A DNA stretch of 64,000 bases from Nostoc edaphicum CCNP1411 (GTDB lineage: Bacteria > Cyanobacteriota > Cyanobacteriia > Cyanobacteriales > Nostocaceae): the NCBI RefSeq assembly GCF_014023275.1, contig NZ_CP054698.1, forward strand, positions 1,860,001 to 1,924,000, written 5' to 3'. Below the pieces are notes generated by a model, which saw only the letters and a program-made list of their open reading frames with translations, had not been told where the DNA came from and searched no databases. Numbering within the stretch: position 1 is the first letter of the stretch; each line of letters starts with the position of its first letter. The position numbers and the translations under genes were made by a program. This document shows positions 1-64,000 of this stretch, piece by piece.

Positions 1-1149
1 TTCCAGCAATCCCTTACCATCCATTGCATCAATGGCGTTGTCAATCAAGTTTGTCCACACTTGATTCAGTTCACTGCCATAGGCAAGAATTTTCGGAAGA
101 CCTCGATCGTAATTGCGTTGCACTTGGACACCGCACTTGAGTTTATGAGCAAACAATCGCAAGGTATCTTCCAAGCCTTGATGTATATCTACTTCTTGCT
201 GAGTGCCTTGATCGAGGTAAGAATAAGACTTCATCGCTTGCACAAGTTCAGAAATCCTCTCAGATCCTCGCAAACCATGTTTAATCATTGACATGACTTC
301 AAAGGAAAGCGCTAGCCAGTGCAATCCCATTTCTCGCAATTCTGTGTCATCGTTGCGCCAACGTTCCATTAATTGCTCTAAGCTTTCAACCTCAACACCA
401 CCTTCCGCTAAAGGTTCTGCTAATTTCCATGCTTGCTTCACACCATAGTCTTCTAACCATTCCAGCAATATGGATTCGCGATCGCTTAAGGTTACAGGAT
501 CTAGGCGATTATTCAAAATCGCATCATAGCCTTGATCGCGTACTCTCAACCAGTGTTGAGTATGGGCTTCGTCAACATTGCGTTGCCCATAAACTAAGTT
601 CATTCGTTGTAACTCTAGGATGGCGGCTGGCATTTCTCCTAAAGTCCGAACCAGGGCGGCGGCTGGGTTGTTGAGTTCATGAGCTAAACCGGCGGCAAGT
701 GTCCCTAAAGCTGCCATCTTTTCCCGCCCACGAATGAAAGACTCTAGCCCCCGGACACGACTTTGCATAATTCGGAAGACCATCTGCTCAAAATCACGAC
801 ATTCATGCAGCAGTTTACGAAAGTCTTCTCCCTTCATCTCATAAATGCGGCAATTTGTTAATGCCCGCATTGTCACAGGTGCAGGTTCGCCTGTGAGTAC
901 TGGAATTTCACCAAAAAAGGATGGGGCTTCGTGTTGCCCGATGGGAATTTCAACTCCTTCACTGCGGCGGGTGATGTTGATTTTACCTTTGACTAAGATA
1001 AATAAGCGACATACAGGATCTCCCTCATGGGACAACACTTCTCCGGCAGAAAGTTCAACTGTTTGAGCGCGATCGCAAACCCACTGTAATCGCTCTTTGG
1101 GAAGTTGTTGAAACGCGTCTAAGTTAACTAATTCCTCAATACATAACAT
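1..1149 (-). CDS. cNMP-binding-domain sensor histidine kinase (3' end outside window)
   Basis: The reading frame enters from the left edge on the minus strand and begins at an ATG at 1149, seven bases after a clear AAGGAGG. The first ~140 residues read as a cyclic-nucleotide-binding fold (VCRLFILVKGKINI, then GEIPVLTGEP). A histidine-kinase dimerisation segment follows with the H-box AGLAHELNNPAAAL. The frame reaches the N-box (NQVWTNLIDNAIDAMDG) just before the window ends, so the G-boxes are missing only because of the window edge. The gene lies downstream of, and in the same direction as, the response-regulator/reductase fusion at 1497-3161, which suggests a two-component pair reading a small ligand or redox state. 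A MITE now sits between them, ending 13 bases upstream of this start codon's Shine-Dalgarno region. Confidence 0.88.
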   Translation of the reverse strand, partial: MLCIEELVNLDAFQQLPKERLQWVCDRAQTVELSAGEVLSHEGDPVCRLFILVKGKINITRRSEGVEIPIGQHEAPSFFGEIPVLTGEPAPVTMRALTNCRIYEMKGEDFRKLLHECRDFEQMVFRIMQSRVRGLESFIRGREKMAALGTLAAGLAHELNNPAAALVRTLGEMPAAILELQRMNLVYGQRNVDEAHTQHWLRVRDQGYDAILNNRLDPVTLSDRESILLEWLEDYGVKQAWKLAEPLAEGGVEVESLEQLMERWRNDDTELREMGLHWLALSFEVMSMIKHGLRGSERISELVQAMKSYSYLDQGTQQEVDIHQGLEDTLRLFAHKLKCGVQVQRNYDRGLPKILAYGSELNQVWTNLIDNAIDAMDGKGLLE

Positions 1150-1171
1150 TAATGAACCTCCTTGAGAGGGC

Positions 1172-1433
1172 CTACCGTGTACACACAAGTCTTTTAAAGT
1201 TGATGTGTAACGTAGGGTGGGTTAATTTTACGTGAGTTCGACAAGTCTTATTTGACCTCTCCCCCAACCCCTCTCCGACACGGAGAGGGGAGCAAAAGGC
1301 TGAATTTTTCATTGCTCCTCCCTTTCCGTTTCGGAGAGGGAGGCTGGGAGGGAGAGGTTCATCGAACTCACGTTAATTTTTGCAGGTCGATGCAACTAAG
1401 GTGCGGGTCAAGAGACTTGTGTGTACGCCGTAG
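1172..1433. mobile_element. MITE-like element with terminal inverted repeats and 10-bp target duplication
   Basis: The ends are 21-bp inverted repeats (left starts CTACCGTGTACACACAAG; right is its complement with two mismatches, ending at 1433). Both sides are flanked by TTGAGAGGGC (1162-1171 and 1434-1443), a direct repeat expected from target duplication. Inside, further inverted pairs are nested: ACGTGAGTTCGA near 1230 against TCGAACTCACG near 1363, and C/T-rich CCTCTCC tracts against GGGAGAGG tracts. The whole 262 bp could therefore fold into one long hairpin. It has no coding capacity. It separates the kinase from its upstream partner gene. Confidence 0.75.
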
Positions 1434-1496
1434 TTGAGAGGGCAGGGGGGAGGGGTTGCAGATTTTACTTAAACAGCTTGGTATTTACCGCTTCCC

Positions 1497-3161
1497 TTAA
1501 ACATTACTTAGGTAGCGGTGAACGAATTGAATAGCGATCGAACCTTCTCCCACACCGGATGCCACGCGCTTAATTGAGCCGTAGCGGACATCTCCGGCTG
1601 CGAAGATGCCTGGAATGTTGGTTTCTAGCAAAAAAGGAGAGCGTTCCAAATTCCAACCACGAGGAGATTTGTCATTATGCACTAAGTCTGGCCCTGTGAT
1701 GATAAACCCCTGAGCATCGCGTTGAATAACACCATCGAGCCAATCTGTTTTGGGGCTAGCACCGATGAAAATAAAGAGCGATCGCGCTGGCACGGTTTCA
1801 GTTTGTCCAGTCTTGGCATGGGCAATCACAATTGCTTCTAAATGTTTCTCTCCCTTCACTTCCACGACACTGCAACCTGTACAAACTTGGATATTTTCAG
1901 TCGCGGCAATTTGGTCAATCAAGTATTGGGACATACTCAATGATAGTGACTCACCCCGCACCAACATGATCACTTTGCTGGCATACTTAGAAAAATGCAT
2001 TGCTGCTTGTCCAGCAGAGTTTGCCCCGCCTACCAAGTAAACCTCTTCGTTGCTACAGGCGATCGCTTCAGTCATGGCAGCACCATAGTAAATTCCTGCC
2101 CCTGTCAGCTTTTCGGCTCCTGGAACCTTTAGCCAACGGTAGGAAACGCCGGTTGCAACTAAAAGTGCATGGCAACTAATCTCGCTCCCATCTGCTAATT
2201 GCAGAATCCGATAAGGATTTTCCAGCCTAACCCCAGTTACTACTTGAGGTGTGAGAATCTCTACCCCAAATCGCCGCGCTTGGGTGACTCCCCGCCTTGC
2301 CAAATCATTACCGCTCAAGCCAATAGGAAACCCCAAATAGTTCTCAATCCGCGAACTCGTACCGGCTTGTCCTCCTGGCGCTTCCCGCTCAATTAAGACA
2401 GTACTCAATCCTTCGGAAGCGCCATAGACGGCGGCGGCCAGTCCGGCAGGGCCAGCACCCACGATCGCCAAATCATAAAAAGGACGCTCTGCTTGAGTTT
2501 GCAGTCCAATTTTGGCAGCAATCTCTAAATTAGATGGTTGAATTAACCGGGAACCATCGGGAAACAGCACCAAGGGCAATTGTTGTCTACAATCAGCTTG
2601 GGCGTATTCCACCAGTTTTGCCGCCTCTGGTTCCAGTTCAATATCTAACCACTTAAATGGAATCTGGTTACGTGCTAGGAAATCTTTCACCTGATGTGAA
2701 AAAGGCGACCAGCGATTACCAATGACTCGAATCCCTTCAAAGGGTGGGCGGAATCCAGCTAGCCAGTCATCAAGCAAATCATCTAAAACCGGATATAGCT
2801 TCTCTTCTGGTGGATTCCAGGGCTTGAGTAAGTAATAATCAAGTCTGGCACTATTAATTGATTTAATGGCAGCATCCGTATCTGCATACGCCGTCAACAA
2901 GGCACGTTTTGCATCGGGAAAGATGTCTTTTGCCTGTTCCAGGAACTCTACACCTCCCATCTGGGGCATACGTTGATCTACCAAAAATAGAGCAACAGCT
3001 TCATTCCGTAATTTGAGTTGCTGCACCACATCCAGAGCGTTAATACCCGAATCTGCCCGAACAATACGGAAGCGATCGCCATACTGATGCCGTAAGTCTC
3101 GTGACACTGCTTGCAGCACCTCTGGATCATCATCGACGGTTAAAATTGCTGGTTTCGCCAT
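1497..3161 (-). CDS. response regulator fused to thioredoxin-reductase-like flavoprotein
   Basis: This 554-residue fusion has three parts. Residues 1-130 form a receiver domain (VDDDP start, phosphoacceptor D62 in LFLVDQRMP, LLKPW near the end). Residues ~145-215 look like a glutaredoxin/thioredoxin fold whose redox motif is replaced by SPFS. Residues ~228-554 form a thioredoxin-reductase-like domain with FAD motif IVGAGPAGLAAAVYG, NADPH motif VGGANSAGQAA and C-terminal FAD motif GIFAAGDVR. Where a true thioredoxin reductase has CATC, this protein reads YYGAAMTEA, so neither redox dithiol is present. The family occurs in cyanobacteria as a response-regulator/reductase fusion next to a cNMP-domain kinase, as here. 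I infer a redox- or NADPH-responsive output rather than classical thioredoxin reduction. Confidence 0.9.
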   Translation of the reverse strand: MAKPAILTVDDDPEVLQAVSRDLRHQYGDRFRIVRADSGINALDVVQQLKLRNEAVALFLVDQRMPQMGGVEFLEQAKDIFPDAKRALLTAYADTDAAIKSINSARLDYYLLKPWNPPEEKLYPVLDDLLDDWLAGFRPPFEGIRVIGNRWSPFSHQVKDFLARNQIPFKWLDIELEPEAAKLVEYAQADCRQQLPLVLFPDGSRLIQPSNLEIAAKIGLQTQAERPFYDLAIVGAGPAGLAAAVYGASEGLSTVLIEREAPGGQAGTSSRIENYLGFPIGLSGNDLARRGVTQARRFGVEILTPQVVTGVRLENPYRILQLADGSEISCHALLVATGVSYRWLKVPGAEKLTGAGIYYGAAMTEAIACSNEEVYLVGGANSAGQAAMHFSKYASKVIMLVRGESLSLSMSQYLIDQIAATENIQVCTGCSVVEVKGEKHLEAIVIAHAKTGQTETVPARSLFIFIGASPKTDWLDGVIQRDAQGFIITGPDLVHNDKSPRGWNLERSPFLLETNIPGIFAAGDVRYGSIKRVASGVGEGSIAIQFVHRYLSNV

Positions 3162-3283
3162 AATTACTGTTACTCAACAATTGCAGTGCCTAGTACCGCA
3201 AGGCGGAAGTCAAAAGTCAAAAGTTTTGGATATCAGCGCTTTTGCAAGTTTTAAAATGGTAACTTGATTTAAGCCGCGCTGTA

Positions 3284-3499
3284 CTAGCCGTTATTTTTAA
3301 CCAGTTGTTTTAAACGAAAGTATGCCTCTTCTGGTGTCAGAGGTTCGGATTGACTTTCATTTGGTATATAAAATACCCAAGTATCGGGAAAGTAATGTAC
3401 CACAAAGCTAGGAATCAAACCCAAGCTCAATGCTTGCTTTCCGAGTTTTTCAGTTTGTTCTTCTAAACCCAGTTGGTTATGAAATACGTGTTCAGCCAT
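3284..3499 (-). CDS. small conserved hypothetical protein
   Basis: A 71-residue soluble, acidic protein with no signal peptide or membrane segment. Its ATG follows a weak GGAGA about ten bases upstream. It is in the same direction as the fusion gene but 120 bp upstream of it, so co-transcription is possible. The centre (VVHYFPDTWVFYIPNE) is hydrophobic and aromatic, as in a small folded domain. I do not recognise the family and assign no function. Confidence 0.5.
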   Translation of the reverse strand: MAEHVFHNQLGLEEQTEKLGKQALSLGLIPSFVVHYFPDTWVFYIPNESQSEPLTPEEAYFRLKQLVKNNG

Positions 3500-3830
3500 A
3501 CTTGTTTATCTCCCTGCACTTTATTTGAACTTGGAAGAAGGTTTAGGTGATTCACCATTCACCATGTTTCAGAATGAGCTTGAGAATATTTTGGTAATTT
3601 CACAATATGCTTTCGTAGAGAATCATAAAACTATTTTGGTCAGTCGCGTTAATCTGAAATTGAATTAGGGACTTCTAAATAAAAAATATTCAATTAACTC
3701 TTGTGGGGTGGGCGTCTCGCCCGCCCTATGGACGCTTACCTGTAATGCTTGTTTGCTAGACTAACTGGGGGCGGTGGCCTAATTAAATATTGGTGGTAGT
3801 GTACTGGTTTTGATACAACTGATCCACTTA
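3500..3830. other. intergenic region with a GC-rich hairpin
   Basis: No gene is visible. A hairpin at 3706-3726 pairs GGGTGGGCG with CGCCCGCCC around a three-base loop. It resembles the interspersed palindromes common in Nostoc genomes and has no T-tract, so it is a weak terminator candidate. Confidence 0.4.
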
Positions 3831-3860
3831 TTGACATAGTATGCTAGATTTAGCATACTA
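3831..3860 (+). promoter_or_regulatory. promoter with overlapping 10-bp inverted-repeat operator for the toxin-antitoxin operon
   Basis: TTGACA at 3831-3836 is followed after 17 bp by CATACT at 3854-3859, a good sigma-70-like pair. The perfect inverted repeat TAGTATGCTA-gatt-TAGCATACTA (3837-3860) fills the spacer and the -10 box. Binding there would block RNA polymerase, as expected for autorepression by the HTH antitoxin. Transcription would start within a few bases of the ATG at 3869, so the mRNA would be nearly leaderless. Confidence 0.65.
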
Positions 3861-3868
3861 GCTATTGT

Positions 3869-4255
3869 ATGAGTAAAACTCACCAAAAACCTCTCAAATA
3901 CATTGCAAGCGCTTTAGATGACTTGAAGGATTTCCCTGAAGACGTGCAGGACGTAATGGGTTACGCTCTTGATTTAGCACAACATGGGGGTAAACATCCT
4001 GATGCAAAACCCTTGCATGGTTTTAAAGGGGGTGGGGTTTTAGAGGTCGTAGATGATTTTGATGGAGATACATACCGAGCAGTGTACACTGTGAAATTTG
4101 CGGGGTTTGTTTACTTATTACACGCATTTCAAAAGAAATCAAAGCACGGTATTGCTACATCACAACAAGATATAGATTTAGTAAAAAAGAGCTTAAAAGC
4201 CGCCCAAGAAGACTATTTAGAAGAAGCTGCTAAAGAAAAAGGAGTAGATGAGTGA
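3869..4255 (+). CDS. RelE/HigB-like toxin (phage Gp49-like family)
   Basis: A 128-residue basic protein whose features (LDDLKDFPEDVQDVMGYAL, then KFAGFVYLLHAFQKKS) match the Gp49-like HigB toxins of the RelE superfamily, ribosome-dependent mRNA interferases. The Y-V-LHAFQKKSKHG segment is the usual core strand with basic catalytic residues. The gene precedes an HTH antitoxin gene, the inverted order typical of higBA, and its TGA overlaps the GTG start of that gene. It is preceded directly by a promoter with an operator-like palindrome. Family assignment is firm; the exact target is inferred. Confidence 0.85.
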   Translation: MSKTHQKPLKYIASALDDLKDFPEDVQDVMGYALDLAQHGGKHPDAKPLHGFKGGGVLEVVDDFDGDTYRAVYTVKFAGFVYLLHAFQKKSKHGIATSQQDIDLVKKSLKAAQEDYLEEAAKEKGVDE

Positions 4256-4578
4256 CTAAAGAAAATAGCGTTTATACTAGCAGTGGAAATGTCTTTTCTG
4301 ACTTAGGTTTACCTAATTCTGAAGAAAGATTAGTGAAAGCTGAATTAGCACGTAAAATCAGCGAATCTATCACTTTCCGCAATTTAACACAAGTCCAAGC
4401 TGCTGAACTTTTAGGAATCGATCAGCCAAAAGTCTCAGCATTAGTTAGAGGTAGACTTTCAGGTTTTTCAATTGATAGACTATTTCAATTTTTGAATGAT
4501 TTAGATAATGATGTAGAAATTATTATCAAAAGAAAGCCTGAAGATCGTAAGCAAGCTCGGACAACAGTTGTTTACTAA
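4252..4578 (+). CDS. XRE-type helix-turn-helix antitoxin (HigA-like)
   Basis: A 108-residue protein starting at GTG 4252, inside the sequence GTGA that overlaps the toxin stop. Residues ~45-85 contain a helix-turn-helix (LTQVQAAELLGIDQPKVSAL) followed by VRGRLSGFSIDRLFQFLNDL. This is the layout of the XRE/HigA antitoxins that pair with Gp49-like toxins. It should neutralise the upstream toxin and repress the shared promoter through the palindrome at 3837-3860. The C-terminus is basic. Translational coupling by the GTGA overlap would tie antitoxin output to toxin translation. Confidence 0.85.
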   Translation: MTKENSVYTSSGNVFSDLGLPNSEERLVKAELARKISESITFRNLTQVQAAELLGIDQPKVSALVRGRLSGFSIDRLFQFLNDLDNDVEIIIKRKPEDRKQARTTVVY

Positions 4579-4723
4579 TCATCTGCAACTGTTCTAAATT
4601 CCAATGCCCAGAGATTTCCTGAATAACTCTCAGTGGGATACCAGCGTTACTCATCTGGGTAAGCGCGCTACACCTAAAGCTGTGGGTAGACACGCCTATG
4701 ATCCCACCTTGTTTGCAAAAATT
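4579..4723 (-). pseudogene. tyrosine recombinase (phage integrase) C-terminal remnant
   Basis: On the minus strand this stretch reads GGIIGVSTHSFRCSALTQMS followed by NAGIPLRVIQEISGHWNLEQ. This carries the HSFR box and the SGH box of the tyrosine recombinase catalytic domain. An in-frame TAA at 4724-4726 precedes it and there is no start, so only ~45 residues of the C-terminal domain survive. The remnant sits immediately behind the toxin-antitoxin pair and suggests the pair arrived with, or next to, an integrating element. Confidence 0.7.
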
Positions 4724-5160
4724 TTATTGTTCAGTTACTTCTGCTTCTATCTTATTTTTAGCTAAAAATATTGCCCTATCTTTTAAGATTTTTGCAAATT
4801 TGTAAATTTCGTCTAAGAGGATGTTTGAAAAGTCCTCTTGTCGGTATCAAAAATTTTAGATCCCCCCTAACCCTCCTTAGAAAGGCTACAGTGTACACAC
4901 AAGTCTTCTAGAGTAGCCCCACGGACTCTTGATCCCCCCAACCCCCCTTAAAAAGGGGGGCAAAACTTCTTAAAGTCCCCCTTTTTAAGGGGGATTTAGG
5001 GGGATCTAAAAGTGATTAAAGTCACAGCAAAACACTTTTCAAACAACCTCTAAAGAGTTAATTGGCGTTTTAACTTCTTCAATATTTATATCCAAAAAAC
5101 CAATATATTTTTTTTCAGAATTCAGCCATAAAACGGACGCAAGAACCAAAATTTCTTACT
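4724..5160 (-). pseudogene. decayed reading frame split by a MITE
   Basis: On the minus strand, 5051-5160 and 4727-4816 form one open frame if the element at 4817-5050 and one copy of its TAA duplication are removed. The joined frame reads SEKKYIGFLDINIEEVKTPI, then NSLDEIYKFAKILKDRAIFL, and ends at the TAA of 4724-4726. It has no recognisable start and I do not recognise the family. It may be part of the same element as the recombinase remnant. Confidence 0.5.
4817..5050. mobile_element. MITE with GAGG..TGTTTGAAAAGT terminal repeats and 3-bp TAA duplication
   Basis: The left end GAGGATGTTTGAAAAGT (4817-4833) and right end ACTTTTCAAACAACCTC (5034-5050) are inverted repeats with one mismatch. 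TAA occurs on both sides (4814-4816 and 5051-5053). The interior holds a second inverted pair (TTTTAGATCCCCCCTAA against GGGGGATCTAAAA). It also holds an inserted copy of the end sequence of the other MITE family (CTACAGTGTACACACAAG at 4886). It is 234 bp and non-coding. A shorter relative lies at 61051-61192. Confidence 0.75.
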
Positions 5161-5520
5161 TCTTACTCATTACTCATTACTTCTCCTCTGCTACATCAAA
5201 CGCCTTAAGCTTGTGAGAAATGCGGGAAAATGTAATATAGTTCAGTACAGTTTTTTTGTGAAGCTGATTTCACAAGCAATCCAACCAGTTTGCGGTGAAC
5301 CGACTTAACTGCATTGCGGGAAGAAAATTGTACATCGGGACTTACGGCAGCTAAATCCACCCGCAACGATTTAATATTATTGATGGCTTATTGATAAGCT
5401 GCGATCGCAGTTTCGATTTTGCCTTGTGCTTTCGTTACCCGTCCAATTGCCACTGCCAGCGATAGGCAATAAGCTAATCGGCATTGATTTGTTGGGCTAG
5501 TCCTAGTGGAGTAAGTTGCT
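5144..5520. other. intergenic region with repeat shared with 34226-34325
   Basis: No gene is seen. From 5144 to about 5235 the sequence (heptad runs of ACTCATT, then CTTCTCCTCTGC and GTGAGAAATGCGGGA) is a diverged copy of the stretch that follows the ISL3 remnant near 34226. The remainder up to 5520 contains two HIP1-like sites and no clear promoter for the following regulator gene. Confidence 0.45.
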
Positions 5521-7860
5521 ATGAGAATCTTGCTGATCGAAGATGACGAAATTTTAGCGAGTGTTTTGTTGCAGTCTCTTACCCAACAACACTATGCTGT
5601 TGAAATCGCACGAGACGGACAAATTGGCTGGGAATATGCCCAAAGTACGAACTACGACTTGATATTAACAGATGTTGGACTGCCGAAACTCGATGGCATT
5701 ACTTTATGTCAGCGCTTACGTTCTAGTGGCCGTTCCACTCCTATTTTGTTGATCACAGCAAAAGATGAAACTAGCGATCGCATTCGTGGACTCGATGCTG
5801 GAGCAGATGATTATCTCATTAAACCTTTAAATTTGGGAGAACTCCAAGCAAGGGTACGCGCTTTGTTACGTCGCGGCGATACTCCCCGTCCTCCAGTGCT
5901 AGAAGTTGGGGCATTGCGGTTAGATCCAAGTATTTGCGAGGTAACATACGATAATCAGGTTTTGGATTTAACACCCAAAGAATATAGTCTGCTGGAGTTA
6001 CTACTACGGAATCCATTGCGGGTTTTTAGTCGGGGAGATATTATCGAACATCTCTGGACTTTTGACGATCCACCCCAAGAGGAAACTGTTAAGTCTCATA
6101 TTAAGTGGTTGCGACACAAGTTGAAAGTAGTTGGAGCCGTAGACTGGATTGAAAATGTTTATGGTTTGGGATATCGCTTAAAATCCCAAAAAGCTACTAG
6201 TAGAAATAGCGAAAAAATAACTCAAAAAAATCCAGATCGGGATTCCTCTGTACCCGATACTTCTCCATCCGTTGAACAGCAATTTAACCAAGCAATGAGT
6301 GGGTTGTGGAGTCAATACCAAGGGCTAATGACACAGCGAATGGAGGTACTGCAACAAGCAGCCTTAGAACTCTCTAGCGGCACACTAACTATAGAATTAC
6401 GTAAATCGGCAGAACGGGAAGCGCACAAGCTAGCTGGTGTTTTGGGAATGTTTGAGCAAGAAGCAGGAACTCAAATAGCACGGGAAATTGAACAGATTTT
6501 AGACAAAGATGGAGAGTTATTACCAGCCCAAAAACACCAACTGATATCGCTGATCCAAGAGTTAGGCAACTTGTTAAACCTAATGGCACAAAAGGTAGTT
6601 AATCAAACTGCTACCTCAATTGGGGAAGAGATAAATCCGAAGTTACTACTGATTGACCCTGATTTACAACTGGGTTCACAGTTGCAACAACTAGCATCTT
6701 CTATGGAAATGCGTTGGCAACAAATAACAACGTTAGAAGCTGCAAAAAACTTCTTGCAAACCACATCACCAGATTTAGTAGTGCTGAATGTAGATGAGAT
6801 CGGGCAGCGAGAAGAAAGTTTGGCATTCATGTTGGACTTAGCAACACATACTCCTCCTGTACCTGTTCTGGCGCTGGCTGTCACTGATCAGCTAGTGGAT
6901 CGCGTGACTTTGGCTCAGTCTGGGGCGCGGGGTTTTCTCGTCAAGCCTGTCACAGCAAATCAAGTTTGGGAAACTGCGTCTCAAATATTGCAGTTTACCC
7001 GCTCTTTAACAGTAAATGTATTAGTAGTTGATGATGATCCACTGATTTTAGCAGCACTAGGCCCAATGTTAGAACCTTGGGGAATGCGAATGACCGGATT
7101 GGACGATCCCCTACGTTTTTGGGAGGTATTGCAATCTACTGCACCAGATTTGTTGATTTTGGATGTGGAAATGCCCCAAATTAGTGGTATAGAACTTTGT
7201 CAGGCAGTTCGCACAGATCCGCAATGGCAGGAATTGCCAATTGTATTTCTGACGGCTCACCGGGAGATGGAAACGGTGCAGCAAGTGTTTGCTGCTGGGG
7301 GAGATGATTATGTGGTTAAACCCGTTGTGGGGGCAGAACTGCTGGCAAGGATTACCCACCGCCTAGAACGCAGCCGCCTACTTCAGTCGCTCTCTACCAA
7401 AGACCCCTTAACCGGGCTAGCAAATCAGTTACAGTCTAGCCGCGACTTACAGCACTTGATTACTCAAGCCGAGAAAAATCAGCAATCGGTTTGCTTAATA
7501 ATCTTGAATATTAGCGATTTACGTCAAATTAATATCCAGTATGGGCATGAGGCTGGTAATCAAGTATTGCAACGATGGAGTCGTCTATTCCAATCGGCAT
7601 TTTGCAGTGGCGAAATATTGGGATATTGGGGTAATGGAGAATTTGTGGTCGGAGTTTCTGGGTTTACTGAAACAGAAGGGCTTGTGGTCAAACATCGCCT
7701 CAGTGACATTTTAACCAAGCTCCGCCAGCAAGTCTTTACAGCTCCCAATGGCGATCGCTTCCAGGTAACTTGTAATTTTGCTGTGGTTGAGTATCCTAAT
7801 GATGGACTAAACATCCAATCTTTATACCAAGTTGCTAATTCTATGCTGAAGCAGAACTAA
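5521..7860 (+). CDS. multidomain response regulator: REC-wHTH-Hpt-REC-REC-degenerate GGDEF
   Basis: A 779-residue regulator. Residues 1-120 are a receiver with D51 (LILTDVGLP), followed by an OmpR-type winged helix at ~125-225 (SLLELLLRNPLRVFSR). A histidine phosphotransfer domain at ~255-355 has H302 in EAHKLAGVLG. A second receiver at ~370-480 has Asn (N423, VVLNVDE) at the phosphoacceptor position. A third at ~495-615 keeps D548 (LLILDVEMP). A C-terminal diguanylate-cyclase-like domain (DPLTGLANQL) has its active-site loop changed to WGNGEF, so synthesis of c-di-GMP is unlikely. The combination allows a phosphorelay within one DNA-binding protein. No cognate kinase gene is adjacent. Target genes are unknown. 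Confidence 0.92.
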   Translation: MRILLIEDDEILASVLLQSLTQQHYAVEIARDGQIGWEYAQSTNYDLILTDVGLPKLDGITLCQRLRSSGRSTPILLITAKDETSDRIRGLDAGADDYLIKPLNLGELQARVRALLRRGDTPRPPVLEVGALRLDPSICEVTYDNQVLDLTPKEYSLLELLLRNPLRVFSRGDIIEHLWTFDDPPQEETVKSHIKWLRHKLKVVGAVDWIENVYGLGYRLKSQKATSRNSEKITQKNPDRDSSVPDTSPSVEQQFNQAMSGLWSQYQGLMTQRMEVLQQAALELSSGTLTIELRKSAEREAHKLAGVLGMFEQEAGTQIAREIEQILDKDGELLPAQKHQLISLIQELGNLLNLMAQKVVNQTATSIGEEINPKLLLIDPDLQLGSQLQQLASSMEMRWQQITTLEAAKNFLQTTSPDLVVLNVDEIGQREESLAFMLDLATHTPPVPVLALAVTDQLVDRVTLAQSGARGFLVKPVTANQVWETASQILQFTRSLTVNVLVVDDDPLILAALGPMLEPWGMRMTGLDDPLRFWEVLQSTAPDLLILDVEMPQISGIELCQAVRTDPQWQELPIVFLTAHREMETVQQVFAAGGDDYVVKPVVGAELLARITHRLERSRLLQSLSTKDPLTGLANQLQSSRDLQHLITQAEKNQQSVCLIILNISDLRQINIQYGHEAGNQVLQRWSRLFQSAFCSGEILGYWGNGEFVVGVSGFTETEGLVVKHRLSDILTKLRQQVFTAPNGDRFQVTCNFAVVEYPNDGLNIQSLYQVANSMLKQN

Positions 7861-7931
7861 GGGACTTCCAACTAAAAAAATATCCTATCGCGGTGTAGGC
7901 AGGGGGAGAAAGAAAAATCACAACAACATCG

Positions 7932-10900
7932 TTATTCGTTTGACCATATTTGGTTAACCAAAACGGGTTTCTGTTTAGGCATCAACTGTTTGCCAAATTT
8001 GGCGTAGAGAGCAGGAATAACCAATAAAGTCAAAGCTGTAGAAGTAAATAAACCGCCCAAAACTACAATTGCTAAGGGTTGCAGAATTTCATTGCCGGCT
8101 CCACTGGCGATCGCCAAAGGCAGCATCCCTAGCGCAGAAGTGAGTGCAGTCATCAGAATGGCGTTCACTCGTTCTAGAGAACCGTTGACAATCACATCTT
8201 TGAGGGGCATTCCCTGAGCAAACTTGTTGTTGTAGTTGTCTACCAACAACAAGCCATTGCGGACAGCAACGCCGAATAGGGTAATGAATCCAATCAAAGA
8301 AGCGATCGAAATCACACCGCCACTCAAAGCAATGGAGATAATACCACCTACTAAAGCCAAAGGCAGATTGAGCATGATGGTGATCGTCGCGGAGAGCGAT
8401 TTAACGGAGAAGAACATCAACACAGCAATCGCGATCGCTGCCAGGATGCTAAACACCAGGAGATTATTAGTAGCACGCTGCTCCGATTCAAACTGTCCAC
8501 CGTACTGGATGAAGTAGCCATTAGGGAGTTTGATTTTCTGTTGAATTTGGGATTGAATATCACTAACAACACTGCCCAAATCGCGCTCGGCAACGTTTGC
8601 CGAAACGACAATCAGCCGTGACACGTCTTCCCGATTCACAACATTCGCTCCCATACCATAGTCTACTTTGGCTACAGCACCCAGTTGGATGGTTTGACCA
8701 GTTGGGGTAGTGATGGGAATAGCGCGAATGGCATCTAAACTATTGCGGGCTTTCTCGGTCAAGGAGATAGAAATATCAATAAGCTGCTGATTTTCTGCCA
8801 CTTGCGATACCACACGACCATTTAAAGCAGTTTCCACCACGTTTGATAACTGCTCCATATTCAATCCATAGGTTGCGGCAGCCGTGCGATCGTAATGGAT
8901 TTGTACCTGACGAATGGGTAGTTGGGGTTCAAGCTGCAAATCTACAACACCAGCGATGGGCCCAATCACATCTCGCACTTGTTCGCCAATCTTTCGTAGT
9001 TCAATTAAATCCGGGCCAAAGATTTTCACAGCGATCGCACTTCTCACCCCCGACAGCACTTCATCCATGCGGTGAGAAATAAATCCACCAATGTTAGATG
9101 CTACACCAGGCAGTTTATTGAACTCTTGCCGCAATTGTTTAATACTGCCTTCGCGGTCTTGGAGGGCGCGATCGCTCAGTTCTACGTCCACATGAGCCAT
9201 ACTCACTCCCGCCCCATCTGCATCTCCTGGAGCGCGTCCTGATCGCACTTGCACCCACTCATACAAAGGATTATCTTTGAGCGCACTGGACAGTGCTATC
9301 CCAGCCCGATTGGTCATATCTAGGGAAACACCCGGAAATAAAACCATTGAATTTACCAATGATTTCTCCTGAAATTCGGGCAGAAACACCCGTCCGAGGG
9401 AGGGAACGATGGCACTTGCAGCAACCAAAGCTGCAAGTGCTACACCCAGAATGATTTGGGGCAATCGCAGCGATAGATTTAACAATGGACGATACAATCG
9501 TTCTGCCCAACGGGAAATGAATGTACCTTCTTGCGGTAGGGTTTGGTTTGCCAGCAGAATTGCACACAGGGCAGGTGAAAGGGTCATGGCCACCAAAGTA
9601 GACGCGCAGATTGAGAGCAAATACGCCAAACCCATCGGTGCAAAAATATTGCCCTCAACACCTGTCAAACTAAAAATTGGTGCAAACACGACTACGATGA
9701 TCACCGTGGAAAAAATCACGGCTAACCGCACTTCCACTGACGTATCATACACCACCTCGAAGGGATGCTTCGGGTTGCCCTGCGCCTGATTAGTTCGCAG
9801 TCCCCGATAGCAGTTCTCCATGTCCACGATTGAGTCATCCACAACTGAACCAATGGCTACGACTAAACCGCCCAAGGTCATGGTGTTAATGCCCAAGCCA
9901 AAAGCTTTCATGAACATTAAGCCAATTAACAGCGACAGAGGAATCGCACTCAGAGTAATTACGGCGGTGCGCCAATTCATTAGAAATAACAGCATAATCA
10001 CCGACACGATGATGATGCCTTCAATGAGAGAACTGCTGACATTACCAATAGCAGTATCAATAAAGTTAGATTGTCGGAATGTTCGCGCCACCTGCACATC
10101 AGGGGGAAAGTTTGCTTGCAAGGATTGCAGCACCGCTTCTACTGCTTTTGTTACTGTGGGGGTATCGACATCAGGCTGTTTGTTAATCATCATCACCACA
10201 GCCGGCTGCCCATTAAAACTAGCATCCCCCCGCTTTAGTGCCGCACCCGTTTGTACTTCCGCCACATCTTTGAGCAAAATCGGTTTACCATCTTGCACCT
10301 TGACCACAGATTGCTGCAAGTCTGCAATTGATTTTACCTGCCCAATACCGCGTACCAATAGTTCTTGACCACCACCAATTAAGAATCCACCAGGAGCGTT
10401 AGAATTTGCACCTTTGGCAGCATTGGTAACTTCAGTCAGGGAAACATTGAGCGATCGCATTTTTTCTGGATCAACTAACACTTGTTCCTGTCGTTCATCC
10501 CCACCGTAAACGGTGACTTGGGTGACTCCCGGCACAGACAAAATTTGGTTGCTCAGGGTGCTATCCACCAGACGGCGTAAATCCATCAGCGAGGTTTTCC
10601 CCTGCCCATTCACAGTAAAGGCATACTGTAAAATCGTACCCAACGGCGATGCTAACGGTGAAATTTCCGGTGGATGCACCCCTTCAGGTAACTGATTTGT
10701 CACCTGTTGGAGTCGTTCTGTCACTGATTGCCGCGCTTTGTAAATGTCGGCATCCTGGTCAAAGACCACCTGCACCATAGATAGTCCGACTTTGGAGGAA
10801 GAACGCACCGTAGTCACCCCCGGCAAACCATTCACCGCGCTTTCAATCGGCACGGTAATTTGTGATTCTACTTCCTCTGGAGTTAGTCCAGTTGCTTCGG

Positions 10901-11063
10901 TGTGAATATCCACTTGGGGGGGCGCAAATTCAGGAAAAACGTCCAGTGGCATCTGAGTGACAGTGAATACTCCCCACGCCGTCACTAGAATCGCACAAAT
11001 AACTATAAACCAACGCTGGGTAATTGAGTTTTTGAGAATCTGATTGAGAATAGAATTAAACAT
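7932..11063 (-). CDS. heavy-metal efflux RND transporter (CusA/CzcA family)
   Basis: At 1043 residues this is full length for the HME-RND family, the inner-membrane proton-driven pump that exports divalent or monovalent metal ions through a tripartite complex. The N-terminus ITQRWFIVICAILVTAWGVF is the first membrane helix, and VFPEFAPPQVDIHTEATGL begins the periplasmic porter domain. The proton-relay segment GSVVDDSIVDMENCYRG in the fourth helix carries the paired acidic residues. ATG 11063 follows a GGGAGG. The gene starts 5 bp after the adaptor-like gene, so they form an operon. RppA/RppB lie on the other side of a divergent promoter region, paralleling the nickel-responsive nrsRS-nrsBA arrangement. 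The metal specificity (Ni, Co, Zn, Cu) cannot be read from the sequence. Confidence 0.93.
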   Translation of the reverse strand: MFNSILNQILKNSITQRWFIVICAILVTAWGVFTVTQMPLDVFPEFAPPQVDIHTEATGLTPEEVESQITVPIESAVNGLPGVTTVRSSSKVGLSMVQVVFDQDADIYKARQSVTERLQQVTNQLPEGVHPPEISPLASPLGTILQYAFTVNGQGKTSLMDLRRLVDSTLSNQILSVPGVTQVTVYGGDERQEQVLVDPEKMRSLNVSLTEVTNAAKGANSNAPGGFLIGGGQELLVRGIGQVKSIADLQQSVVKVQDGKPILLKDVAEVQTGAALKRGDASFNGQPAVVMMINKQPDVDTPTVTKAVEAVLQSLQANFPPDVQVARTFRQSNFIDTAIGNVSSSLIEGIIIVSVIMLLFLMNWRTAVITLSAIPLSLLIGLMFMKAFGLGINTMTLGGLVVAIGSVVDDSIVDMENCYRGLRTNQAQGNPKHPFEVVYDTSVEVRLAVIFSTVIIVVVFAPIFSLTGVEGNIFAPMGLAYLLSICASTLVAMTLSPALCAILLANQTLPQEGTFISRWAERLYRPLLNLSLRLPQIILGVALAALVAASAIVPSLGRVFLPEFQEKSLVNSMVLFPGVSLDMTNRAGIALSSALKDNPLYEWVQVRSGRAPGDADGAGVSMAHVDVELSDRALQDREGSIKQLRQEFNKLPGVASNIGGFISHRMDEVLSGVRSAIAVKIFGPDLIELRKIGEQVRDVIGPIAGVVDLQLEPQLPIRQVQIHYDRTAAATYGLNMEQLSNVVETALNGRVVSQVAENQQLIDISISLTEKARNSLDAIRAIPITTPTGQTIQLGAVAKVDYGMGANVVNREDVSRLIVVSANVAERDLGSVVSDIQSQIQQKIKLPNGYFIQYGGQFESEQRATNNLLVFSILAAIAIAVLMFFSVKSLSATITIMLNLPLALVGGIISIALSGGVISIASLIGFITLFGVAVRNGLLLVDNYNNKFAQGMPLKDVIVNGSLERVNAILMTALTSALGMLPLAIASGAGNEILQPLAIVVLGGLFTSTALTLLVIPALYAKFGKQLMPKQKPVLVNQIWSNE

Positions 11064-11068
11064 CTCAA

Positions 11069-11734
11069 TTAAACGCCTCCCTTGTTCTTGCGATTGCCTG
11101 CCATAACAGCGATCGCTCCGCCGACAAGCACGACTCCACCACCGACACCTGCTAAGATACCCATCGGGAATCCGCCCGATTGCTGAGTTGTTTCACCAGC
11201 CTGTGAGACGAGATTACCGCTAGTATCATGGCTATGAGGTATTCCTTTAGCATCTGCTTGAGCATGGGCTGTATCAGTTTTTTTAGGAGTGGCGATCGCG
11301 GCTGGACTGGTTGCTGTATTGGCGGTTTGAGTTTTACGCGATTCAGCATAGAGCGACAAACTACCTTGAGTAACGAGCTTTTCCCCAACTGACAACCCTT
11401 TGGTAACAGTGATTAGTTCGCCCTTGGTCGCGCCAGTTGTAATTTCTACTGGCTCATAAAAATTCTTATACTCCACAAAGACTATCTGTTTACCGTTGGC
11501 ATCAACCAGTGCCGTCACCGGAATCATGACACTAGCTCCAGATTTGGCAGAGGAGGCGATCGGCGTGACAACAATACCTAACAGTTGATCGGTTTGAGTA
11601 TTGACTTTCACGCGATTAATGCCACCCGTTGCTTGAAATTCATCACCATGTCCAGTGTGAGCAAATACAACTGTGGGCGCACTGATAATTAAACTGGCTG
11701 CCAGAATGGAACTCACTACCATAAAAGGTTTCAT
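11069..11734 (-). CDS. short periplasmic adaptor-like protein of metal efflux pump
   Basis: A 221-residue protein starting at ATG 11734, five bases after AGGAG. A GTG two codons earlier would overlap that ribosome site. It has a signal peptide (to about VVFAHTGHG), a beta-rich segment (VMIPVTALVDANGKQIVFVE, then VGEKLVTQGSLSLYAES) that matches the C-terminal membrane-proximal domain of CusB/CzcB adaptors, a His-rich linker (GIPHSHDTSG), and a C-terminal membrane helix (GILAGVGGGVVLVGGAIAVM). The lipoyl and alpha-hairpin regions of a full adaptor (~350-500 residues) are absent. It is directly upstream of the RND gene and co-transcribed. It may be a metal-handling accessory, or the pump may borrow a full adaptor from elsewhere. 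Confidence 0.8.
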   Translation of the reverse strand: MKPFMVVSSILAASLIISAPTVVFAHTGHGDEFQATGGINRVKVNTQTDQLLGIVVTPIASSAKSGASVMIPVTALVDANGKQIVFVEYKNFYEPVEITTGATKGELITVTKGLSVGEKLVTQGSLSLYAESRKTQTANTATSPAAIATPKKTDTAHAQADAKGIPHSHDTSGNLVSQAGETTQQSGGFPMGILAGVGGGVVLVGGAIAVMAGNRKNKGGV

Positions 11735-11765
11735 AATCACTCCTCACAATGGATACTGAATTAAA

Positions 11766-11956
11766 CAAAAGTTCTCCATAGTTTGCCAAAGGGCAGATGA
11801 AATCCAGGTGAAATGGCAGATGTTTTTGTAAAATCAGAGCTTGATGGTTGATTCCTTGGAGTGATGCGAATTTTACTGGTGGAAGATGAAGCGGATTTGG
11901 GACTGGCAATCAAGCAAGTCTTAATTAGCGAAAAATATGTGGTGGATTGGGTGACA
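11766..11956 (+). repeat. copy 1 of duplicated rppA promoter and gene start
   Basis: This ~190-bp stretch is repeated at 12908-13100 with only scattered differences. It begins AAAAGTTCTCCATAGTTTGC, contains the region upstream of rppA, and ends about 31 codons into the gene. It lies at the head of the metal-pump operon on the opposite strand, so it may still carry that operon's promoter. Confidence 0.85.
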
Positions 11957-11968
11957 ATTTCTATATAA
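11864..11968 (+). pseudogene. truncated duplicate of rppA (first ~31 codons)
   Basis: ATG 11864 opens a frame reading MRILLVEDEADLGLAIKQVL and continuing in parallel to the intact rppA at 13008, until the duplication ends at about 11956. It then runs into TAA after 34 codons. Only the beginning of the receiver domain is present, without the phosphoacceptor Asp, so no functional regulator can be made. Confidence 0.85.
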
Positions 11969-11978
11969 CACCAAGGAA

Positions 11979-12152
11979 TATACGGGAAAATTCCATATAA
12001 TTCTCCCATGAAGGGTAGTTATACGGAAAAATTCTGTACAATACCCAGATAGCAATGTAAAAAAGAAGTTTTCCGTATATTCAGACAGGAGTTCGTTGTA
12101 ATGCTTGATATATTAGGATTGAGAAAAAGATTATACTGAAAGTTTCCGTATA
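11979..12152. promoter_or_regulatory. cluster of imperfect 21-bp palindromes TATACnGAA-N3-TTCnGTATA
   Basis: Three palindromes lie at 11979-11999, 12020-12040 and 12132-12152, each with half-sites close to TATACGGAA. A fourth, isolated half-site (TTTTCCGTATA) is at 12069-12079. They occupy the AT-rich gap between the truncated rppA and the vapBC-type pair. They look like operator sites for a dimeric regulator, perhaps the antitoxin complex or a lost plasmid or phage regulator. No coding frame of note is present in this gap. Confidence 0.6.
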
Positions 12153-12284
12153 ATAAGCTGGACAGTCATGCTCACGTAATTAGGAGTAATACATACAAAG
12201 ATATGCCCAGAGGTGGCTTGGTCATCTATTTGGTTAAAATGTAAAGAGAATAATCATGCCTACTTCAATCCAATATCCATATCT

Positions 12285-12497
12285 ATGCAAATTACCCTTA
12301 ACCTTGATGAATCGCTTCTCAACGAAGCTTTTCAACTGACTAACCTCACAACCCAAGAAGAATTGATGAATCTTGCTCTACAAGAATTCGTGAGATCGCG
12401 CCGTAAGAAAAACCTTCTCGACCTTGCGGGACAGATTCAATTTGCCCCAGATTTTGATTATAAAGCCCTACGTGAAACTCGTCATGTTGCTGATTGA
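12285..12497 (+). CDS. VapB-type antitoxin
   Basis: A 70-residue protein. The ATG at 12285 (MQITLNLDESLLNEAFQLTN) gives the usual start of the VapB family, with a ribbon-helix-helix-like N-terminus, ahead of EELMNLALQEFVRSRRKKNL. Longer in-frame starts add residues that do not fit the family. The C-terminus (LAGQIQFAPDFDYKALR) is the extended toxin-wrapping tail. It overlaps the PIN toxin start by 14 bp. The pair has been inserted between the metal pump and rppAB. Confidence 0.85.
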   Translation: MQITLNLDESLLNEAFQLTNLTTQEELMNLALQEFVRSRRKKNLLDLAGQIQFAPDFDYKALRETRHVAD

Positions 12498-12882
12498 TAC
12501 ATCTGTGTGGATCAGCGTCTTCCGTGATCGCAGTGGTCAAGTTCGCCAGAAGCTTGAAACCCTGATTGCGAATCGCCAGGTACAACTCACTCGGTTCACC
12601 CAGCTTGAATTGTTGCAAGGTAGTCTGAATGAGCAAGAGTGGACTCTCCTCTCTACTTATCTTGAAACACAAGACTACGTTGAACTCACGCCTTCTTCGT
12701 GGCAAGAGGCTGCACGTATCTACTACGACTTGCGCCGCCAAGGGCTTACCGTTCGTAGTCCAATCGATTGCTGTATTGCTCAAGTGGCACTGGAAAATAA
12801 TTTGCTTTTGATCCATGATGATCGTGACTTCGAGACCATTGCTCAAGTGCGATCTCTCCAACACCTTCGTTTTCAGCCTTGA
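12484..12882 (+). CDS. VapC-type PIN-domain toxin
   Basis: A PIN ribonuclease of 132 residues from ATG 12484 (MLLIDTSVWISVFRD). The first acidic residue is in LIDTSVW, a central Glu lies in RFTQLELLQG, and the C-terminal acidic cluster is in SPIDCCIAQVALENN followed by LLIHDDRDFETIA. This gives the four-acid PIN active site. It overlaps the antitoxin gene, so the two are translationally coupled. VapC toxins cleave specific tRNAs or rRNA; the target here is unknown. Confidence 0.9.
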   Translation: MLLIDTSVWISVFRDRSGQVRQKLETLIANRQVQLTRFTQLELLQGSLNEQEWTLLSTYLETQDYVELTPSSWQEAARIYYDLRRQGLTVRSPIDCCIAQVALENNLLLIHDDRDFETIAQVRSLQHLRFQP

Positions 12883-12907
12883 ATCATCTAATCGTACTTA
12901 AGACAGT

Positions 12908-13100
12908 CAAAAAGTTCTCCATAGTTTGCCAAAGGGCAGATGAAATCCAGGTGAAATTGCAGATGTTTTTGTAAGATCAGAGCTTCATGGTTGATTTCCC
13001 TGGAGCAATGCGAATTTTACTGGTGGAAGATGAAGCAGATTTGGGACTGGCAATCAAGCAAGTCTTAATTAGTGAAAAATATGTGGTGGATTGGGTAACA
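12908..13100 (+). repeat. copy 2 of duplicated rppA promoter and gene start
   Basis: This is the counterpart of 11766-11956 and is contiguous with the intact rppA. The vapBC pair and the palindrome cluster lie between the two copies. The arrangement suggests that the insertion or a tandem duplication left each flank with its own copy of the regulatory region. Confidence 0.85.
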
Positions 13101-13715
13101 GATGGCACTCAGGCATGGCTCTGTCTTGAAAGCCAGTGGACAGACTACACAGTTGCTATTGTTGATTGGCTACTGCCCGAAATGTCGGGATTACAGTTAT
13201 GTCAGAAGCTCAGACTACACCAAAATCCCTTACCAGTGCTGATGCTGACTGCTTTAGGTCAGCCGGAAAATCGTGTAGCAGGGCTGGATGCGGGGGCTGA
13301 TGATTATTTAGTCAAACCGTTTGTAATGGAAGAATTGCTGGCACGGTTGCGCGCCCTTCAGAGGCGATCGCCTCAACTACAACCATCCACGCTGACTGTT
13401 GCAGGTTTTACTCTGGATACAGCAAACAATGTCCTACGAGTGAATTCAGATGGATCTACGCCCCTAGTCATTTCCTTAACCACCAAAGAATTTCAGCTAC
13501 TCATGTATTTGATGCAGAACCCCAATCGCATCATTCCCGGTAGTAAATTGCGTCAACAACTTTGGGACATGGATGAAGAACCGATTAGTAATGTAGTTGC
13601 GGCGCAAATGCGCTTACTACGTCGCAAGTTAGCAAATCATGGCTGTCCCTGCCCGATTGAAACTGTTCCAGGTGCTGGCTATCGCTTTAACTCCCAACTT
13701 CATTCTCAACCATGA
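13008..13715 (+). CDS. rppA: OmpR-family response regulator RppA
   Basis: Receiver (MRILLVEDEADLGLAIKQVL; phosphoacceptor in VAIVDWLLPEMSG; LVKPF) plus OmpR-type winged helix (PLVISLTTKEFQLLMYLMQN, then RRKLANHGCPCPIETVPGAG). The pattern LFDWLLP-like Asp-Trp and the CPCPIETV segment are characteristic of cyanobacterial RppA/NrsR. I prefer ATG 13008, where the family consensus begins; an in-frame ATG at 12987 would add seven residues. In the duplicated copy the upstream ATG is out of frame, which supports 13008. The stop overlaps the rppB start. RppA/NrsR controls nickel efflux or photosynthesis genes in Synechocystis. Here it probably controls the divergent RND pump. Confidence 0.9.
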   Translation: MRILLVEDEADLGLAIKQVLISEKYVVDWVTDGTQAWLCLESQWTDYTVAIVDWLLPEMSGLQLCQKLRLHQNPLPVLMLTALGQPENRVAGLDAGADDYLVKPFVMEELLARLRALQRRSPQLQPSTLTVAGFTLDTANNVLRVNSDGSTPLVISLTTKEFQLLMYLMQNPNRIIPGSKLRQQLWDMDEEPISNVVAAQMRLLRRKLANHGCPCPIETVPGAGYRFNSQLHSQP

Positions 13716-15100
13716 ATAGCTACTCACTTTTTCGGCGCAGTCGTCTGCGGTTAGCCCTTTGGTATGCCGGAGTTATGGGCGTGATTTTGAGTGTTTCTGG
13801 CTTGGGGATGTATCGCGCAACGGTACAAACAAACTGGGCAGCAATGGAGCGCGAAATTGAGTCAATTGCTGGAACTTTACACGATAGCGTCGAACCACTG
13901 TTACCGCCGTCCGAAGAACCGACTGCTGTGCTGCAACAAATTTTTCCCGATCTTTGTTTGAGTGGACAACCTTGCAAGGCTACCCCGACGCTGATTCAAC
14001 GGCACACCATCGGCATTAGCGATCGCACCACATATTATATTCGGCTGTTCAATCATCAAGGGAAACTCCTGGCTTTTTCACCCAATCAACCCCTATCTCT
14101 GCCACCAACTCTCAACCGCACTTCATGGCAAACCTTTCGCACGGCTAACGGCATTCGCTATCACCAATTCACCACGATTTTGCATAGTGCCAATACCCAT
14201 GATCTAGCTGATGAAGCCAATGCTGATTCATCCTGGGGCTATTTGCAAATTGGGCGCACTTTAGAACATTTTGATGCGGAAATCAGCCGAATTCAATGGA
14301 TTATGGCGATTGGTTTGCCTATTGCTCTGAGCTTGGTTGCTACTTCCAGTTGGTGGCTTTCAGGATTAGCAATGCAGCCGATTTACAAGTCCTATCAGCA
14401 ACAGCAACAGTTTACCGCTAATGCTGCCCATGAATTGCGATCGCCCCTCGCCAGCCTGTTGGCAACTGTAGAAGCTATCCTCCACATACCGCAATCAAAT
14501 CAACAAGATATGCAAATGATGCTTCATACTGTTGAACGGCAGGGGCGGAGGTTGAGCTATTTGATCGCTGACTTACTCTTGTTGACCAGTTTGGAGCAAA
14601 ATTCACTTGAGCAAAATTTAGGGGCAAAACCTTTTCAGCCCTGTTGCTTAAATGATTTGGTGAGCGATTTGACCGAAGAATTTTTAGAGCTGGCCACTGC
14701 TGCTGATATTAACTTAACCTGCCAAATTCCCACTTGCGAGGTTTATGCTCTAGGTAACGAATCGCAACTTTACCGTTTAGTGTCAAACTTGATTGCCAAT
14801 GCCATCCAGTACACACCCAGAGGGGGATATGTAACTGTTAGCTTAGTCAAGAGTGATTACACTGTTGTCATTGCGGTGAAAGATACGGGTATTGGGATTG
14901 GGCTTGCTGATCAGGAGCGAATTTTTGATCGCTTTTACCGTGTTGATAGCGATCGCTCTCGTAAAACCGGAGGCACAGGATTGGGGCTAGCAATTGCTCA
15001 GGCGATCGCCCAAAAACATCAAGCGCATCTGAAAGTTGAAAGTCAGGTGGGAAAAGGTAGTATTTTTACGCTAGAGATGAAAGTTTTATCTTCTAAATAA
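13712..15100 (+). CDS. rppB: sensor histidine kinase RppB
   Basis: A 462-residue membrane kinase whose ATG overlaps the rppA stop. The first membrane helix is RLALWYAGVMGVILSVSGLG. A periplasmic domain of about 150 residues contains the pair LCLSGQPC, and the second helix is WIMAIGLPIALSLVATSSWW. H-box AHELRSPLASLLA, N-box LVSNLIANAIQYT and G-boxes DTGIGIG and GGTGLGLAIAQA are all present. The RLALWYAGVMG start is the signature of RppB/NrsS, which senses nickel or redox state in cyanobacteria. It should phosphorylate RppA. Confidence 0.9.
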   Translation: MNSYSLFRRSRLRLALWYAGVMGVILSVSGLGMYRATVQTNWAAMEREIESIAGTLHDSVEPLLPPSEEPTAVLQQIFPDLCLSGQPCKATPTLIQRHTIGISDRTTYYIRLFNHQGKLLAFSPNQPLSLPPTLNRTSWQTFRTANGIRYHQFTTILHSANTHDLADEANADSSWGYLQIGRTLEHFDAEISRIQWIMAIGLPIALSLVATSSWWLSGLAMQPIYKSYQQQQQFTANAAHELRSPLASLLATVEAILHIPQSNQQDMQMMLHTVERQGRRLSYLIADLLLLTSLEQNSLEQNLGAKPFQPCCLNDLVSDLTEEFLELATAADINLTCQIPTCEVYALGNESQLYRLVSNLIANAIQYTPRGGYVTVSLVKSDYTVVIAVKDTGIGIGLADQERIFDRFYRVDSDRSRKTGGTGLGLAIAQAIAQKHQAHLKVESQVGKGSIFTLEMKVLSSK

Positions 15101-15127
15101 ATTGGATAATTTATTTTTTGGAGTTCC

Positions 15128-18007
15128 TTAAAGCTCCCCTTCTAACTGTTGGGCTACCAGTCTGGCAAATAACCCTGATTGGGCAATCAATTCCGAAAAA
15201 TTACCTACCTGCACAACATTACCAGCGTCAATAACATAGATGCGATCGGCATTACGAATTGTGCTGAGGCGATGGGCAATTACCACTCTGGTAGCATTTA
15301 ACTTAGCTAAACTTTCAGTCACAATTGCCTGGGTGCGGTTATCCAAAGCACTGGTTGCCTCATCCATCAAGATAATTTTAGGCTTGGAAACAAGCGATCG
15401 CGCAATCAATAATCTTTGCCGTTGTCCACCGGAGAGATTACTACCACCCTCAGCGACGATCGTATGCATCCCCATTGGCATTTGCTTGATATCATCAGCA
15501 AAACCTGCCATCTGTGCTGCTGACCAAGCTTCTTCTAGAGAAACCAAAGCCCCGGCGGTGATGTTATCAAAAACCGATCCTGTACCGATTTTTCCATTTT
15601 GCAGCACCACTCCTAACTGTCTTCGCACAGCCTGGAGTTCCATCTCTGCTAAGTCTTTGCCGTCATAATAGATACTACCTGCCAATGGAGTTTCAAAGCC
15701 CAATAACAACCGTAATATCGTTGATTTTCCACTTCCAGAAGACCCAACGATCGCAACAAATTCCCCTGGTTCGGCATGGAGGCTGACATCATTGAGGATT
15801 AAGCTGCCATTTTCCGAGTAGCGAAAGCTGACACGATTTAGGGCAATGCGGCCGTTTAATTGACCGGGGTTAACCTTGGTTGAGTCATATTCAGGCTGCG
15901 ATCGCCAAATCGGTTTTGCTCGTTCCCATATTGGTACAATACTCCAAATTTCCGATACAGTATTGCTCAGGTCAATTACTCCTTTGATAAAAATCGCCAA
16001 AGCATAGTTAAAAGCAACGAATGTACCCAGTGTCAGGCGTGTCTGCATCAACAACATAGCAAACCCAAACAGCAGTATAGAACTTACTAAAGGGAGTGCT
16101 TCGTTAAATATAGAAATACCATCTTTAATTTCTTGCCAACTCGCCTTCAGTCGGATCTGCTGGCTGTACTTTTTTGCCCAAGCTGCAAATGCACGTTCTT
16201 CTGCCATTGTGACTCGCAGCTTGGCAACACCGTTAATTAGTTGGACGGTGAGTCCCTGAATTACGCCATTGAGTTCTTGCTCTTTTTTCGATTTCTTCAC
16301 CAAGAGGAAACTTGCAACAGTTGTAACCACAGCGGCAAATATTGCTAAACCCACGCCCACAAGCGCTAGTTGCCAACTGTAAATAAACATCAGTACTAAG
16401 TTGAATAAGGCAAAAACTCCACTCAACAACGTCCGTTGCGTAGCACCACTGAGTTTTTGATGAATTTCCCTCACCGCCATAACGCGGTTGACTAAATCTC
16501 CAGAAGTGTACTGGCGAAAAAAGCTAGGACTTAATCTGAGTAAACGATCCCAGATGGCTGGCTGTAATATGCTATCAGTGGCGCTTTCGACTCTTAGAGT
16601 AATAATACTTTGGGCAACTTGAAAAGCTAACTGTCCAAAGGCGACTGCAAACATAACCAATCCGATCTGCCAAAGTAAAGCGCGATCGCTATCGGGAATG
16701 GCATGATTGATTAAAATTGCTGTTGCTTGTGGTGCAACCATGCCCAATATTGTGCCCAGTAGCCCTACCACTAAAATACTGGCGATGTCTTTTTCATAAC
16801 CCTTGACCCCAAACCGTAGCAGGTCGATGGCTTTGAGCGCAACTTGGGGTAACGGTCGATACAGAACGTAGGCTAATGGTGACAGTGTTTTTGCTATTGA
16901 TTCATTTACAAGTGTCCGAGTCCGCGCTACGGGGTCGAAAATTACATAATCTCGATTATCTGTAGGTAACAACGCCACTGGCTGCTTTTCCAACTGAGTA
17001 TAAGCTAATATTGCCCCTTGGTCTTGACGCCACCAGCCATCTGCTAAAGTTATCCGGCGGATACGAATGTGTGATGCTTGTGCGATCGCCCCTACAGGGT
17101 CTTTAATAGAATTCAAATCCTCTGCTGGTGGACGAATCTCTATTCCCAGCGATCGCCCGACTGCACCAAATGCTACCAATAAGGGCGGCCCTTCCTGAGA
17201 AAAAACCGCCTCCTGCTGTGGCTGCAATACTGTTGCTAAGTCAGAGAGTGCCCCCTTTATTACTTGCTGATTAAATTGCTCACGTTCCTGAAATCGCCGA
17301 AATTCTGCTTCTGCTTCTTTATTTGCCAGTAAACTGAAGTAGTGAAAGAAATAAGTATGCAAAGTGGCTAAACCTGCCAGGAGTTCCTCGGAATTTTCTA
17401 AATCTGCCGTTGGCAACATCTCTCCGATAACCGCATTTTCTGCCTCCAGCCACATATCACTCGTGAGTGGAAACGCTGGTGAGGCAGAATTCAAGGTTAA
17501 TTCCTCAACTCCCATCCAGTGAGTATTGCCTTGCCGCAACTTCACCCATAGAAGTGTTTGTTGGCTCCACTGTAGCGTTTCACCAGGGGATAATGAAAAA
17601 TCTCGCCCTAATGTCTGCACAAGGTTTAATGGCGTAGTCAAAACTGTCTGCTGGGCACTAAGAGATTGTCCTAAATTATTTACCCAACCTTCTAAAAGTT
17701 CTATGGCTTGAGAGTCAGCCGCCGCGATTCCCTTAACCAAATCAACCATTGACATCTGGCATAATTGGGTGGGTTCAATTGCGATCGCTACAAAATTCCA
17801 TTGGCTTTGTGCTATTACTTCCGGTAACAAGACTTCACCAGCGTTCACATGAAACAAATAGCGGCGATGCTCCTTTGGTAAACTGTTTTTAACTCTAGTT
17901 GCAAACACTGCTAATGTTCCAGACTGAACTATCCAGACAGTTTCTGAATTATCCAACAGTACTGGTTCGTTTGCTTGAAGAAAGTATGGTTTAGGAAGAG
18001 AATTCAC
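15128..18007 (-). CDS. NHLP-type bacteriocin export ABC transporter, permease/ATPase without peptidase
   Basis: A 959-residue protein from GTG 18007. Residues 1-~330 form a regulatory region resembling a cyclic-nucleotide-binding fold (VWIVQSGTLAVFATRV). An ABC exporter membrane domain spans ~400-700 (VVGLLGTILGMVAPQATAIL) and the ATPase ~720-959 has Walker A GSSGSGKST, signature LSGGQRQR and Walker [13 protein letters not shown]. This is the second, peptidase-free ABC protein that accompanies Nif11/NHLP leader systems. It would work with the C39 transporter at 18592 and the HlyD-type adaptor to export the modified lanthipeptides. It follows the C39 gene in the same direction, with the GNAT gene inserted on the opposite strand between them. 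Confidence 0.9.
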   Translation of the reverse strand: MNSLPKPYFLQANEPVLLDNSETVWIVQSGTLAVFATRVKNSLPKEHRRYLFHVNAGEVLLPEVIAQSQWNFVAIAIEPTQLCQMSMVDLVKGIAAADSQAIELLEGWVNNLGQSLSAQQTVLTTPLNLVQTLGRDFSLSPGETLQWSQQTLLWVKLRQGNTHWMGVEELTLNSASPAFPLTSDMWLEAENAVIGEMLPTADLENSEELLAGLATLHTYFFHYFSLLANKEAEAEFRRFQEREQFNQQVIKGALSDLATVLQPQQEAVFSQEGPPLLVAFGAVGRSLGIEIRPPAEDLNSIKDPVGAIAQASHIRIRRITLADGWWRQDQGAILAYTQLEKQPVALLPTDNRDYVIFDPVARTRTLVNESIAKTLSPLAYVLYRPLPQVALKAIDLLRFGVKGYEKDIASILVVGLLGTILGMVAPQATAILINHAIPDSDRALLWQIGLVMFAVAFGQLAFQVAQSIITLRVESATDSILQPAIWDRLLRLSPSFFRQYTSGDLVNRVMAVREIHQKLSGATQRTLLSGVFALFNLVLMFIYSWQLALVGVGLAIFAAVVTTVASFLLVKKSKKEQELNGVIQGLTVQLINGVAKLRVTMAEERAFAAWAKKYSQQIRLKASWQEIKDGISIFNEALPLVSSILLFGFAMLLMQTRLTLGTFVAFNYALAIFIKGVIDLSNTVSEIWSIVPIWERAKPIWRSQPEYDSTKVNPGQLNGRIALNRVSFRYSENGSLILNDVSLHAEPGEFVAIVGSSGSGKSTILRLLLGFETPLAGSIYYDGKDLAEMELQAVRRQLGVVLQNGKIGTGSVFDNITAGALVSLEEAWSAAQMAGFADDIKQMPMGMHTIVAEGGSNLSGGQRQRLLIARSLVSKPKIILMDEATSALDNRTQAIVTESLAKLNATRVVIAHRLSTIRNADRIYVIDAGNVVQVGNFSELIAQSGLFARLVAQQLEGEL

Positions 18008-18093
18008 TGAAGGTAAATCGATATGAGTTCGACGAGTAGAAAAAGATATAAAAAACTATTGTATCCCGGCTGAATATAACAAATTTTTTTTTG

Positions 18094-18615
18094 ATGATAA
18101 AATTACGAACTGCTAACCTAAACGATATAGACTTCATCTTTACTCAAGAAACCAGAGATGAATTCAAAGACCTTATCCTCTGCTGGAGTCGAGAAGAACA
18201 CAGCAGCAACTTACACTGTGCTGACAAACATTATTTAATGATTGAAAATGTTTCAGGAGAAACGCAAGGCTACGCTATTTTGTCTGGCTTACAATCACCG
18301 AACCGTAGTATTGAATTAACTCGAATTATCGTTGCTGAACCAGGACTAGGATACGGCAAACGTGCGTTACGCATCATCCTCAAAAAGGTTTTTGAAGACT
18401 ATAATGCTCATCGTTGTTGGTTAGATGTCTTTGAACACAATCAACGTGCTAGACATGTTTATCAATCAGTCGGCTTTCAAGAGGAAGGAGTTTTGCGAGA
18501 AGCCTTGAGGCAAAAAGATAAGTATTCTTCGTTAGTAATTATGTCTATCCTTGAAAACGAATACTTCCAAGAAATCTTCTCAAACTCGATATTATGCCTC
18601 TGCCGCGTGAAGTAA
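18094..18615 (+). CDS. GNAT-family N-acetyltransferase
   Basis: A 173-residue protein starting at ATG 18094 ([16 protein letters not shown]). Acetyl-CoA binding is indicated by [20 protein letters not shown] and the RimI-like tail [20 protein letters not shown]. Its last 24 bases overlap antisense with the end of the C39 transporter gene. It is the only plus-strand gene among the exporter genes. It could acetylate a peptide or an antibiotic, or be an unrelated housekeeping acetyltransferase. Nothing in the sequence ties it to the lanthipeptide beyond position. Confidence 0.85.
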
Positions 18616-21024
18616 GCGAACATAAGTTCCGCCTTGCTGCCATAATTCCTCATGGGTTCCACGCTGCACGATTTTACCTTGCTCTAGCACAATAATTTCA
18701 TGGCAATCGCGGATTGTGCTGAGGCGGTGGGCTACTACAATACATGAACAACCACGTTGTTGCAAGTTACGGTTAATAATCAACTCTGTTTCTGCATCCA
18801 AGGCGCTGGTTGCTTCATCCAGTACTAAGACTGTGGGATTTCTCACCAAAGCGCGGGCAATTTCTAAACGCTGGCGTTGTCCACCACTAATATTCATACC
18901 GCCTTCGATTAACTCAAAGTCATATTTTCCAGGCATAGATGCGATCGCATCATGAATCGCTGCATCTTGGCAAGCCTGCACCAAATCAACTTCTGGTACA
19001 GTCGAATCCCAAAGAGTGATGTTTTCTCGGACAGTCCCGGCAAATAAAAAGATATCCTGTTCAACCATTGCCAACCAGTTAGCTAAAACAGAACGCTTAA
19101 TTTGCGATCGCTCTACACCATCAAAGCAGATTTCCCCATCCCAAGGTTGATAAAGACCACAAATTAATTTAGCAACTGTGGATTTACCAGAACCACTCCC
19201 CCCCACAAGTGCTATTCTTTGCCCTGGCTTAACAGTCAAACTCAAATTCTCAATCAACGGAGGTTCTACACGACTATAGCCAAAAGTGACATTCCGTAAC
19301 TCAACATGACCGTGTAATTGCCAGAGAGATGAGGAAGTAATTTTTCCCCCTGCTCCCCCTGCTCCCCCTGCCTCCCCTGCCTCCCCTGCTCCCCCTGCCT
19401 CCCCTGCTCTCCGCCTCCCCTCCACTTCCAAATCAACGGGGTTTTGCAATACATCATCAAGGCGGTTTAAATCAGCTTCTAAATCTTGGAGTGTACTGCC
19501 GAAATTAACGAGGCTATTAACTGGCTCTAAAAAACTCAGTGTTAAACTTTGATAGGCTACCAGCATTCCAATACTGAGATTGCCCTTCATTACCTGTAAA
19601 CCACCAACCAGCAAAATAGAAGCTGTGGTTAGGGCTGTCAAAATTGTAGGTAATGTGGTGAGAATTTGAGTTTGTAAACCTAATTGTTGTTGGGCGTTCA
19701 TGGCTTTAGCATAATAACCCGCAAACCGAGCAAATAAATCTGACTCCAGCCCAGAAGCTTTGATGGTTTCTATCGTTTGGATGCCGCTAATCGTTACTCC
19801 ACCCACTTTGCCATATTCCTGAGCTAGGCGCATATTTGTATCTACACGAGTTTGCGATAAAAATAGGAGGGCGAGAATGTTGATTAAAGCAAAACCGACT
19901 GCGATCGCACTCAGCAATTGGTCATACTGAATCATGATCAGCAGATAAAATATCATCATCACCGCGTCAATTACTGTGGTTGCCAAAGGCCCTGAGAGTA
20001 CTTCTGCCACCCGGTCATTAAGTTGCACCCGGCTACTAATTTCCCCAGCAAAGCGTTGATCGTAAAACCCAATGGGCAATCGCAGGATATGCCAGAGAAA
20101 CTGTCCTGATGTGCTGACTGATAACTTAACCATTAATCGCCGCAGGTAGGTAAGCCGCAATCTGGCAAGGAATGCTCGCAATAAAGTCGTTAACAGCATT
20201 CCTAACAGCAAAGGTCGTAACCAATCTTGCCGATCTTCGATTAAAATCTCATCGATAAATACCTGAGAAAAGGCTGGTACAGCTAACCGAGGCAATGTTA
20301 GTAATAACCCCGCAAGCAAGCAAAATAAGATAGTAACTCGTGAGTTTTGTAAGCGGCTATTTAAGGCTGAGACAATGTGATTTTTTTTGCCTCCCTTCTG
20401 AAAATCCGCTCCTGGTTCCATTGTCAGCACAACACCCGTGTATGCGCGATCGAACTCTTCCCAACTCACTGTTCTGCGACCATTGGCAGGATCGTTGAGG
20501 TAGACACGTTTTTTGCTATATCCTTCTACTACGAGAAAATGGTTAAAATTCCAAAAGGCAATGTAGGGAAGACGGGTAGTTTTGACGTTTTCCAGAGACA
20601 GTTTTAAACCTTTAGCATTGAGTCCATAGTTTTTGGCAGCTTTGAGGATATTAAAAGCTTTACTTCCATCCCGCGAGACACCGCATTCTTCACGCAGTTT
20701 AGCCAGTGGCACAATCCGCCCGTAATAGCTCAGAATTATTCCTAAAGCAGCTGCACCACATTCGACCGCTTCCATTTGCAAAAGTGTAGAAGTGCGGACA
20801 CGATTTAATAATTGGGAATTGGGCATGGGGCATAGGGCATGGGGCATGGGGCAAGAACTTGAAAGTTGAGCTTCTGAGGGTGGAAGTTGAGCTTCTGAGG
20901 GTGGACGTTGAGCTTCCGAGGGTGAAAGTTGAGCTTCTGAGGGTGAAAGTTGAGCTTCTGAAGGTGGAAGTTGAGCTTCTGAGGCTGAACGTTCAAGTTT
21001 TAACCTCCATGCCCAATGCCCCAT
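18592..21024 (-). CDS. NHLP-type bacteriocin export ABC transporter with C39 leader peptidase
   Basis: An 810-residue PCAT-type transporter. The C39 peptidase has C89 ([12 protein letters not shown]), H162 ([13 protein letters not shown]) and D178 (YLNDPANG), which cleave leaders after a double glycine. The membrane domain follows at ~220-510, then the ATPase with Walker [10 protein letters not shown], signature ISGGQRQR and Walker [13 protein letters not shown]. Two parts are unusual. The first ~65 residues are mostly six SEAQLPP-like heptads encoded by 21-bp tandem repeats. A Gly/Ala/Glu-rich insert ([20 protein letters not shown]) lies between membrane domain and ATPase. The ancestral start may be further in, at an ATG near 20828 giving [13 protein letters not shown]. 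It should remove the Nif11 leaders and export the lanthipeptides. Confidence 0.92.
19340..19420 (-). repeat. in-frame C/T-rich short tandem repeat inside the C39 transporter gene
   Basis: Runs of CCCCCTGCT and CCCCTGCCT units encode the Gly-Ala-Gly-Glu-rich linker between the transmembrane and ATPase domains. The same repeat type occurs in the hybrid kinase at 24125-24175 and in intergenic DNA at 56620-56690. The insertion keeps the reading frame. Confidence 0.8.
20866..20991 (-). repeat. six 21-bp tandem repeats encoding SEAQLPP heptads
   Basis: Six adjacent units of TTGAGCTTCTGAGGGTGGAA plus one base, differing at a few positions, form the N-terminal extension of the C39 transporter. Unit length is a multiple of three, so copy-number change would not shift the frame. 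They are bounded by GGGCATG-type heptads at 20819-20852 and 21003-21045. Confidence 0.9.
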
Positions 21025-21045
21025 GCCCTATGCCCTATTCCCAAT

Positions 21046-22485
21046 TTAATAAATTCCCGTCCAAGAGCGTAGCATAGGAATAATATAAGAAATGGGTGCT
21101 TTTTCTCCAACTTTTACTTGAACAGAGGTAGTTGTGCCGGAGGATATTTTTAAGGCTGGGCCATCAGAGGATGACCATTTATAGCCACTTACTGATGTCG
21201 GGTTTTCTTGGAGTTGGACAAAAGCTTGCACCTGACCTTCACCTTTACCCGCAAGACTGGCGGCAATTTCTTTGTTACCAACGATCGCTATAATATCTTG
21301 TGTACTTACCGGAAATGAAGAAATATCTGCGATCGTTCCGATAATGCCACCTTCGCGCTCACGTTTAGCAAAGCTGGGAGTCACTTGTACGGACATCCCT
21401 GGCTTGATTTGCTTACCATCTTTATTAGCAAAGTAAACAAGACTCATAAGTTTTGAATTTGGCTGTTCAGCCTCAATTGACCCCAAGCGACTACCCGGAT
21501 TCATCATTTGTCCAGGGACAGCACTCAGTTCGAGAATGTGACCATTATATTTGCTAATAATTCTACTATCTTGAGATAATTGCAGTTCTAACTGGGCAAT
21601 TCGCCGCTTTACTTCCCGAATTTGATTTGTTTTATTAATTGATTGCTTTAAGTCTTGTTCGCGCAATTTAGTATTTTGAGTATTAATATCTTTAATTTTG
21701 GTTTTAATTTCGTCAATTCTATTAAGATTTTCCAGATATTCTCGTTGCGTTGTTGTTTCTTGAATTTCAAGATCCTTTAGTTGCACGTCAATATCTGATA
21801 GTTCGCTTTGAGTATTAAAATATTCTTGTTCAGCTTGCACTAGCATATCTTGGCTGATGACGTGCTGCTCAAAAAGCTGACGACGGTTATCAACCCGACC
21901 TTTAAGAGTTTTGAGTAAGTAATTGATTTGTTGTTTGCGGGAATTAATGCTTTGGCGTTTTTGAGCGATCGCTCTTTGGGTTTGATCGCGTAACTTGGGT
22001 GCATCTTGCTCTCGGCGCAGATTATTTTCCAAATCCAGTTTTTGCTGCCCAAGGGTGATAATTTGTTGGTCAATCAGCAGCTTTTGTAGCCTGTCAGTTT
22101 CTTGATTTTGGGTTTGCAGTTGTTGCAACTTTATCTGCTCTTGCTGCAACTGCTGTTTCAAAGCTGATTGGTCGATAATACCCAGTACATCACCTTGTTT
22201 AATAATATCCCCCGGCTTCACCTTGAGAGTTAGTAATGGGCCAGAACTGGGTGCTTGAAATTCCACAACATGGTGCGGTTTAATCAAGATACCTTGGCCT
22301 GTGACGGTGAGGGGAATTCTGCCGAACACACTCCAAACGCCAGCCACAGCAACCACAAAGCTCATCGCAGATAAAGTCAACCAAGCTTGAGGCTTGACTA
22401 CATTTATCGCTTGATCCAGTTGTTCTGGTGAAGATAAGCGTTCTAGGGCTTCTTGGCGATAGATGTGGCTGTGTTTGAGTTGCAT
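21046..22485 (-). CDS. HlyD-family adaptor of NHLP bacteriocin export system
   Basis: A 479-residue membrane fusion protein. ATG 22485 follows AAGGAG directly; a GTG eight codons upstream would place the ribosome site inside the gene. One membrane helix (AWLTLSAMSFVVAVAGVWSV) lies near residue 45. A lipoyl-like half-motif (GPLLTLKVKPGDIIKQGDVL), a long coiled coil (~residues 110-310, rich in Gln and Leu) and the returning beta domain (GHILELSAVPGQMMNPGSRL) follow. It lies 21 bp upstream of the C39 transporter gene, in one operon. It would bridge the ABC exporter to an outer-membrane channel such as TolC, which is not in this window. Confidence 0.9.
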   Translation of the reverse strand: MQLKHSHIYRQEALERLSSPEQLDQAINVVKPQAWLTLSAMSFVVAVAGVWSVFGRIPLTVTGQGILIKPHHVVEFQAPSSGPLLTLKVKPGDIIKQGDVLGIIDQSALKQQLQQEQIKLQQLQTQNQETDRLQKLLIDQQIITLGQQKLDLENNLRREQDAPKLRDQTQRAIAQKRQSINSRKQQINYLLKTLKGRVDNRRQLFEQHVISQDMLVQAEQEYFNTQSELSDIDVQLKDLEIQETTTQREYLENLNRIDEIKTKIKDINTQNTKLREQDLKQSINKTNQIREVKRRIAQLELQLSQDSRIISKYNGHILELSAVPGQMMNPGSRLGSIEAEQPNSKLMSLVYFANKDGKQIKPGMSVQVTPSFAKREREGGIIGTIADISSFPVSTQDIIAIVGNKEIAASLAGKGEGQVQAFVQLQENPTSVSGYKWSSSDGPALKISSGTTTSVQVKVGEKAPISYIIPMLRSWTGIY

Positions 22486-23089
22486 TGTTCTCCTTCTTGC
22501 TGAAAGCACCCAGAACCTTAAGACTTCTAGACTTTTAAGATTAAAGTGCGATCGGGGAGAACTAGGGGAGAAATAAAGGAAGCGATCGCTTCTACTGCTT
22601 CAACAAAGCACAAACATCACCAATACTATATTTAGCTGACAATTCAGGTCATGTGGAAAAGCCCACCAAAGACCTAACCCCCTAGCCCCCTTCCCGTATC
22701 GGGAAGGGGGAAAATTCAAAGTCTCTCTCCTTATAGGCTACGGTGTACACACAAGTCTGAAATAGCTGATTAACCAGGGTTTTACCCCACCCTAACCCTC
22801 CCCGATGCATTGGGGAGGGAACTAGATTTCTTTCCCCCCAATGCATCGCTACGGTGTATATCCCTCTTCTGTCACTTTCCGAGAAGGCGATCGCTAGAAG
22901 CCTCATGAGGCAATCAATACAAGCTATACTATTAGAAAAAAATCGGTCTTGTATTTGTTATTAGAAAATAATCGCGCGTAGGCGTAGCCCGTCGTAGACA
23001 TCGCAGGCTATACAAATAATAGACAAGATAATTATTTTGTCTAGCACGTAAGTCCTAAACTGACTTCCAGCAATTTACCCGCTCTGAAC
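22486..23089. other. repeat-rich intergenic region
   Basis: No gene is visible. It contains a hairpin CCCTTCCCGTATCGGGAAGG near 22689, a solo copy of the MITE end CTACGGTGTACACACAAG at 22738, and a degenerate second copy near 22850. It also contains the interspersed repeat GCGTAGGCGTAGCCCGTCG at 22977. The HlyD promoter must lie in this stretch, but I cannot point to it. Confidence 0.5.
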
Positions 23090-26000
23090 TCAGTTACAAT
23101 TTTCCTCCGTTAATCCGATAATTTCATCGAAGCAGAAGCTGCGGACTAAATTTGCCAATTTTTCTGCCAAAGCAGAATGTGTTTGTGGAATTTGCTCAAT
23201 TAGTTGGAAAATCCTTTCAGCATCGACTTCAACGGCTGCCTGATTAAGTTCTGTTATCCATTGGGTAGGCATAACGGTAATTGCAGATCGAAGATCCAAG
23301 ATGGAAAATTGAATATTATCTAGGTTGTTGTTTGTGGCTTCTTCACTGCTTTCTTCTGCGTAAACATAACGCACTTGCAAATATTCAGCGATTTTTTCAA
23401 AAATCACTTGCTCCCGGAATGGCTTACGAACCAAGTCGTTGCAACCTGCGGCTAAGATACTTGCTTGTTGTTCTTCAAAAGCACTGGCGGTTAGGGCAAT
23501 AATTACGGTGTGGTGATTTGTAGTTATATTTTTTTCCCTGGCTCTAATCTCTTTTGTTGCATCGTAACCGTTCATTACAGGCATCCGCATATCCATCCAA
23601 ATTAGGTGAGGTTGCCAGGTTTGCCAAATTGCGATCGCTTCTTGTCCATTATTCGCAGCCTCAATCTCAAAACCAATGCTACCAAGAAGTTGCACAATTA
23701 AATCGCGGTTTTCTTTGCGGTCATCCACTACCAGAACACGGTAAGATGGTTGGTCTGCTGCCAGCTTGAGTACACGTCCCTTACTCAATTTTGGTGCAGC
23801 TTTCAAAGCTGCGGCTAAATTCACTTGGATGTCAAAACTAAAAGTAGATCCTTGTCTAAGGCTACTCGTCAAGTGAATATCGCCCCCCAGTAACCGCACA
23901 AATTGACGGCTGATAGTCAGCCCTAGTCCAGTTCCCTCCTTGGTTTGGATACCGCTTGTTGTCTGAACAAAAGGCTGAAACAGGTTATTCATTTCTTCTG
24001 GTGCTATTCCCCGTCCAGTGTCTTCGACTTCAAAGTGAAGGGATGGGGTATTGGGCATGGGGCATGGGGCATGGGGCATGGGGCATGGGGCATTGGGCAT
24101 TGGGGGTTGGGCAGGGCTTAATAGTTCTTCCTCCCCTGCTTCCCCTGCTTCCCCTGCCTCCCCTGCTCCTCTACTCTCACTCCCTAATCTGACTCGTAAC
24201 GTTACTCCCCCTGTTTGAGTAAACTTGACGGCATTACCCAAAAGGTTAATAAGAACTTGGCGGAGTTTACCTTCATCTGTCTGGATATAACGGGGAAGAT
24301 TGGGAGCAATTTCAAATCTGAGGAACAATTGCTTTGTTTGTGCCCTTACCTGGAACATCTCTTGTAAGGTTTGCAACAGCAGATAAAGATCGAAGTCTTC
24401 AGGGTTGAAAATGATTTGTCCAGCCTCAATTTTGGACATTTCTAGAACATCGTTAATCAGGTTGAGCAAGTGTTCGCCACTGCGGTTAATGGTAGCTAAA
24501 GATTCACGCTGGTTTGAGTTGAGGCTAGTGTCTCGTTCCATTAACTGAGAAAAACCCAGAATGGCATTCAGAGGCGTGCGAAGTTCGTGGCTCATGTTAG
24601 CCAGGAAAGCACTTTTGGCACGGTTGGCAGTTTCGGCGGCTTCTTTGGCAATTCTCAGCGCTTCTTCTGCTTGATGTCTGGCTCGACCGATCGCAATTAT
24701 TTCACCTACCAGCTTTAATAGATTCAGATCCTCTTGACTCCAGGTTTGACACAAGTGGATCATCGCTGTACCGACAAATCCAACTACTTCGCCAGAGTGA
24801 AGCATGGGTACAGCAACTACAGACTTAAACGACATCCCCTCAAATAGCTTCCTCTCTGCTGTATCAGGAGGCAATTCTGCCACACAAGGGATTTGTATAT
24901 GGTTGCCAAGCAGGATTGGAGCATAAAAATAGGGAAAACTTTCCACAGGTGATCCTTTGGCAAGATCAATCAAAGGCTCGACACCTTCGCCACACCATTC
25001 ATGAATGAGGTCGAACCGCCTTTGATCTTCGGATAATTCAAAGATGCAACTGTGTTCGGCACTAATAAACTCAGCGATCGCTCGCAGTGTAAAATTAATT
25101 GCTGTTTCTAAATTTTGGTCAATAAATTGGCGAGAAATGCTACTGAGTAAACTTTCGGCTTGAGTCCGACGTTGTAAAGCTGCTTCTGCTTGTTTGCGAT
25201 CGCTAATATCACGAGCTACACCCACAATCTGAAAATTACCTTGGGCATCTTGTGTGCGGACTGCATTAGCAGTTAGCCAAACCCAGCCTTTAGTTCGATG
25301 TTTGGCGCGGTACTCAGTTCCCGAAATTCCCTCACCTGTTGCCAGGATAGTTTGGGCGGCTTCAAAACATATTGGCACATCATCAGGATGAGTAAAGGAT
25401 GCCAAGGAATTACCTTCCATTTCGCTGGGGGCAAATCCTGTAGTGTTCAATATATTAGGAGAAATATAGTTAAATACCCCATCAGGATTGATGACAAACA
25501 GCATATCGTTAACCTTTTCAACGATAGTGCGAAACTTTAACTCACTTTCCTGTAGGGCTGCTTCTGCTTGTTTCCGTTCCAATTCAGCACCGGCACGGGC
25601 AGCAAAAATTTTGACAATCAGTTCCCGTCCCGGATCGTGCTTCATTGGTTTGACATCTATCACTGCTAGATGTCCGATGATTTCGCCGGATGAACTGGTT
25701 AGAGGAACGCCAAAAAAACTCTCGGCATTCATCTTCACTAAATCTGCATCTTGGGGGAAAGCGGCTTGTACTGCTTGAGGGTAGTGACAGAGGTTGCCTT
25801 CCAAGGTATGTTCACAAGGAGTACCTTGCAATTCATACTCCAAGTTCTCGTTAATAGCCCCGCCACACCAAAAGGCTAAAGTGCGGACTTTAGTTTTTGG
25901 CTCATCACCAAACTCAGTGACTAGAGCATATTGAACTTGCAATACCTCGGCAAGGTAACGAACGCAGGAATTGAAAAATTCATCACCTGTTTTTGCTGCT

Positions 26001-28714
26001 GTGCCCTCAACAATTAAGCGTAAAGCCTGTTCTTGCTGTTTGCGATCGCTGATATCTGTAAAGACAGAATCGAGACAGGATTCTTCGGCATTGAGGCGGA
26101 GTGACAACAGTAACCAAACAACTGAACCATCCAAGCGCCGCAGTGCTATTTCAAAATTACGAACTTCACCATCCTTTTCTAACTCTGCTAGCATCCGCGT
26201 GCGATCGTCTGGATTAACATATAAGTCAGTTGTGAAATACTTGCCAACTAAGTCAGCAGCAGAGGTAAAACCTAATATCTCAGCACCACGTTGATTAGCA
26301 TCGATAATCAATCCATCTTTTTGGCAGGTGCGGAAAATCCCCACTTGGGAATTTTCAAAGATGTTGCGGTATTTCATTTCACTACGACGCAAGGCTTCTT
26401 CAGCTTGCTTGCGTTCTGTGATGTCGCGTCCCACACCTGCGATCGCAATTTCACCTCTGGGAGTGTTGATTGTGGAAGTGTTAAAGTTGAACCATCGCCA
26501 GCTACCGTCTTTGTGTCGCAATCGCACCTCAATATCAGTCAGCTTTTCGCCAGTTAAAGCCCTTTGTAAGGCGGTGACGCTAATTGCTAAATCTTCAGGT
26601 TTGGTAAACTCCACCACCGAATGACCTTCGATTTCCTCCAGGCTGTAACCCATAGTTGCAGTCACATTCGGCGAGTGATAAGTAAAAATTCCCTTTGGCG
26701 AGAGGACAAATATCAGATCATTGGCATTTTCAACAATGCTGCGGAATTTTAACTCACTTTCCTGGAGGGCTGCTTCGGCACGTTTGCGTTCTGTGGCATC
26801 AGTACCGACTGAAAGTATTTCGATTAAGTTTCCTTGTTCATCTAAAATAGGTTTATTTGCCCAGACTATCCAGACGCGATCGCCATTTTGGCATAAGTTT
26901 TCATTTTCGTTGAATAAATAGTTTTCTGGGTGTTGACAAATATCAACCATTAATGTTTGTAAGTCGCGCCCAGAAGTTTCGGTTTCTGGAACAATTGTGC
27001 CGATAACATTACGCCCGATAATTTCATCTAAATCGAAACCAAAAATCCTTTGACCGTAATCATTTAAAAATATGATGTTACCGTTACCGTCCCAACGTAG
27101 AATGATGCAGTTGGCTGTTTGCACCAAATCCCGATATTGGACTTCGCTTTGTCGCAAGGCTTCCTCAGTGCGTTTGCGAGCAGTAATATCGCGCACTATC
27201 GCTAAGATGTGCGGCTTACCGTTGTAAATGCAAGTTGTCCCTTTCACTTCCACATCTATCAAAGTGCCATCTTTGCAGATATCAACTGCTGGCCCATAAA
27301 ATTGCTCACCAGATTGCGTTGTTTCGAGAAACTCTAAAAAAACAGAATGTGAGTCTGGGTGAATGTAAACAGATGGATGTAAAGTGAGAAATTCTTCATA
27401 AGAGTAACCGTGCATCTGACAAGCCGCCGGATTAACTTCGGTGACTTTTTCAGTTTCTATTTCAGTAATAAATAGTCCATCATTAATAGCTTCAAAAATA
27501 CTGCGATATTGTAGCTCACTTTGTCGCAGTGCTTCTTCTGCCCTTTGGCGTTGGGTGATGTCGCGGAAACTCCACACTCTACCAATAATCTGTTCGCCGA
27601 TGCGCTGAGGACAGGAATAGCGCTCAAATACTCTGCCATCGCGCAATTCTAATGAGTCGTAACTAACTAGCTCTGGCTGTGAGTACAATCCTCGGACTCG
27701 TTGCAAAAATACATCCGGTTCTTTTAGCTGATTTGCCAGATACGCCAACCGTTGAGGATGATCTGGTTCTGTCAAAAGTTCTGGTGGAATTGACCACATT
27801 TCTAAGAACTTTTGGTTGTAACTAGTGATATTACTTGAGCTATCGACTACTAAGATACCATCTTGAATCGATTCAAAGATAGCGCTTAACAGAGATAAAG
27901 AGTTTTCTAAAGCAACTTGAGTTTGTTTGCGATCGCTCAAATCCCGCCCTAACACCACCAGAGCTTTGCGTCTACCATCCTGGTGAAATAGGGGAGCTTT
28001 AATCATATCTACACTGCTCACCGTCCCATCAGGTCGGGGTATAACTTCTTCTACCCGATGCACACATCCCATCTGCCAAGCTTGTTCATCTGTTTTGTCG
28101 CAGTTGAGCAAAGCATCGTGATAAAAATTGCTAAATTTTGCTAGTTCTGAGTCTGTTTGGCCTTGATAATCAACGCCTTCTAACTGTAAAAATTCCAGGT
28201 TAGCCTGGTTTGATAGTAACCATTTTCCCTCACCGTCTTTTAAACAGATAATATCTGGTGTAGCGTTAATTAATGTCTGCAAACGCTCCTCAATCTCTTG
28301 TAAGGATTCTTGAGTTCGTTGAGTCAGTGTGATATCCCGAATCACCAGTATTGCACAGCGATCGTCAGTCAGTCCGGCACAGTTCCCAGAAATTTGTAGT
28401 GTTAAAGTATGCTCACCCTGCTGCAACTGGTAATTTGTTGTTTCGTACTCACCATTGAGTATCCGCACATCAGGATAGGCTGGTAAAGTAACTGGTTGTC
28501 CTGCTTGTGCTAGGGGTAGCAAGTCAGTTAACTTCGCACCGGAGACAGTGTTGTGGGGTTGATTCACCAAACCCTCAAAGCTAGAATTACACCATTGAAT
28601 GCGTCGGTCTTCTCCTACCCAGACTACAGCATCAGCGATCGCACCTAATGTTACTTCCATTTTGGTGAGGGTAGCTTGCAATTGCTTTACCTGCTCCAAT
28701 TGTTTAGCGCTCAT
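23090..28714 (-). CDS. multi-PAS/GAF hybrid sensor histidine kinase
   Basis: A 1874-residue cytosolic hybrid kinase from ATG 28714, preceded by AAGGAG; a TTG at 28747 is upstream but poorly placed. Seven PAS domains start near residues 20, 138, 271, 396, 520, 651 and 775, a GAF at ~900, an eighth PAS at ~1053 and a second GAF at ~1188. The kinase core has H1376 in MSHELRTPLNAILGF and G-box GTGLGLTISRQ. A receiver at ~1655-1780 has D1708 in WMDMRMPVMNG. No membrane helices are seen. Between the ATP-domain N-box and G-box is an in-frame low-complexity insert ([10 protein letters not shown], then Met-Pro-Cys-rich repeats). It stands divergently from the precursor genes and upstream of the exporter operon, so it may control them. 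Confidence 0.9.
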   Translation of the reverse strand: MSAKQLEQVKQLQATLTKMEVTLGAIADAVVWVGEDRRIQWCNSSFEGLVNQPHNTVSGAKLTDLLPLAQAGQPVTLPAYPDVRILNGEYETTNYQLQQGEHTLTLQISGNCAGLTDDRCAILVIRDITLTQRTQESLQEIEERLQTLINATPDIICLKDGEGKWLLSNQANLEFLQLEGVDYQGQTDSELAKFSNFYHDALLNCDKTDEQAWQMGCVHRVEEVIPRPDGTVSSVDMIKAPLFHQDGRRKALVVLGRDLSDRKQTQVALENSLSLLSAIFESIQDGILVVDSSSNITSYNQKFLEMWSIPPELLTEPDHPQRLAYLANQLKEPDVFLQRVRGLYSQPELVSYDSLELRDGRVFERYSCPQRIGEQIIGRVWSFRDITQRQRAEEALRQSELQYRSIFEAINDGLFITEIETEKVTEVNPAACQMHGYSYEEFLTLHPSVYIHPDSHSVFLEFLETTQSGEQFYGPAVDICKDGTLIDVEVKGTTCIYNGKPHILAIVRDITARKRTEEALRQSEVQYRDLVQTANCIILRWDGNGNIIFLNDYGQRIFGFDLDEIIGRNVIGTIVPETETSGRDLQTLMVDICQHPENYLFNENENLCQNGDRVWIVWANKPILDEQGNLIEILSVGTDATERKRAEAALQESELKFRSIVENANDLIFVLSPKGIFTYHSPNVTATMGYSLEEIEGHSVVEFTKPEDLAISVTALQRALTGEKLTDIEVRLRHKDGSWRWFNFNTSTINTPRGEIAIAGVGRDITERKQAEEALRRSEMKYRNIFENSQVGIFRTCQKDGLIIDANQRGAEILGFTSAADLVGKYFTTDLYVNPDDRTRMLAELEKDGEVRNFEIALRRLDGSVVWLLLSLRLNAEESCLDSVFTDISDRKQQEQALRLIVEGTAAKTGDEFFNSCVRYLAEVLQVQYALVTEFGDEPKTKVRTLAFWCGGAINENLEYELQGTPCEHTLEGNLCHYPQAVQAAFPQDADLVKMNAESFFGVPLTSSSGEIIGHLAVIDVKPMKHDPGRELIVKIFAARAGAELERKQAEAALQESELKFRTIVEKVNDMLFVINPDGVFNYISPNILNTTGFAPSEMEGNSLASFTHPDDVPICFEAAQTILATGEGISGTEYRAKHRTKGWVWLTANAVRTQDAQGNFQIVGVARDISDRKQAEAALQRRTQAESLLSSISRQFIDQNLETAINFTLRAIAEFISAEHSCIFELSEDQRRFDLIHEWCGEGVEPLIDLAKGSPVESFPYFYAPILLGNHIQIPCVAELPPDTAERKLFEGMSFKSVVAVPMLHSGEVVGFVGTAMIHLCQTWSQEDLNLLKLVGEIIAIGRARHQAEEALRIAKEAAETANRAKSAFLANMSHELRTPLNAILGFSQLMERDTSLNSNQRESLATINRSGEHLLNLINDVLEMSKIEAGQIIFNPEDFDLYLLLQTLQEMFQVRAQTKQLFLRFEIAPNLPRYIQTDEGKLRQVLINLLGNAVKFTQTGGVTLRVRLGSESRGAGEAGEAGEAGEEELLSPAQPPMPNAPCPMPHAPCPMPNTPSLHFEVEDTGRGIAPEEMNNLFQPFVQTTSGIQTKEGTGLGLTISRQFVRLLGGDIHLTSSLRQGSTFSFDIQVNLAAALKAAPKLSKGRVLKLAADQPSYRVLVVDDRKENRDLIVQLLGSIGFEIEAANNGQEAIAIWQTWQPHLIWMDMRMPVMNGYDATKEIRAREKNITTNHHTVIIALTASAFEEQQASILAAGCNDLVRKPFREQVIFEKIAEYLQVRYVYAEESSEEATNNNLDNIQFSILDLRSAITVMPTQWITELNQAAVEVDAERIFQLIEQIPQTHSALAEKLANLVRSFCFDEIIGLTEENCN
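24035..24180 (-). repeat. in-frame low-complexity insertion in the kinase ATP-binding domain
   Basis: Plus-strand GGGCATGGGGCATGG units (24048-24107) and CCCCTGCTTCCCC units (24130-24175) lie inside the coding sequence. They encode [21 protein letters not shown] and GEAGEAG-like stretches. The frame is preserved on both sides. Related units lie at 19340, 20819, 21003, 28950 and 56571. Confidence 0.8.
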
Positions 28715-29146
28715 CACCAACTCCTTAATATCTCCTAGATAGATCAATCAATTTGGTATAGCGATTGTATCTTTAGTTGATCATCAGGATATTTAACTAC
28801 AGCAAAACTACATATTGGCTTCAAATATTACAGCAGCTATGCAGATATCAGCATCATAGAGATGGCAGGGAGCAGGGGAGCAACAAGAGGGAAAAGGATG
28901 AAGAAGAAATAAACCCTTTCCCCCTTACCCATTCCCCTTTGCCCTTCTTACCCATGCCCAATGCCCCATTCCCAATGCCCCATCCCCAATTAATCTGTGC
29001 TGAAAAATCTTTCCGCAATTGCACTTATCTCCCCTAGTTCTCCCCTATTTCTGTCTAAATTCAAATCAGAAAAGCAGAGAACACCGCTCAAAACAAGCAC
29101 ATATCTCTGCCGTATCAATAAGTCAACACAAACGGAGAAGAAACGT
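28715..29146. other. divergent intergenic region before the precursor genes
   Basis: This region separates the hybrid kinase (minus) from the first lanthipeptide precursor (plus) and must contain both promoters. It includes purine-rich GCAGGGAGCAGGGGAGC near 28864 and CCCATGCCCAATGCCCCAT heptads at 28950-28990. Neither promoter can be assigned with confidence. Confidence 0.4.
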
Positions 29147-29428
29147 ATGCTACACCAAATTAAAGAATTGCTGCAAAACGCCCAACTACAACAGCAAGTA
29201 ACAGCAGCAGCTAACCAAGCAGAAGCCATCAAAGTGCTAGCGATCGCTAGTGCAGAGAAAGGTTATAACTTCACAGTTGAAGCCATCTCTCAAATGCTGG
29301 CCGAATTAACCTTTGTGGATTCCAACGAACTGAGCGAAGAAGAATTACTTAGTGTTAGTGGTGGATTGATGGCTGATAGTGCGCCTAAGCTATGTCATAC
29401 AGAAGGCTGTGGTGGCGGACACTGCTAA
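29147..29428 (+). CDS. Nif11-type lanthipeptide precursor, copy 1
   Basis: A 93-residue precursor from ATG 29147, with CGGAGAA 9-15 bases upstream; earlier in-frame starts lack a ribosome site and would add unrelated residues. Residues 1-73 form a Nif11-like leader (LHQIKELLQNAQLQQQVTAA, then NQAEAIKVLAIASAEKGYNF) ending in LSEEELLSVSGG. The core after the double glycine is LMADSAPKLCHTEGCGGGHC, with one Ser and one Thr as dehydration sites and three Cys as thioether donors. It is the presumed LanM substrate, with the leader removed by the C39 transporter. Confidence 0.92.
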   Translation: MLHQIKELLQNAQLQQQVTAAANQAEAIKVLAIASAEKGYNFTVEAISQMLAELTFVDSNELSEEELLSVSGGLMADSAPKLCHTEGCGGGHC

Positions 29429-29669
29429 AAAAGGTATGTAGCTTCTCTTTCTCTTTGGCATTGTAGCCTCCAAGGTCAGGTTGTTTTTCTAAAACAGCTT
29501 TTTATATCCAACTTTCCCAATATTTTAATTTGGATAATTTCCATACTTGGTAATGAGGTTCAACGCAGAAAGAGATAATGCCTAACAGATTCCCTCTTTA
29601 CTTTTTTAATCAAGAAAAAGAGGGAATTAAATTAACAATTACTATCACCAACTCTGAGGGAATACAATT

Positions 29670-29960
29670 ATGTTGTCACAAATTCAAAGCCTACTCCAAA
29701 ATAGCCAACTACGCGAGAATATACAAGCAGCAGTTACCCAAACAGAAGCCATCAAACTGTTGTTAATTGCCAGTGCAGAAAAAGGTTATACTTTCACAGC
29801 CGAAAGCGTAGCTCAAATGCTGTCAGAACTGACCTTTGTGGATTCCAACGAACTGAGCGAAGAAGAATTACTCAGTGTTAGTGGCGGTGCAATGGCTGAT
29901 AGTGCGCCCAAACTATGTCATACAGCCGGCTGTGGTGGCGGACACTGCTATCTCTCGTAA
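29670..29960 (+). CDS. Nif11-type lanthipeptide precursor, copy 2
   Basis: A 96-residue paralogue of the first precursor. ATG 29670 follows GAGGGAA. The leader is also 73 residues and ends in the identical LSEEELLSVSGG. The core starts AMADSAPKLC, continues HTAGCGGGHC and has an extra YLS at the C-terminus. Ser, Thr and all three Cys are in the same places as in copy 1. Leaders differ at many positions while the last ~20 leader residues and the core are nearly unchanged, which points to selection on the cleavage region and product. Confidence 0.92.
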   Translation: MLSQIQSLLQNSQLRENIQAAVTQTEAIKLLLIASAEKGYTFTAESVAQMLSELTFVDSNELSEEELLSVSGGAMADSAPKLCHTAGCGGGHCYLS

Positions 29961-30080
29961 TTCGTAATTTTTGGTCTTTATTTGTTGGGGGCTTGTACCC
30001 CAACTAATTCAATTAATAATTACAAGTTATTTTAATTATGCCTAAGTAGGTAGACATCATTAAATATAAAATAAACTCCT

Positions 30081-30146
30081 AGTTTGTAGTGAGCGATTTA
30101 TCGCTCAGAGCAAGGATTATCAGGACTAAAGTCCTTACTACAAACT
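30081..30146. repeat. 66-bp REP-like palindrome with two internal hairpins
   Basis: The ends AGTTTGTAGT and ACTACAAACT are perfect inverted repeats. The interior has two further hairpins, AGCGATTTATCGCT and AGGACTAAAGTCCT. This compound palindrome is typical of interspersed Nostoc repeats. It sits between the second precursor gene and lanM and could act as a transcript attenuator or mRNA stabiliser. The rest of 29961-30279 shows no gene. Confidence 0.7.
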
Positions 30147-30279
30147 TTAAATTTATTTATGCCTAGATACTGACCTAATTAGTACTTAATTTAAAATTTA
30201 TTTCAGACGCACGCTATTGTTTTTAATGCTAACTATTAAAACGTAAACCAGAATTGATACTTACCTTTTAACTCCCACT

Positions 30280-33200
30280 ATGAGAAATCCAGCTATGGTT
30301 CAACAAGTTGTTCGCTTATCCCAACAGAAAATATCAGACGATTTAAGAGCGATCGCTGCCAATGCTAGCTTTATCTGGGAACGCCTTGATGAAAGCAGAT
30401 TTGCAGTCGATCGAGTAAACGAACAAGAAATTAACCGTCGGCGCGATCGCTGGTGCGAAGTTGCAGCAGAAGGTAAATTGGATACGTTGCACAAACGCTT
30501 ACAGTGGGAAGGGCTAGACCTCGATCCTGTTAGTTCCAAATTGGGAACCATCGAGTTGCTTGCCGATCAACCTTTGCCTGAGTGGGCAGAAACCTTGCAG
30601 CAAATCATCCAAACCGCTACAGGATTCAATTCTGCAACCGAAGTATTTCTACCAATAGATTCACAAAATCCGATCACCTTTGAAGATATTCTTTTGCCTG
30701 CTATCTTGGTAGCCAGACAGCAATTACTGACTCGCTGCGACAGTCAATTTACCCAAGATTTTCTTTCCTTATCGATTCTTTCCCGCGACGCTTACAGTTC
30801 TCTAGAACGTGGTCTACTGAAACGATTAGCAGGAATTTGCACTAAGACATTAGATTTTGAATTTTCTCAGGTGCGTCCTTTTGGTCAAAGCTTGCTCGGC
30901 TTGCTGGGAATGGAAACGGGACATAATAACACTCACTACACCAAGTTCGTCAATCAACTCTTGGAAGATGGAATGCTGACCTTCTTCCAGAAGTATCCAG
31001 TTCTCGGTCGGTTAGTGGCAACAGCCGTCAATTTTTGGGTTGAGTTTACTGCTGAATTTCTCGAACGTTTAGTTGCAGATAGGACGGATATTCAACGAAC
31101 TTTTAATGAAAGAATTATCCCATTTTCTCAAAACAAAGTTGCCGAAATTCAAACATCCATTTCCGATTCACACAAACGCGGACGAACGGTGATTTTACTC
31201 ACCTTTGAGTCTGGACTTAAACTTGTTTATAAACCCAAAGATTTAGGATTAGAGGTTGTCTTTAACCAATTTTTAGATTGGTGCAATCAACACAGCAATC
31301 TTTTAGATTTTAAAGTCATTCAGGTGCTGGAGCGTAAAGGTTACGGTTGGGTAGAATATGTTGAACAGTTGCCTTGTGTTGATGAAGCAGCTGCAAAACG
31401 ATTCTATCAGCGTTCTGGGATGTTGTTGTGTGTGCTTTACGCTTTGCGGGGAACAGATTGCCATTACGAAAACTTAATTGCCAATGGCGAACATCTGGTG
31501 CTGATTGACATGGAAACACTGCTGCACCACGAACCAAATCTCATTGAAGACTCACCGCTTACCCAAGATTTAGAAACAACCGCCACACGACAATTTTGGG
31601 ATTCCGTACTCCGCACCGGACTTTTACCGCGTTGGGACTTTAGTGGCGATCGCAGTGTCGCTTATGATATTAGCGGTCTAGGCAGCACAGATCCCCGACT
31701 ATCTCCCCGCAAAGTGCCGCGCTGGCAGAATATTAATACAGATAATATGCACCTGTTGTCTGAGCCTGTAACCTTGCCGATTGGGAAAAATGTACCGTTC
31801 TTGGGTGAAGTTGCTCTGTCTCCAAACGATTATCAACTGCAAATCACCACTGGGTTTGAGCAGATGTATCGCTTTTTGATGGCGCACAAAGATTTCTTAA
31901 TTTCACGCCAAAGTTTGCTATCTGCTATGCAAAATCAGCAGGTGCGCTTTATCTTCCGCAACACCCGCATCTATGGCATCATCCTTCAAAAAGCTTTAGC
32001 ACCCGATTACCTCAAACACGGCGTAGATTACAGCATTCAACTCGATGTTCTCAGCCGTGCTTTTCTAGTTGCTCAAGATAAACCAAACGCCTTTCCCGTT
32101 TTGAGCGCAGAACTCCGAGCAATGGAACAATTGGATATTCCCTTCTTCACGGCTAGCGCTGTGGTTGATGAACTGAGTTTAAACGGTTCTTCTTCCATTC
32201 CCAACTACTTCAAGCAATCCAGTTACCAAGACCTGCTCAACCAGTTACAATCTCTAGATGAAACCGACCTAGCTCGACAAGTAGCGATTATTCAAGGCTC
32301 CTTCGATGCCAAGATTGCAACCACTTTCAGCCGCCAAGGTGGGCAATGGCAAGGCGAATCGTTACCGTTGCTAAATTCGGAACAATTGATTGCTGAAGCC
32401 AAGGAAATCGCCACTCAACTGGAAACCAGAGCCATTTCTGACCCTGATGGCAGCGTTAACTGGATTGGTTTAGACTTTATACCTCGCGCCGAACGATATC
32501 AACTGCAAGTATTAAACAATTCTCTTTGTGATGGACGCTCTGGAGTTGCTTTGTTTTTAGCTGCACTAAGTCAAGTAACTGGTGATTCCCGTTACCGTGA
32601 TTTAGCATTGAGGACAGTACAATCTCTGCGTCGCCAAATCCACACCATTGATCCAGAAACTTGGGAACGCATGGCCCGTTTCATGGGCGTTGGGGGTGCA
32701 ACAGGTTTAGGATCGATGATCTATAGCCTGGTGAAAATTAGTCAACTCCTCAACGATGCAACGCTGTTGCCAGACGCTCAAGTATTAGCCGAGTTGATGA
32801 CACCAGAACTAATTGCTGCCGACGAACACTTGGATATTATGAGTGGTGCAGCTGGGGCAATTTTAGGGTTATTATCCCTGTATCAAGCCACAGGAGAAGC
32901 AACCGTATTAGAAAAAGCGATCGCCTGTGGACAACATTTAATCAACCGTCAAGTTAGCCACAACGGTGCGCCCAAAGCTTGGCATACTTATTGGGATAAG
33001 CCCTTAACTGGCTTCTCTCATGGAGCCGCAGGTATCTCTTACGCCTTGCTCAGACTTTATGCCGCCACCTCAGAGGGCAAGTACTTAGAAGCAGGTTTAG
33101 CAGGAATCGAGTATGAGCGTAGCGTCTTTTGCCAGTCCACAGCCAACTGGCCAGACTTCCGCAGAATGGGACAACCAGGACAACTTGACTTTGCAAATAA

Positions 33201-33597
33201 GTGGTGTCATGGTGCAGCCGGCATTGGTTTGGGACGCTTAGGCAGTTTGAGAATCGTGGAAACGCCGGAAATTCAACAAGAAATTGAAATTGCTCTCCAA
33301 ACTACTCAGAGTTTTGGCTTACAAGCGATCGATCACTTGTGCTGTGGCAACTTTGGACGGGCGGAAGTGCTGTTAGTCGGTGCAAAAATCTGTTCCCGTC
33401 CTGATTGGCATCAAATTGCTCACCAGAATGTAACAAATGTTGTGGCTAGAGCCAAGCAAACTGGAGCTTATCAACTGTTCCCCAACTTACCCAATTCTGT
33501 ATTTAATCCTGGCTTTTTACCCGGTATATCTGGAATTGGTTATCAATTGCTGCGTTTGGCGAACAATAATTTGCCTTCAATATTATTGTGGGATTGA
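30280..33597 (+). CDS. lanM: class II lanthipeptide synthetase LanM (ProcM-like)
   Basis: At 1105 residues this is a full-length bifunctional LanM. The N-terminal dehydratase contains VYKPKDLGLE (~316) and CHYENLIANGEHLVLIDMET (~395-415), the kinase-like residues that phosphorylate and eliminate Ser/Thr. The C-terminal cyclase (from ~740) has the LanC repeats GAAGAILGLLSLY, SHGAAGISYALL and KWCHGAAGIGLGRL. Zinc ligands are C976 and the adjacent pair C1021-C1022 in HLCCGNFG. Most LanC domains have CHG there. The CCG variant with three Cys ligands defines the ProcM-like group, known for relaxed substrate use. It lies downstream of the two precursors on the same strand. ATG 30280 is used; ATG 30295 is an alternative. 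Confidence 0.95.
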   Translation: MRNPAMVQQVVRLSQQKISDDLRAIAANASFIWERLDESRFAVDRVNEQEINRRRDRWCEVAAEGKLDTLHKRLQWEGLDLDPVSSKLGTIELLADQPLPEWAETLQQIIQTATGFNSATEVFLPIDSQNPITFEDILLPAILVARQQLLTRCDSQFTQDFLSLSILSRDAYSSLERGLLKRLAGICTKTLDFEFSQVRPFGQSLLGLLGMETGHNNTHYTKFVNQLLEDGMLTFFQKYPVLGRLVATAVNFWVEFTAEFLERLVADRTDIQRTFNERIIPFSQNKVAEIQTSISDSHKRGRTVILLTFESGLKLVYKPKDLGLEVVFNQFLDWCNQHSNLLDFKVIQVLERKGYGWVEYVEQLPCVDEAAAKRFYQRSGMLLCVLYALRGTDCHYENLIANGEHLVLIDMETLLHHEPNLIEDSPLTQDLETTATRQFWDSVLRTGLLPRWDFSGDRSVAYDISGLGSTDPRLSPRKVPRWQNINTDNMHLLSEPVTLPIGKNVPFLGEVALSPNDYQLQITTGFEQMYRFLMAHKDFLISRQSLLSAMQNQQVRFIFRNTRIYGIILQKALAPDYLKHGVDYSIQLDVLSRAFLVAQDKPNAFPVLSAELRAMEQLDIPFFTASAVVDELSLNGSSSIPNYFKQSSYQDLLNQLQSLDETDLARQVAIIQGSFDAKIATTFSRQGGQWQGESLPLLNSEQLIAEAKEIATQLETRAISDPDGSVNWIGLDFIPRAERYQLQVLNNSLCDGRSGVALFLAALSQVTGDSRYRDLALRTVQSLRRQIHTIDPETWERMARFMGVGGATGLGSMIYSLVKISQLLNDATLLPDAQVLAELMTPELIAADEHLDIMSGAAGAILGLLSLYQATGEATVLEKAIACGQHLINRQVSHNGAPKAWHTYWDKPLTGFSHGAAGISYALLRLYAATSEGKYLEAGLAGIEYERSVFCQSTANWPDFRRMGQPGQLDFANKWCHGAAGIGLGRLGSLRIVETPEIQQEIEIALQTTQSFGLQAIDHLCCGNFGRAEVLLVGAKICSRPDWHQIAHQNVTNVVARAKQTGAYQLFPNLPNSVFNPGFLPGISGIGYQLLRLANNNLPSILLWD

Positions 33598-33633
33598 GCT
33601 TGTTGTTCATACTCAAAAATAGCTTTTGACCAG

Positions 33634-33661
33634 ACCCTATTAGTTTACGCTAATAGGGTCA
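33634..33661. terminator. hairpin after lanM, possible terminator
   Basis: GACCCTATTAG and CTAATAGGGTC form an 11-bp perfect stem around a six-base loop, 37 bp after the lanM stop. There is no U-tract, so it may be a weak terminator or the edge of the ISL3 remnant. Confidence 0.4.
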
Positions 33662-33678
33662 GAACTAGCCCTCTCAAG

Positions 33679-34216
33679 GTGTTGGTTGCTGATAAAAGCC
33701 CAAAAGCGAGTCATCTCAAAATTTTAAAGTTACAGCAGCAAGTACTTGACTTTGTAGAATTGTCGTTAGATGATGAATCAGAAAAAGCCAAAAAATTAGA
33801 AGCATTAAACAAGAGTAAATATAGCTTACTAAAAAATGAAGACTCTTTAAATAAAAAGCAAAAATTTAAATTACAATCTGTGCGAGAAATTTCGCCTAAT
33901 CTCGCTAAAATGCACGCACTTAAAGAACAATTCCGCCAGATATTTGACACAACTAAATCTTGGGGAGATAGCATCACTCAATTATTAGACTGGATGTATG
34001 ATGCTCGTTCATTTTTTCCGAAAAGTCTAGGGACAATGGTGAGATGGTTTGGGGAAATAGTTGGTTATTTTGACGGCAGAACAAAAGCGTGGTGTTGTAG
34101 AAGGAATTAATAATAAACTCAAGTTAATTAAAAGACTTGGGTATGGCTTTCGTAATTTTAGCAATTTTCGCTTACGCAGTTTATTAAACTGGCACTTTTC
34201 TATTAATTCTCCATAA
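33679..34216 (+). pseudogene. ISL3-family transposase remnant (C-terminal half, frameshifted)
   Basis: The frame reads KSKYSLLKNEDSLNKKQKFK, then MHALKEQFRQIFD, SFFPKSLGTMVRWFGEIVGY. After a one-base frameshift near 34092 it continues VVEGINNKLKLIKRLGYGFR to NFSNFRLRSLLNWHFSINSP and a TAA at 34214. These are the C-terminal landmarks of cyanobacterial ISL3 transposases. The N-terminal zinc finger and DNA-binding part is missing. The gene is a relic. The ~100 bp after it are repeated near 5144. Confidence 0.8.
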
Positions 34217-34225
34217 AAGTAGCTG

Positions 34226-34688
34226 AAGAACCGAAATTTTACTCATTACTCATTACTCATTACTTCTCCTCTGCACAAGCGCAGGCTTTAAGAGGTGTGG
34301 TGAGAAATCCGGGATTTTACATTCATCTACCCATTGTATAGATATTCTGTATTGTTAATAACAAATTTGGCTCTTTATTTAGTATAAAAAGTTGTACATG
34401 TTTATACTTGTTACAATCAGCAAGCAAGTAAATTCTGGAAATTGTATTTAATTTACTAATCACCATTTGCTTTTCTGATAAAGTTTAGTAAATCAAAGTT
34501 TTACCTCTTCTTTGTACTACTACTATCTCATCGTAATAATACCTAAGTTTTTTTGATTATTTATCAAGGAGGAGAAGATATAAAAATCTTTTGCCAATCA
34601 AATAAAAAGCGTATTAAAATACACTTTTTGTGTTATTGCCGCAGTATTTCCCAAATGTTTTTATGAGAACTGAGGCAGAGAAAATAAT
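34226..34688. other. IS-associated repeat and AT-rich promoter region
   Basis: 34226-34325 is a diverged copy of 5144-5235: ACTCATT heptads, CTTCTCCTCTGC and GAGAAATCCGGGA, perhaps the right end of the ISL3 element. 34330-34688 is very AT-rich with no gene. It probably holds the promoter of the following permease gene. Confidence 0.45.
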
Positions 34689-35249
34689 ATGTTCTTAGAC
34701 ATTTTAGCTAGCTTGCAACGGTTGTTTGTGGGTTACATCCCAGCAGCCGTATTGGGTAGCTTTATCGGATATTTCATAGGTATGAATAGCATGATATATC
34801 AGCTATTTAGGCTGATATTTCAGATACCACATAGTATCCCTCCTATAGCCCTGCTGCCTATTGCCTTAATAGCATTTCAAGAGAGTGAATCGGCTGCTAT
34901 TATAGTAGTTTTTCTAGGAACTCTCTGGACGATGATTATTAATACTGCAATAGGTATGCGACATTTTAAGAGACAGAATAACAACTTTCGAGTAGCTATA
35001 TTTCATCTATTTCATGCCTTGAAAGTTAGCATTTGGGTAGCCTGGTTTATAGTTATTGCCATAGAAATGTTAACAGGGCCAAAAGGACTTGGCTTTACCT
35101 TGTGGGATGCTTATAAAGCTGGCAATGCTGATTACATCATCCAGGTGATCATCTACATCGGTATTATTGGTTTTATGCTGGATCAGTTACTAGATTTTGC
35201 AGCCTATATTCTCTCGCAAATGGTTTCAGATGGGAAAAAATCTTCCTAA
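34689..35249 (+). CDS. orphan NrtB/SsuC-like ABC transporter permease
   Basis: A 186-residue membrane protein with about five helices, matching the C-terminal three quarters of the nitrate/sulfonate/bicarbonate permeases. Key segments are FQIPHSIPPIALLPIALIAF, the EAA-like loop around WTMIINTAIGMRHFKRQN, and IAIEMLTGPKGLGFTLWDAY. Family members are usually 250-280 residues, so the N-terminal helix and TM segment are shortened. No ATPase or substrate-binding gene is next to it, so it needs partners encoded elsewhere or is decaying. The stop is 3 bp short of the convergent collagen-like gene. Confidence 0.75.
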   Translation: MFLDILASLQRLFVGYIPAAVLGSFIGYFIGMNSMIYQLFRLIFQIPHSIPPIALLPIALIAFQESESAAIIVVFLGTLWTMIINTAIGMRHFKRQNNNFRVAIFHLFHALKVSIWVAWFIVIAIEMLTGPKGLGFTLWDAYKAGNADYIIQVIIYIGIIGFMLDQLLDFAAYILSQMVSDGKKSS

Positions 35250-35252
35250 ACT

Positions 35253-36656
35253 TTATCTAGGCTTGCGGATTGTACCCTGCCAGCTAATAGTTTGCTTCGC
35301 AGAACGTATTCCCAAAGAACGAGTTGCTACGACTTCGATATCAACGTTAATACCAGGGCGTAAAGCTTCATCAGGAATTTTCAGCTTGCCCAAAGCTAGA
35401 GTAAAACGGTTATAGTCACGAGTCACAAGTTCGTTGGGAATATCCCCTTCATATTCAGTTTTGTAGCCAGAAAAACCGTGCAAGCTATCCTGGGCGCGGA
35501 ATTTCACGCGAAACTGAGTATTAATAGCATCAGACTTTGCTGCCAAATCGACTATTTTTAAGTTGAGGTTTTGTCCTGCATCGGCAAACTCTGCGACAGC
35601 TAACCGGGTAACATCTTTTTTGGGAATGGCATGGTTGACGGTAAATGTTGTTAAGTTAGCGTCACTTTTGGTGTTACCTTCAACCCATAATTCTTCAGGA
35701 AAAGTAATTTCTACTTGTTTGTTATCAGTTAAATTTAGTGTTACAACCTGATTGTCAAAGCTGGTAATGGGTTGTCTTTCTTGCCAAACTATTTGAAAAG
35801 CCTCTTCTAGACGTTGTTCAAACTCTCGATAATCATCAGCGATCGCAGCACCAGGCGCAAGTAGAGAAGTTGCCCCTTTACGAATATTCCACTTATTCTT
35901 CGAGAGGTTGACCTGTTTGTTTATCAGTTGCGAAATTGCTAGCTGCACAGTTGGAGTATCCGCTGCCAAAGGTTCGTTGCTATTTACAATACTCAAAATT
36001 CCTAAGCGCCCTTGGCTACCATCGCTACCATCGCTGCCATCTCGCCCATCGCTACCATCGCTACATCGATAAACCTTCTCAGTACACTTGTAATCAGAGC
36101 TACCGGGAGTTCCCTTGCAGGTTTTCACTTCCCAACTCCGTCTGTGACAGTTACAACCCTCCGTACCGTTGCCACCTCTACCGCCGCGCCCGCCTTCTCC
36201 ACCAGTTGCCTGGACGGAAATGTTCCGTAAGTCTGCCAAATTGCTGTAATAGACTGTGAGGGAACCACCATTTCCCCCATCTCCTCCTTTGCCACCACTA
36301 CCACCATTACCACCATTAGGGGCGTTTATGTCGTGGCTGACGCGATTGCGTTGATAACCACAGTCAGGTCGATCAGCATGTTCCCCGTCTTCCCCGTCTT
36401 CACCATCTTTACCCGACAAATCAAGATTTACAGGTGAACCATTGACAAAAATATTTTGGTTTTCACCGCTGCTACCATCTCTACCCGATCGCCCATCGGT
36501 TCCTGTGCGTCCATCTCTGCCATAATTTCTGGCTACTTTATAGTATTCGTCAGAGGCAACGGCTGGACATAAAACTGAACCAGAAGCAGGCAAAAAGCTA
36601 GTAAATAAGCAAAATGTCAGCAGTAGTGGTAGCTTACTCCTAAAACCATTGTGCAT
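35253..36656 (-). CDS. secreted protein with collagen-like Gly-X-Y repeats
   Basis: A 467-residue protein with a signal peptide (LPLLLTFCLFTSFLPASGS). It has four Gly-rich blocks: GRDGRTGTDGRSGRDGSSG, GKDGEDGEDGEHADR, GGNGGSGGKGGDGGNGG and DGSDGRDGSDGSDGSQG. A Cys-rich stretch (GCNCHRRSWEVKTC, then YKCTEKVYRCSDG) lies between the third and fourth blocks. The C-terminal ~220 residues form a beta-rich domain with no family I recognise. The Gly-Asp/Ser-Gly triplets lack the Pro typical of animal collagen. It is probably an exported structural or matrix protein. The convergent permease gene ends 3 bp away. Confidence 0.75.
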   Translation of the reverse strand: MHNGFRSKLPLLLTFCLFTSFLPASGSVLCPAVASDEYYKVARNYGRDGRTGTDGRSGRDGSSGENQNIFVNGSPVNLDLSGKDGEDGEDGEHADRPDCGYQRNRVSHDINAPNGGNGGSGGKGGDGGNGGSLTVYYSNLADLRNISVQATGGEGGRGGRGGNGTEGCNCHRRSWEVKTCKGTPGSSDYKCTEKVYRCSDGSDGRDGSDGSDGSQGRLGILSIVNSNEPLAADTPTVQLAISQLINKQVNLSKNKWNIRKGATSLLAPGAAIADDYREFEQRLEEAFQIVWQERQPITSFDNQVVTLNLTDNKQVEITFPEELWVEGNTKSDANLTTFTVNHAIPKKDVTRLAVAEFADAGQNLNLKIVDLAAKSDAINTQFRVKFRAQDSLHGFSGYKTEYEGDIPNELVTRDYNRFTLALGKLKIPDEALRPGINVDIEVVATRSLGIRSAKQTISWQGTIRKPR

Positions 36657-36806
36657 CTAGTTACACCTAAAACTTTAGTTGAATTAACTACTCCTGACGC
36701 TTATTTTCAACAATTTGCTCCCTTTTATCCAGTGGTGTGCCAGAATTTTCGCTCATTTGGAAATAATTTGAGTGTCAACGTACCACATACCCAACTGAAT
36801 AACCGA

Positions 36807-37829
36807 TTAAGCTGCTGTTGGATCGTCATTGACTTTAACAATCAACTTGCCAAAATTATCACCTCGAAGTAAACCGATGAATGCACCAGGAGCGTTCTCT
36901 AAACCAACAACTACGTCTTCTTTATACTTCAGTTGACCAGACTGCAACCATCCAGTAATATCACGCAAAAAATCATTAAACCGATGTTGATAATCACCAA
37001 CTAGAAAACCTTTGATTAAAGCCCGTTTGATTAGTAGTGGCATTAAATTAGGCCCTGGTGTAGTAGATGTGGCGTTATATTCTGAAATCAAACCTACTAG
37101 TGGAATTCTTGCTCCAAGGTTTATCTGCTGCAAGACAGTTTCTAAAATCACACCTGCTGTATTGTCATAGTAAACATCAATGCCATTCGGGGCAGCTTCT
37201 TTGAGCGCTGAATCAAGTTCTTGAGTTTTGCGGTTAATGCCAACATCAAAACCTAATTCCTTAACTATATAATCCCGCTTCTCGTCACTCCCGACAATTC
37301 CCACTACTCGCGCACCTTTAATTTTGGCAATTTGACCTACTACTGCACCGACAGCCCCAGAAGCAGCTGAAACCACAACAGTTTCACCTTCTTTAGGTTG
37401 ACCGATATCAAGCAGAGCAGCATAAGCAGTCAAGCCAGGCATACCCAGTACACCTAAACTATAGGATAAAGGTGCTTGAGTGGGATCAAGTTTACGCAGT
37501 GTCTCACCCTTAGAGACAGCATAAGTTTGCCAACCGTTACTATTAAGAACAAAATCCCCTACTTGAAATTGAGGATGATTTGATTTAATTACTTGGCTGA
37601 CTGTACCACCGACAATAACTGAACCTAATTCTACAGGTGCAGCATAAGACTGGCCTCCACTAATGCGACCACGCATATAAGGGTCGAGAGATAGATAAAT
37701 GGTGCGGCTAAGAATTTCGCCTTCACCTGGTTCGGGAGTTGGTGTTTCTAGCAGAGCAAAATCACTCTCTTTTGGTTCGCCGACTGGACGACTTTTGAGG
37801 ATGATTTGTTTGTTAATTAAATCGGACAT
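36807..37829 (-). CDS. NADP-dependent medium-chain oxidoreductase (YfmJ/CurA-like)
   Basis: A 340-residue zinc-independent MDR enzyme. The N-terminus (LINKQIILKSRPVGEPKESD), LDPYMRGRISGGQSY and the NADPH-binding motif AASGAVGAVVGQIAKIKGAR followed by VVGIVGSDEK match the leukotriene-B4-12-hydroxydehydrogenase/curcumin reductase group that reduces alpha,beta-unsaturated carbonyls. The C-terminal YKEDVVVGLENAPGAFIGLL closes the substrate domain. It is monocistronic in appearance, with an AT-rich gap on both sides. The physiological substrate is unknown; detoxification of reactive alkenals is the usual role. Confidence 0.92.
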   Translation of the reverse strand: MSDLINKQIILKSRPVGEPKESDFALLETPTPEPGEGEILSRTIYLSLDPYMRGRISGGQSYAAPVELGSVIVGGTVSQVIKSNHPQFQVGDFVLNSNGWQTYAVSKGETLRKLDPTQAPLSYSLGVLGMPGLTAYAALLDIGQPKEGETVVVSAASGAVGAVVGQIAKIKGARVVGIVGSDEKRDYIVKELGFDVGINRKTQELDSALKEAAPNGIDVYYDNTAGVILETVLQQINLGARIPLVGLISEYNATSTTPGPNLMPLLIKRALIKGFLVGDYQHRFNDFLRDITGWLQSGQLKYKEDVVVGLENAPGAFIGLLRGDNFGKLIVKVNDDPTAA

Positions 37830-37913
37830 AAGTTATTTTCCTCTCATGTTTTAGGCGATTTTTTTCATCAATATCCTTATCACCAAGGGTTTGCTAAACT
37901 ACGTGCGTTTGCC

Positions 37914-40712
37914 CTAATTTCCAGGCGGCTTAGGCTTCTCTTCCGGTGTACCATCTGTAGGCCCTCCCCCCAAATTAGACACCCAATCGTTTGCTTCTAA
38001 CCCGAAGTGTCCTGTCTCAAACCACTTAGACTTGAGCAGCGACCACCAATCATTTGTCAAGCCTTTCAATACGTAGTCATAAGGAAGCCAACCATAGCCC
38101 CCTTCACCCCAACGGGTTCCCCAACAGTTTCTGATTAGCAATGCTCCTTGTGAGCATCTACTACCATCAGCATTCTCTATTACTTTATGGTCGTCGTAGC
38201 CAACTGCAACAACAGCATGACCTCCTTTTACCTTATCGTTTTTAACTGGGTATGGAATATACCCACTTGGGTTTAAATCCTCGATGGAATAATACATAGT
38301 AAACCCAAAGGCGCAGGGAAAACCAGCGGCTAAAGCTGTTTTAATTCGGAATAACAGTATATTTTCTGTAGTGCCCAAAGGATTTAGACGAAAGTATTTC
38401 AATGCTTGATAACTTTGACCAAAAGAGTAGCAAAAAGGGGTTGGTTCCTCATCAGACTTGTCTTCTTGATAGGGCCAATACTCTTCTGGAGGCACGCCAA
38501 ATAATGCCATTGCCCGCATAGTTTCCCGAAGAGATGCTCCTGCATCACCTTTACGATGCATGAGATTGCGTGTTGCTTTGTAAAGAAAGAGCCGAGAAGC
38601 ATCGACATATCTATCAAAACTTCTTTTCTCAAAGTACTCCATTAAAGCAACACCAGCATGTGCCGTACATGAATCCAATGAGCCTTGGTCTTCAACTGGA
38701 GAACACCAGAAGGTTAAATCTACAAATTCTGGCATTAATAAATATACAGTTACATTCTTGCTATTTTCTTGTTTTTGTTTTACACATTTTTGTAAATGTC
38801 CTTCTAACGGAAGTTGTAAATCACTTTGAAACTCTAGACTTTTCTGCAAATGCTTTGGATAATCTTGACGTTCGGGTAATATTTGGATGACTGTTCTCAG
38901 ATTATTCGGTTGAGTTTTGGAATTATTTTCTCCCTGAACTTGAGGATTAGAATTCAGACTAATTTCTAAATCTTTGATAGATTTAAATATATCATCTATC
39001 TTTTTTAAAGATGTAGCTAATTTCTTTTTTCTATCTTTATCCAGGCAAACTTGATCAGTAATTTTCTTATCAATATTACTCAGGGATTGTTTGAAATTTA
39101 AAATTGCTGAAATAGCTATGTATAAAGACACTGGATTTAAATCCCAGTCTTTAAATAAGTTTGTTTCCTGTTCTGCTTGAGAAGAAATACTAGATTTTTC
39201 CCACAACTTTTGCTGAGAAGATTTATTCTTTTTAGCATTAATACTTAATTTATTATTCCCTTGTTGATTATTTTCTTGACGGATATAGTTAACGTATTCA
39301 GATTTATCGAACCATTGATCTAGCTTATCTAATACGTCTCTTACAGCTTTTTCAAGATTTCTATGTTTAGCTAAAGGAGAAATTAGTTGAGCAACCAATT
39401 TAACTATCATATCAATTGCTCGTTTCAAGGCACCTCGGTGTTTGGCGAGATCAGAATTAACACTATCCGTAGCTTTTGGAATTATTTTTTCATTAACAAA
39501 ATGTTCAGGTTTCAATTCAGAAATTTCAAAAACCCTTAAGATTATTTCATAAAGGGTTATGGGTATTGTTGAGGATGCAGGTAAAACTTCCCGTTGCTGT
39601 TGTTTTTTGAGCGCAACTAAGTCACTTAATACTTGTAAGGTTTTTGTGCAATCAATATCATCCCTTTCTATTTCTATTTCATATCTAGCTTGAAATGATT
39701 TTATAGCTGTATCTGTCTGCCGACTAGAATACCCTGTTACTTGTCCATCAAATTCTCCTAACTCACATAAAAGCTGCTGTACTTTTTTAAGTTTATCATT
39801 ACCGAAAGATTTTTTTGCTTGTGCATTATATATATTATCTAGTCTTCTCTTTGTCTTTTCGTCAACTATTCCATCAACTATTCCATCAACACGAGCAACC
39901 TTTGAAGGCTCATATTGTCTTTTAAATTCTTTAACTGCATCCTCTGTTAGATAGTCAAAGAATCCTTTTATTGCCCCGTTATTTTCTCCTAAATTTTTGA
40001 GATAGCCTAGTTTATTGAGTTTTATCTGAATGTCTTTAATTTCTGGATCAAACATTCCAAATTTTTTAATTGTTTTTTCCGTGCTTTTAGCTTTAGAAGT
40101 TTCTTCTGTTTTTTGAAGTTTTAAGATTTCTAAAACTTGGTCTAAAGTATAGAGTGTTACTTGATCTACAACACTATCAACATTGTCATCTGAGATAATT
40201 GAGAGACCAAAAATACTCTTGAATCGTTTTACTGCCTCCTTTGTATTTTCACCAAAATAACCATATTCTATATAACCATGTTCCATATAATCTGATTTTG
40301 AAAAATCATCTACAAATTTACTAATATTTTGTGTCTCAGTTCCAAAAATATGCTTATATTTGGTAAATTCCAGCAACTTCTGTTGAAGATTATAGACTTC
40401 TTGCCCTGCACAACCATGAGCTAAAAATATCTGTTCTTTAAGAGCTTTAGCATTGACTAATTTGAAACCTTTATTTATCTTTTTCTGAAAATTGTTGAAC
40501 TTTGAGGCGAGTGTCTCGTCGAGAGTTGAACTTAGTCCATTTTTTATTAAATTTAATAACTCAAACAATTCTTCTATACTGTTTTGGGAATCATTATCAT
40601 TATTTATCTGTATATCTTGGACTGTGATCATTAACTTTTGATTGATTTCGTCCATGCGATAGTCTCTAAAATCGGGGTAGTCTGGTACCCAGCCTGTTGA
40701 TTTTTTATACAC
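37914..40712 (-). CDS. papain-family (C1) protease with peptidoglycan-binding repeats
   Basis: A 932-residue protein. Residues ~90-370 hold three peptidoglycan-binding-type helical repeats (EVYNLQQKLLEFTKY, DIQIKLNKLGYLKNL, KVQQLLCELGEFDGQ). A Lys-rich helical linker spans ~380-640. The C-terminal third is a C1A papain domain with the oxyanion Gln in VEDQGSLDS, nucleophile C682 (SCTAHAG), H832 (GGHAVVAVGYD) and N862 (RNCWGTRWGEGGYG). All catalytic positions are intact. No signal peptide is visible, which is odd for a protein with peptidoglycan-binding repeats. It follows the TIR-WD40 gene by 133 bp in the same direction. I infer a regulated intracellular protease, possibly a partner of the TIR-WD40 protein. 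Confidence 0.88.
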   Translation of the reverse strand: MYKKSTGWVPDYPDFRDYRMDEINQKLMITVQDIQINNDNDSQNSIEELFELLNLIKNGLSSTLDETLASKFNNFQKKINKGFKLVNAKALKEQIFLAHGCAGQEVYNLQQKLLEFTKYKHIFGTETQNISKFVDDFSKSDYMEHGYIEYGYFGENTKEAVKRFKSIFGLSIISDDNVDSVVDQVTLYTLDQVLEILKLQKTEETSKAKSTEKTIKKFGMFDPEIKDIQIKLNKLGYLKNLGENNGAIKGFFDYLTEDAVKEFKRQYEPSKVARVDGIVDGIVDEKTKRRLDNIYNAQAKKSFGNDKLKKVQQLLCELGEFDGQVTGYSSRQTDTAIKSFQARYEIEIERDDIDCTKTLQVLSDLVALKKQQQREVLPASSTIPITLYEIILRVFEISELKPEHFVNEKIIPKATDSVNSDLAKHRGALKRAIDMIVKLVAQLISPLAKHRNLEKAVRDVLDKLDQWFDKSEYVNYIRQENNQQGNNKLSINAKKNKSSQQKLWEKSSISSQAEQETNLFKDWDLNPVSLYIAISAILNFKQSLSNIDKKITDQVCLDKDRKKKLATSLKKIDDIFKSIKDLEISLNSNPQVQGENNSKTQPNNLRTVIQILPERQDYPKHLQKSLEFQSDLQLPLEGHLQKCVKQKQENSKNVTVYLLMPEFVDLTFWCSPVEDQGSLDSCTAHAGVALMEYFEKRSFDRYVDASRLFLYKATRNLMHRKGDAGASLRETMRAMALFGVPPEEYWPYQEDKSDEEPTPFCYSFGQSYQALKYFRLNPLGTTENILLFRIKTALAAGFPCAFGFTMYYSIEDLNPSGYIPYPVKNDKVKGGHAVVAVGYDDHKVIENADGSRCSQGALLIRNCWGTRWGEGGYGWLPYDYVLKGLTNDWWSLLKSKWFETGHFGLEANDWVSNLGGGPTDGTPEEKPKPPGN

Positions 40713-40845
40713 AGTGATGCCCTCTCAGATTTATGCTCTTATGCTTATCTATCGTTTTGGTTTTTTTTATGCAAAAAAATAGTTAAGATTTATTACTTTT
40801 CTTGAAGCATTTGACCACTTGAAATAATAGTGAAAATTGTCGAAA

Positions 40846-43590
40846 TCAATATTTAGCCTGAGTTTGAACTCCTTCACACAGATTGCGATCGCTTTGACTC
40901 ACATTCGGGTTATTCTTCAGATAATCATGCAGCCAATCGCACCCACGCCCCATCAAATTATCTAGGGTGAGATTTTCTACATTCCACAAAATAGCTGTAC
41001 CATCTTTACTGCCAGAAACGAGAGTCTTACTGTCAGGGCTGAAACTGATCCCATTGACCTCACCACTGTGACCAGTAAGAGTAATAATCAAAGTCTGGTC
41101 TTTGTGCCAAAGCTTTACCGTTCCGTCATCACTAGCAGTGGCAATCATCTTGCCGTCAGGACTAAAAGTTACTTGCCAGATTGCAGCACTATGCCCATCA
41201 AGACTAGCGATCGCACCACCATCAAGCTGCCAAAGTTTTACTCTATTATCTGCGCCAGCACTAGCAAGGGTCTGACTATCAGGGCTAAAACTGACGCTGT
41301 AGACAGAAGCGCCATGCTTTAAAATCTTGAGTAACTGACCTTGCCGATTCCAGAGTTTCACTTCCCCGTCATTACTACCAGTGGCAATCATCTTGTCGTC
41401 TGGACTAAAACTGACGCTATAGACAGTAGCGCTATGGTCTAAAGGTCTTAGCAACTGACCCTGGCGATTCCAAAGTTTCACTGTTCTATCTTGACTAGCG
41501 GTGGCAATCATTTTGCTGTCTGGGCTGAAACTCACACTATGAATGCGAATGCGATCGCCATGCTTAAAAGTCTTGAGTAGCTGACCTTGCTGATTCCACA
41601 GTCTCACAACCCCTTCGTCTAAACTGACGGCGGCAATTATCTGACCATCTGGGCTAAAATTCACATCCCAGATTGTGTAGTCATTGATCTTCAGCGATTT
41701 AATCTCCTTACCCTGCTGATTCCAGAGTTTCACCGTCCCGTCATCACTGGCGGTGGCGATCGCTTTTCCATCACCTGAGAAGTTCACGCGATTGACACCA
41801 GCCTGATGTCCAGTGAGAATAGTCTGCCAAGGGCGGTCAATTTGCCACAGTTTCACTGACTTATCTTGACTAGCAGATGTAAGGGTACGACCATCGGGGC
41901 TGAAAGTAACTTGATTGACTCTACTACTATGTCCTCTAAAGGTAGTAAGTTCCTGGCCATTTTTCTGCCAGAGTGTCACGCTATTATCATCATTACCCGT
42001 GGCAAGGGTCTGACCATCGGGACTGAAACTGACGCTGTATATCCGACTACTTTGTGCCTCGGATTTCTCAAGAGTTGAAAGCAATTTCCCTTCAGTATTC
42101 CAAAGTTTCACCGTTCTATCTAAACTGGCAGAGGCAAGGATATTGTCAGAACTGAAGCTCACGCTAGTCACTGTATTATTATGTTCTTCTAGGGTCTTAA
42201 GTTCTTTACCGTCTTTGTTCCACAGTTTCACCGTTCCGTCTAAACTGGCAGAAACAAGGATTTGATCGTTATGGCTGAAACTCAAACTATAGATAGTGCC
42301 TGTATGCCCCTTGAGCATTTTGAGTTCCTGACCCTCTATGTTCCAAAGTCTCACAATGTTGTCGTCACTACCAGAGGCAAGAATCTTGCCATCATGACTG
42401 AAACTTACAGATCGAATTTTAGTATTCAGCTTTTTAAAGGTTTTAGGTTCCTTGCCATCCTGTTTCCAGAGTTTCACTGTTCCGTCTAAACTGGCAGAAG
42501 CAAGAATTTGACTATTAGGACTGAAACTTACACTAACTACTTGATCTAGGTGTCCTTTTAAAGTTTTCTGCAAAAGACCTTGTTTGTTCCAAAGTTTTAC
42601 TGTGTTGTCTCCACTAGCTGTAGCGATCGCTTTTCCATCGGGACTGAAACTAACGCTTTGGATATAATTGCTGTGTCCCTGGAGGCGATCGCGTTCTCTT
42701 ACCCAGTAAACCGCCTGTCCCAGCACCTCGATCACCTCTTGCTGTTCCTGAATTGGAATGTTGGCTTTGGCTTGAGTTAATTGTTTGAGTTGCTTGCCGG
42801 CTTTTAAACCTTCTATCAGGGCATCAATCGTATTTCTATTGGAGGTAAAACGTGCGTCTGACGCTGAAATTAAGGCTCGGAGTTCCGATTTTTGTGCTTC
42901 TATCCGCAGTTGATCAGCCTGCTTCCAGCCAATAGCTGCAAATATAGCCAATCCCGTTGAAATCAACAACCCAGAAGTCAGGCCAATTAGTCTTTTTCTG
43001 TGACGTATCTTCTGGGCTTTACGACTTTCGCCAATATACTCTTGTTGGAGTGATGTAATCAAAGGTTCTTTCCCCGCTCCTTGGGTGAACCATTGCTCTG
43101 CTTCTTCGAGTTCACTACCTTGTAGCAAATAACTATTGTTGCGTTTTTTCTGATCCCATTCCAAGGCTCCCATGAGTAAGCGGGTATGCTGTTTAACATG
43201 AGCTAGGTCAGTATCAAGTGCTTTGAGTAATGATTGAAAAGCTTGCTCAAAATCATTACTTTCTTGGAAGAAAATATAGTTAATTTTGGCTAATTCGGGA
43301 TCAATACCTTCAGCATACTGCCACACGATTGGCACTAAACGTTTATTGTGCTTTCGGGCGTGTGCAATCTCTTCACGGCAGACTGTAGAAGCGACTGAAT
43401 TTGGACTAATAATAAAAATAAAATTATCAGCGGCTTCAATTCCTTCATAAATTTCTTTCCGCCAATCTGCAGTGGGTGGAATTCCTTCCCAGTCCACCCA
43501 GATATCTAGCTTCTGTTGCTTGAGCGCTTCATAAAGCTTTTGAACGAACTCTTTATCTTTGCGAGAGTAGGAAATAAACGCCTCAGCCAT
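40846..43590 (-). CDS. TIR domain protein with transmembrane helix and 14 WD40 repeats
   Basis: A 914-residue protein. Residues 1-~130 are a TIR domain (AEAFISYSRKDKEFVQKLYE, LDIWVDWEGIPPTADWRKEI), with the S-x2-C-x2-E signature in ASTVCREEIAHARK giving the candidate catalytic Glu. A helix at ~200-222 (LIGLTSGLLISTGLAIFAAI) anchors it in a membrane. Residues ~300-880 contain 14 WD40 repeats of the form VSFSPDGKxIATASxDxTVKLW, enough for two seven-bladed propellers. A C-terminal piece (CDWLHDYLKNNPNVSQSDRN) matches the tail seen in cyanobacterial WD40 proteins. TIR domains can be NADases or scaffolds in cell-death and antiphage responses. The protease downstream is a plausible effector. Confidence 0.9.
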   Translation of the reverse strand: MAEAFISYSRKDKEFVQKLYEALKQQKLDIWVDWEGIPPTADWRKEIYEGIEAADNFIFIISPNSVASTVCREEIAHARKHNKRLVPIVWQYAEGIDPELAKINYIFFQESNDFEQAFQSLLKALDTDLAHVKQHTRLLMGALEWDQKKRNNSYLLQGSELEEAEQWFTQGAGKEPLITSLQQEYIGESRKAQKIRHRKRLIGLTSGLLISTGLAIFAAIGWKQADQLRIEAQKSELRALISASDARFTSNRNTIDALIEGLKAGKQLKQLTQAKANIPIQEQQEVIEVLGQAVYWVRERDRLQGHSNYIQSVSFSPDGKAIATASGDNTVKLWNKQGLLQKTLKGHLDQVVSVSFSPNSQILASASLDGTVKLWKQDGKEPKTFKKLNTKIRSVSFSHDGKILASGSDDNIVRLWNIEGQELKMLKGHTGTIYSLSFSHNDQILVSASLDGTVKLWNKDGKELKTLEEHNNTVTSVSFSSDNILASASLDRTVKLWNTEGKLLSTLEKSEAQSSRIYSVSFSPDGQTLATGNDDNSVTLWQKNGQELTTFRGHSSRVNQVTFSPDGRTLTSASQDKSVKLWQIDRPWQTILTGHQAGVNRVNFSGDGKAIATASDDGTVKLWNQQGKEIKSLKINDYTIWDVNFSPDGQIIAAVSLDEGVVRLWNQQGQLLKTFKHGDRIRIHSVSFSPDSKMIATASQDRTVKLWNRQGQLLRPLDHSATVYSVSFSPDDKMIATGSNDGEVKLWNRQGQLLKILKHGASVYSVSFSPDSQTLASAGADNRVKLWQLDGGAIASLDGHSAAIWQVTFSPDGKMIATASDDGTVKLWHKDQTLIITLTGHSGEVNGISFSPDSKTLVSGSKDGTAILWNVENLTLDNLMGRGCDWLHDYLKNNPNVSQSDRNLCEGVQTQAKY

Positions 43591-44311
43591 ATAAATTTCG
43601 ATAAATTAAATAAAATACTGTTTTTTTACTATTTACGTCAAAATTCTATATACTTCGGAAAAAGAATTAGTTGAATGCAAGTTTCATCTATTGTTTAAAT
43701 GTTCTTACTATATGATCTTTTAGAAAAATTTTCAGTAACAGATCAAAATTAGCTACTTTGGCACAAAGCTTAAAGTGAATGTTCAAATAAGGGCAAGTTT
43801 ATTTCCTTTTTCATTTATTTGAACAACAATTATTTGCTTTGAAACACATCCATGTATTTTTGTCAATATATGTTCCCAAAAAGAGACGTAGCATTGCTAC
43901 GTCTCTACAAGTGCAAATAGCCAAAGTGACGGGTCGCCACACCGAAGCGCTCCAGAGGTCAAGCAATGGCAAGAATAGACTGAATATTACGGTGTACAAA
44001 CAAGTCCTAAAAACCTAGCTTGATAAGGCTTTCCTCGTTCCTAGGCTGCCATCCAGCCCTGACAAGTAGGCTTAAACAGAAAATGCAACGATATTGTAAC
44101 GACAGCGAAAGTTGACGTTGCAAAAGTTTACATTTAGAATGGAATCGGCAAAATCCGATAAGTATTTATTCTTATTTATCCTGAAAAACTGACATTCGAT
44201 GAGTATATATTCTTATCAAAAGCAAAAATTTAATCTTTATAGAGTTCAACAATGTTTACAAAAGTAAAAATTCCTTAATATAATGTAATCAAAAGCGAGA
44301 AGGAAAATTGA
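43591..44311. other. long intergenic region with hairpin and solo MITE end
   Basis: No gene is seen in 720 bp. A perfect hairpin at 43882-43906 pairs AGAGACGTAGC with GCTACGTCTCT around three bases. A solo copy of the CTACGGTGTACACACAAG-type end (TTACGGTGTACAAACAAG) lies at 43988. The ndhD promoter probably lies in the AT-rich final 150 bp. Confidence 0.5.
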
Positions 44312-45937
44312 TTGTCAGAAGTGATGAATGCTATTGAATTTCCCTGGCTAACAGCCATAATCCTCTTACCCTTGGTGGCTGCCTTAGCCATCCCCTTAAT
44401 CCCAGACAAAGAAGGTAGAACTGTCCGGTGGTATGGTCTGGGAGTTGCGATCGCCGACTTCGCACTGATGATTTATGCTTTTTGGTATAACTACGACTTT
44501 CATAGTTCAACACTCCAACTTGTAGAAAACTATCCTTGGATACCGCAGTTAGGTTTGCATTGGGCTGTGGGGGTTGATGGTTTATCGATGCCCTTACTGC
44601 TTCTGACAGGCTTAATAAATACCCTCGCAATCTTCGCGGCTTGGAAAGTTACTACCAAGCCGCGATTATTTTATGGTTTGATGTTAGCGATGTACAGCGC
44701 CCAGCTTGGCGTATTTGTCGCCCAGGATTTGCTGTTGTTCTTCCTCATGTGGGAAATCGAGTTAGTGCCGGTTTACCTGCTGATTTCCATCTGGGGAGGA
44801 CAAAACCGCCGTTATGCAGCTACCAAGTTCATTCTCTACACCGCCGCTGCATCAATATTTATCTTGATTGCCGGTTTTGCAATGGCATTCTCTGGAGATA
44901 CCATCACCTTCGACATGGCGACTCTGGGAATGAAAGAATACCCCAAAACCTTGGAGTTGTTGGTTTATGCAGGTTTCTTGATTGCCTTCGGTGTGAAGTT
45001 ACCGATTTTTCCTTTACACACTTGGCTACCCGATGCCCACGGTGAAGCATCAGCACCCGGTTCAATGATTTTGGCTGGTGTGTTGTTAAAAATGGGTGGT
45101 TATGCTCTCATCCGCTTCAATGTGGAAATGTTGCCAAATGCTCATGTGACTTTTGCCCCAGTGCTGGCAATTTTGGGTGTAGTTAACATTGTCTACGGTG
45201 CTTGCTGTGCCTTTGCCCAAACCAATCTCAAACGCCGCTTGGCTTACTCTTCAATTGCCCACATGGGATTTGTGCTGATTGGGATTGCCTCCTACACAGA
45301 ACTAGGTATCAGCGGTGCAGTGCTACAAATGGTTTCCCACGGCTTGATTGCTGCTAGCTTGTTCTTCCTGTCTGGCGTGACTTACGATCGCACCCACACC
45401 TTGATGATGGATAAAATGGGCGGTATGGCCAAGGTAATGCCCAAAACCTTTGCTTTATTTACCATTGGTTCAATGGCTTCTCTCGCCTTACCAGGAATGA
45501 GTGGTTTTGTCGGTGAGTTGATGGTATTTCTGGGTATCGCCACCAGTGACGTTTACAGTTCCAGCTTCAAGGTTGTAGTTGTGCTGCTGTCAGCTGTTGG
45601 CGTAATTTTGACACCAATTTATTTACTGTCGATGCTGCGTCAAGTGTTCTACGGTGAGCAAAGTCAAGAGTTGCACTTGGATGCTGTAATATCTGATGTC
45701 AAACCCCGCGAAATATTTATTACCGCTTGTTTGCTGCTGCCAATTATCGGTATCGGCTTCTATCCCAAATTAGCAACGCAGACTTATGATGTGAAAGCAG
45801 TAGAATTAGCCGCCCATGCTCGTGAAGTTCTACCAGTCGTTGCTCATCAACAACCATCAAGTGTGTACTCGCGGATTTTCTCTGCACCAACATTGGCTAC
45901 TTCTCAAGTTGAAAGTTCGATTAACATTTCTGAGTAA
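44312..45937 (+). CDS. ndhD: NAD(P)H-quinone oxidoreductase subunit 4 (NdhD1 type)
   Basis: A 541-residue proton-pumping membrane subunit of the cyanobacterial NDH-1 complex in thylakoids, used in respiration and cyclic electron flow. It has about 14 helices, with the conserved [18 protein letters not shown] (key Glu), [20 protein letters not shown] (key Lys) and [15 protein letters not shown]. Length and sequence fit NdhD1/D2 rather than the CO2-uptake NdhD3/D4 types, though I did not compare them formally. I use TTG 44312, seven bases after AAGGA. GTG 44321 and ATG 44324 are alternatives with poorer spacing. A GC-rich hairpin at 45991 follows the gene. Confidence 0.93.
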
Positions 45938-45990
45938 ATTAACTTCCCATTAAGGGGTCTGCAAGTAAATTCTAAATATTAGGGGAATAA

Positions 45991-46014
45991 AGGGGTGGTT
46001 ACGAAACCGCCCCT
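45991..46014 (+). terminator. possible terminator hairpin after ndhD
   Basis: AGGGGTGGTT and AACCGCCCCT pair around a short loop 53 bp after the ndhD stop, with one G-U-type position. AAAATTTTGG follows instead of a clean T-run, so termination is plausible but not certain. Confidence 0.5.
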
Positions 46015-46117
46015 AAAATTTTGGAATTATTGAGTTGAAATAGATTTCTAGGTAGGGGCAATTCATGGATTGACCCTACGAGTCTGTCAATAAATAATTG
46101 ATGGATAAATTCCCTGT

Positions 46118-46142
46118 AGAGACGGCGTTTTATCGCGTCTCT
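46118..46142. repeat. AGAGACG hairpin repeat
   Basis: AGAGACGGCG pairs with CGCGTCTCT around a short loop, with one mismatch. Relatives lie at 43882-43906 and near 57362-57383 (CAGACGGGATTAATCGCGTCT). This is one dispersed palindrome family. Confidence 0.6.
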
Positions 46143-46189
46143 CTAAGCATCAAAATAAATTTGACAGATTACTACCATCTGGTTAAAAA

Positions 46190-46576
46190 TTATTCAAACT
46201 TGAGGGTTCCGTCAATATTGGCAATGTGTTCATTAAGATCAATGTATGTTCCGAGATATGTCTGCCCATCAGCTCTCTCGCATTCCGCACGGAGTCTGCT
46301 AGCACCAGCTAAACCAATATTGTCGCAGGTCAGAGCAAATTTATCTCCATCCCAGTCTAATGCTCCATCAAGATTGGCGATATATGGATTTAAGTCGATA
46401 GAAGTTGTAGAAAGAGTATATCCATCAGCTTGTTCGCAAGTAGCTGTTAGGGTTGAGCCATCAATACTAATATCTTGACAAGTCTGAGAAAATTGACCAG
46501 TTGCCCAAGCGTTACCGATGACTAAATTAAAGCTCAGGAAGATAGCACACAAAAAAGTTGCACAAATTTTCAGCAT
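46190..46576 (-). CDS. secreted cyanovirin-N-like lectin (CVNH)
   Basis: A 128-residue precursor with a signal peptide (ICATFLCAIFLSFNLVIGNA) probably cut after AWA at residue 26. The mature ~102 residues consist of two tandem CVNH repeats: FSQTCQDISIDGSTLTATCE with SIDLNPYIANLDGALDWDG, then FALTCDNIGLAGASRLRAEC with YIDLNEHIANIDGTLKFE. C33-C47 and C84-C99 are placed as in the two disulfides of cyanovirin-N. Length and repeat spacing match the Nostoc ellipsosporum protein, a high-mannose-glycan-binding lectin with antiviral activity. It is monocistronic. Its natural role is unknown. Confidence 0.93.
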   Translation of the reverse strand: MLKICATFLCAIFLSFNLVIGNAWATGQFSQTCQDISIDGSTLTATCEQADGYTLSTTSIDLNPYIANLDGALDWDGDKFALTCDNIGLAGASRLRAECERADGQTYLGTYIDLNEHIANIDGTLKFE

Positions 46577-46787
46577 TAGTCCTCTGTCTTAAAGTAGATG
46601 ATTGGTTAAACTAACCAAGAGAACATTTTATACTTTTGGATTTTTCTCTATTTAAAATTAATAGTTTTTAACTATACTCAAAATCTACGAGAAAATACGT
46701 AAGCAACAAGCTTACCTACGAGAAGCTACGCGAATGATCAACGAAATAATCAAAGGGAACCCTATCACTCTTGATTAGGAGAGTTGA

Positions 46788-47367
46788 GTTAAAGTCATTT
46801 CAATTGCTAAATTTTTCGTGATTTAGGATATAGCCAAAAGCTAAACAAACGGCTAACTCTAGGCATGACAATATATGTCAGCAGCAAAACCATAGTAATC
46901 GTAACGATTAACGAAATAATTAAGGGAGGTAAACCACGAAGTAGGGGGACTATAAACGTACTCAATAAATTAATTAACACAAATACTGCTCCCCAAGTTA
47001 GCAATGCTGTTTTATAGCGTGGTGGAGTTTTCAGTGGTTGACCGGGAATAGAAAACCAAGCTTCTAATCCACAAATTTCTTGAACATAAGGGTCAGATTC
47101 AACCAAATGTTTACCTTGATTGAGCCAATATTCGCGATCGCGCGATGTCATCCACGCTTTCAAATTTTCATAATTGTCAAACCGGAAGATAATCACATAT
47201 TCATTTCGCACTCCAAGTTGGGGACGAATAACATTTGTTCCTAGATGCCCTAGATAAGTTCTAGCAACACTGGTAATATCTTTCAACCAAGCCTCGTAAG
47301 CCTTTTCACATCCTGGTTTTACCAGTTGTGAAATAACCACAGTCACAAATTGATCGTCCTGTTCCAT
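46788..47367 (-). repeat. segmental duplication, copy 1 (partner 51531-52117)
   Basis: The ABM-like gene and about 19 bp beyond its stop (AGTTAAAGTCATTTCAATTG) are repeated at 51531-52117 on the same strand with scattered differences. Similarity ends near the start codons, where different AAATCC-type low-complexity tracts begin. Confidence 0.85.
46807..47367 (-). CDS. antibiotic-biosynthesis-monooxygenase-fold membrane protein, copy 1
   Basis: A 186-residue protein from ATG 47367 (MEQDDQFVTVVISQLVKPGC). A longer frame extends into AAATCCAAAATC-type repeats and is not credible. Residues 1-~110 are an ABM/dimeric alpha-beta-barrel domain (YEAWLKDITSVARTYLGHLG, RDREYWLNQGKHLVESDP). Two helices follow (WGAVFVLINLLSTFIVPLL and LIISLIVTITMVLLLTYIVM). 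Proteins of this layout are common in bacteria without assigned function. A near-identical paralogue lies at 51551-52117, including the downstream flank. Confidence 0.85.
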   Translation of the reverse strand: MEQDDQFVTVVISQLVKPGCEKAYEAWLKDITSVARTYLGHLGTNVIRPQLGVRNEYVIIFRFDNYENLKAWMTSRDREYWLNQGKHLVESDPYVQEICGLEAWFSIPGQPLKTPPRYKTALLTWGAVFVLINLLSTFIVPLLRGLPPLIISLIVTITMVLLLTYIVMPRVSRLFSFWLYPKSRKI

Positions 47368-47374
47368 CTTTATC

Positions 47375-47562
47375 AATTTTGGATTTTGGATTTTAGATTT
47401 TGGATTGATCCTATGAATAAATTCAAGGCTTGGGGATTTTGGATTTATTTCAAGTAGCTTGCTTTTCGTAAAACAAGTACAAATTCGTTGGAGAGCAAAC
47501 AAATTTAAATTTTGGATTTAGAAGTTTTAATCCAAAATCCAAAATTTAAAATCTAAAATTGC
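47375..47562. repeat. AAATCCAAAATC-type interspersed short repeats
   Basis: Tracts of TTTTGGATTTTAGATTTTGG and its complement occur at 47380-47412, 47438-47452 and 47509-47558, with a related tract at 52191-52212. They fill the gap between the SMP-30-like gene and the ABM-like gene. They are non-coding and typical of Nostoc intergenic DNA. Confidence 0.65.
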
Positions 47563-47569
47563 ATCATTC

Positions 47570-48514
<945 letters not shown>

Positions 48515-49261
48515 CTACCATTGTAATTGAATGGGGCCACCAAACTTTCGCATCTCTGCAAAAAACAGTCCTTGCGCTCCTCCATTGGGAAGTGTTGCTA
48601 AATAGACAGCAGTTTCGGCTCCTTCTTCTGCCGTGAACGGGGCATTATCTCCCCCCATATCTGTTTTCATCCAACCTGGAGAATAGGCATTTACGAGAAT
48701 ATTAGTACCTTGGAGTTCCTTGGCGAGAAGCACAGTTAGTGCATTCACTCCCACCTTTGAGAGTCGATAAGAAGGCGCTAAAGGGTAGTAATCAGTGGGA
48801 ACTGATACCAGAGATGCCATTTCCGTTGAGATATTGACAATGCGACCGTAGTTTTGCACCTTCATCAACGGAATTAATGCTTGAGAAATTCTGAGTACCG
48901 CTAGAACATTAGTTTCAAAGGTCGATCGCATCGTTTCCAGTTGCACAGTTAGTAAGCTGGACTCCTCCGGCTTAGTTGTGGGATTCACGCCTGCATTATT
49001 GACCAGAATATCTACCTTGCCGTAAGTTTCACGTAGCCAGTCGGTAAACTGTTGCACACTTCCATCATTCGTGACATCCAGCGTGTGATAGTCAACATCA
49101 AGCCCTTCATTGGTAAGCTGCCCTTTAGCAGCAAGACCATCTGTTTCATTACGACTCGTCAGAATTACGCGGTTGCCAATTTGGGATAATTGACGGGAAA
49201 TAGCATATCCTAGCCCTCGATTACTGCCTGTTACCACAGCAATCCTTTTTTGAGTCGTCAT
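48515..49261 (-). CDS. short-chain dehydrogenase/reductase
   Basis: A 248-residue classical SDR. NAD(P) binding is shown by VVTGSNRGLGYAISRQLSQI, the structural motif NNAG by VDILVNNAGVNP, the catalytic Ser by IVNISTEMAS, and Tyr/Lys by APSYRLSKVGVNAL. YSPGWMKTDMGG is the usual Pro-Gly turn. The catalytic set is complete. It leads a two-gene operon with the SMP-30-like protein. The sequence resembles carbonyl reductase-type SDRs, but the substrate is not evident. Confidence 0.92.
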   Translation of the reverse strand: MTTQKRIAVVTGSNRGLGYAISRQLSQIGNRVILTSRNETDGLAAKGQLTNEGLDVDYHTLDVTNDGSVQQFTDWLRETYGKVDILVNNAGVNPTTKPEESSLLTVQLETMRSTFETNVLAVLRISQALIPLMKVQNYGRIVNISTEMASLVSVPTDYYPLAPSYRLSKVGVNALTVLLAKELQGTNILVNAYSPGWMKTDMGGDNAPFTAEEGAETAVYLATLPNGGAQGLFFAEMRKFGGPIQLQW

Positions 49262-49356
49262 TTTTATGACCTTGAAACTGTTTTTGATTTTACTGTACTG
49301 AGATGCAATGAATTAAGCAAGTTGATTGCAGCAATGTATTCAATTAATGATCTGAC

Positions 49357-50037
49357 TTACTTCAAACTCGAAGCTTGCCGTCCACCTAAGCGTTGTTCTG
49401 ACGCTGTAGGTAAGACATTGACAGAGATAGTTGCATAAACACCTTGTTTTTGACCACCTATAATCAGGCGAATAAAATCTCCTAAGCCTTCTACCAATCG
49501 AGCATTACGTAAAACACCAGAATCTACTGCTAAAAATCCGATTTCTTCAGCAAGCCCCATTACTGTTTTTCTGGCTTGTTCATCATCTCCTGCAACAAAA
49601 ACAGAAACTCCATAATCCTTTAGTGGTTCAGGTGCTAATTCAAAGACTTCCTGCGCCATCGTATTAAAAGCTTTTACCACCTGCGCTTGAGGTATATCTT
49701 TAGCAAGCTTTTCGGCTAGAGATTCTACTATTGGTGGATAAGCAAATCCTTCAGGAATATCCTGATTATTGCAATCAATAATAATTTTATTGTCGAGAAC
49801 TTCAGGATGAGAAAGCAACTCTTTTGGCATAATGCTGCGTACTGTCCACAAAATTACATCAGCAAACGCCGCCGCCTGATCATTTGTACCACCTTGCGTT
49901 CCGCGTCCTGCGAACTCTGCTGTTGCTTTTCCTTTTTCGGCATCACGAGAGCCAAAAAATACTTCATGCCCCTGCTCTGCCCAGAGTATACCTAGAGAGC
50001 GCCCCATGTTTCCACTGCCAATAATTCCAATCTTCAT
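49357..50037 (-). CDS. NADPH-dependent F420 reductase-like oxidoreductase
   Basis: A 226-residue protein with an N-terminal Rossmann motif (MKIGIIGSGNMGRSLGILWA) followed by VFFGSRDAEKGKA, where Ser/Arg suggests NADPH. FADVILWTVRSIMPKELLS and QVVKAFNTMAQEVFELAP are the hallmarks of the F420H2:NADP oxidoreductase-like family (COG2085). Most bacteria with these proteins lack F420, so the true substrate is probably another one. It is close to, and in line with, the SDR gene, but a 95-bp gap separates them. Confidence 0.88.
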   Translation of the reverse strand: MKIGIIGSGNMGRSLGILWAEQGHEVFFGSRDAEKGKATAEFAGRGTQGGTNDQAAAFADVILWTVRSIMPKELLSHPEVLDNKIIIDCNNQDIPEGFAYPPIVESLAEKLAKDIPQAQVVKAFNTMAQEVFELAPEPLKDYGVSVFVAGDDEQARKTVMGLAEEIGFLAVDSGVLRNARLVEGLGDFIRLIIGGQKQGVYATISVNVLPTASEQRLGGRQASSLK

Positions 50038-50110
50038 GAGTTAACCCTCATTCCACCGTAGATTGTGAAAAGATTATAGTTAAAGCAGGTGAAGTAGCCA
50101 CAAAGCAATT

Positions 50111-50716
50111 ATGACCACCAACTTACCTGTAGCCACAGAAATTATACCAGTGGTTTTGCAATTGCAACCTGCGATCGCACTAACCGAAGACCAGTTTTAT
50201 GAATTTTGTCAGTTAAACCGCGACTTTCGTATCGAACGTAATCCTGCTGGAGAATTAGTGATTATGCCCCCTACTGGTTCTGAAACTGATGAACGCAATT
50301 TTAACTTAGTTGGGCAGTTGTGGGTGTGGACAAAACAAGACGGTACAGGTGTAGGGTTTGGTTCCAGTGGTGGGTTTACTTTGCCCAATGGTGCGGTGCG
50401 TTCTCCAGATGCAGCGTGGATAAAACGCGATCGCTGGGAAGCCATACCACCAGAACTGCGAAAAAAATTTGCACCGATTTGTCCTGAGTTTGTAATTGAA
50501 TTGCGTTCTGAGAGCGATAACTTACGAATTTTGCAAGACAAGATGCAAGAGTATATTGATAATGGCACTCAACTTGGTTGGTTAATTGATAGAAAACAGC
50601 GCCGAGTTTTTATTTATTGTCCTAATATTGCGGTTGAGGTATTAGATAATCCTAAGATACTTTCTGGTGAACCGTTGCTACCTGGGTTTGTTTTGGATTT
50701 AAGTCAGGTTTGGTAG
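50111..50716 (+). CDS. Uma2-family (DUF820) endonuclease-like protein
   Basis: A 201-residue protein of the restriction-endonuclease-like fold that is greatly expanded in cyanobacteria. The N-terminal LTEDQFYEFCQLNRDFRIER and GELVIMPPTGSETDERNFNL, the PD-like SPDAAWIKRDRW, and the ELRS strand PEFVIELRSESDNLRILQDK followed by MQEYIDNGTQLGWLID match the family. The acidic residue and E-x-x-S motif form the putative PD-(D/E)xK active site. The biological role is unknown. Association with mobile DNA is common, and xisHI follow here. Confidence 0.88.
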   Translation: MTTNLPVATEIIPVVLQLQPAIALTEDQFYEFCQLNRDFRIERNPAGELVIMPPTGSETDERNFNLVGQLWVWTKQDGTGVGFGSSGGFTLPNGAVRSPDAAWIKRDRWEAIPPELRKKFAPICPEFVIELRSESDNLRILQDKMQEYIDNGTQLGWLIDRKQRRVFIYCPNIAVEVLDNPKILSGEPLLPGFVLDLSQVW

Positions 50717-50762
50717 GGAGTAAGCTAGTTTTATAGTACCGAAATCAAAATTCTAGGAATCT

Positions 50763-51174
50763 ATGGCGGCGAAAGACATATTCCATGATGCAGTGCGCTT
50801 TGGAGAAAGAGGCCTGGCTCATCACTAATGACCCGCTTTTTCTGCGTTTTGGTGGTTTGGATATGTACATCGACCTTGGTGCAGAGAAAGTTTTAGCAGC
50901 TGAACGAAATCAAGAAAAAATTGCAGTTGAAGTTAAAAGTTTTGTTGCTCCATCTACTACAACTGAGTTTAGTACTGCTTTAGGACAGTTTCTCAAATAT
51001 CAACTAGCACTTGAACAAGAACAACCTGAGAGACTTCTATATTTAGCAGTTCCCTTAGACACCTATCGTTCTTTTTTTACCTTAGAACTACCACGCTTAT
51101 TAATCCAACGTTACCAAGTTCGGCTGATTGTTTTCGACCCAGAAGAGGAGGCAATTGTAAAATGGCAAAAGTAG
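50763..51174 (+). pseudogene. xisH: xisH, frameshifted near its start
   Basis: ATG 50763, behind AGGAA, begins MAAKDIFHDAVR, the XisH N-terminus, but this frame fails after codon 12. The remainder (ALEKEAWLITNDPLFLRFGG, LGAEKVLAAERNQEKIAVEV, FSTALGQFLKYQLALEQ) continues in another frame from about 50797, consistent with loss of about five bases. A start at ATG 50785 would give a 129-residue protein lacking the true N-terminus. XisH is an endonuclease-fold protein needed with XisI and XisF for excision of the fdxN element in Anabaena. Here the pair is likely an accessory copy. It overlaps xisI by 13 bp. Confidence 0.8.
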
Positions 51175-51497
51175 AACAATACCGTCAACTTATTCAAGAA
51201 CTGCTGCTAGCTTACAGTGAAATCAAAGCCAGCAACGAAGAAGTCGAAGCAGAAGTTATTTTTGATCGAGAACGCGATCGCTACCAAGTTGTTCACGCAG
51301 GATGGTCAAATAAGCGCCGTGTATATGGCTGTGTTTTGCATTTAGATATTAAAAACGAAAAAATTTGGATTCAACACGATGGTACTGAAGGAGGTATCGC
51401 CAATGAACTTATTAATCGAGGTATACCAAAAAAAGACATCGTTTTGGCTTTTCATTCCCCATTTAAACGACAATTTACTGAGTTCGCTGTTGGTTAA
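51162..51497 (+). CDS. xisI: XisI-family protein
   Basis: A 111-residue intact member of the fdxN-element excision-controlling family. VEQYRQLIQELLLAYSEIKA, the conserved FDRERDRYQVVHAGW, KIWIQHDGTEGGIANELINR and DIVLAFHSPFKRQFTEFAVG are present along the full length. XisI works with XisH, and the two genes overlap in the usual way. Because xisH is frameshifted, this copy may be non-functional as a pair or may complement other xisH copies. Confidence 0.92.
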   Translation: MAKVEQYRQLIQELLLAYSEIKASNEEVEAEVIFDRERDRYQVVHAGWSNKRRVYGCVLHLDIKNEKIWIQHDGTEGGIANELINRGIPKKDIVLAFHSPFKRQFTEFAVG

Positions 51498-51550
51498 GAT
51501 AATCCGTAATTACGTTAAACCCGCAGAATTAGTTAAAGTCATTTCAATTG

Positions 51551-52117
51551 CTAAATTTTTCGTGATTTAGGATATAGCCAAAAGCTAAACAAACGGCTAA
51601 CTCTAGGCATGACAATATATGTTAATAGTAAAACCATAGTAATCGTAACGATCAACGAAATAATTAAGGGTGGTAAACCACGAAGTAGGGGGACTACAAA
51701 CGTACTCAACAAATTAATTAACACATATACGGCTCCCCAAGTTAGCAATGCTGTTTTATAGCGTGGTGGAGTTTTCAGTGGTTGACCGGGAAGAGAAAAC
51801 CAAGCTTCTAATCCACTAAGTTGTTGAACATGAGGATCAGATTCAACCAAATGTTTACCTTGATTGAGCCAATATTCGCGATCGCGCGATGTCATCCACA
51901 CCTTTAAATTTTCATAACCGTCAAACCGGAAGATAATCACATATTCATTTCGCACTCCAAGTTGGGGACAAATCACATTTGTTCCCAGATGACCCATATA
52001 TGCTCTAGAAACTCTGGTAATCTCTTTCAACCAAGCTTCGTAAGCAGTTTCACATCCTGGTTTGACAAGTTGTGTAATTACCACGGTTACAAATTGAGCG
52101 TCCTGTTCCATCTCCAT
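51551..52117 (-). CDS. antibiotic-biosynthesis-monooxygenase-fold membrane protein, copy 2
   Basis: A 188-residue paralogue of the protein at 46807-47367. It has the same ABM domain (QFVTVVITQLVKPGCETAYE, RDREYWLNQGKHLVESDPHV) and the same two C-terminal helices, with identical final residues (YIVMPRVSRLFSFWLYPKSR). Differences cluster in the N-terminal domain and are mostly conservative. The duplication runs past the stop codon. ATG 52117 or the ATG two codons inside are both possible. Confidence 0.85.
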   Translation of the reverse strand: MEMEQDAQFVTVVITQLVKPGCETAYEAWLKEITRVSRAYMGHLGTNVICPQLGVRNEYVIIFRFDGYENLKVWMTSRDREYWLNQGKHLVESDPHVQQLSGLEAWFSLPGQPLKTPPRYKTALLTWGAVYVLINLLSTFVVPLLRGLPPLIISLIVTITMVLLLTYIVMPRVSRLFSFWLYPKSRKI

Positions 52118-52419
52118 TAGTTATGCCACTATCAATGTTAGTAAATGATGTAATTTTTAGTCACCATAGCATGTTTGAGTTCATCATTTTTGATTTTAGA
52201 TTTTGGATTTTTTCACATAGCTTGCTTATTGCGGAGCGAGGATGAATTTTCTTGCTGTGAAATATTTTTAAGTTTTGGATTTTAATTATTGTGTATAGGT
52301 TATTAATATGAATATTTTTCATGGTTAACTTATCTGTTCATCATTTATGACACAAAATGTAGGTTTTTTATCTTTTGAATAAGTCAAAATATTGAAAATA
52401 CTAAAAGGTTATAAACTCG
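52118..52419. other. AT-rich intergenic region
   Basis: No gene is visible. It includes a short TTTTAGATTTTGGATTTTTT tract near 52191 and otherwise simple AT-rich sequence up to the left end of the decayed IS. Confidence 0.4.
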
Positions 52420-54296
52420 TATCCGCTCAATAAATCGGGGTAGTAGAAAAAATAACAAAGTAGAGAGATGCACATAGGGTCGTAGAATATATGACATGGC
52501 GCAAAAGCAATCTCCAGAAAAACAAGTAGAGGCATTGTTGCAAACCATCGACCCCTCAAAGTTTGCAGACGAATCCTTGCGCCAGACATTAACTGTTCTG
52601 CTAAACGTCATAGAGCAGCAACAATCAGAGATAAAAGAATTACGTGAAGAAAACCAAAAACTACGGGACGAAAACAATCGTCTGAAAGGCGAACAGGGGA
52701 AACCAGAAATCAAGAGCAATCAGTCGAAAGGGTTCAAGAGCAATCATTCATCCGAAAAAGAACGACACACTCCCAAAAAAAACATACGAAAAGTAGCAAA
52801 AATCAGAGCATAAAAGTAGACAGGACATGCATTCTGGATTATCCGGCGAGTGAGCTACCGCCTGATGCACAGTTCAAAGGCTATGAAGAGGTAATCATTC
52901 AAGATATTTCACTGTTAACTGATAACGTATTATTCCGGGAAAGAAAAAATATTACTCGCCTAGTGTTGGAAAAACGTATTTAGCATCTTTGCCACCTGGT
53001 TACGATGGAGAATTTGGTCGGGAATAAAAGCTCTAGTAATTAGCTTATATTACGGCGGTAATATGACCCAAGGTAAGTTGCTAGAGTTTTTAGAGAATAT
53101 TGGGATCTCAATGTCGGCTGGCTATTTATCAAATCTACTCATCAAAAACTTAGGCGATTTTGAAGCTGAATATAATCAAGTTTATACATCTGGGTTAGAA
53201 AGTAGCTCGTGGCAGCATATAGACCAAACAAGTGCCCGTGTTAAAGGAGTAAATCAGACCACGAATGTAATTTGTAACCCCTGGTACACAGTCTACTCAA
53301 CTACAGCTAAGAAAGACCGACTAAGCGTAATTGGGGTCTTGCAAAATAGACAAGAGCTTGAATATGTTCTAAATGGGCTGACTTACGAGTTGCTTACAAG
53401 TTTTAATGTCCCAACTAAATGGCACAATCAAATGAAATTGTTGCCGCAAGAAACAGTTTTGACTGAATTAGAGTTTAATTCATTGCTGGATACGTATTTA
53501 AGCAAGCTAGGTTCTCAATACCGGACTCGTGTTTTGGAAGCTGCTGCAATTTCGTTCTATCATCAGCAATCTCAAATACCAGTGGTAGAATTTCTGGTCT
53601 GCGATGATGCACCCCAATTCAAATTAATTACAGATAATTTGGCTTTATGTTGGGTACATGAAGCCAGACATTATAAATAATTAAGTCCATTTGTTGGTTT
53701 TTTGTCAACAAACATTAGACAAATTTTTAGGGGAATTTTGGGATTACTACCGAGAATTAGTCGCTTACAGAAATTCCCCCTTCCCCCAAAAAACCAAACA
53801 GGAATTAAAGACTAAATTCTGTCAGCTATTCGGTACTGAAACTGGATATAAACAATTAGATGAGCGAAAAAAAATTAACGGCAGCTAAAGAGTCTGAACT
53901 ACTGCTGGTCTTAGAGTATCCAAACTTACCTTTACATAATAATCCGGCGGAATTAGCTGCTAGGACTATGGTGCAGCGACGAAAAAATTAGTTACGCCAC
54001 TCAAACGAGTGAGGGTACTAAGGCATGGGACATTTTTATGTCTCTTGTTGCCACTACTCGTAAATTGGGAATCAGCTTCTTTGAATATATACATGACCGG
54101 ATTTCTCTCTCTGATAAAATCCCCGAATTGGACACTATTATTCGCTCAAAATTTTCTATTAATCCTCAACCTTTATAGTCAAGCGTTTGCATTCAAATAG
54201 AATCCCTGCGTTAGAACAATCTAGTTAACTCTCAATAAATTGGATGTTAGCAAGTCTTTTTACTTTTATTCGCTACCCCGACTTATTGAGCCGATA
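52420..54296 (+). mobile_element. decayed IS66-like insertion sequence
   Basis: The outer ends are inverted repeats of about 24 bp: left CCGCTCAATAAATCGGGGTA within 52420-52443, and right CTACCCCGACTTATTGAG within 54273-54296, with two mismatches. Between them lies one broken transposase frame. The element is about 1.88 kb. No clear target duplication was found. Confidence 0.65.
52496..54178 (+). pseudogene. IS66-like transposase, multiple frameshifts
   Basis: The N-terminus (KQVEALLQTIDPSKFADESL) and coiled coil (EIKELREENQKLRDENNRLK) are followed in shifted frames by DYPASELPPDAQFKGYEEVI, SPSVGKTYLASLPPGYDGEF and LVISLYYGGNMTQGKLLEFL. The core continues with WQHIDQTSARVKGVNQTTNV and VVEFLVCDDAPQFKLITDNL. 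The C-terminus LPLHNNPAELAARTMVQRRK and KAWDIFMSLVATTRKLGISF ends at TAG 54176. Frameshifts occur near 52735, 53025, 53683, 53873 and 53993, so it cannot be functional. This family is common in Nostoc and is IS66-like by its N-x-P-A-E and coiled-coil layout. Confidence 0.82.
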
Positions 54297-54483
54297 CATA
54301 AACTCTCGATTCAAAAATAGTCTAAAATTTTTGCTCGTCGAGATATTGATGAGACATTAGCCAAAACTAAACTTTACTTAGAAAACACGGTAGCATTGTT
54401 CAGATTTAGAATAAAGCTGACTATCAGTATTTCTTGCGGGCAATGCTGATATATTCATAAACCTAGAAGACAACTCGCCCTCT
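54297..54483. other. intergenic region upstream of aminotransferase
   Basis: A short frame reading FARRDIDETLAKTKLYLENT is visible near 54330, but it has no start or context. No convincing gene or promoter was recognised. Confidence 0.3.
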
Positions 54484-55683
54484 ATGGCTCTCACCACCTC
54501 TACTTACCAAATTACTGATTTATTCGCCGAACGAGCTAGAAACCTTGCACCACCAACTTACGGCACTGAGTTAACCAAAATTATTACTGTTAGCTTTGCC
54601 TACGGTTTAGCTGACCCAATTCTCTTTCCCCACGCTGACTTGGCTGCTGCAAGTGCTGCTGTGCTGGCAGAAGAGGCTCCGATCGCCCTGAATTACGGGC
54701 CACCTTCAGCCCAATTGTATGAACAAATCATCCTCCGCTTGCAGGCTAAAGGAATCGCTGCCGATCGCGATCGCCTGATCATTGGCTATGGTTCTGGTCA
54801 GATTTTGGGCTTGCTACCAGATGTGTTTGTCGAACCTGGTGACGTAGTAATTGTAGAAGGGCCAACCTTCTTGGGAGTAGTTAGTAGATTTGTCCACGCT
54901 GGCGCACGCGTAATTACCATTCCTGTGGATGAGTTGGGGATGGATGTGGACGCCTTAGAAGAAACTTTGAGCGATTTGAAGAAACAGGGCATTCGACCCC
55001 GGTTTATTTACACCATCCCCACCTTTCATAATCCCACAGGCGCTACTATGCCGTTATTTCGCCGCCAAAAGCTAGTAGCACTGGCGGCTGAGTATGGCGT
55101 GCTGGTGGTGGAAGACGATGCTTACAGCGATTTGCGCTTCCAAGGGGAAGCGGTGCCTCCCTTGGCAACCCTCGACAAGGAGGGGTGGGTTTTATACGTG
55201 AGTACCTTCTCAAAAATTATTGCGCCTGGTATCCGGCTGGGCTGGGCTTGTGGCGATCCAGCAATTATTGAGCGGTTGGCAATGTTCAAAAGTGAGGGGC
55301 CAGTAGGGCCGTTTGTCAGCCATGTGGTCGCCCGCTACTGTGCTACAGGCAAACTAGATTATCACATTCAGGAGTTAATCGCCTGCTACAAACATAAGTG
55401 CAATTTGTTGTTAGAAGCGATCGCTCACGAGTTTCCCAGTGATGTAGTTGCTTTGCGACCGGGTGGAGGCTTTTTCGTTTGGTGTAAATTGCCGCCAGAT
55501 ATCAGCGCCAAAGCACTCCTAACCGCTGCTAATGAACACGGCATCAGCTTTCTGTCAGGGACTCGCTGTTATGCCAATGGACAGGGAGATGATGCCATCA
55601 GGTTAGCTTTTAGCTTTCAACCAACCGAGAAGATTGTTGAGGGAATCGCTGTTTTGGGAGCAGTGTTGCGCGAATGGCGGTAA
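54484..55683 (+). CDS. PLP-dependent fold-type I aminotransferase
   Basis: A 399-residue enzyme of the class I/II aminotransferase group related to 2-aminoadipate and valine-pyruvate aminotransferases. ALNYGPPSAQLYEQIILRLQ, YTIPTFHNPTGATM, VVEDDAYSDLRFQGEAVPPL and STFSKIIAPGIRLGW with Schiff-base lysine K244 are all present. RPGGGFFVWCKLP and the C-terminal Arg in DAIRLAFSFQP for substrate carboxylate binding complete it. No HTH domain precedes it, so it is not a MocR regulator. It follows the decayed IS and stands alone. Amino-acid specificity cannot be read. Confidence 0.92.
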   Translation: MALTTSTYQITDLFAERARNLAPPTYGTELTKIITVSFAYGLADPILFPHADLAAASAAVLAEEAPIALNYGPPSAQLYEQIILRLQAKGIAADRDRLIIGYGSGQILGLLPDVFVEPGDVVIVEGPTFLGVVSRFVHAGARVITIPVDELGMDVDALEETLSDLKKQGIRPRFIYTIPTFHNPTGATMPLFRRQKLVALAAEYGVLVVEDDAYSDLRFQGEAVPPLATLDKEGWVLYVSTFSKIIAPGIRLGWACGDPAIIERLAMFKSEGPVGPFVSHVVARYCATGKLDYHIQELIACYKHKCNLLLEAIAHEFPSDVVALRPGGGFFVWCKLPPDISAKALLTAANEHGISFLSGTRCYANGQGDDAIRLAFSFQPTEKIVEGIAVLGAVLREWR

Positions 55684-55688
55684 TTCTT

Positions 55689-55805
55689 CAGGAGGCAGGA
55701 GGCAGGAGGCAGATAGCGCAGCATTAGCGAGTCCGCGTACTCTTACAGAAAAGCAAGGCGTCAGGCAGTCTTACTCCTGCCTCCTGCCCTCTGCCTCCTG
55801 CCTTC
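55689..55805. repeat. inverted CAGGAGG tandem repeats
   Basis: CAGGAGGCAGGAGGCAGG at 55689 is complementary to CTCCTGCCTCCTGCC near 55775-55803. The two tandem tracts can form a long hairpin between the convergent aminotransferase and J-domain genes and may serve as a bidirectional terminator. Confidence 0.6.
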
Positions 55806-55824
55806 CTCGATAAATTTTGTAAAC

Positions 55825-56445
55825 TTAAAAAATTTGTTCTAAGCGTTGGAAATCGCGCTGGACTTCATACCAGAGAGTTTTATTATGGGGGTCTGTCTTC
55901 AGAGCTTTTTTGAGATAAATTCTGGCTTTGAGCAGTTGTTTTTCGGAAATAAGCGCCCGTCCCCAAATTTGATAGACGATCGCTAGCCATTGGCGGACTT
56001 CTGCATCTGTTGACAAGCGATCTGCTAAAGCTTCCGCCAGAGCGATCGCTTGCGGAAATCGTCTTTCTTGCAAAAATCGCTGCAATTGCTCATAAGTCTT
56101 CCACTTTAGCCGTTCTTCTATTTCCAACAGATTCGGCGGCTTTGGTTTCCCTGATTCTTGGCTTGTCACCGTTGTTACTGGTGTTTTCTGCCGCTGCGTT
56201 GCCTTGGTGTCATTACGCGCAGTTGACACATGACTTGAATGGGCAACAGTTTCCTCTGGCAGTACTACTGTCAGCAGGAGTTTGTAAGCCTCTGTCAAGG
56301 CAATAAATTTATCTTTGGCTTTGTTGTCATCTGGGTTGATATCGGGGTGATATTGCTGCGCCAGTCGTCGGTAAGACGCTTTGATGTCAGCAAAAGAAGC
56401 TCCCGATCTTAAACCTAGTAAACGGTAGCAATCTCCAAGATCCAT
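55825..56445 (-). CDS. J-domain protein with TPR-like C-terminus
   Basis: A 206-residue co-chaperone. The N-terminal J domain (DCYRLLGLRSGASFADIKAS with the HPD motif in QQYHPDINPDDNKAKDKF) would stimulate a DnaK ATPase. The C-terminal ~90 residues (RFPQAIALAEALADRLSTDA, LKARIYLKKALKTDPHNKTL) read as TPR-like helices. It lacks the Gly/Phe and zinc regions of DnaJ, so it is a type III J protein. It is convergent with the aminotransferase gene. Confidence 0.9.
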   Translation of the reverse strand: MDLGDCYRLLGLRSGASFADIKASYRRLAQQYHPDINPDDNKAKDKFIALTEAYKLLLTVVLPEETVAHSSHVSTARNDTKATQRQKTPVTTVTSQESGKPKPPNLLEIEERLKWKTYEQLQRFLQERRFPQAIALAEALADRLSTDAEVRQWLAIVYQIWGRALISEKQLLKARIYLKKALKTDPHNKTLWYEVQRDFQRLEQIF

Positions 56446-56570
56446 CTTGAGCTATGAGCTATCGAATATCGAGCTAGGGGCTACCAGCTATGAGCTTTAA
56501 GCCTGAACTATTAATAATAAGGGCTAATTTGCTATTTTAAAGTTCAATGTTGACAGTTTGTTTAAAGAAG

Positions 56571-56690
56571 GGCATTGGGCATGGGGAATGGGGCATTGGG
56601 AATGGGGCAATTAATTATTCTTCCCCTGCCTCCCCTGCCTCCCATGCTCCTCTGCTCCTCTGCCCCCCTGCCCCTCTGCCTCCCTATTCC
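56571..56690. repeat. GGGCATGGGG and CCCCTGCCT short tandem repeats
   Basis: Heptad-like GGGCATTGGGCATGGGGAAT units (56571-56611) are followed by C/T-rich CCCCTGCCTCCCCTGCCTCC units (56623-56690). These are the same repeat types found inside coding genes at 19340 and 24035-24180. Here they separate clpP from the J-domain gene. Confidence 0.75.
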
Positions 56691-57295
56691 CCAGTTATTA
56701 CCGAGGTTCGGTCTTCAATTACACGGTCAATTAAACCGTATTCCTTAGCCTCTTGAGCAGACATGAAAAAGTCACGATCCATATCTTTTTCAATTTTTTC
56801 TATGGTCTGACCAGTTTTATCAGCATAAATGCCATTAAGCTGGTGACGAATCCTAAGAATCTCTTTAGCTTCAATTTCGATATCGGTTGCTTGTCCACGA
56901 GTGCCACCAGATGGCTGGTGAATCATAATCCGTGAGTGAGGCAGTGCTAACCGTTTGCCTTTTGTGCCAGCTGCCAGCAAAAAAGACCCCATTGAAGCAG
57001 CTAAACCGACGCAAATAGTCACTACATCTGATTTGATATGTTGCATGGTGTCAAAAATAGCCATGCCAGATGTAACCATTCCACCGGGAGAATTGATGTA
57101 TATATAAATATCTTTACCTGGATCATCTGAGTCCAGATACAGCATTACAGCGATAATTTGATTGGCAATTTCATCATCAATATCTCGCCCCAAGAATATA
57201 ATCCGTTCTCGGTAAAGGCGATCGTAGATACTAATCCAATCTGTATATTGTCCACCGGGCATCCGGTAAGGAACTTTAGGAACGCCTATAGGCAT
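56684..57295 (-). CDS. clpP: ATP-dependent Clp protease proteolytic subunit ClpP
   Basis: A 203-residue serine protease subunit with an intact triad: S101 ([15 protein letters not shown]), H126 ([10 protein letters not shown]) and D175 ([19 protein letters not shown]). The C-terminus is intact and slightly longer than in E. coli, with no propeptide evident. Directly upstream in the same direction is the catalytically dead paralogue ClpR. In cyanobacteria ClpP3 and ClpR form a mixed heptameric core that works with ClpC, so this is probably clpP3. Confidence 0.95.
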
Positions 57296-57402
57296 AATTT
57301 ACTCCGTTCTTAATAATTTGGGGGCGATAGGAGAGTTAGGAATAACTCATAACTCCTGTACAGACGGGATTAATCGCGTCTCTACTCAGCACTCAGCACT
57401 TA

Positions 57403-58065
57403 CTAGAGGACACTGGCAGGAAGTGGGGGATTGGCGAGTTCTTCTTTCTCAAAAACTCGGTCAATCAGTCCGTATTCCTTCGCTTCGTAAGGTGTTAGGT
57501 ATAACAGCCGATCCATATCTTTAGTAATTTTTTCTGGAGGCTGTCCAGTAGTGCGATGCAAGATATCAACTAAGGCTCCTTTATTTACCAAAACTTCCCT
57601 AGCGCGAATTTGAATATCCGTTGCTTGACCTTGGGCGTAGCTCTTGGGCTGATGCAGGATAATCGAGGAGTGAGGCAAACTGGCGCGGCAGCCTTTTGTA
57701 CCAGCACTGAGAAGCATCGCTGCCATACCCATCGCGGAACCGACGCAGATGGTGTGGATAGGAGGCTTGATATATTTCATGGTGTCAAAGATGGCGAAGG
57801 CTTCGGTTTCAAAGCCAATAGGTTCGCCACTGTAACCGGAAGTGCCGGTGGAGTTGATATAGATTTTAATCGGTTTTTCGGGGTCGTCGGATTGCAAAAA
57901 TAGCAATTCGGCCACGATTAATTCCGTGACAGCAGGCACCAGTGGCATCCCAATATAGACAATTCGCTCCTTCAATAAGAGGGAAGGTAAATCTGGCGGT
58001 GGTGTCCGGTAAAAGTTATCGCCGTAATATGGGGCTTGAACAGCCTTAATTGGGGAAATGTCCAT
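57403..58065 (-). CDS. clpR: inactive Clp protease subunit ClpR
   Basis: A 220-residue ClpP paralogue. The active-site region reads CVGSAMGMAAMLLSAG, so the catalytic Ser is replaced by Gly (G113), while H138 (IILHQPKS) and the Asp segment [19 protein letters not shown] remain. A short insertion (TGTSGYSGEPIGFETE) lies before the handle region. This is the pattern of ClpR, a structural partner in the ClpP3/ClpR core. It precedes clpP by 107 bp in the same direction and is likely co-transcribed. Confidence 0.95.
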   Translation of the reverse strand: MDISPIKAVQAPYYGDNFYRTPPPDLPSLLLKERIVYIGMPLVPAVTELIVAELLFLQSDDPEKPIKIYINSTGTSGYSGEPIGFETEAFAIFDTMKYIKPPIHTICVGSAMGMAAMLLSAGTKGCRASLPHSSIILHQPKSYAQGQATDIQIRAREVLVNKGALVDILHRTTGQPPEKITKDMDRLLYLTPYEAKEYGLIDRVFEKEELANPPLPASVL

Positions 58066-58303
58066 AGCAACTGATCGCCTGAAACTATGCCGTTAACTGT
58101 AATACATCCTAGCGCGATGCACGCCTCCCTCAAGGTGCGGATTTCTCCCTAATGCTGAAGGCGGCTTCGCATCTGCCAATGCTTGGCTTCTAAGATATTC
58201 TGATTATATTAGTGTATTTATGTTGGATAGGTTTTCCGTAGAGCTAAAGTAGTGCTTTGAAGTTATTTATTAATATGTGTATCCTGAATAGGGACTTTGT
58301 GTT

Positions 58304-59560
58304 ATGAAGGTTAGTCTGCACCCTGCCTTGAATGATGGTAATTTGGACGCGAGTCAACTGAATAGTCAACGTCAGTTGGGAATTTCGATTTCGGCGATCG
58401 CAGAGACTCAAGACCGCCATGTACCCCTGAATTTATGCTTAATTCTCGATCATAGTGGTTCGATGAACGGGCGATCGCTAGAAACGGTCAAAAAAGCCGC
58501 GAATCGTCTGGTAGATAGACTCAATCCTGGCGATCGCCTCAGTGTTGTAGTTTTCGATCACCGTGCCAAAGTCTTAGTACCTAGTCAAAGTGTCGAAGAT
58601 CCAGAAAAAATCAAACAGCAAATTAATCGCCTCAATGCCGATGGTGGAACTGCGATTGATGAAGGATTGCGTTTGGGGATTGAGGAGTTGGCAAAGGGAA
58701 AAAAAGATACTGTTTCTCAAGCCTTCTTATTAACCGACGGTGAAAATGAACACGGTGATAATAATCGCTGTTTAAAATTCGCTCAATTGGCCGCTAGTTA
58801 TAATTTGACTTTAAACACTTTGGGATTTGGTGACAATTGGAACCAAGATGTTTTAGAAAAAATTGCTGATGCTGGTTTAGGTACTTTATCTTATATTCAA
58901 AAACCCGAACAGGCAGTGGAAGAGTTTAATCGCCTGTTCAGCCGGATTCAAACGGTGGGATTGACTAATGCTTATCTGCTATTCTCCCTGATGCCCCATG
59001 TCCGGCTAGCGGAACTCAAACCGATTGCCCAAGTTTCCCCAGACACAATTGAGTTACCACTGCAACAAGAAGCTGATGGACGTTTCACTGTGCGGTTGGG
59101 AGATTTAATGAAAGATGCAGAACGGGTAATTTTAGCTAATATTTATTTGGGACAATTGCCAGCAGGTGAACAAGCGATCGCTAATGTGCAAGTCCGCTAC
59201 GATGATCCAGCCGCCAACAAGGTAGGTTTATTGACAGCAAATATCCCAGTTTATGCCCATGTCGTGAAAAATTACCAAGCAGACCTTAATCCCCAGGTGC
59301 AGCAGTCGATTTTGGCATTAGCGAAGTATCGCCAAACCCAGCTAGCCGAGACGAAATTGCAACAAGGCGATCGCTCTGGTGCGGCGACGATGTTACAAAC
59401 GGCTGCTAAAACTGCGCTGCAAATGGGAGATACTGGGGCGGCGACGGTGTTGCAAACTTCTGCCACCCAGCTACAAGCTGGCGGAGATTTATCTGAAAGC
59501 GATCGCAAGAAAACCAGAATTGTCTCGAAAACAGTTTTGCAAGATACCCCTCCCCAGTAA
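58304..59560 (+). CDS. VWA domain-containing protein, copy 1
   Basis: A 418-residue protein. The von Willebrand A domain begins with the MIDAS motif ILDHSGSMNG (D49, S51, S53). The conserved Thr is in DGGTAIDEGLRLGIEEL and the Asp in QAFLLTDGENEHGDNN. The C-terminal part holds a beta-rich region (SLMPHVRLAELKPIAQVSPD) and a helical tail (SILALAKYRQTQLAETKLQQ, AATMLQTAAKTALQMGDTGA). No signal peptide is present, so it is intracellular. A paralogue follows after 12 bp. The function of such cyanobacterial VWA proteins is unknown; metal-dependent protein binding is likely. Confidence 0.88.
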   Translation: MKVSLHPALNDGNLDASQLNSQRQLGISISAIAETQDRHVPLNLCLILDHSGSMNGRSLETVKKAANRLVDRLNPGDRLSVVVFDHRAKVLVPSQSVEDPEKIKQQINRLNADGGTAIDEGLRLGIEELAKGKKDTVSQAFLLTDGENEHGDNNRCLKFAQLAASYNLTLNTLGFGDNWNQDVLEKIADAGLGTLSYIQKPEQAVEEFNRLFSRIQTVGLTNAYLLFSLMPHVRLAELKPIAQVSPDTIELPLQQEADGRFTVRLGDLMKDAERVILANIYLGQLPAGEQAIANVQVRYDDPAANKVGLLTANIPVYAHVVKNYQADLNPQVQQSILALAKYRQTQLAETKLQQGDRSGAATMLQTAAKTALQMGDTGAATVLQTSATQLQAGGDLSESDRKKTRIVSKTVLQDTPPQ

Positions 59561-59572
59561 ACTTAGGTTTAG

Positions 59573-60853
59573 ATGAAAGTTAAATTGCTCTCGGCGTTAA
59601 ATGACAATAATGTTGATGTGGCTCAAACAAGTAGCCAACGTCAATTGGCAATTACAATTTTTGCGCTCGCTGGTGAGTCTGATCAAAATCTTCCCCTTAA
59701 TCTCTGCTTGATTTTAGATAAAAGTGGTTCCATGCATGGACAACCGATAAAAACGGTGATCCAGGCAGTGGAAGGATTAATTGATCGGTTGAAAGTAGGC
59801 GATCGCATTTCAGTTGTGGCTTTTTCCGGTTCTGCGGAAGTCATTATCCCCAACCAAGCGATCGAAGACCCCGAAAGCATCAAATCTCAAATCAAAAGCA
59901 AACTGACTGCTAGCGGCGGTACTGCGATCGCCGAGGGTTTGGAACTGGGAATTACAGAACTGATGAAGGGTACAAGAGGCGCTGTTTCCCAGGCGTTTCT
60001 GCTGACGGATGGGCATGGTGAAAGCAGTTTGCGGATTTGGAAGTGGGATATTGGGCGAGATGACAACAAGCGCTGTGTCAAACTGGCGCAAAAAGCTGCC
60101 AAACTGAACCTAACTATCAACACTTTCGGATTTGGCAATAGCTGGAATCAAGATTTGCTAGAAAAAATTGCCGATGTCGGTGGTGGTACTCTAGCTCATA
60201 TTGAACATCCTGAACAAGCTGTGGAGCAATTTAGCCGACTATTTGGCCGGATTCAGTCAATTGGGCTAACAAATGCCTACTTGCTGTTATCTCTAGTGCC
60301 CAATGTCCGATTAGCAGAATTGAAACCTATTGCCCAAGTTGCCCCAGACACAATCGAGTTACCAGTGGAAGCCGAAGCTGATGGTAGCTTTGCTGTGCGT
60401 TTGGGAGATTTGATGCAGGATGTAGAACGGGTAGTTTTGGCTAACATTTATCTGGGACAGTTGCCAGAAGGGAAACAAGTGATCGGGCATCTGCAAATCC
60501 GTTATGATGACCCATTAGTTAATGAACAAGGCTTACTTTCGCCCCTTGTACCAGTCTATGCAGATGTAGTGCGGGCGTATCAACCAACATCCAATCCCCA
60601 GGTACAACAGTCTATTTTGGCATTAGCGAAGTATCGTCAAACCCAATTAGCCGAGGCGAAATTGCTACAAGGCGATCGCACTGGTGCAGCCACGATGCTA
60701 CAAACAGCAGCTAAAACCGCTTTACAAATTGGAGATAAAGGTGCAGCGACAGTGTTGCAAACTTCCGCCACTCGCCTGCAAGCTGGAGAAGAACTTTCTG
60801 AAGCTGACCTGAAGAAAACTAGGATTGTATCAAAGACTGTTTTACAAGAATAG
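59573..60853 (+). CDS. VWA domain-containing protein, copy 2
   Basis: A 426-residue tandem paralogue of the preceding gene, similar along its whole length. MIDAS is ILDKSGSMHG (D49), the Thr is in SGGTAIAEGLELGITELMKG and the Asp in QAFLLTDGHGESS. It has an eight-residue longer loop after that Asp (LRIWKWDIGRDDNKR). The helical tail is nearly unchanged (QSILALAKYRQTQLAEAKLL). Spacing of 12 bp indicates one operon. The pair may form hetero-oligomers. Confidence 0.88.
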   Translation: MKVKLLSALNDNNVDVAQTSSQRQLAITIFALAGESDQNLPLNLCLILDKSGSMHGQPIKTVIQAVEGLIDRLKVGDRISVVAFSGSAEVIIPNQAIEDPESIKSQIKSKLTASGGTAIAEGLELGITELMKGTRGAVSQAFLLTDGHGESSLRIWKWDIGRDDNKRCVKLAQKAAKLNLTINTFGFGNSWNQDLLEKIADVGGGTLAHIEHPEQAVEQFSRLFGRIQSIGLTNAYLLLSLVPNVRLAELKPIAQVAPDTIELPVEAEADGSFAVRLGDLMQDVERVVLANIYLGQLPEGKQVIGHLQIRYDDPLVNEQGLLSPLVPVYADVVRAYQPTSNPQVQQSILALAKYRQTQLAEAKLLQGDRTGAATMLQTAAKTALQIGDKGAATVLQTSATRLQAGEELSEADLKKTRIVSKTVLQE

Positions 60854-60990
60854 TAACTTTTTTGAATTCGCACAAGTAGGACGATGCAAAAATTAAGCAG
60901 AATTAATTAACTACAAATAAACGATACACCAAAATAAATGCGTGAATTACTTAAATAAACAAGCCAATTTAGTAAGTCAAACCTCTGATG

Positions 60991-61400
60991 AAACTTAACA
61001 GCACTGCTTTTGGTTGCCCTTCTTGGACTAAGGCGATCGCTTCTCGCTTAGAGGATGTTTGAAAAGTCATCCAACGTATGTTTGACTACTCTAGCTATCG
61101 AGAAATTGAACGAGAGAATGAGGGTTGTGGAACTTGCGATCGCTTCTCTGAGTTGCATTTAAGGCTCAAGCTGACACTTTTCAAACAACCTCTTAGAGTT
61201 GGCTTGTTGGATTAGCTGAGAAAGCTCTTGGTTGTCGCGTATATTTGCTTCTAGCATATAATTTGCCATTTTGAAGTCAGTTATAATTCTATGTTACGCG
61301 ATCGCCTATTTCCTTGTTCTTAAGTTATCAGCAAAACCTCTAGCAGTTAGATAATTGAAGCGATCGCCTAATAATCATGACTCACAGGAATAGCGATCGC
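60991..61400 (-). pseudogene. duplicated antitoxin gene start, interrupted by a MITE
   Basis: 60991-61050 plus 61196-61400 duplicate 62103-62368, i.e. the first ~40 codons of the intact antitoxin gene and its upstream region. The start ATG is at 61257. A 142-bp element at 61051-61192 interrupts it, and the copy lacks the antitoxin's C-terminal half and toxin. It therefore encodes at most a short peptide (MLEANIRDNQELSQLIQQAN). Confidence 0.85.
61051..61192. mobile_element. MITE with GAGG..TGTTTGAAAAGT ends and TTA duplication
   Basis: The left end is GAGGATGTTTGAAAAGT and the right end ACTTTTCAAACAACCTC. TTA flanks it at 61048-61050 and 61193-61195. The intact antitoxin gene near 62160 shows the empty site (CGCTTAGAGTTGGC) with one TTA. 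This defines a 142-bp element with 3-bp duplication. It belongs to the same family as 4817-5050. Confidence 0.85.
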
Positions 61401-61452
61401 CTTTAGGAGATGGATATTGATGCGATCGCTCAAACAAATCAGTTTATCTAGC

Positions 61453-61923
61453 TTATGGGGCATATTTTTGTAAGAACTCGCTTGGAGTGAAACATTCAAA
61501 TTCTTCAGTTTGCTCGACAAGTGCGCGAATTAGTTTGTAATTTCTGGATACAAAACATTTTGCTTTTCCTTGCTTGGCAGTCAGGTAAACACCTGCATCT
61601 TCACGGGGAATTATGCCAGCATCAGCGATCGCTTGAATATCTTGGTCTTCTACAAATATGAAATCTACTTTCAATTGCTGCCAAAGTCTTGTTAACAGAC
61701 CACTTGACCAGTCTTTGTTTTGCAAGCGTTTACCAACTCGTAAGATTTGATCGATAAGTTCTTGAGAGAAGATAACTCTAGTTTGCTCATCGCTATTTTC
61801 ATCACTTACTAGCAAGGATAAAATTTTGCTTTCATCGCTGGCTAAATCAAGCGCTCCCAGAATGTAGATATTTGTATCGAGAAATATTGATTTGGGCAAA
61901 CTAAACTTTGATTTCACCGTCAT
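61453..61923 (-). CDS. PIN-domain toxin
   Basis: A 156-residue PIN ribonuclease. The first Asp and Asn lie in FLDTNIYILGALD, the middle acid in IFSQELIDQILRVGKRLQ, and the last acids in IPREDAGVYLTAKQGKAKCF followed by VSRNYKLIRAL. It is preceded by the antitoxin gene and overlaps it by 23 bp. The set resembles a VapBC-type type II toxin-antitoxin pair with a Phd/YefM-like antitoxin. Its RNA target is unknown. Confidence 0.85.
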   Translation of the reverse strand: MTVKSKFSLPKSIFLDTNIYILGALDLASDESKILSLLVSDENSDEQTRVIFSQELIDQILRVGKRLQNKDWSSGLLTRLWQQLKVDFIFVEDQDIQAIADAGIIPREDAGVYLTAKQGKAKCFVSRNYKLIRALVEQTEEFECFTPSEFLQKYAP

Positions 61924-62224
61924 TTAGCCTTTGCTCTCTTTCTGTTGATATTTCTTGTTTTACATCCTGAATAAGTTCCATAATTTTGTCGGTCGAGTCA
62001 TAGCCATATTTGGTAAAAAGTTGATGCGACATAGTTGCAAATGCTTCGTTTGATAGCTGTTCTCGGCGATCGCTAATCCCTATCAAATGTTGAAACATTT
62101 CTAAACTTAACAGCACTGCTTTTGGTTGCCCTTCTTGGACTAAGGCGATCGCTTCTCGCTTAGAGTTGGCTTGTTGGATTAGCTGAGAAAGCTCTTGGTT
62201 GTCGCGTATATTTGCTTCTAGCAT
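61901..62224 (-). CDS. Phd/YefM-type antitoxin
   Basis: A 107-residue protein. The N-terminal region (NQELSQLIQQANSKREAIAL and VQEGQPKAVLLSLEMFQHLI) is the DNA-binding and dimerisation fold of the Phd/YefM group, and the acidic C-terminus (DKIMELIQDVKQEISTEREQ) would bind the toxin. The start region is duplicated upstream at 60991-61400. It overlaps the PIN toxin gene. Confidence 0.82.
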   Translation of the reverse strand: MLEANIRDNQELSQLIQQANSKREAIALVQEGQPKAVLLSLEMFQHLIGISDRREQLSNEAFATMSHQLFTKYGYDSTDKIMELIQDVKQEISTEREQRLNDGEIKV

Positions 62225-62604
62225 ATAATTTGCTGTTTTGAAGTCAGTTATAATTCTATGTTACGCGATCGCCTATTTCCTTGTTCTTAAGTTATCAGCA
62301 AAACCTCTAGCAGTTAGATAATTGAGGCGATCGCCTAACGCTTTACGACTCACAGAAATAGCGATCGCATACCGCAAAGCCTTTAGCAGATAGATAATTG
62401 AGGCGATCGCGTTTGACTTAGAGTATAACCTGTGGTATTTTATCCAAACGGCTTGTTTAACTATTAAATTGCCTAAACAAGCTGTACTTAAACCGCAGTT
62501 GCGTTACAACTCCAATTTTAATCGTCCGCTTTGTAATTGGATAACGATTATCTTGGGCGTTTTCAGATAAGTCAATTAAGCTATAACTCATTTCAGATTG
62601 CTAT
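62225..62604. other. intergenic region with HIP1-containing repeats
   Basis: Three related units of CTAGCAGTTAGATAATTGAG followed by GCGATCGC occur near 61336, 62308 and 62386, the first two as part of the segmental duplication. No gene is seen before the ATPase start at 62605. Confidence 0.5.
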
Positions 62605-63237
62605 ATGACAAAAATTTCGATAAGCGAAATAGAGTTTAACAATGGCACTAAGATTGTACTAAAGGCGAATGAAATAGTAGTATTTGTTGGACCAAATAAT
62701 GCTGGAAAAAGTGCTACCTTGAAAGAGTCATTAAGCCTTTTAAAGTCAAAAGTCAATGGTAAACAAAACGCAAAAGTTCTAAGGGATTTAACAATTTGCA
62801 AGGAAGGTGATGAAGCGGGTTTTAAATCTTTTCTAGAAAAAATATCTATAGAGAAATATCAAGGCAATCCAGAGCCTAATCTTCAAGGTTTTGGTTTTAA
62901 TATTTATAGACCTAGTATTGAAGGCTTTTGGATTAATTCTGACAATGGCTTAGGTGAATTAACGGCAGTTTTTGCAAATATGTTAGGAACAGAAGATAGG
63001 CTGAAAGCAGCAAATCCCGCCCCTAATATTAAATTAATTACTGAACCAATTCAACATCCAATTCATTTTCTTCAGAAAAATGACAACTTAGAATCCGAAT
63101 TCAGTAATTATTTTAGACAAGCATTTGGGACAGACCTTATTGTTCATAGAAATGCTGGAAGTGAGGTGCCACTTTATGTAGGAGAAAAACCAGTTTTGCA
63201 TAATGGTGAAGATATAGGACTAATATTTGATTTCTGA
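62605..63237 (+). CDS. AAA/OLD-like ATPase, truncated at its 3' side
   Basis: 210 residues of an SMC/RecF-like ATPase. ISISEIEFNNGTKIVLKANE precedes Walker A (VFVGPNNAGKSATLKESLSL). The frame stays open through VFANMLGTEDRLKAANPAPN and VPLYVGEKPVLHNGEDI, then stops at TGA 63235. ABC-type signature and Walker B are missing; related proteins run to 500 or more residues. The stop lies where the convergent IS630 transposase gene ends, so the insertion probably removed the C-terminal two thirds. Such ATPases often belong to antiphage systems (OLD/Gabija-like), but the partner cannot be judged from this fragment. Confidence 0.75.
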   Translation: MTKISISEIEFNNGTKIVLKANEIVVFVGPNNAGKSATLKESLSLLKSKVNGKQNAKVLRDLTICKEGDEAGFKSFLEKISIEKYQGNPEPNLQGFGFNIYRPSIEGFWINSDNGLGELTAVFANMLGTEDRLKAANPAPNIKLITEPIQHPIHFLQKNDNLESEFSNYFRQAFGTDLIVHRNAGSEVPLYVGEKPVLHNGEDIGLIFDF

Positions 63238-64000
63238 AAAAGCTCCGTACATTTGAAGAGTCGCAAAATCAAAGGTAGTGTGCCGGATAAACCACTCAAA
63301 CATCCATTTGAGATGTGAGAACGAAGGAATCAAGGCACAGAAACGCCGCACCCAGGTTTTAGCTTGTAACCAAATATCCTCAATTGGATTTTGTGACGGG
63401 CAATTAGGAGCAAAGCGGACGCAGTGAATTTTCCACTCCTCTTGAGACAAATCTTGGTTTACCTCGCCTAAAAAGTTTTGAACCAGATGTGAACGATGGT
63501 AAGAAGCACCATCCCAAAAAAGAAGTAATCTTTGATTGGGGGACTGATCTAATAAATAACGTAGATAATCAATTGTATTTTCTGAGTTACCTGCGTTATA
63601 CGCTTTTAGTAGTAAGCTTCCCTCCAGATAGTCAACTGCCCCGTAGTATGTCTGTTTGTCTCGTATATTAACAACTCTCACTGCTATTTCTTGGTCAGTT
63701 TTTCCCCAGACATACCCACTTAAATCTCCCCACATTAAATGACACTCATCAAGCAGCAATACTCTCAACTTTCCTTCTTCAATTTCCTGCCGATGCCTTG
63801 CCAATAGTGTTTCAATCTCTTTTTTTTTTGCAGCAACAGCGTCCTCGTCAGCTTTTGGATTTAAAGAAGTAGTTTTCTTCCAACTAATTCCTGCCGCATC
63901 AAATAAGTCATAATAGCTCCGCTTTGACTCATAAGTTACATCATATTCAAAAGCCAATTTATATTCGAGTTCACCAAGTTCCCAACATTCTTTTGTTTGC
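63220..64000 (-). CDS. IS630-family transposase (5' end outside window)
   Basis: The frame extends through the window edge, so an internal TTG near 63957 is not the real start; it is preceded in frame by ECWELGELEYK. The DDE catalytic residues are visible as LLLDECHLMWGDLSG, LLFWDGASYHRSHLVQNFLG and PNCPSQNPIEDIWLQAKTWV, as in IS630/Tc1-type transposases. The C-terminal end overlaps the truncated ATPase gene by 18 bp in the convergent direction. The element appears intact over the visible part. Confidence 0.88.
   Translation of the reverse strand, partial: QTKECWELGELEYKLAFEYDVTYESKRSYYDLFDAAGISWKKTTSLNPKADEDAVAAKKKEIETLLARHRQEIEEGKLRVLLLDECHLMWGDLSGYVWGKTDQEIAVRVVNIRDKQTYYGAVDYLEGSLLLKAYNAGNSENTIDYLRYLLDQSPNQRLLLFWDGASYHRSHLVQNFLGEVNQDLSQEEWKIHCVRFAPNCPSQNPIEDIWLQAKTWVRRFCALIPSFSHLKWMFEWFIRHTTFDFATLQMYGAFSEIKY

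Follow-up and report, generated by a model that had tools for sequence, protein, structure and literature searches.

Genes and features of the locus

The window, a 64,000-nt stretch of the Nostoc edaphicum CCNP1411 genome (GCF_014023275.1, NZ_CP054698.1, positions 1,860,001 to 1,924,000 of the forward strand), carries between positions 15128 and 33597 a group of genes that a sequence-only reading had described as a class II lanthipeptide locus with Nif11 leaders. Every gene listed in that reading was found at its place, with family scores above the cut-off for ABC1, ABC2, HlyD, and LanM. The GNAT gene at 18091 to 18615 (plus strand) and the ISL3 transposase remnant at 33679 to 34110 were absent from it and are included here.

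15128..18007, minus strand: ABC2 (NHLM_micro_ABC2, TIGR03797), with predicted CRP-like, beta-rich, and C39-like domains and an ABC exporter core
18091..18615, plus strand: GNAT acetyltransferase, between ABC1 and ABC2 and on the strand opposite to both
18592..21024, minus strand: ABC1 (NHLM_micro_ABC1, TIGR03796, Peptidase_C39), a C39 peptidase and ABC exporter
21046..22509, minus strand: HlyD-type adaptor (NHLM_micro_HlyD, TIGR03794)
23090..28747, minus strand: multi-PAS hybrid histidine kinase with 7 PAS stretches
28866..28981, no strand: short-repeat stretch (~116 bp) lying between the kinase gene and the lanA1 upstream region, mostly unaligned in relatives
28982..29146, plus strand: lanA1 upstream region, kept in 7/7 relatives aligned and recurring before the second lanA in locus L054
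29147..29428, plus strand: LanA1 precursor, 93 aa, with a 73-aa Nif11-type leader ending ELSEEELLSVSGG and the 20-aa core LMADSAPKLCHTEGCGGGHC
29670..29960, plus strand: LanA2 precursor, 96 aa, with a 73-aa leader and the 23-aa core AMADSAPKLCHTAGCGGGHCYLS
30280..33597, plus strand: LanM bifunctional dehydratase/cyclase, 1105 aa, with predicted zinc ligands C976, C1021, and C1022
33679..34110, plus strand: ISL3-family transposase remnant, lying approximately where similarity to related lanM loci stops

LanM scored 1030 bits against TIGR03897 (cut-off, 304), and its dehydratase (DUF4135) and LanC-like cyclase (LANC_like) domains carry the catalytic motifs of a class II enzyme; together with the adjoining precursors, these features bear out the class II assignment. 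The three NHLP export families were likewise represented by HlyD (351 bits; cut-off, 156), ABC1 (1170 bits; cut-off, 853), and ABC2 (1022 bits; cut-off, 709). The C39 domain of ABC1 has the Cys, His, and Asp motifs, consistent with the C39 cleavage and NHLP export that had been proposed, and the first ~73 residues of ABC1, which are rich in repeats, may precede the true start. Here, the genes for synthesis and those for export are not united in a single operon. Since the whole genome contains a single LANC_like match and a single NHLM HlyD above the cut-off, the genes of the locus are the best partner candidates for each other. The sequence-only reading had also considered an outer-membrane channel and an immunity gene to be missing. 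Two OEP/TolC-like proteins, plus one marginal OEP match, are encoded elsewhere in the genome, so the first part of this claim did not hold; the second did, as no immunity gene was noticed among the annotated neighbors.

Precursors, core peptide, and LanM

The Nif11-leader scores are borderline: that of LanA1 (32.3 bits) equals the curated cut-off of TIGR03798 (32.3), and that of LanA2 (29.6 bits) falls under it. LanA1, however, has 80 database relatives at E <= 0.01, a large share of which carry the annotation of a Nif11-leader RiPP precursor. Given that each has a leader, a GG site, a Ser/Thr/Cys core, and an adjoining lanM, LanA1 and LanA2 qualify as class II precursors. Genome searches with the Nif11 model and with LanA2 as the query found just these two LanA-type genes and, within the Nif11-type leaders that they cover, no additional LanM substrates. 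The remaining Nif11 matches, five in all over four open frames, were rejected: in three of the frames no Cys follows the leader, and the last one, at 224 aa, does not resemble LanA. Two of them carry repeated LYG/MYG motifs. When the lanA region was scanned for promoters and terminators, candidate sites were no commoner than in shuffled sequences.

The core had been described as unfamiliar. By sequence comparison, however, it is common to many Nostoc genomes: the motif KLCHTxxCGGGH was present in 24/24 precursors that a pattern search located next to close LanMs (91 to 96% identity, plus the window's own), a count that does not include a partial precursor in locus L069, which escaped the pattern. 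The LanA1 core of L054 is identical to that of the window, and L061, from Nostocales cyanobacterium LEGE 12452, possesses both the LanA1 and the LanA2 core. Core strings tried in literature text gave no match, and the product of these shared peptides appears to be uncharacterized. A KLCHT-core precursor was also found in a Myxacorys genome whose LanM is 70% identical, albeit not seen beside that lanM, so the core type need not track the LanM clade strictly.

In an alignment of the window LanM with those passing a plus-strand motif filter (40 of the 55 loci tried, some genomes being present twice), the predicted zinc site comprised three cysteines (CCG), namely, C976, C1021, and C1022, whereas three distant LanMs (34 to 37% identity) have CHG instead. 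Since three Cys ligands, rather than Cys-Cys-His, are described for the ProcM clade in the available text of PMC13060382, the earlier view of this LanM as ProcM-like is supported by its predicted zinc site. The prochlorosin system of ProcM, as far as the accessible parts of PMC13060382 and PMC7268733 describe it, likewise combines Nif11 leaders with a three-Cys site. Its substrates are many and scattered, whereas the two found here adjoin their enzyme; many dispersed substrates are typical of the ProcM clade, though not of NpuM. Moreover, prochlorosin cores are highly variable, in contrast to the core conserved across relatives of the window, a difference suggestive of selection for a particular product.

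Layout of the locus and its neighbors

In half of the related loci (9 of 18), HlyD is encoded downstream of lanM and in the same orientation. At >=60% identity, it was not seen in the other nine, eight of which hold just 0.7 to 5.2 kb downstream; L063, among these nine, has a 36% identical HlyD downstream, following ABC1 and ABC2. In the window, the export genes are inverted and lie beyond the kinase gene, and the transposase remnant sits at the lanM end. Comparison of these layouts indicates that the arrangement in the window is a local rearrangement, in which at least one inversion moved the export genes across the neighboring kinase gene. Since parts of the segment at 1 to 3.7 kb of the window adjoin HlyD in several relatives, more than one rearrangement event is possible. 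In five genomes, lanM and the export genes are on different contigs.

The arrangement had been called unfamiliar and the export set split; novelty in kind is not supported for either. The "group IV" cyanobacterial clusters of Wang et al. (2011; PMC3140520, available text) comprise LanM, HlyD, a C39 ABC protein, and a C39-less CAP_ED ABC protein, and the genes of the window match this set, the CRP-like N terminus of ABC2 being predicted. Group IV members such as that of Nostoc punctiforme (hlyD Npun_F5048) are described there with the same LanM, HlyD, short C39 ABC, CAP_ED ABC without an annotated peptidase, and Nif11/NHLP precursors; the window differs in its inverted export genes past the kinase, the GNAT gene that separates its ABC genes, and its KLCHT-type core. 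A three-gene NHLP export set (TIGR03794, TIGR03796, and TIGR03797) is the normal form in the accessible sections of Haft et al. (2010; PMC2887384), where the same export families and leader family occur beside LanM in Nostoc with no difference in kind, although the comparison does not extend to every core there. The kind of cluster has thus already been published, and the core type conserved across many Nostoc genomes is the addition.

These data led us to regard the locus as a cyanobacterial class II lanthipeptide locus of ordinary type that appears to be intact (probability, about 0.86). The displaced export block and the IS remnant could also mean that the locus is decaying and silent, the rearrangement having split export from synthesis genes and repeats having entered the upstream region, so that no peptide is made. 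The repeat-bearing insert at 28866 to 28981, the repeats within the ABC1 and kinase frames, and the export locus of genome G019, which is down to ABC fragments without LanM, fit such decay. Nevertheless, the frames of all pathway genes are open, ABC1, ABC2, HlyD, and LanM retain full family scores and intact motifs, the repeat insert does not intrude on the ~165 bp conserved upstream of lanA1, and purifying selection is seen across the relatives compared. Decay is therefore unlikely.

The sequence-only reading had centered the genes on the giant hybrid kinase, which could be a sensor or regulator dedicated to the lanthipeptide genes. In 6 of the 18 named loci, the kinase gene is indeed divergent from lanM and no more than 2 kb upstream of it (in two, it is inverted and 6 to 8 kb upstream), and a 52% identical relative stands divergent beside lanA in locus L064. 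However, kinase orthologs (81 to 89% identity) occur in three genomes whose best LanM is only 40 to 46% identical; in four genomes, the kinase gene and lanM are on separate contigs, with at least 14 kb upstream of lanM lacking the kinase; and none was seen in the 9 to 10 kb upstream of lanM in five loci. A dedicated role is thus quite unlikely, and this distribution suggests that the kinase is probably a neighbor rather than a dedicated part of the locus.

The GNAT gene is lineage-specific and probably outside the pathway. It sits within the export block, each of the 24 KLCHT-type precursors has Lys8, and lanthipeptides with GNAT-acylated Lys are known from Nostoc (PMC13060382, available portion), all of which would suit acylation of Lys8 to yield a selidamide-like lipidated lanthipeptide. 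This we consider very improbable. Within the ABC1-ABC2 junctions surveyed in relatives, a survey that left out eight GNAT matches of 42 to 46% identity, the gene occurred in 3 genomes only and was absent from ten other junctions, including that of L054; in G019, its frame is open although no LanM was found. The protein is single-domain (173 aa), reaches no NCBIfam cut-off, and has diamine/spermidine and aminoglycoside acetyltransferases as its nearest solved relatives, whereas NpuN is a tandem GNAT (PMC13060382, same portion); its gene also lies on the opposite strand. The nostolysamide cluster npu, as portrayed in that text, shares with the window a Nostoc host, a Nif11-type leader, a GG cleavage site, a ProcM-like LanM with three Cys ligands, and a C39 transporter. 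The window, by comparison, has two precursors, a core with 3 rather than 4 Cys, Leu or Ala at core residue 1 in place of an acylatable Lys1 (the lysine being at position 8), and no adjoining tandem GNAT of the NpuN kind. Among the loci compared, the NpuA core pattern matched only within a frame interrupted by stops, from a single locus present twice, and a profile of the window GNAT family found no loci beyond those already retrieved with GNAT or carrying GNAT.

Proposed pathway and the predicted architecture of ABC2

The identities of the genes, their motifs, conservation, and rearrangement, and the predicted folds rest on sequence or on models; the pathway that follows is our inference. LanM would bind the Nif11-type leaders, dehydrate two conserved residues of each core, Ser5 and Thr12, and close (methyl)lanthionine rings, the simplest pairing being Ser5-Cys10 and Thr12-Cys15, with a third ring possible in LanA2 via Ser23. 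The predicted core [M+H]+ is 1950.81 for LanA1 after two dehydrations, and 2213.93 or 2195.92 for LanA2 after two or three. Because LanA1 has two hydroxy residues and three Cys, at least one Cys would lie outside any lanthionine. The C39 domain of ABC1 would cut after GG, and ABC1, presumably paired with ABC2, would export the core together with HlyD and an outer-membrane channel from elsewhere in the genome, perhaps under ligand control. For the exported product, a role as an antimicrobial or a signal is most likely.

In a full-length fold search with the ABC2 model, the matches shown were ABC exporters, mainly over residues 389 to 956, and the alignments to HlyB and PCAT1 spanned about 700 columns; the N-terminal part was therefore folded separately. 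The models predict a CRP-like domain (~1 to 120), in line with the regulatory N terminus noted earlier, a second domain (~128 to 260), beta-rich and containing a long helix, which the fold search barely covered, and a domain with a C39 fold (~269 to 384). Cys was present in 0/58 rows at model residues 262 to 278 and in 3/58 at residue 279, the catalytic position being located only approximately. A profile-profile comparison of this stretch with C39 domains gave no significant match, so the C39-like assignment is a prediction from the fold.

In print, the second ABC protein of such sets is without a peptidase domain (PMC3140520, available text). HetC of Nostoc PCC 7120 resembles ABC2 in joining a cNMP-type domain, a C39 domain, and an ABC exporter in one protein, although its C39 domain is an active cysteine protease, according to the accessible part of PMC10986499, whereas that of ABC2 appears to have no conserved catalytic Cys; a limited literature search for degenerate peptidases in NHLP exporters gave only HetC. 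Given its predicted CRP-like domain and a C39-like domain apparently lacking a conserved catalytic Cys, ABC2 is probably a partner of ABC1 that holds the leader and has a regulatory role. A bolder and doubtful extension is that ABC2 is a sensor-gated pseudo-peptidase exporter, whose dead C39-like domain would hold the leader while the live C39 domain of ABC1 cuts it and whose CRP-like ligand domain(s) would let an intracellular small molecule switch export of the two-ring peptide, as ppGpp binds HetC; the peptide would then be a signal, not an antibiotic. The predicted architecture of ABC2 is a less ordinary side result that hints at a way of regulating NHLP export.

Genes of the locus and the published cluster type

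The genome around the window spans 8.3 Mb in 6 contigs, and most of the precursor and LanM relatives come from Nostoc. NCBIfam and Pfam matches, together with the coordinates, confirmed the observation made from the sequence alone that two precursors, a LanM, export genes, and a giant kinase lie together, and a GNAT gene absent from that reading's list was also found.

15128-18007, minus strand: ABC2, second NHLP ABC protein, NCBIfam far over curated cut-off
18091-18615, strand opposite to ABC1 and ABC2: GNAT, between these two genes
18592-21024, minus strand: ABC1, C39-peptidase exporter, NCBIfam far over curated cut-off, Pfam Peptidase_C39
21046-22509, minus strand: HlyD, NCBIfam far over curated cut-off
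23090-28747, minus strand: very large hybrid kinase
29147-29428, plus strand: LanA1 precursor
29670-29960, plus strand: LanA2 precursor
30280-33597, plus strand: lanM, NCBIfam far over curated cut-off, Pfam DUF4135 and LANC_like

Scores against the Nif11 leader model were borderline, at the cut-off for LanA1 (32.3 bits) and under it for LanA2 (29.6 bits). Passages in the cited papers describe group IV clusters that contain LanM, with HlyD and a short C39 transporter in seven and a second ABC transporter in five of those seven (PMC3140520); Subsection V strains that carry group IV clusters (PMC4558948); LanM adjoining Nif11 precursors and a three-gene export set in Nostoc (PMC2887384); and a cyanobacterial class II family with Nif11 leaders, in which the leaders are conserved and the cores vary (PMC7268733). 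Since these group IV and Nif11/LanM/export-set clusters match it, the locus belongs to an already published kind; its core is conserved, and we found no characterised product for that core. None of the papers in the collection searched contained the core strings tried. The sequence-only interpretation is supported in part: the class II lanthipeptide locus stands, and we treat the kinase as a neighbour of the lanthipeptide genes. The least ordinary point is the architecture of ABC2, with its predicted CRP-like and C39-like domains, which bears on the whole NHLP export family.

Enzyme motifs and the conserved core

In an alignment with LicM2 and CylM, the dehydratase motifs DSH, YKPK, TDCHYEN, and LIDMET are conserved in the window LanM, whereas its second zinc motif is CCG rather than the CHG of both references. 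CCG occurred in 38 of 41 aligned LanMs (the window plus 40 of 55 loci tried, some genomes being entered twice), and the three with CHG were 34-37% identical to the window LanM. According to PMC13060382, the ProcM clade is marked by its three-Cys zinc site. In an alignment to PCAT1, the Cys, His, and Asp motifs of the C39 domain are conserved in ABC1.

The KLCHT core was present in 14 of 80 LanA1 homologs, the remainder being other cores or fragments. In a leader-pattern search of the loci analysed, all 24 distinct precursors beside LanMs 91-96% identical carried it, in the form KLCHTxxCGGGH, the window's two included, compared with 0 of 8 beside LanMs 66-69% identical, which had HMSCC- or other types instead; these counts leave aside a partial precursor in locus L069 that the pattern missed. 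Exact copies of the LanA1 core were found in loci L054, L056, L057, and L061, and of the LanA2 core in L053, L057, L061, and L068. Among cores containing SAPKLCHT, as all 24 did, residues S5, A6, P7, K8, L9, C10, H11, T12, C15, G16-18, and H19 were invariant; position 7 is Ala in P0004-P0007 from the wider LanA1 match list. With paralogs pooled, pN/pS was 0.24 for the leader and 0.28 for the first 19 core codons; by group, the core gave 0.42 for LanA1-like precursors alone and 0.24 for the other group. LanA1 has 3 Cys versus 2 Ser/Thr (3-4 and 2-4 across the set), and the simplest ring pair would be Ser5-Cys10 plus Thr12-Cys15.

Between L064-L067 and L085 on one side and L053-L062 on the other, leaders are alike, but the core type differs and so does LanM (66-69% identity), a pattern that would fit an exchange of core and enzyme as a single unit. 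HlyD and ABC1 likewise stay similar in L066 and L067 despite the different core type and LanM.

Two more Nif11-leader precursors lie outside the window (G000:C6:3587970-3588206 and 1756116-1756337; loci L002 and L004). Their cores have no Cys and repeated LYG/MYG motifs, which we take to resemble spliceotide-type XYG cores.

Kinase, GNAT, and gene arrangement

We compared arrangement across 18 loci from named relatives (LanM ≥ 66% identity). The kinase lay divergently, <2 kb upstream of lanM, in six. Orthologs of nearly full length (≥81% over ≥1,560 residues) were present in 14 of 59 genomes searched, own genome counted; three of these (G005, G013, G021) had a best LanM of ≤46%, and in G014, G022, G030, and G032 kinase and lanM were on separate contigs, with at least 14 kb upstream of lanM free of the kinase. 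About 165 bp 5' of lanA1 are conserved even without an adjacent kinase (L053, L061, L068), and in the window they are directly preceded by ~116 additional bp that contain short repeats.

In 9 of the 18 loci, HlyD lay downstream of lanM in the same orientation; of the other nine, eight extend only 0.7-5.2 kb downstream of lanM, and the ninth, L063, has an HlyD of 36% there, after ABC1 and ABC2. Within the DNA examined, none of the 18 had HlyD upstream and inverted as in the window. The order HlyD, ABC1, ABC2 was seen in L054, L059, and L067, and HlyD followed by at least the start of ABC1 in L056, L061, and L066. Similarity to relatives stops within ~100 bp 3' of lanM, where an ISL3 transposase remnant starts, and is absent from ~22.6-23.09 kb of the window. 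From the position of HlyD and these breaks in similarity, we conclude that at least one inversion moved the export block.

The GNAT occupies the same site in G029 (93%, with a single stop close to the end) and G019 (89%), the latter with fragmentary ABC1 and ABC2 and no LanM found on searching. It was absent from ten other ABC1-ABC2 junctions (G009 [L054], G031 [L059], L067, G030, G016, G023, G017, G022, G007, and G014). Diamine and spermidine acetyltransferases make up most of its solved relatives, and aminoglycoside acetyltransferases are listed as well. NpuN of the nostolysamide cluster (PMC13060382) is a tandem GNAT whose target is Lys1; the window GNAT is therefore a different kind of enzyme and probably outside the lanthipeptide pathway. 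L146 (G019:C108) and L100 hold the remnant of a lost export locus, with an open GNAT, ABC1/ABC2 fragments, and no LanM match in the genome.

Short tandem repeats occur within the frames of ABC1 (N-terminus and linker; 20814-20984 and 19345-19420) and the kinase (24043-24167) and upstream of lanA1 (28951-28990), with units including 7/14-mers such as ATGGGGCATTGGGC, a 21-mer repeated 5.8 times, and 9-mers. Beyond ABC2, three features precede a regulator that adjoins ABC2 in L054, L067, L140, L142, and L143.

12987-15100: RppA/RppB two-component pair
12213-12882: VapB/PIN-like pair
7932-11063: RND pump
5521-7860: regulator, a single protein with response-regulator, DNA-binding, Hpt, further receiver, and GGDEF domains
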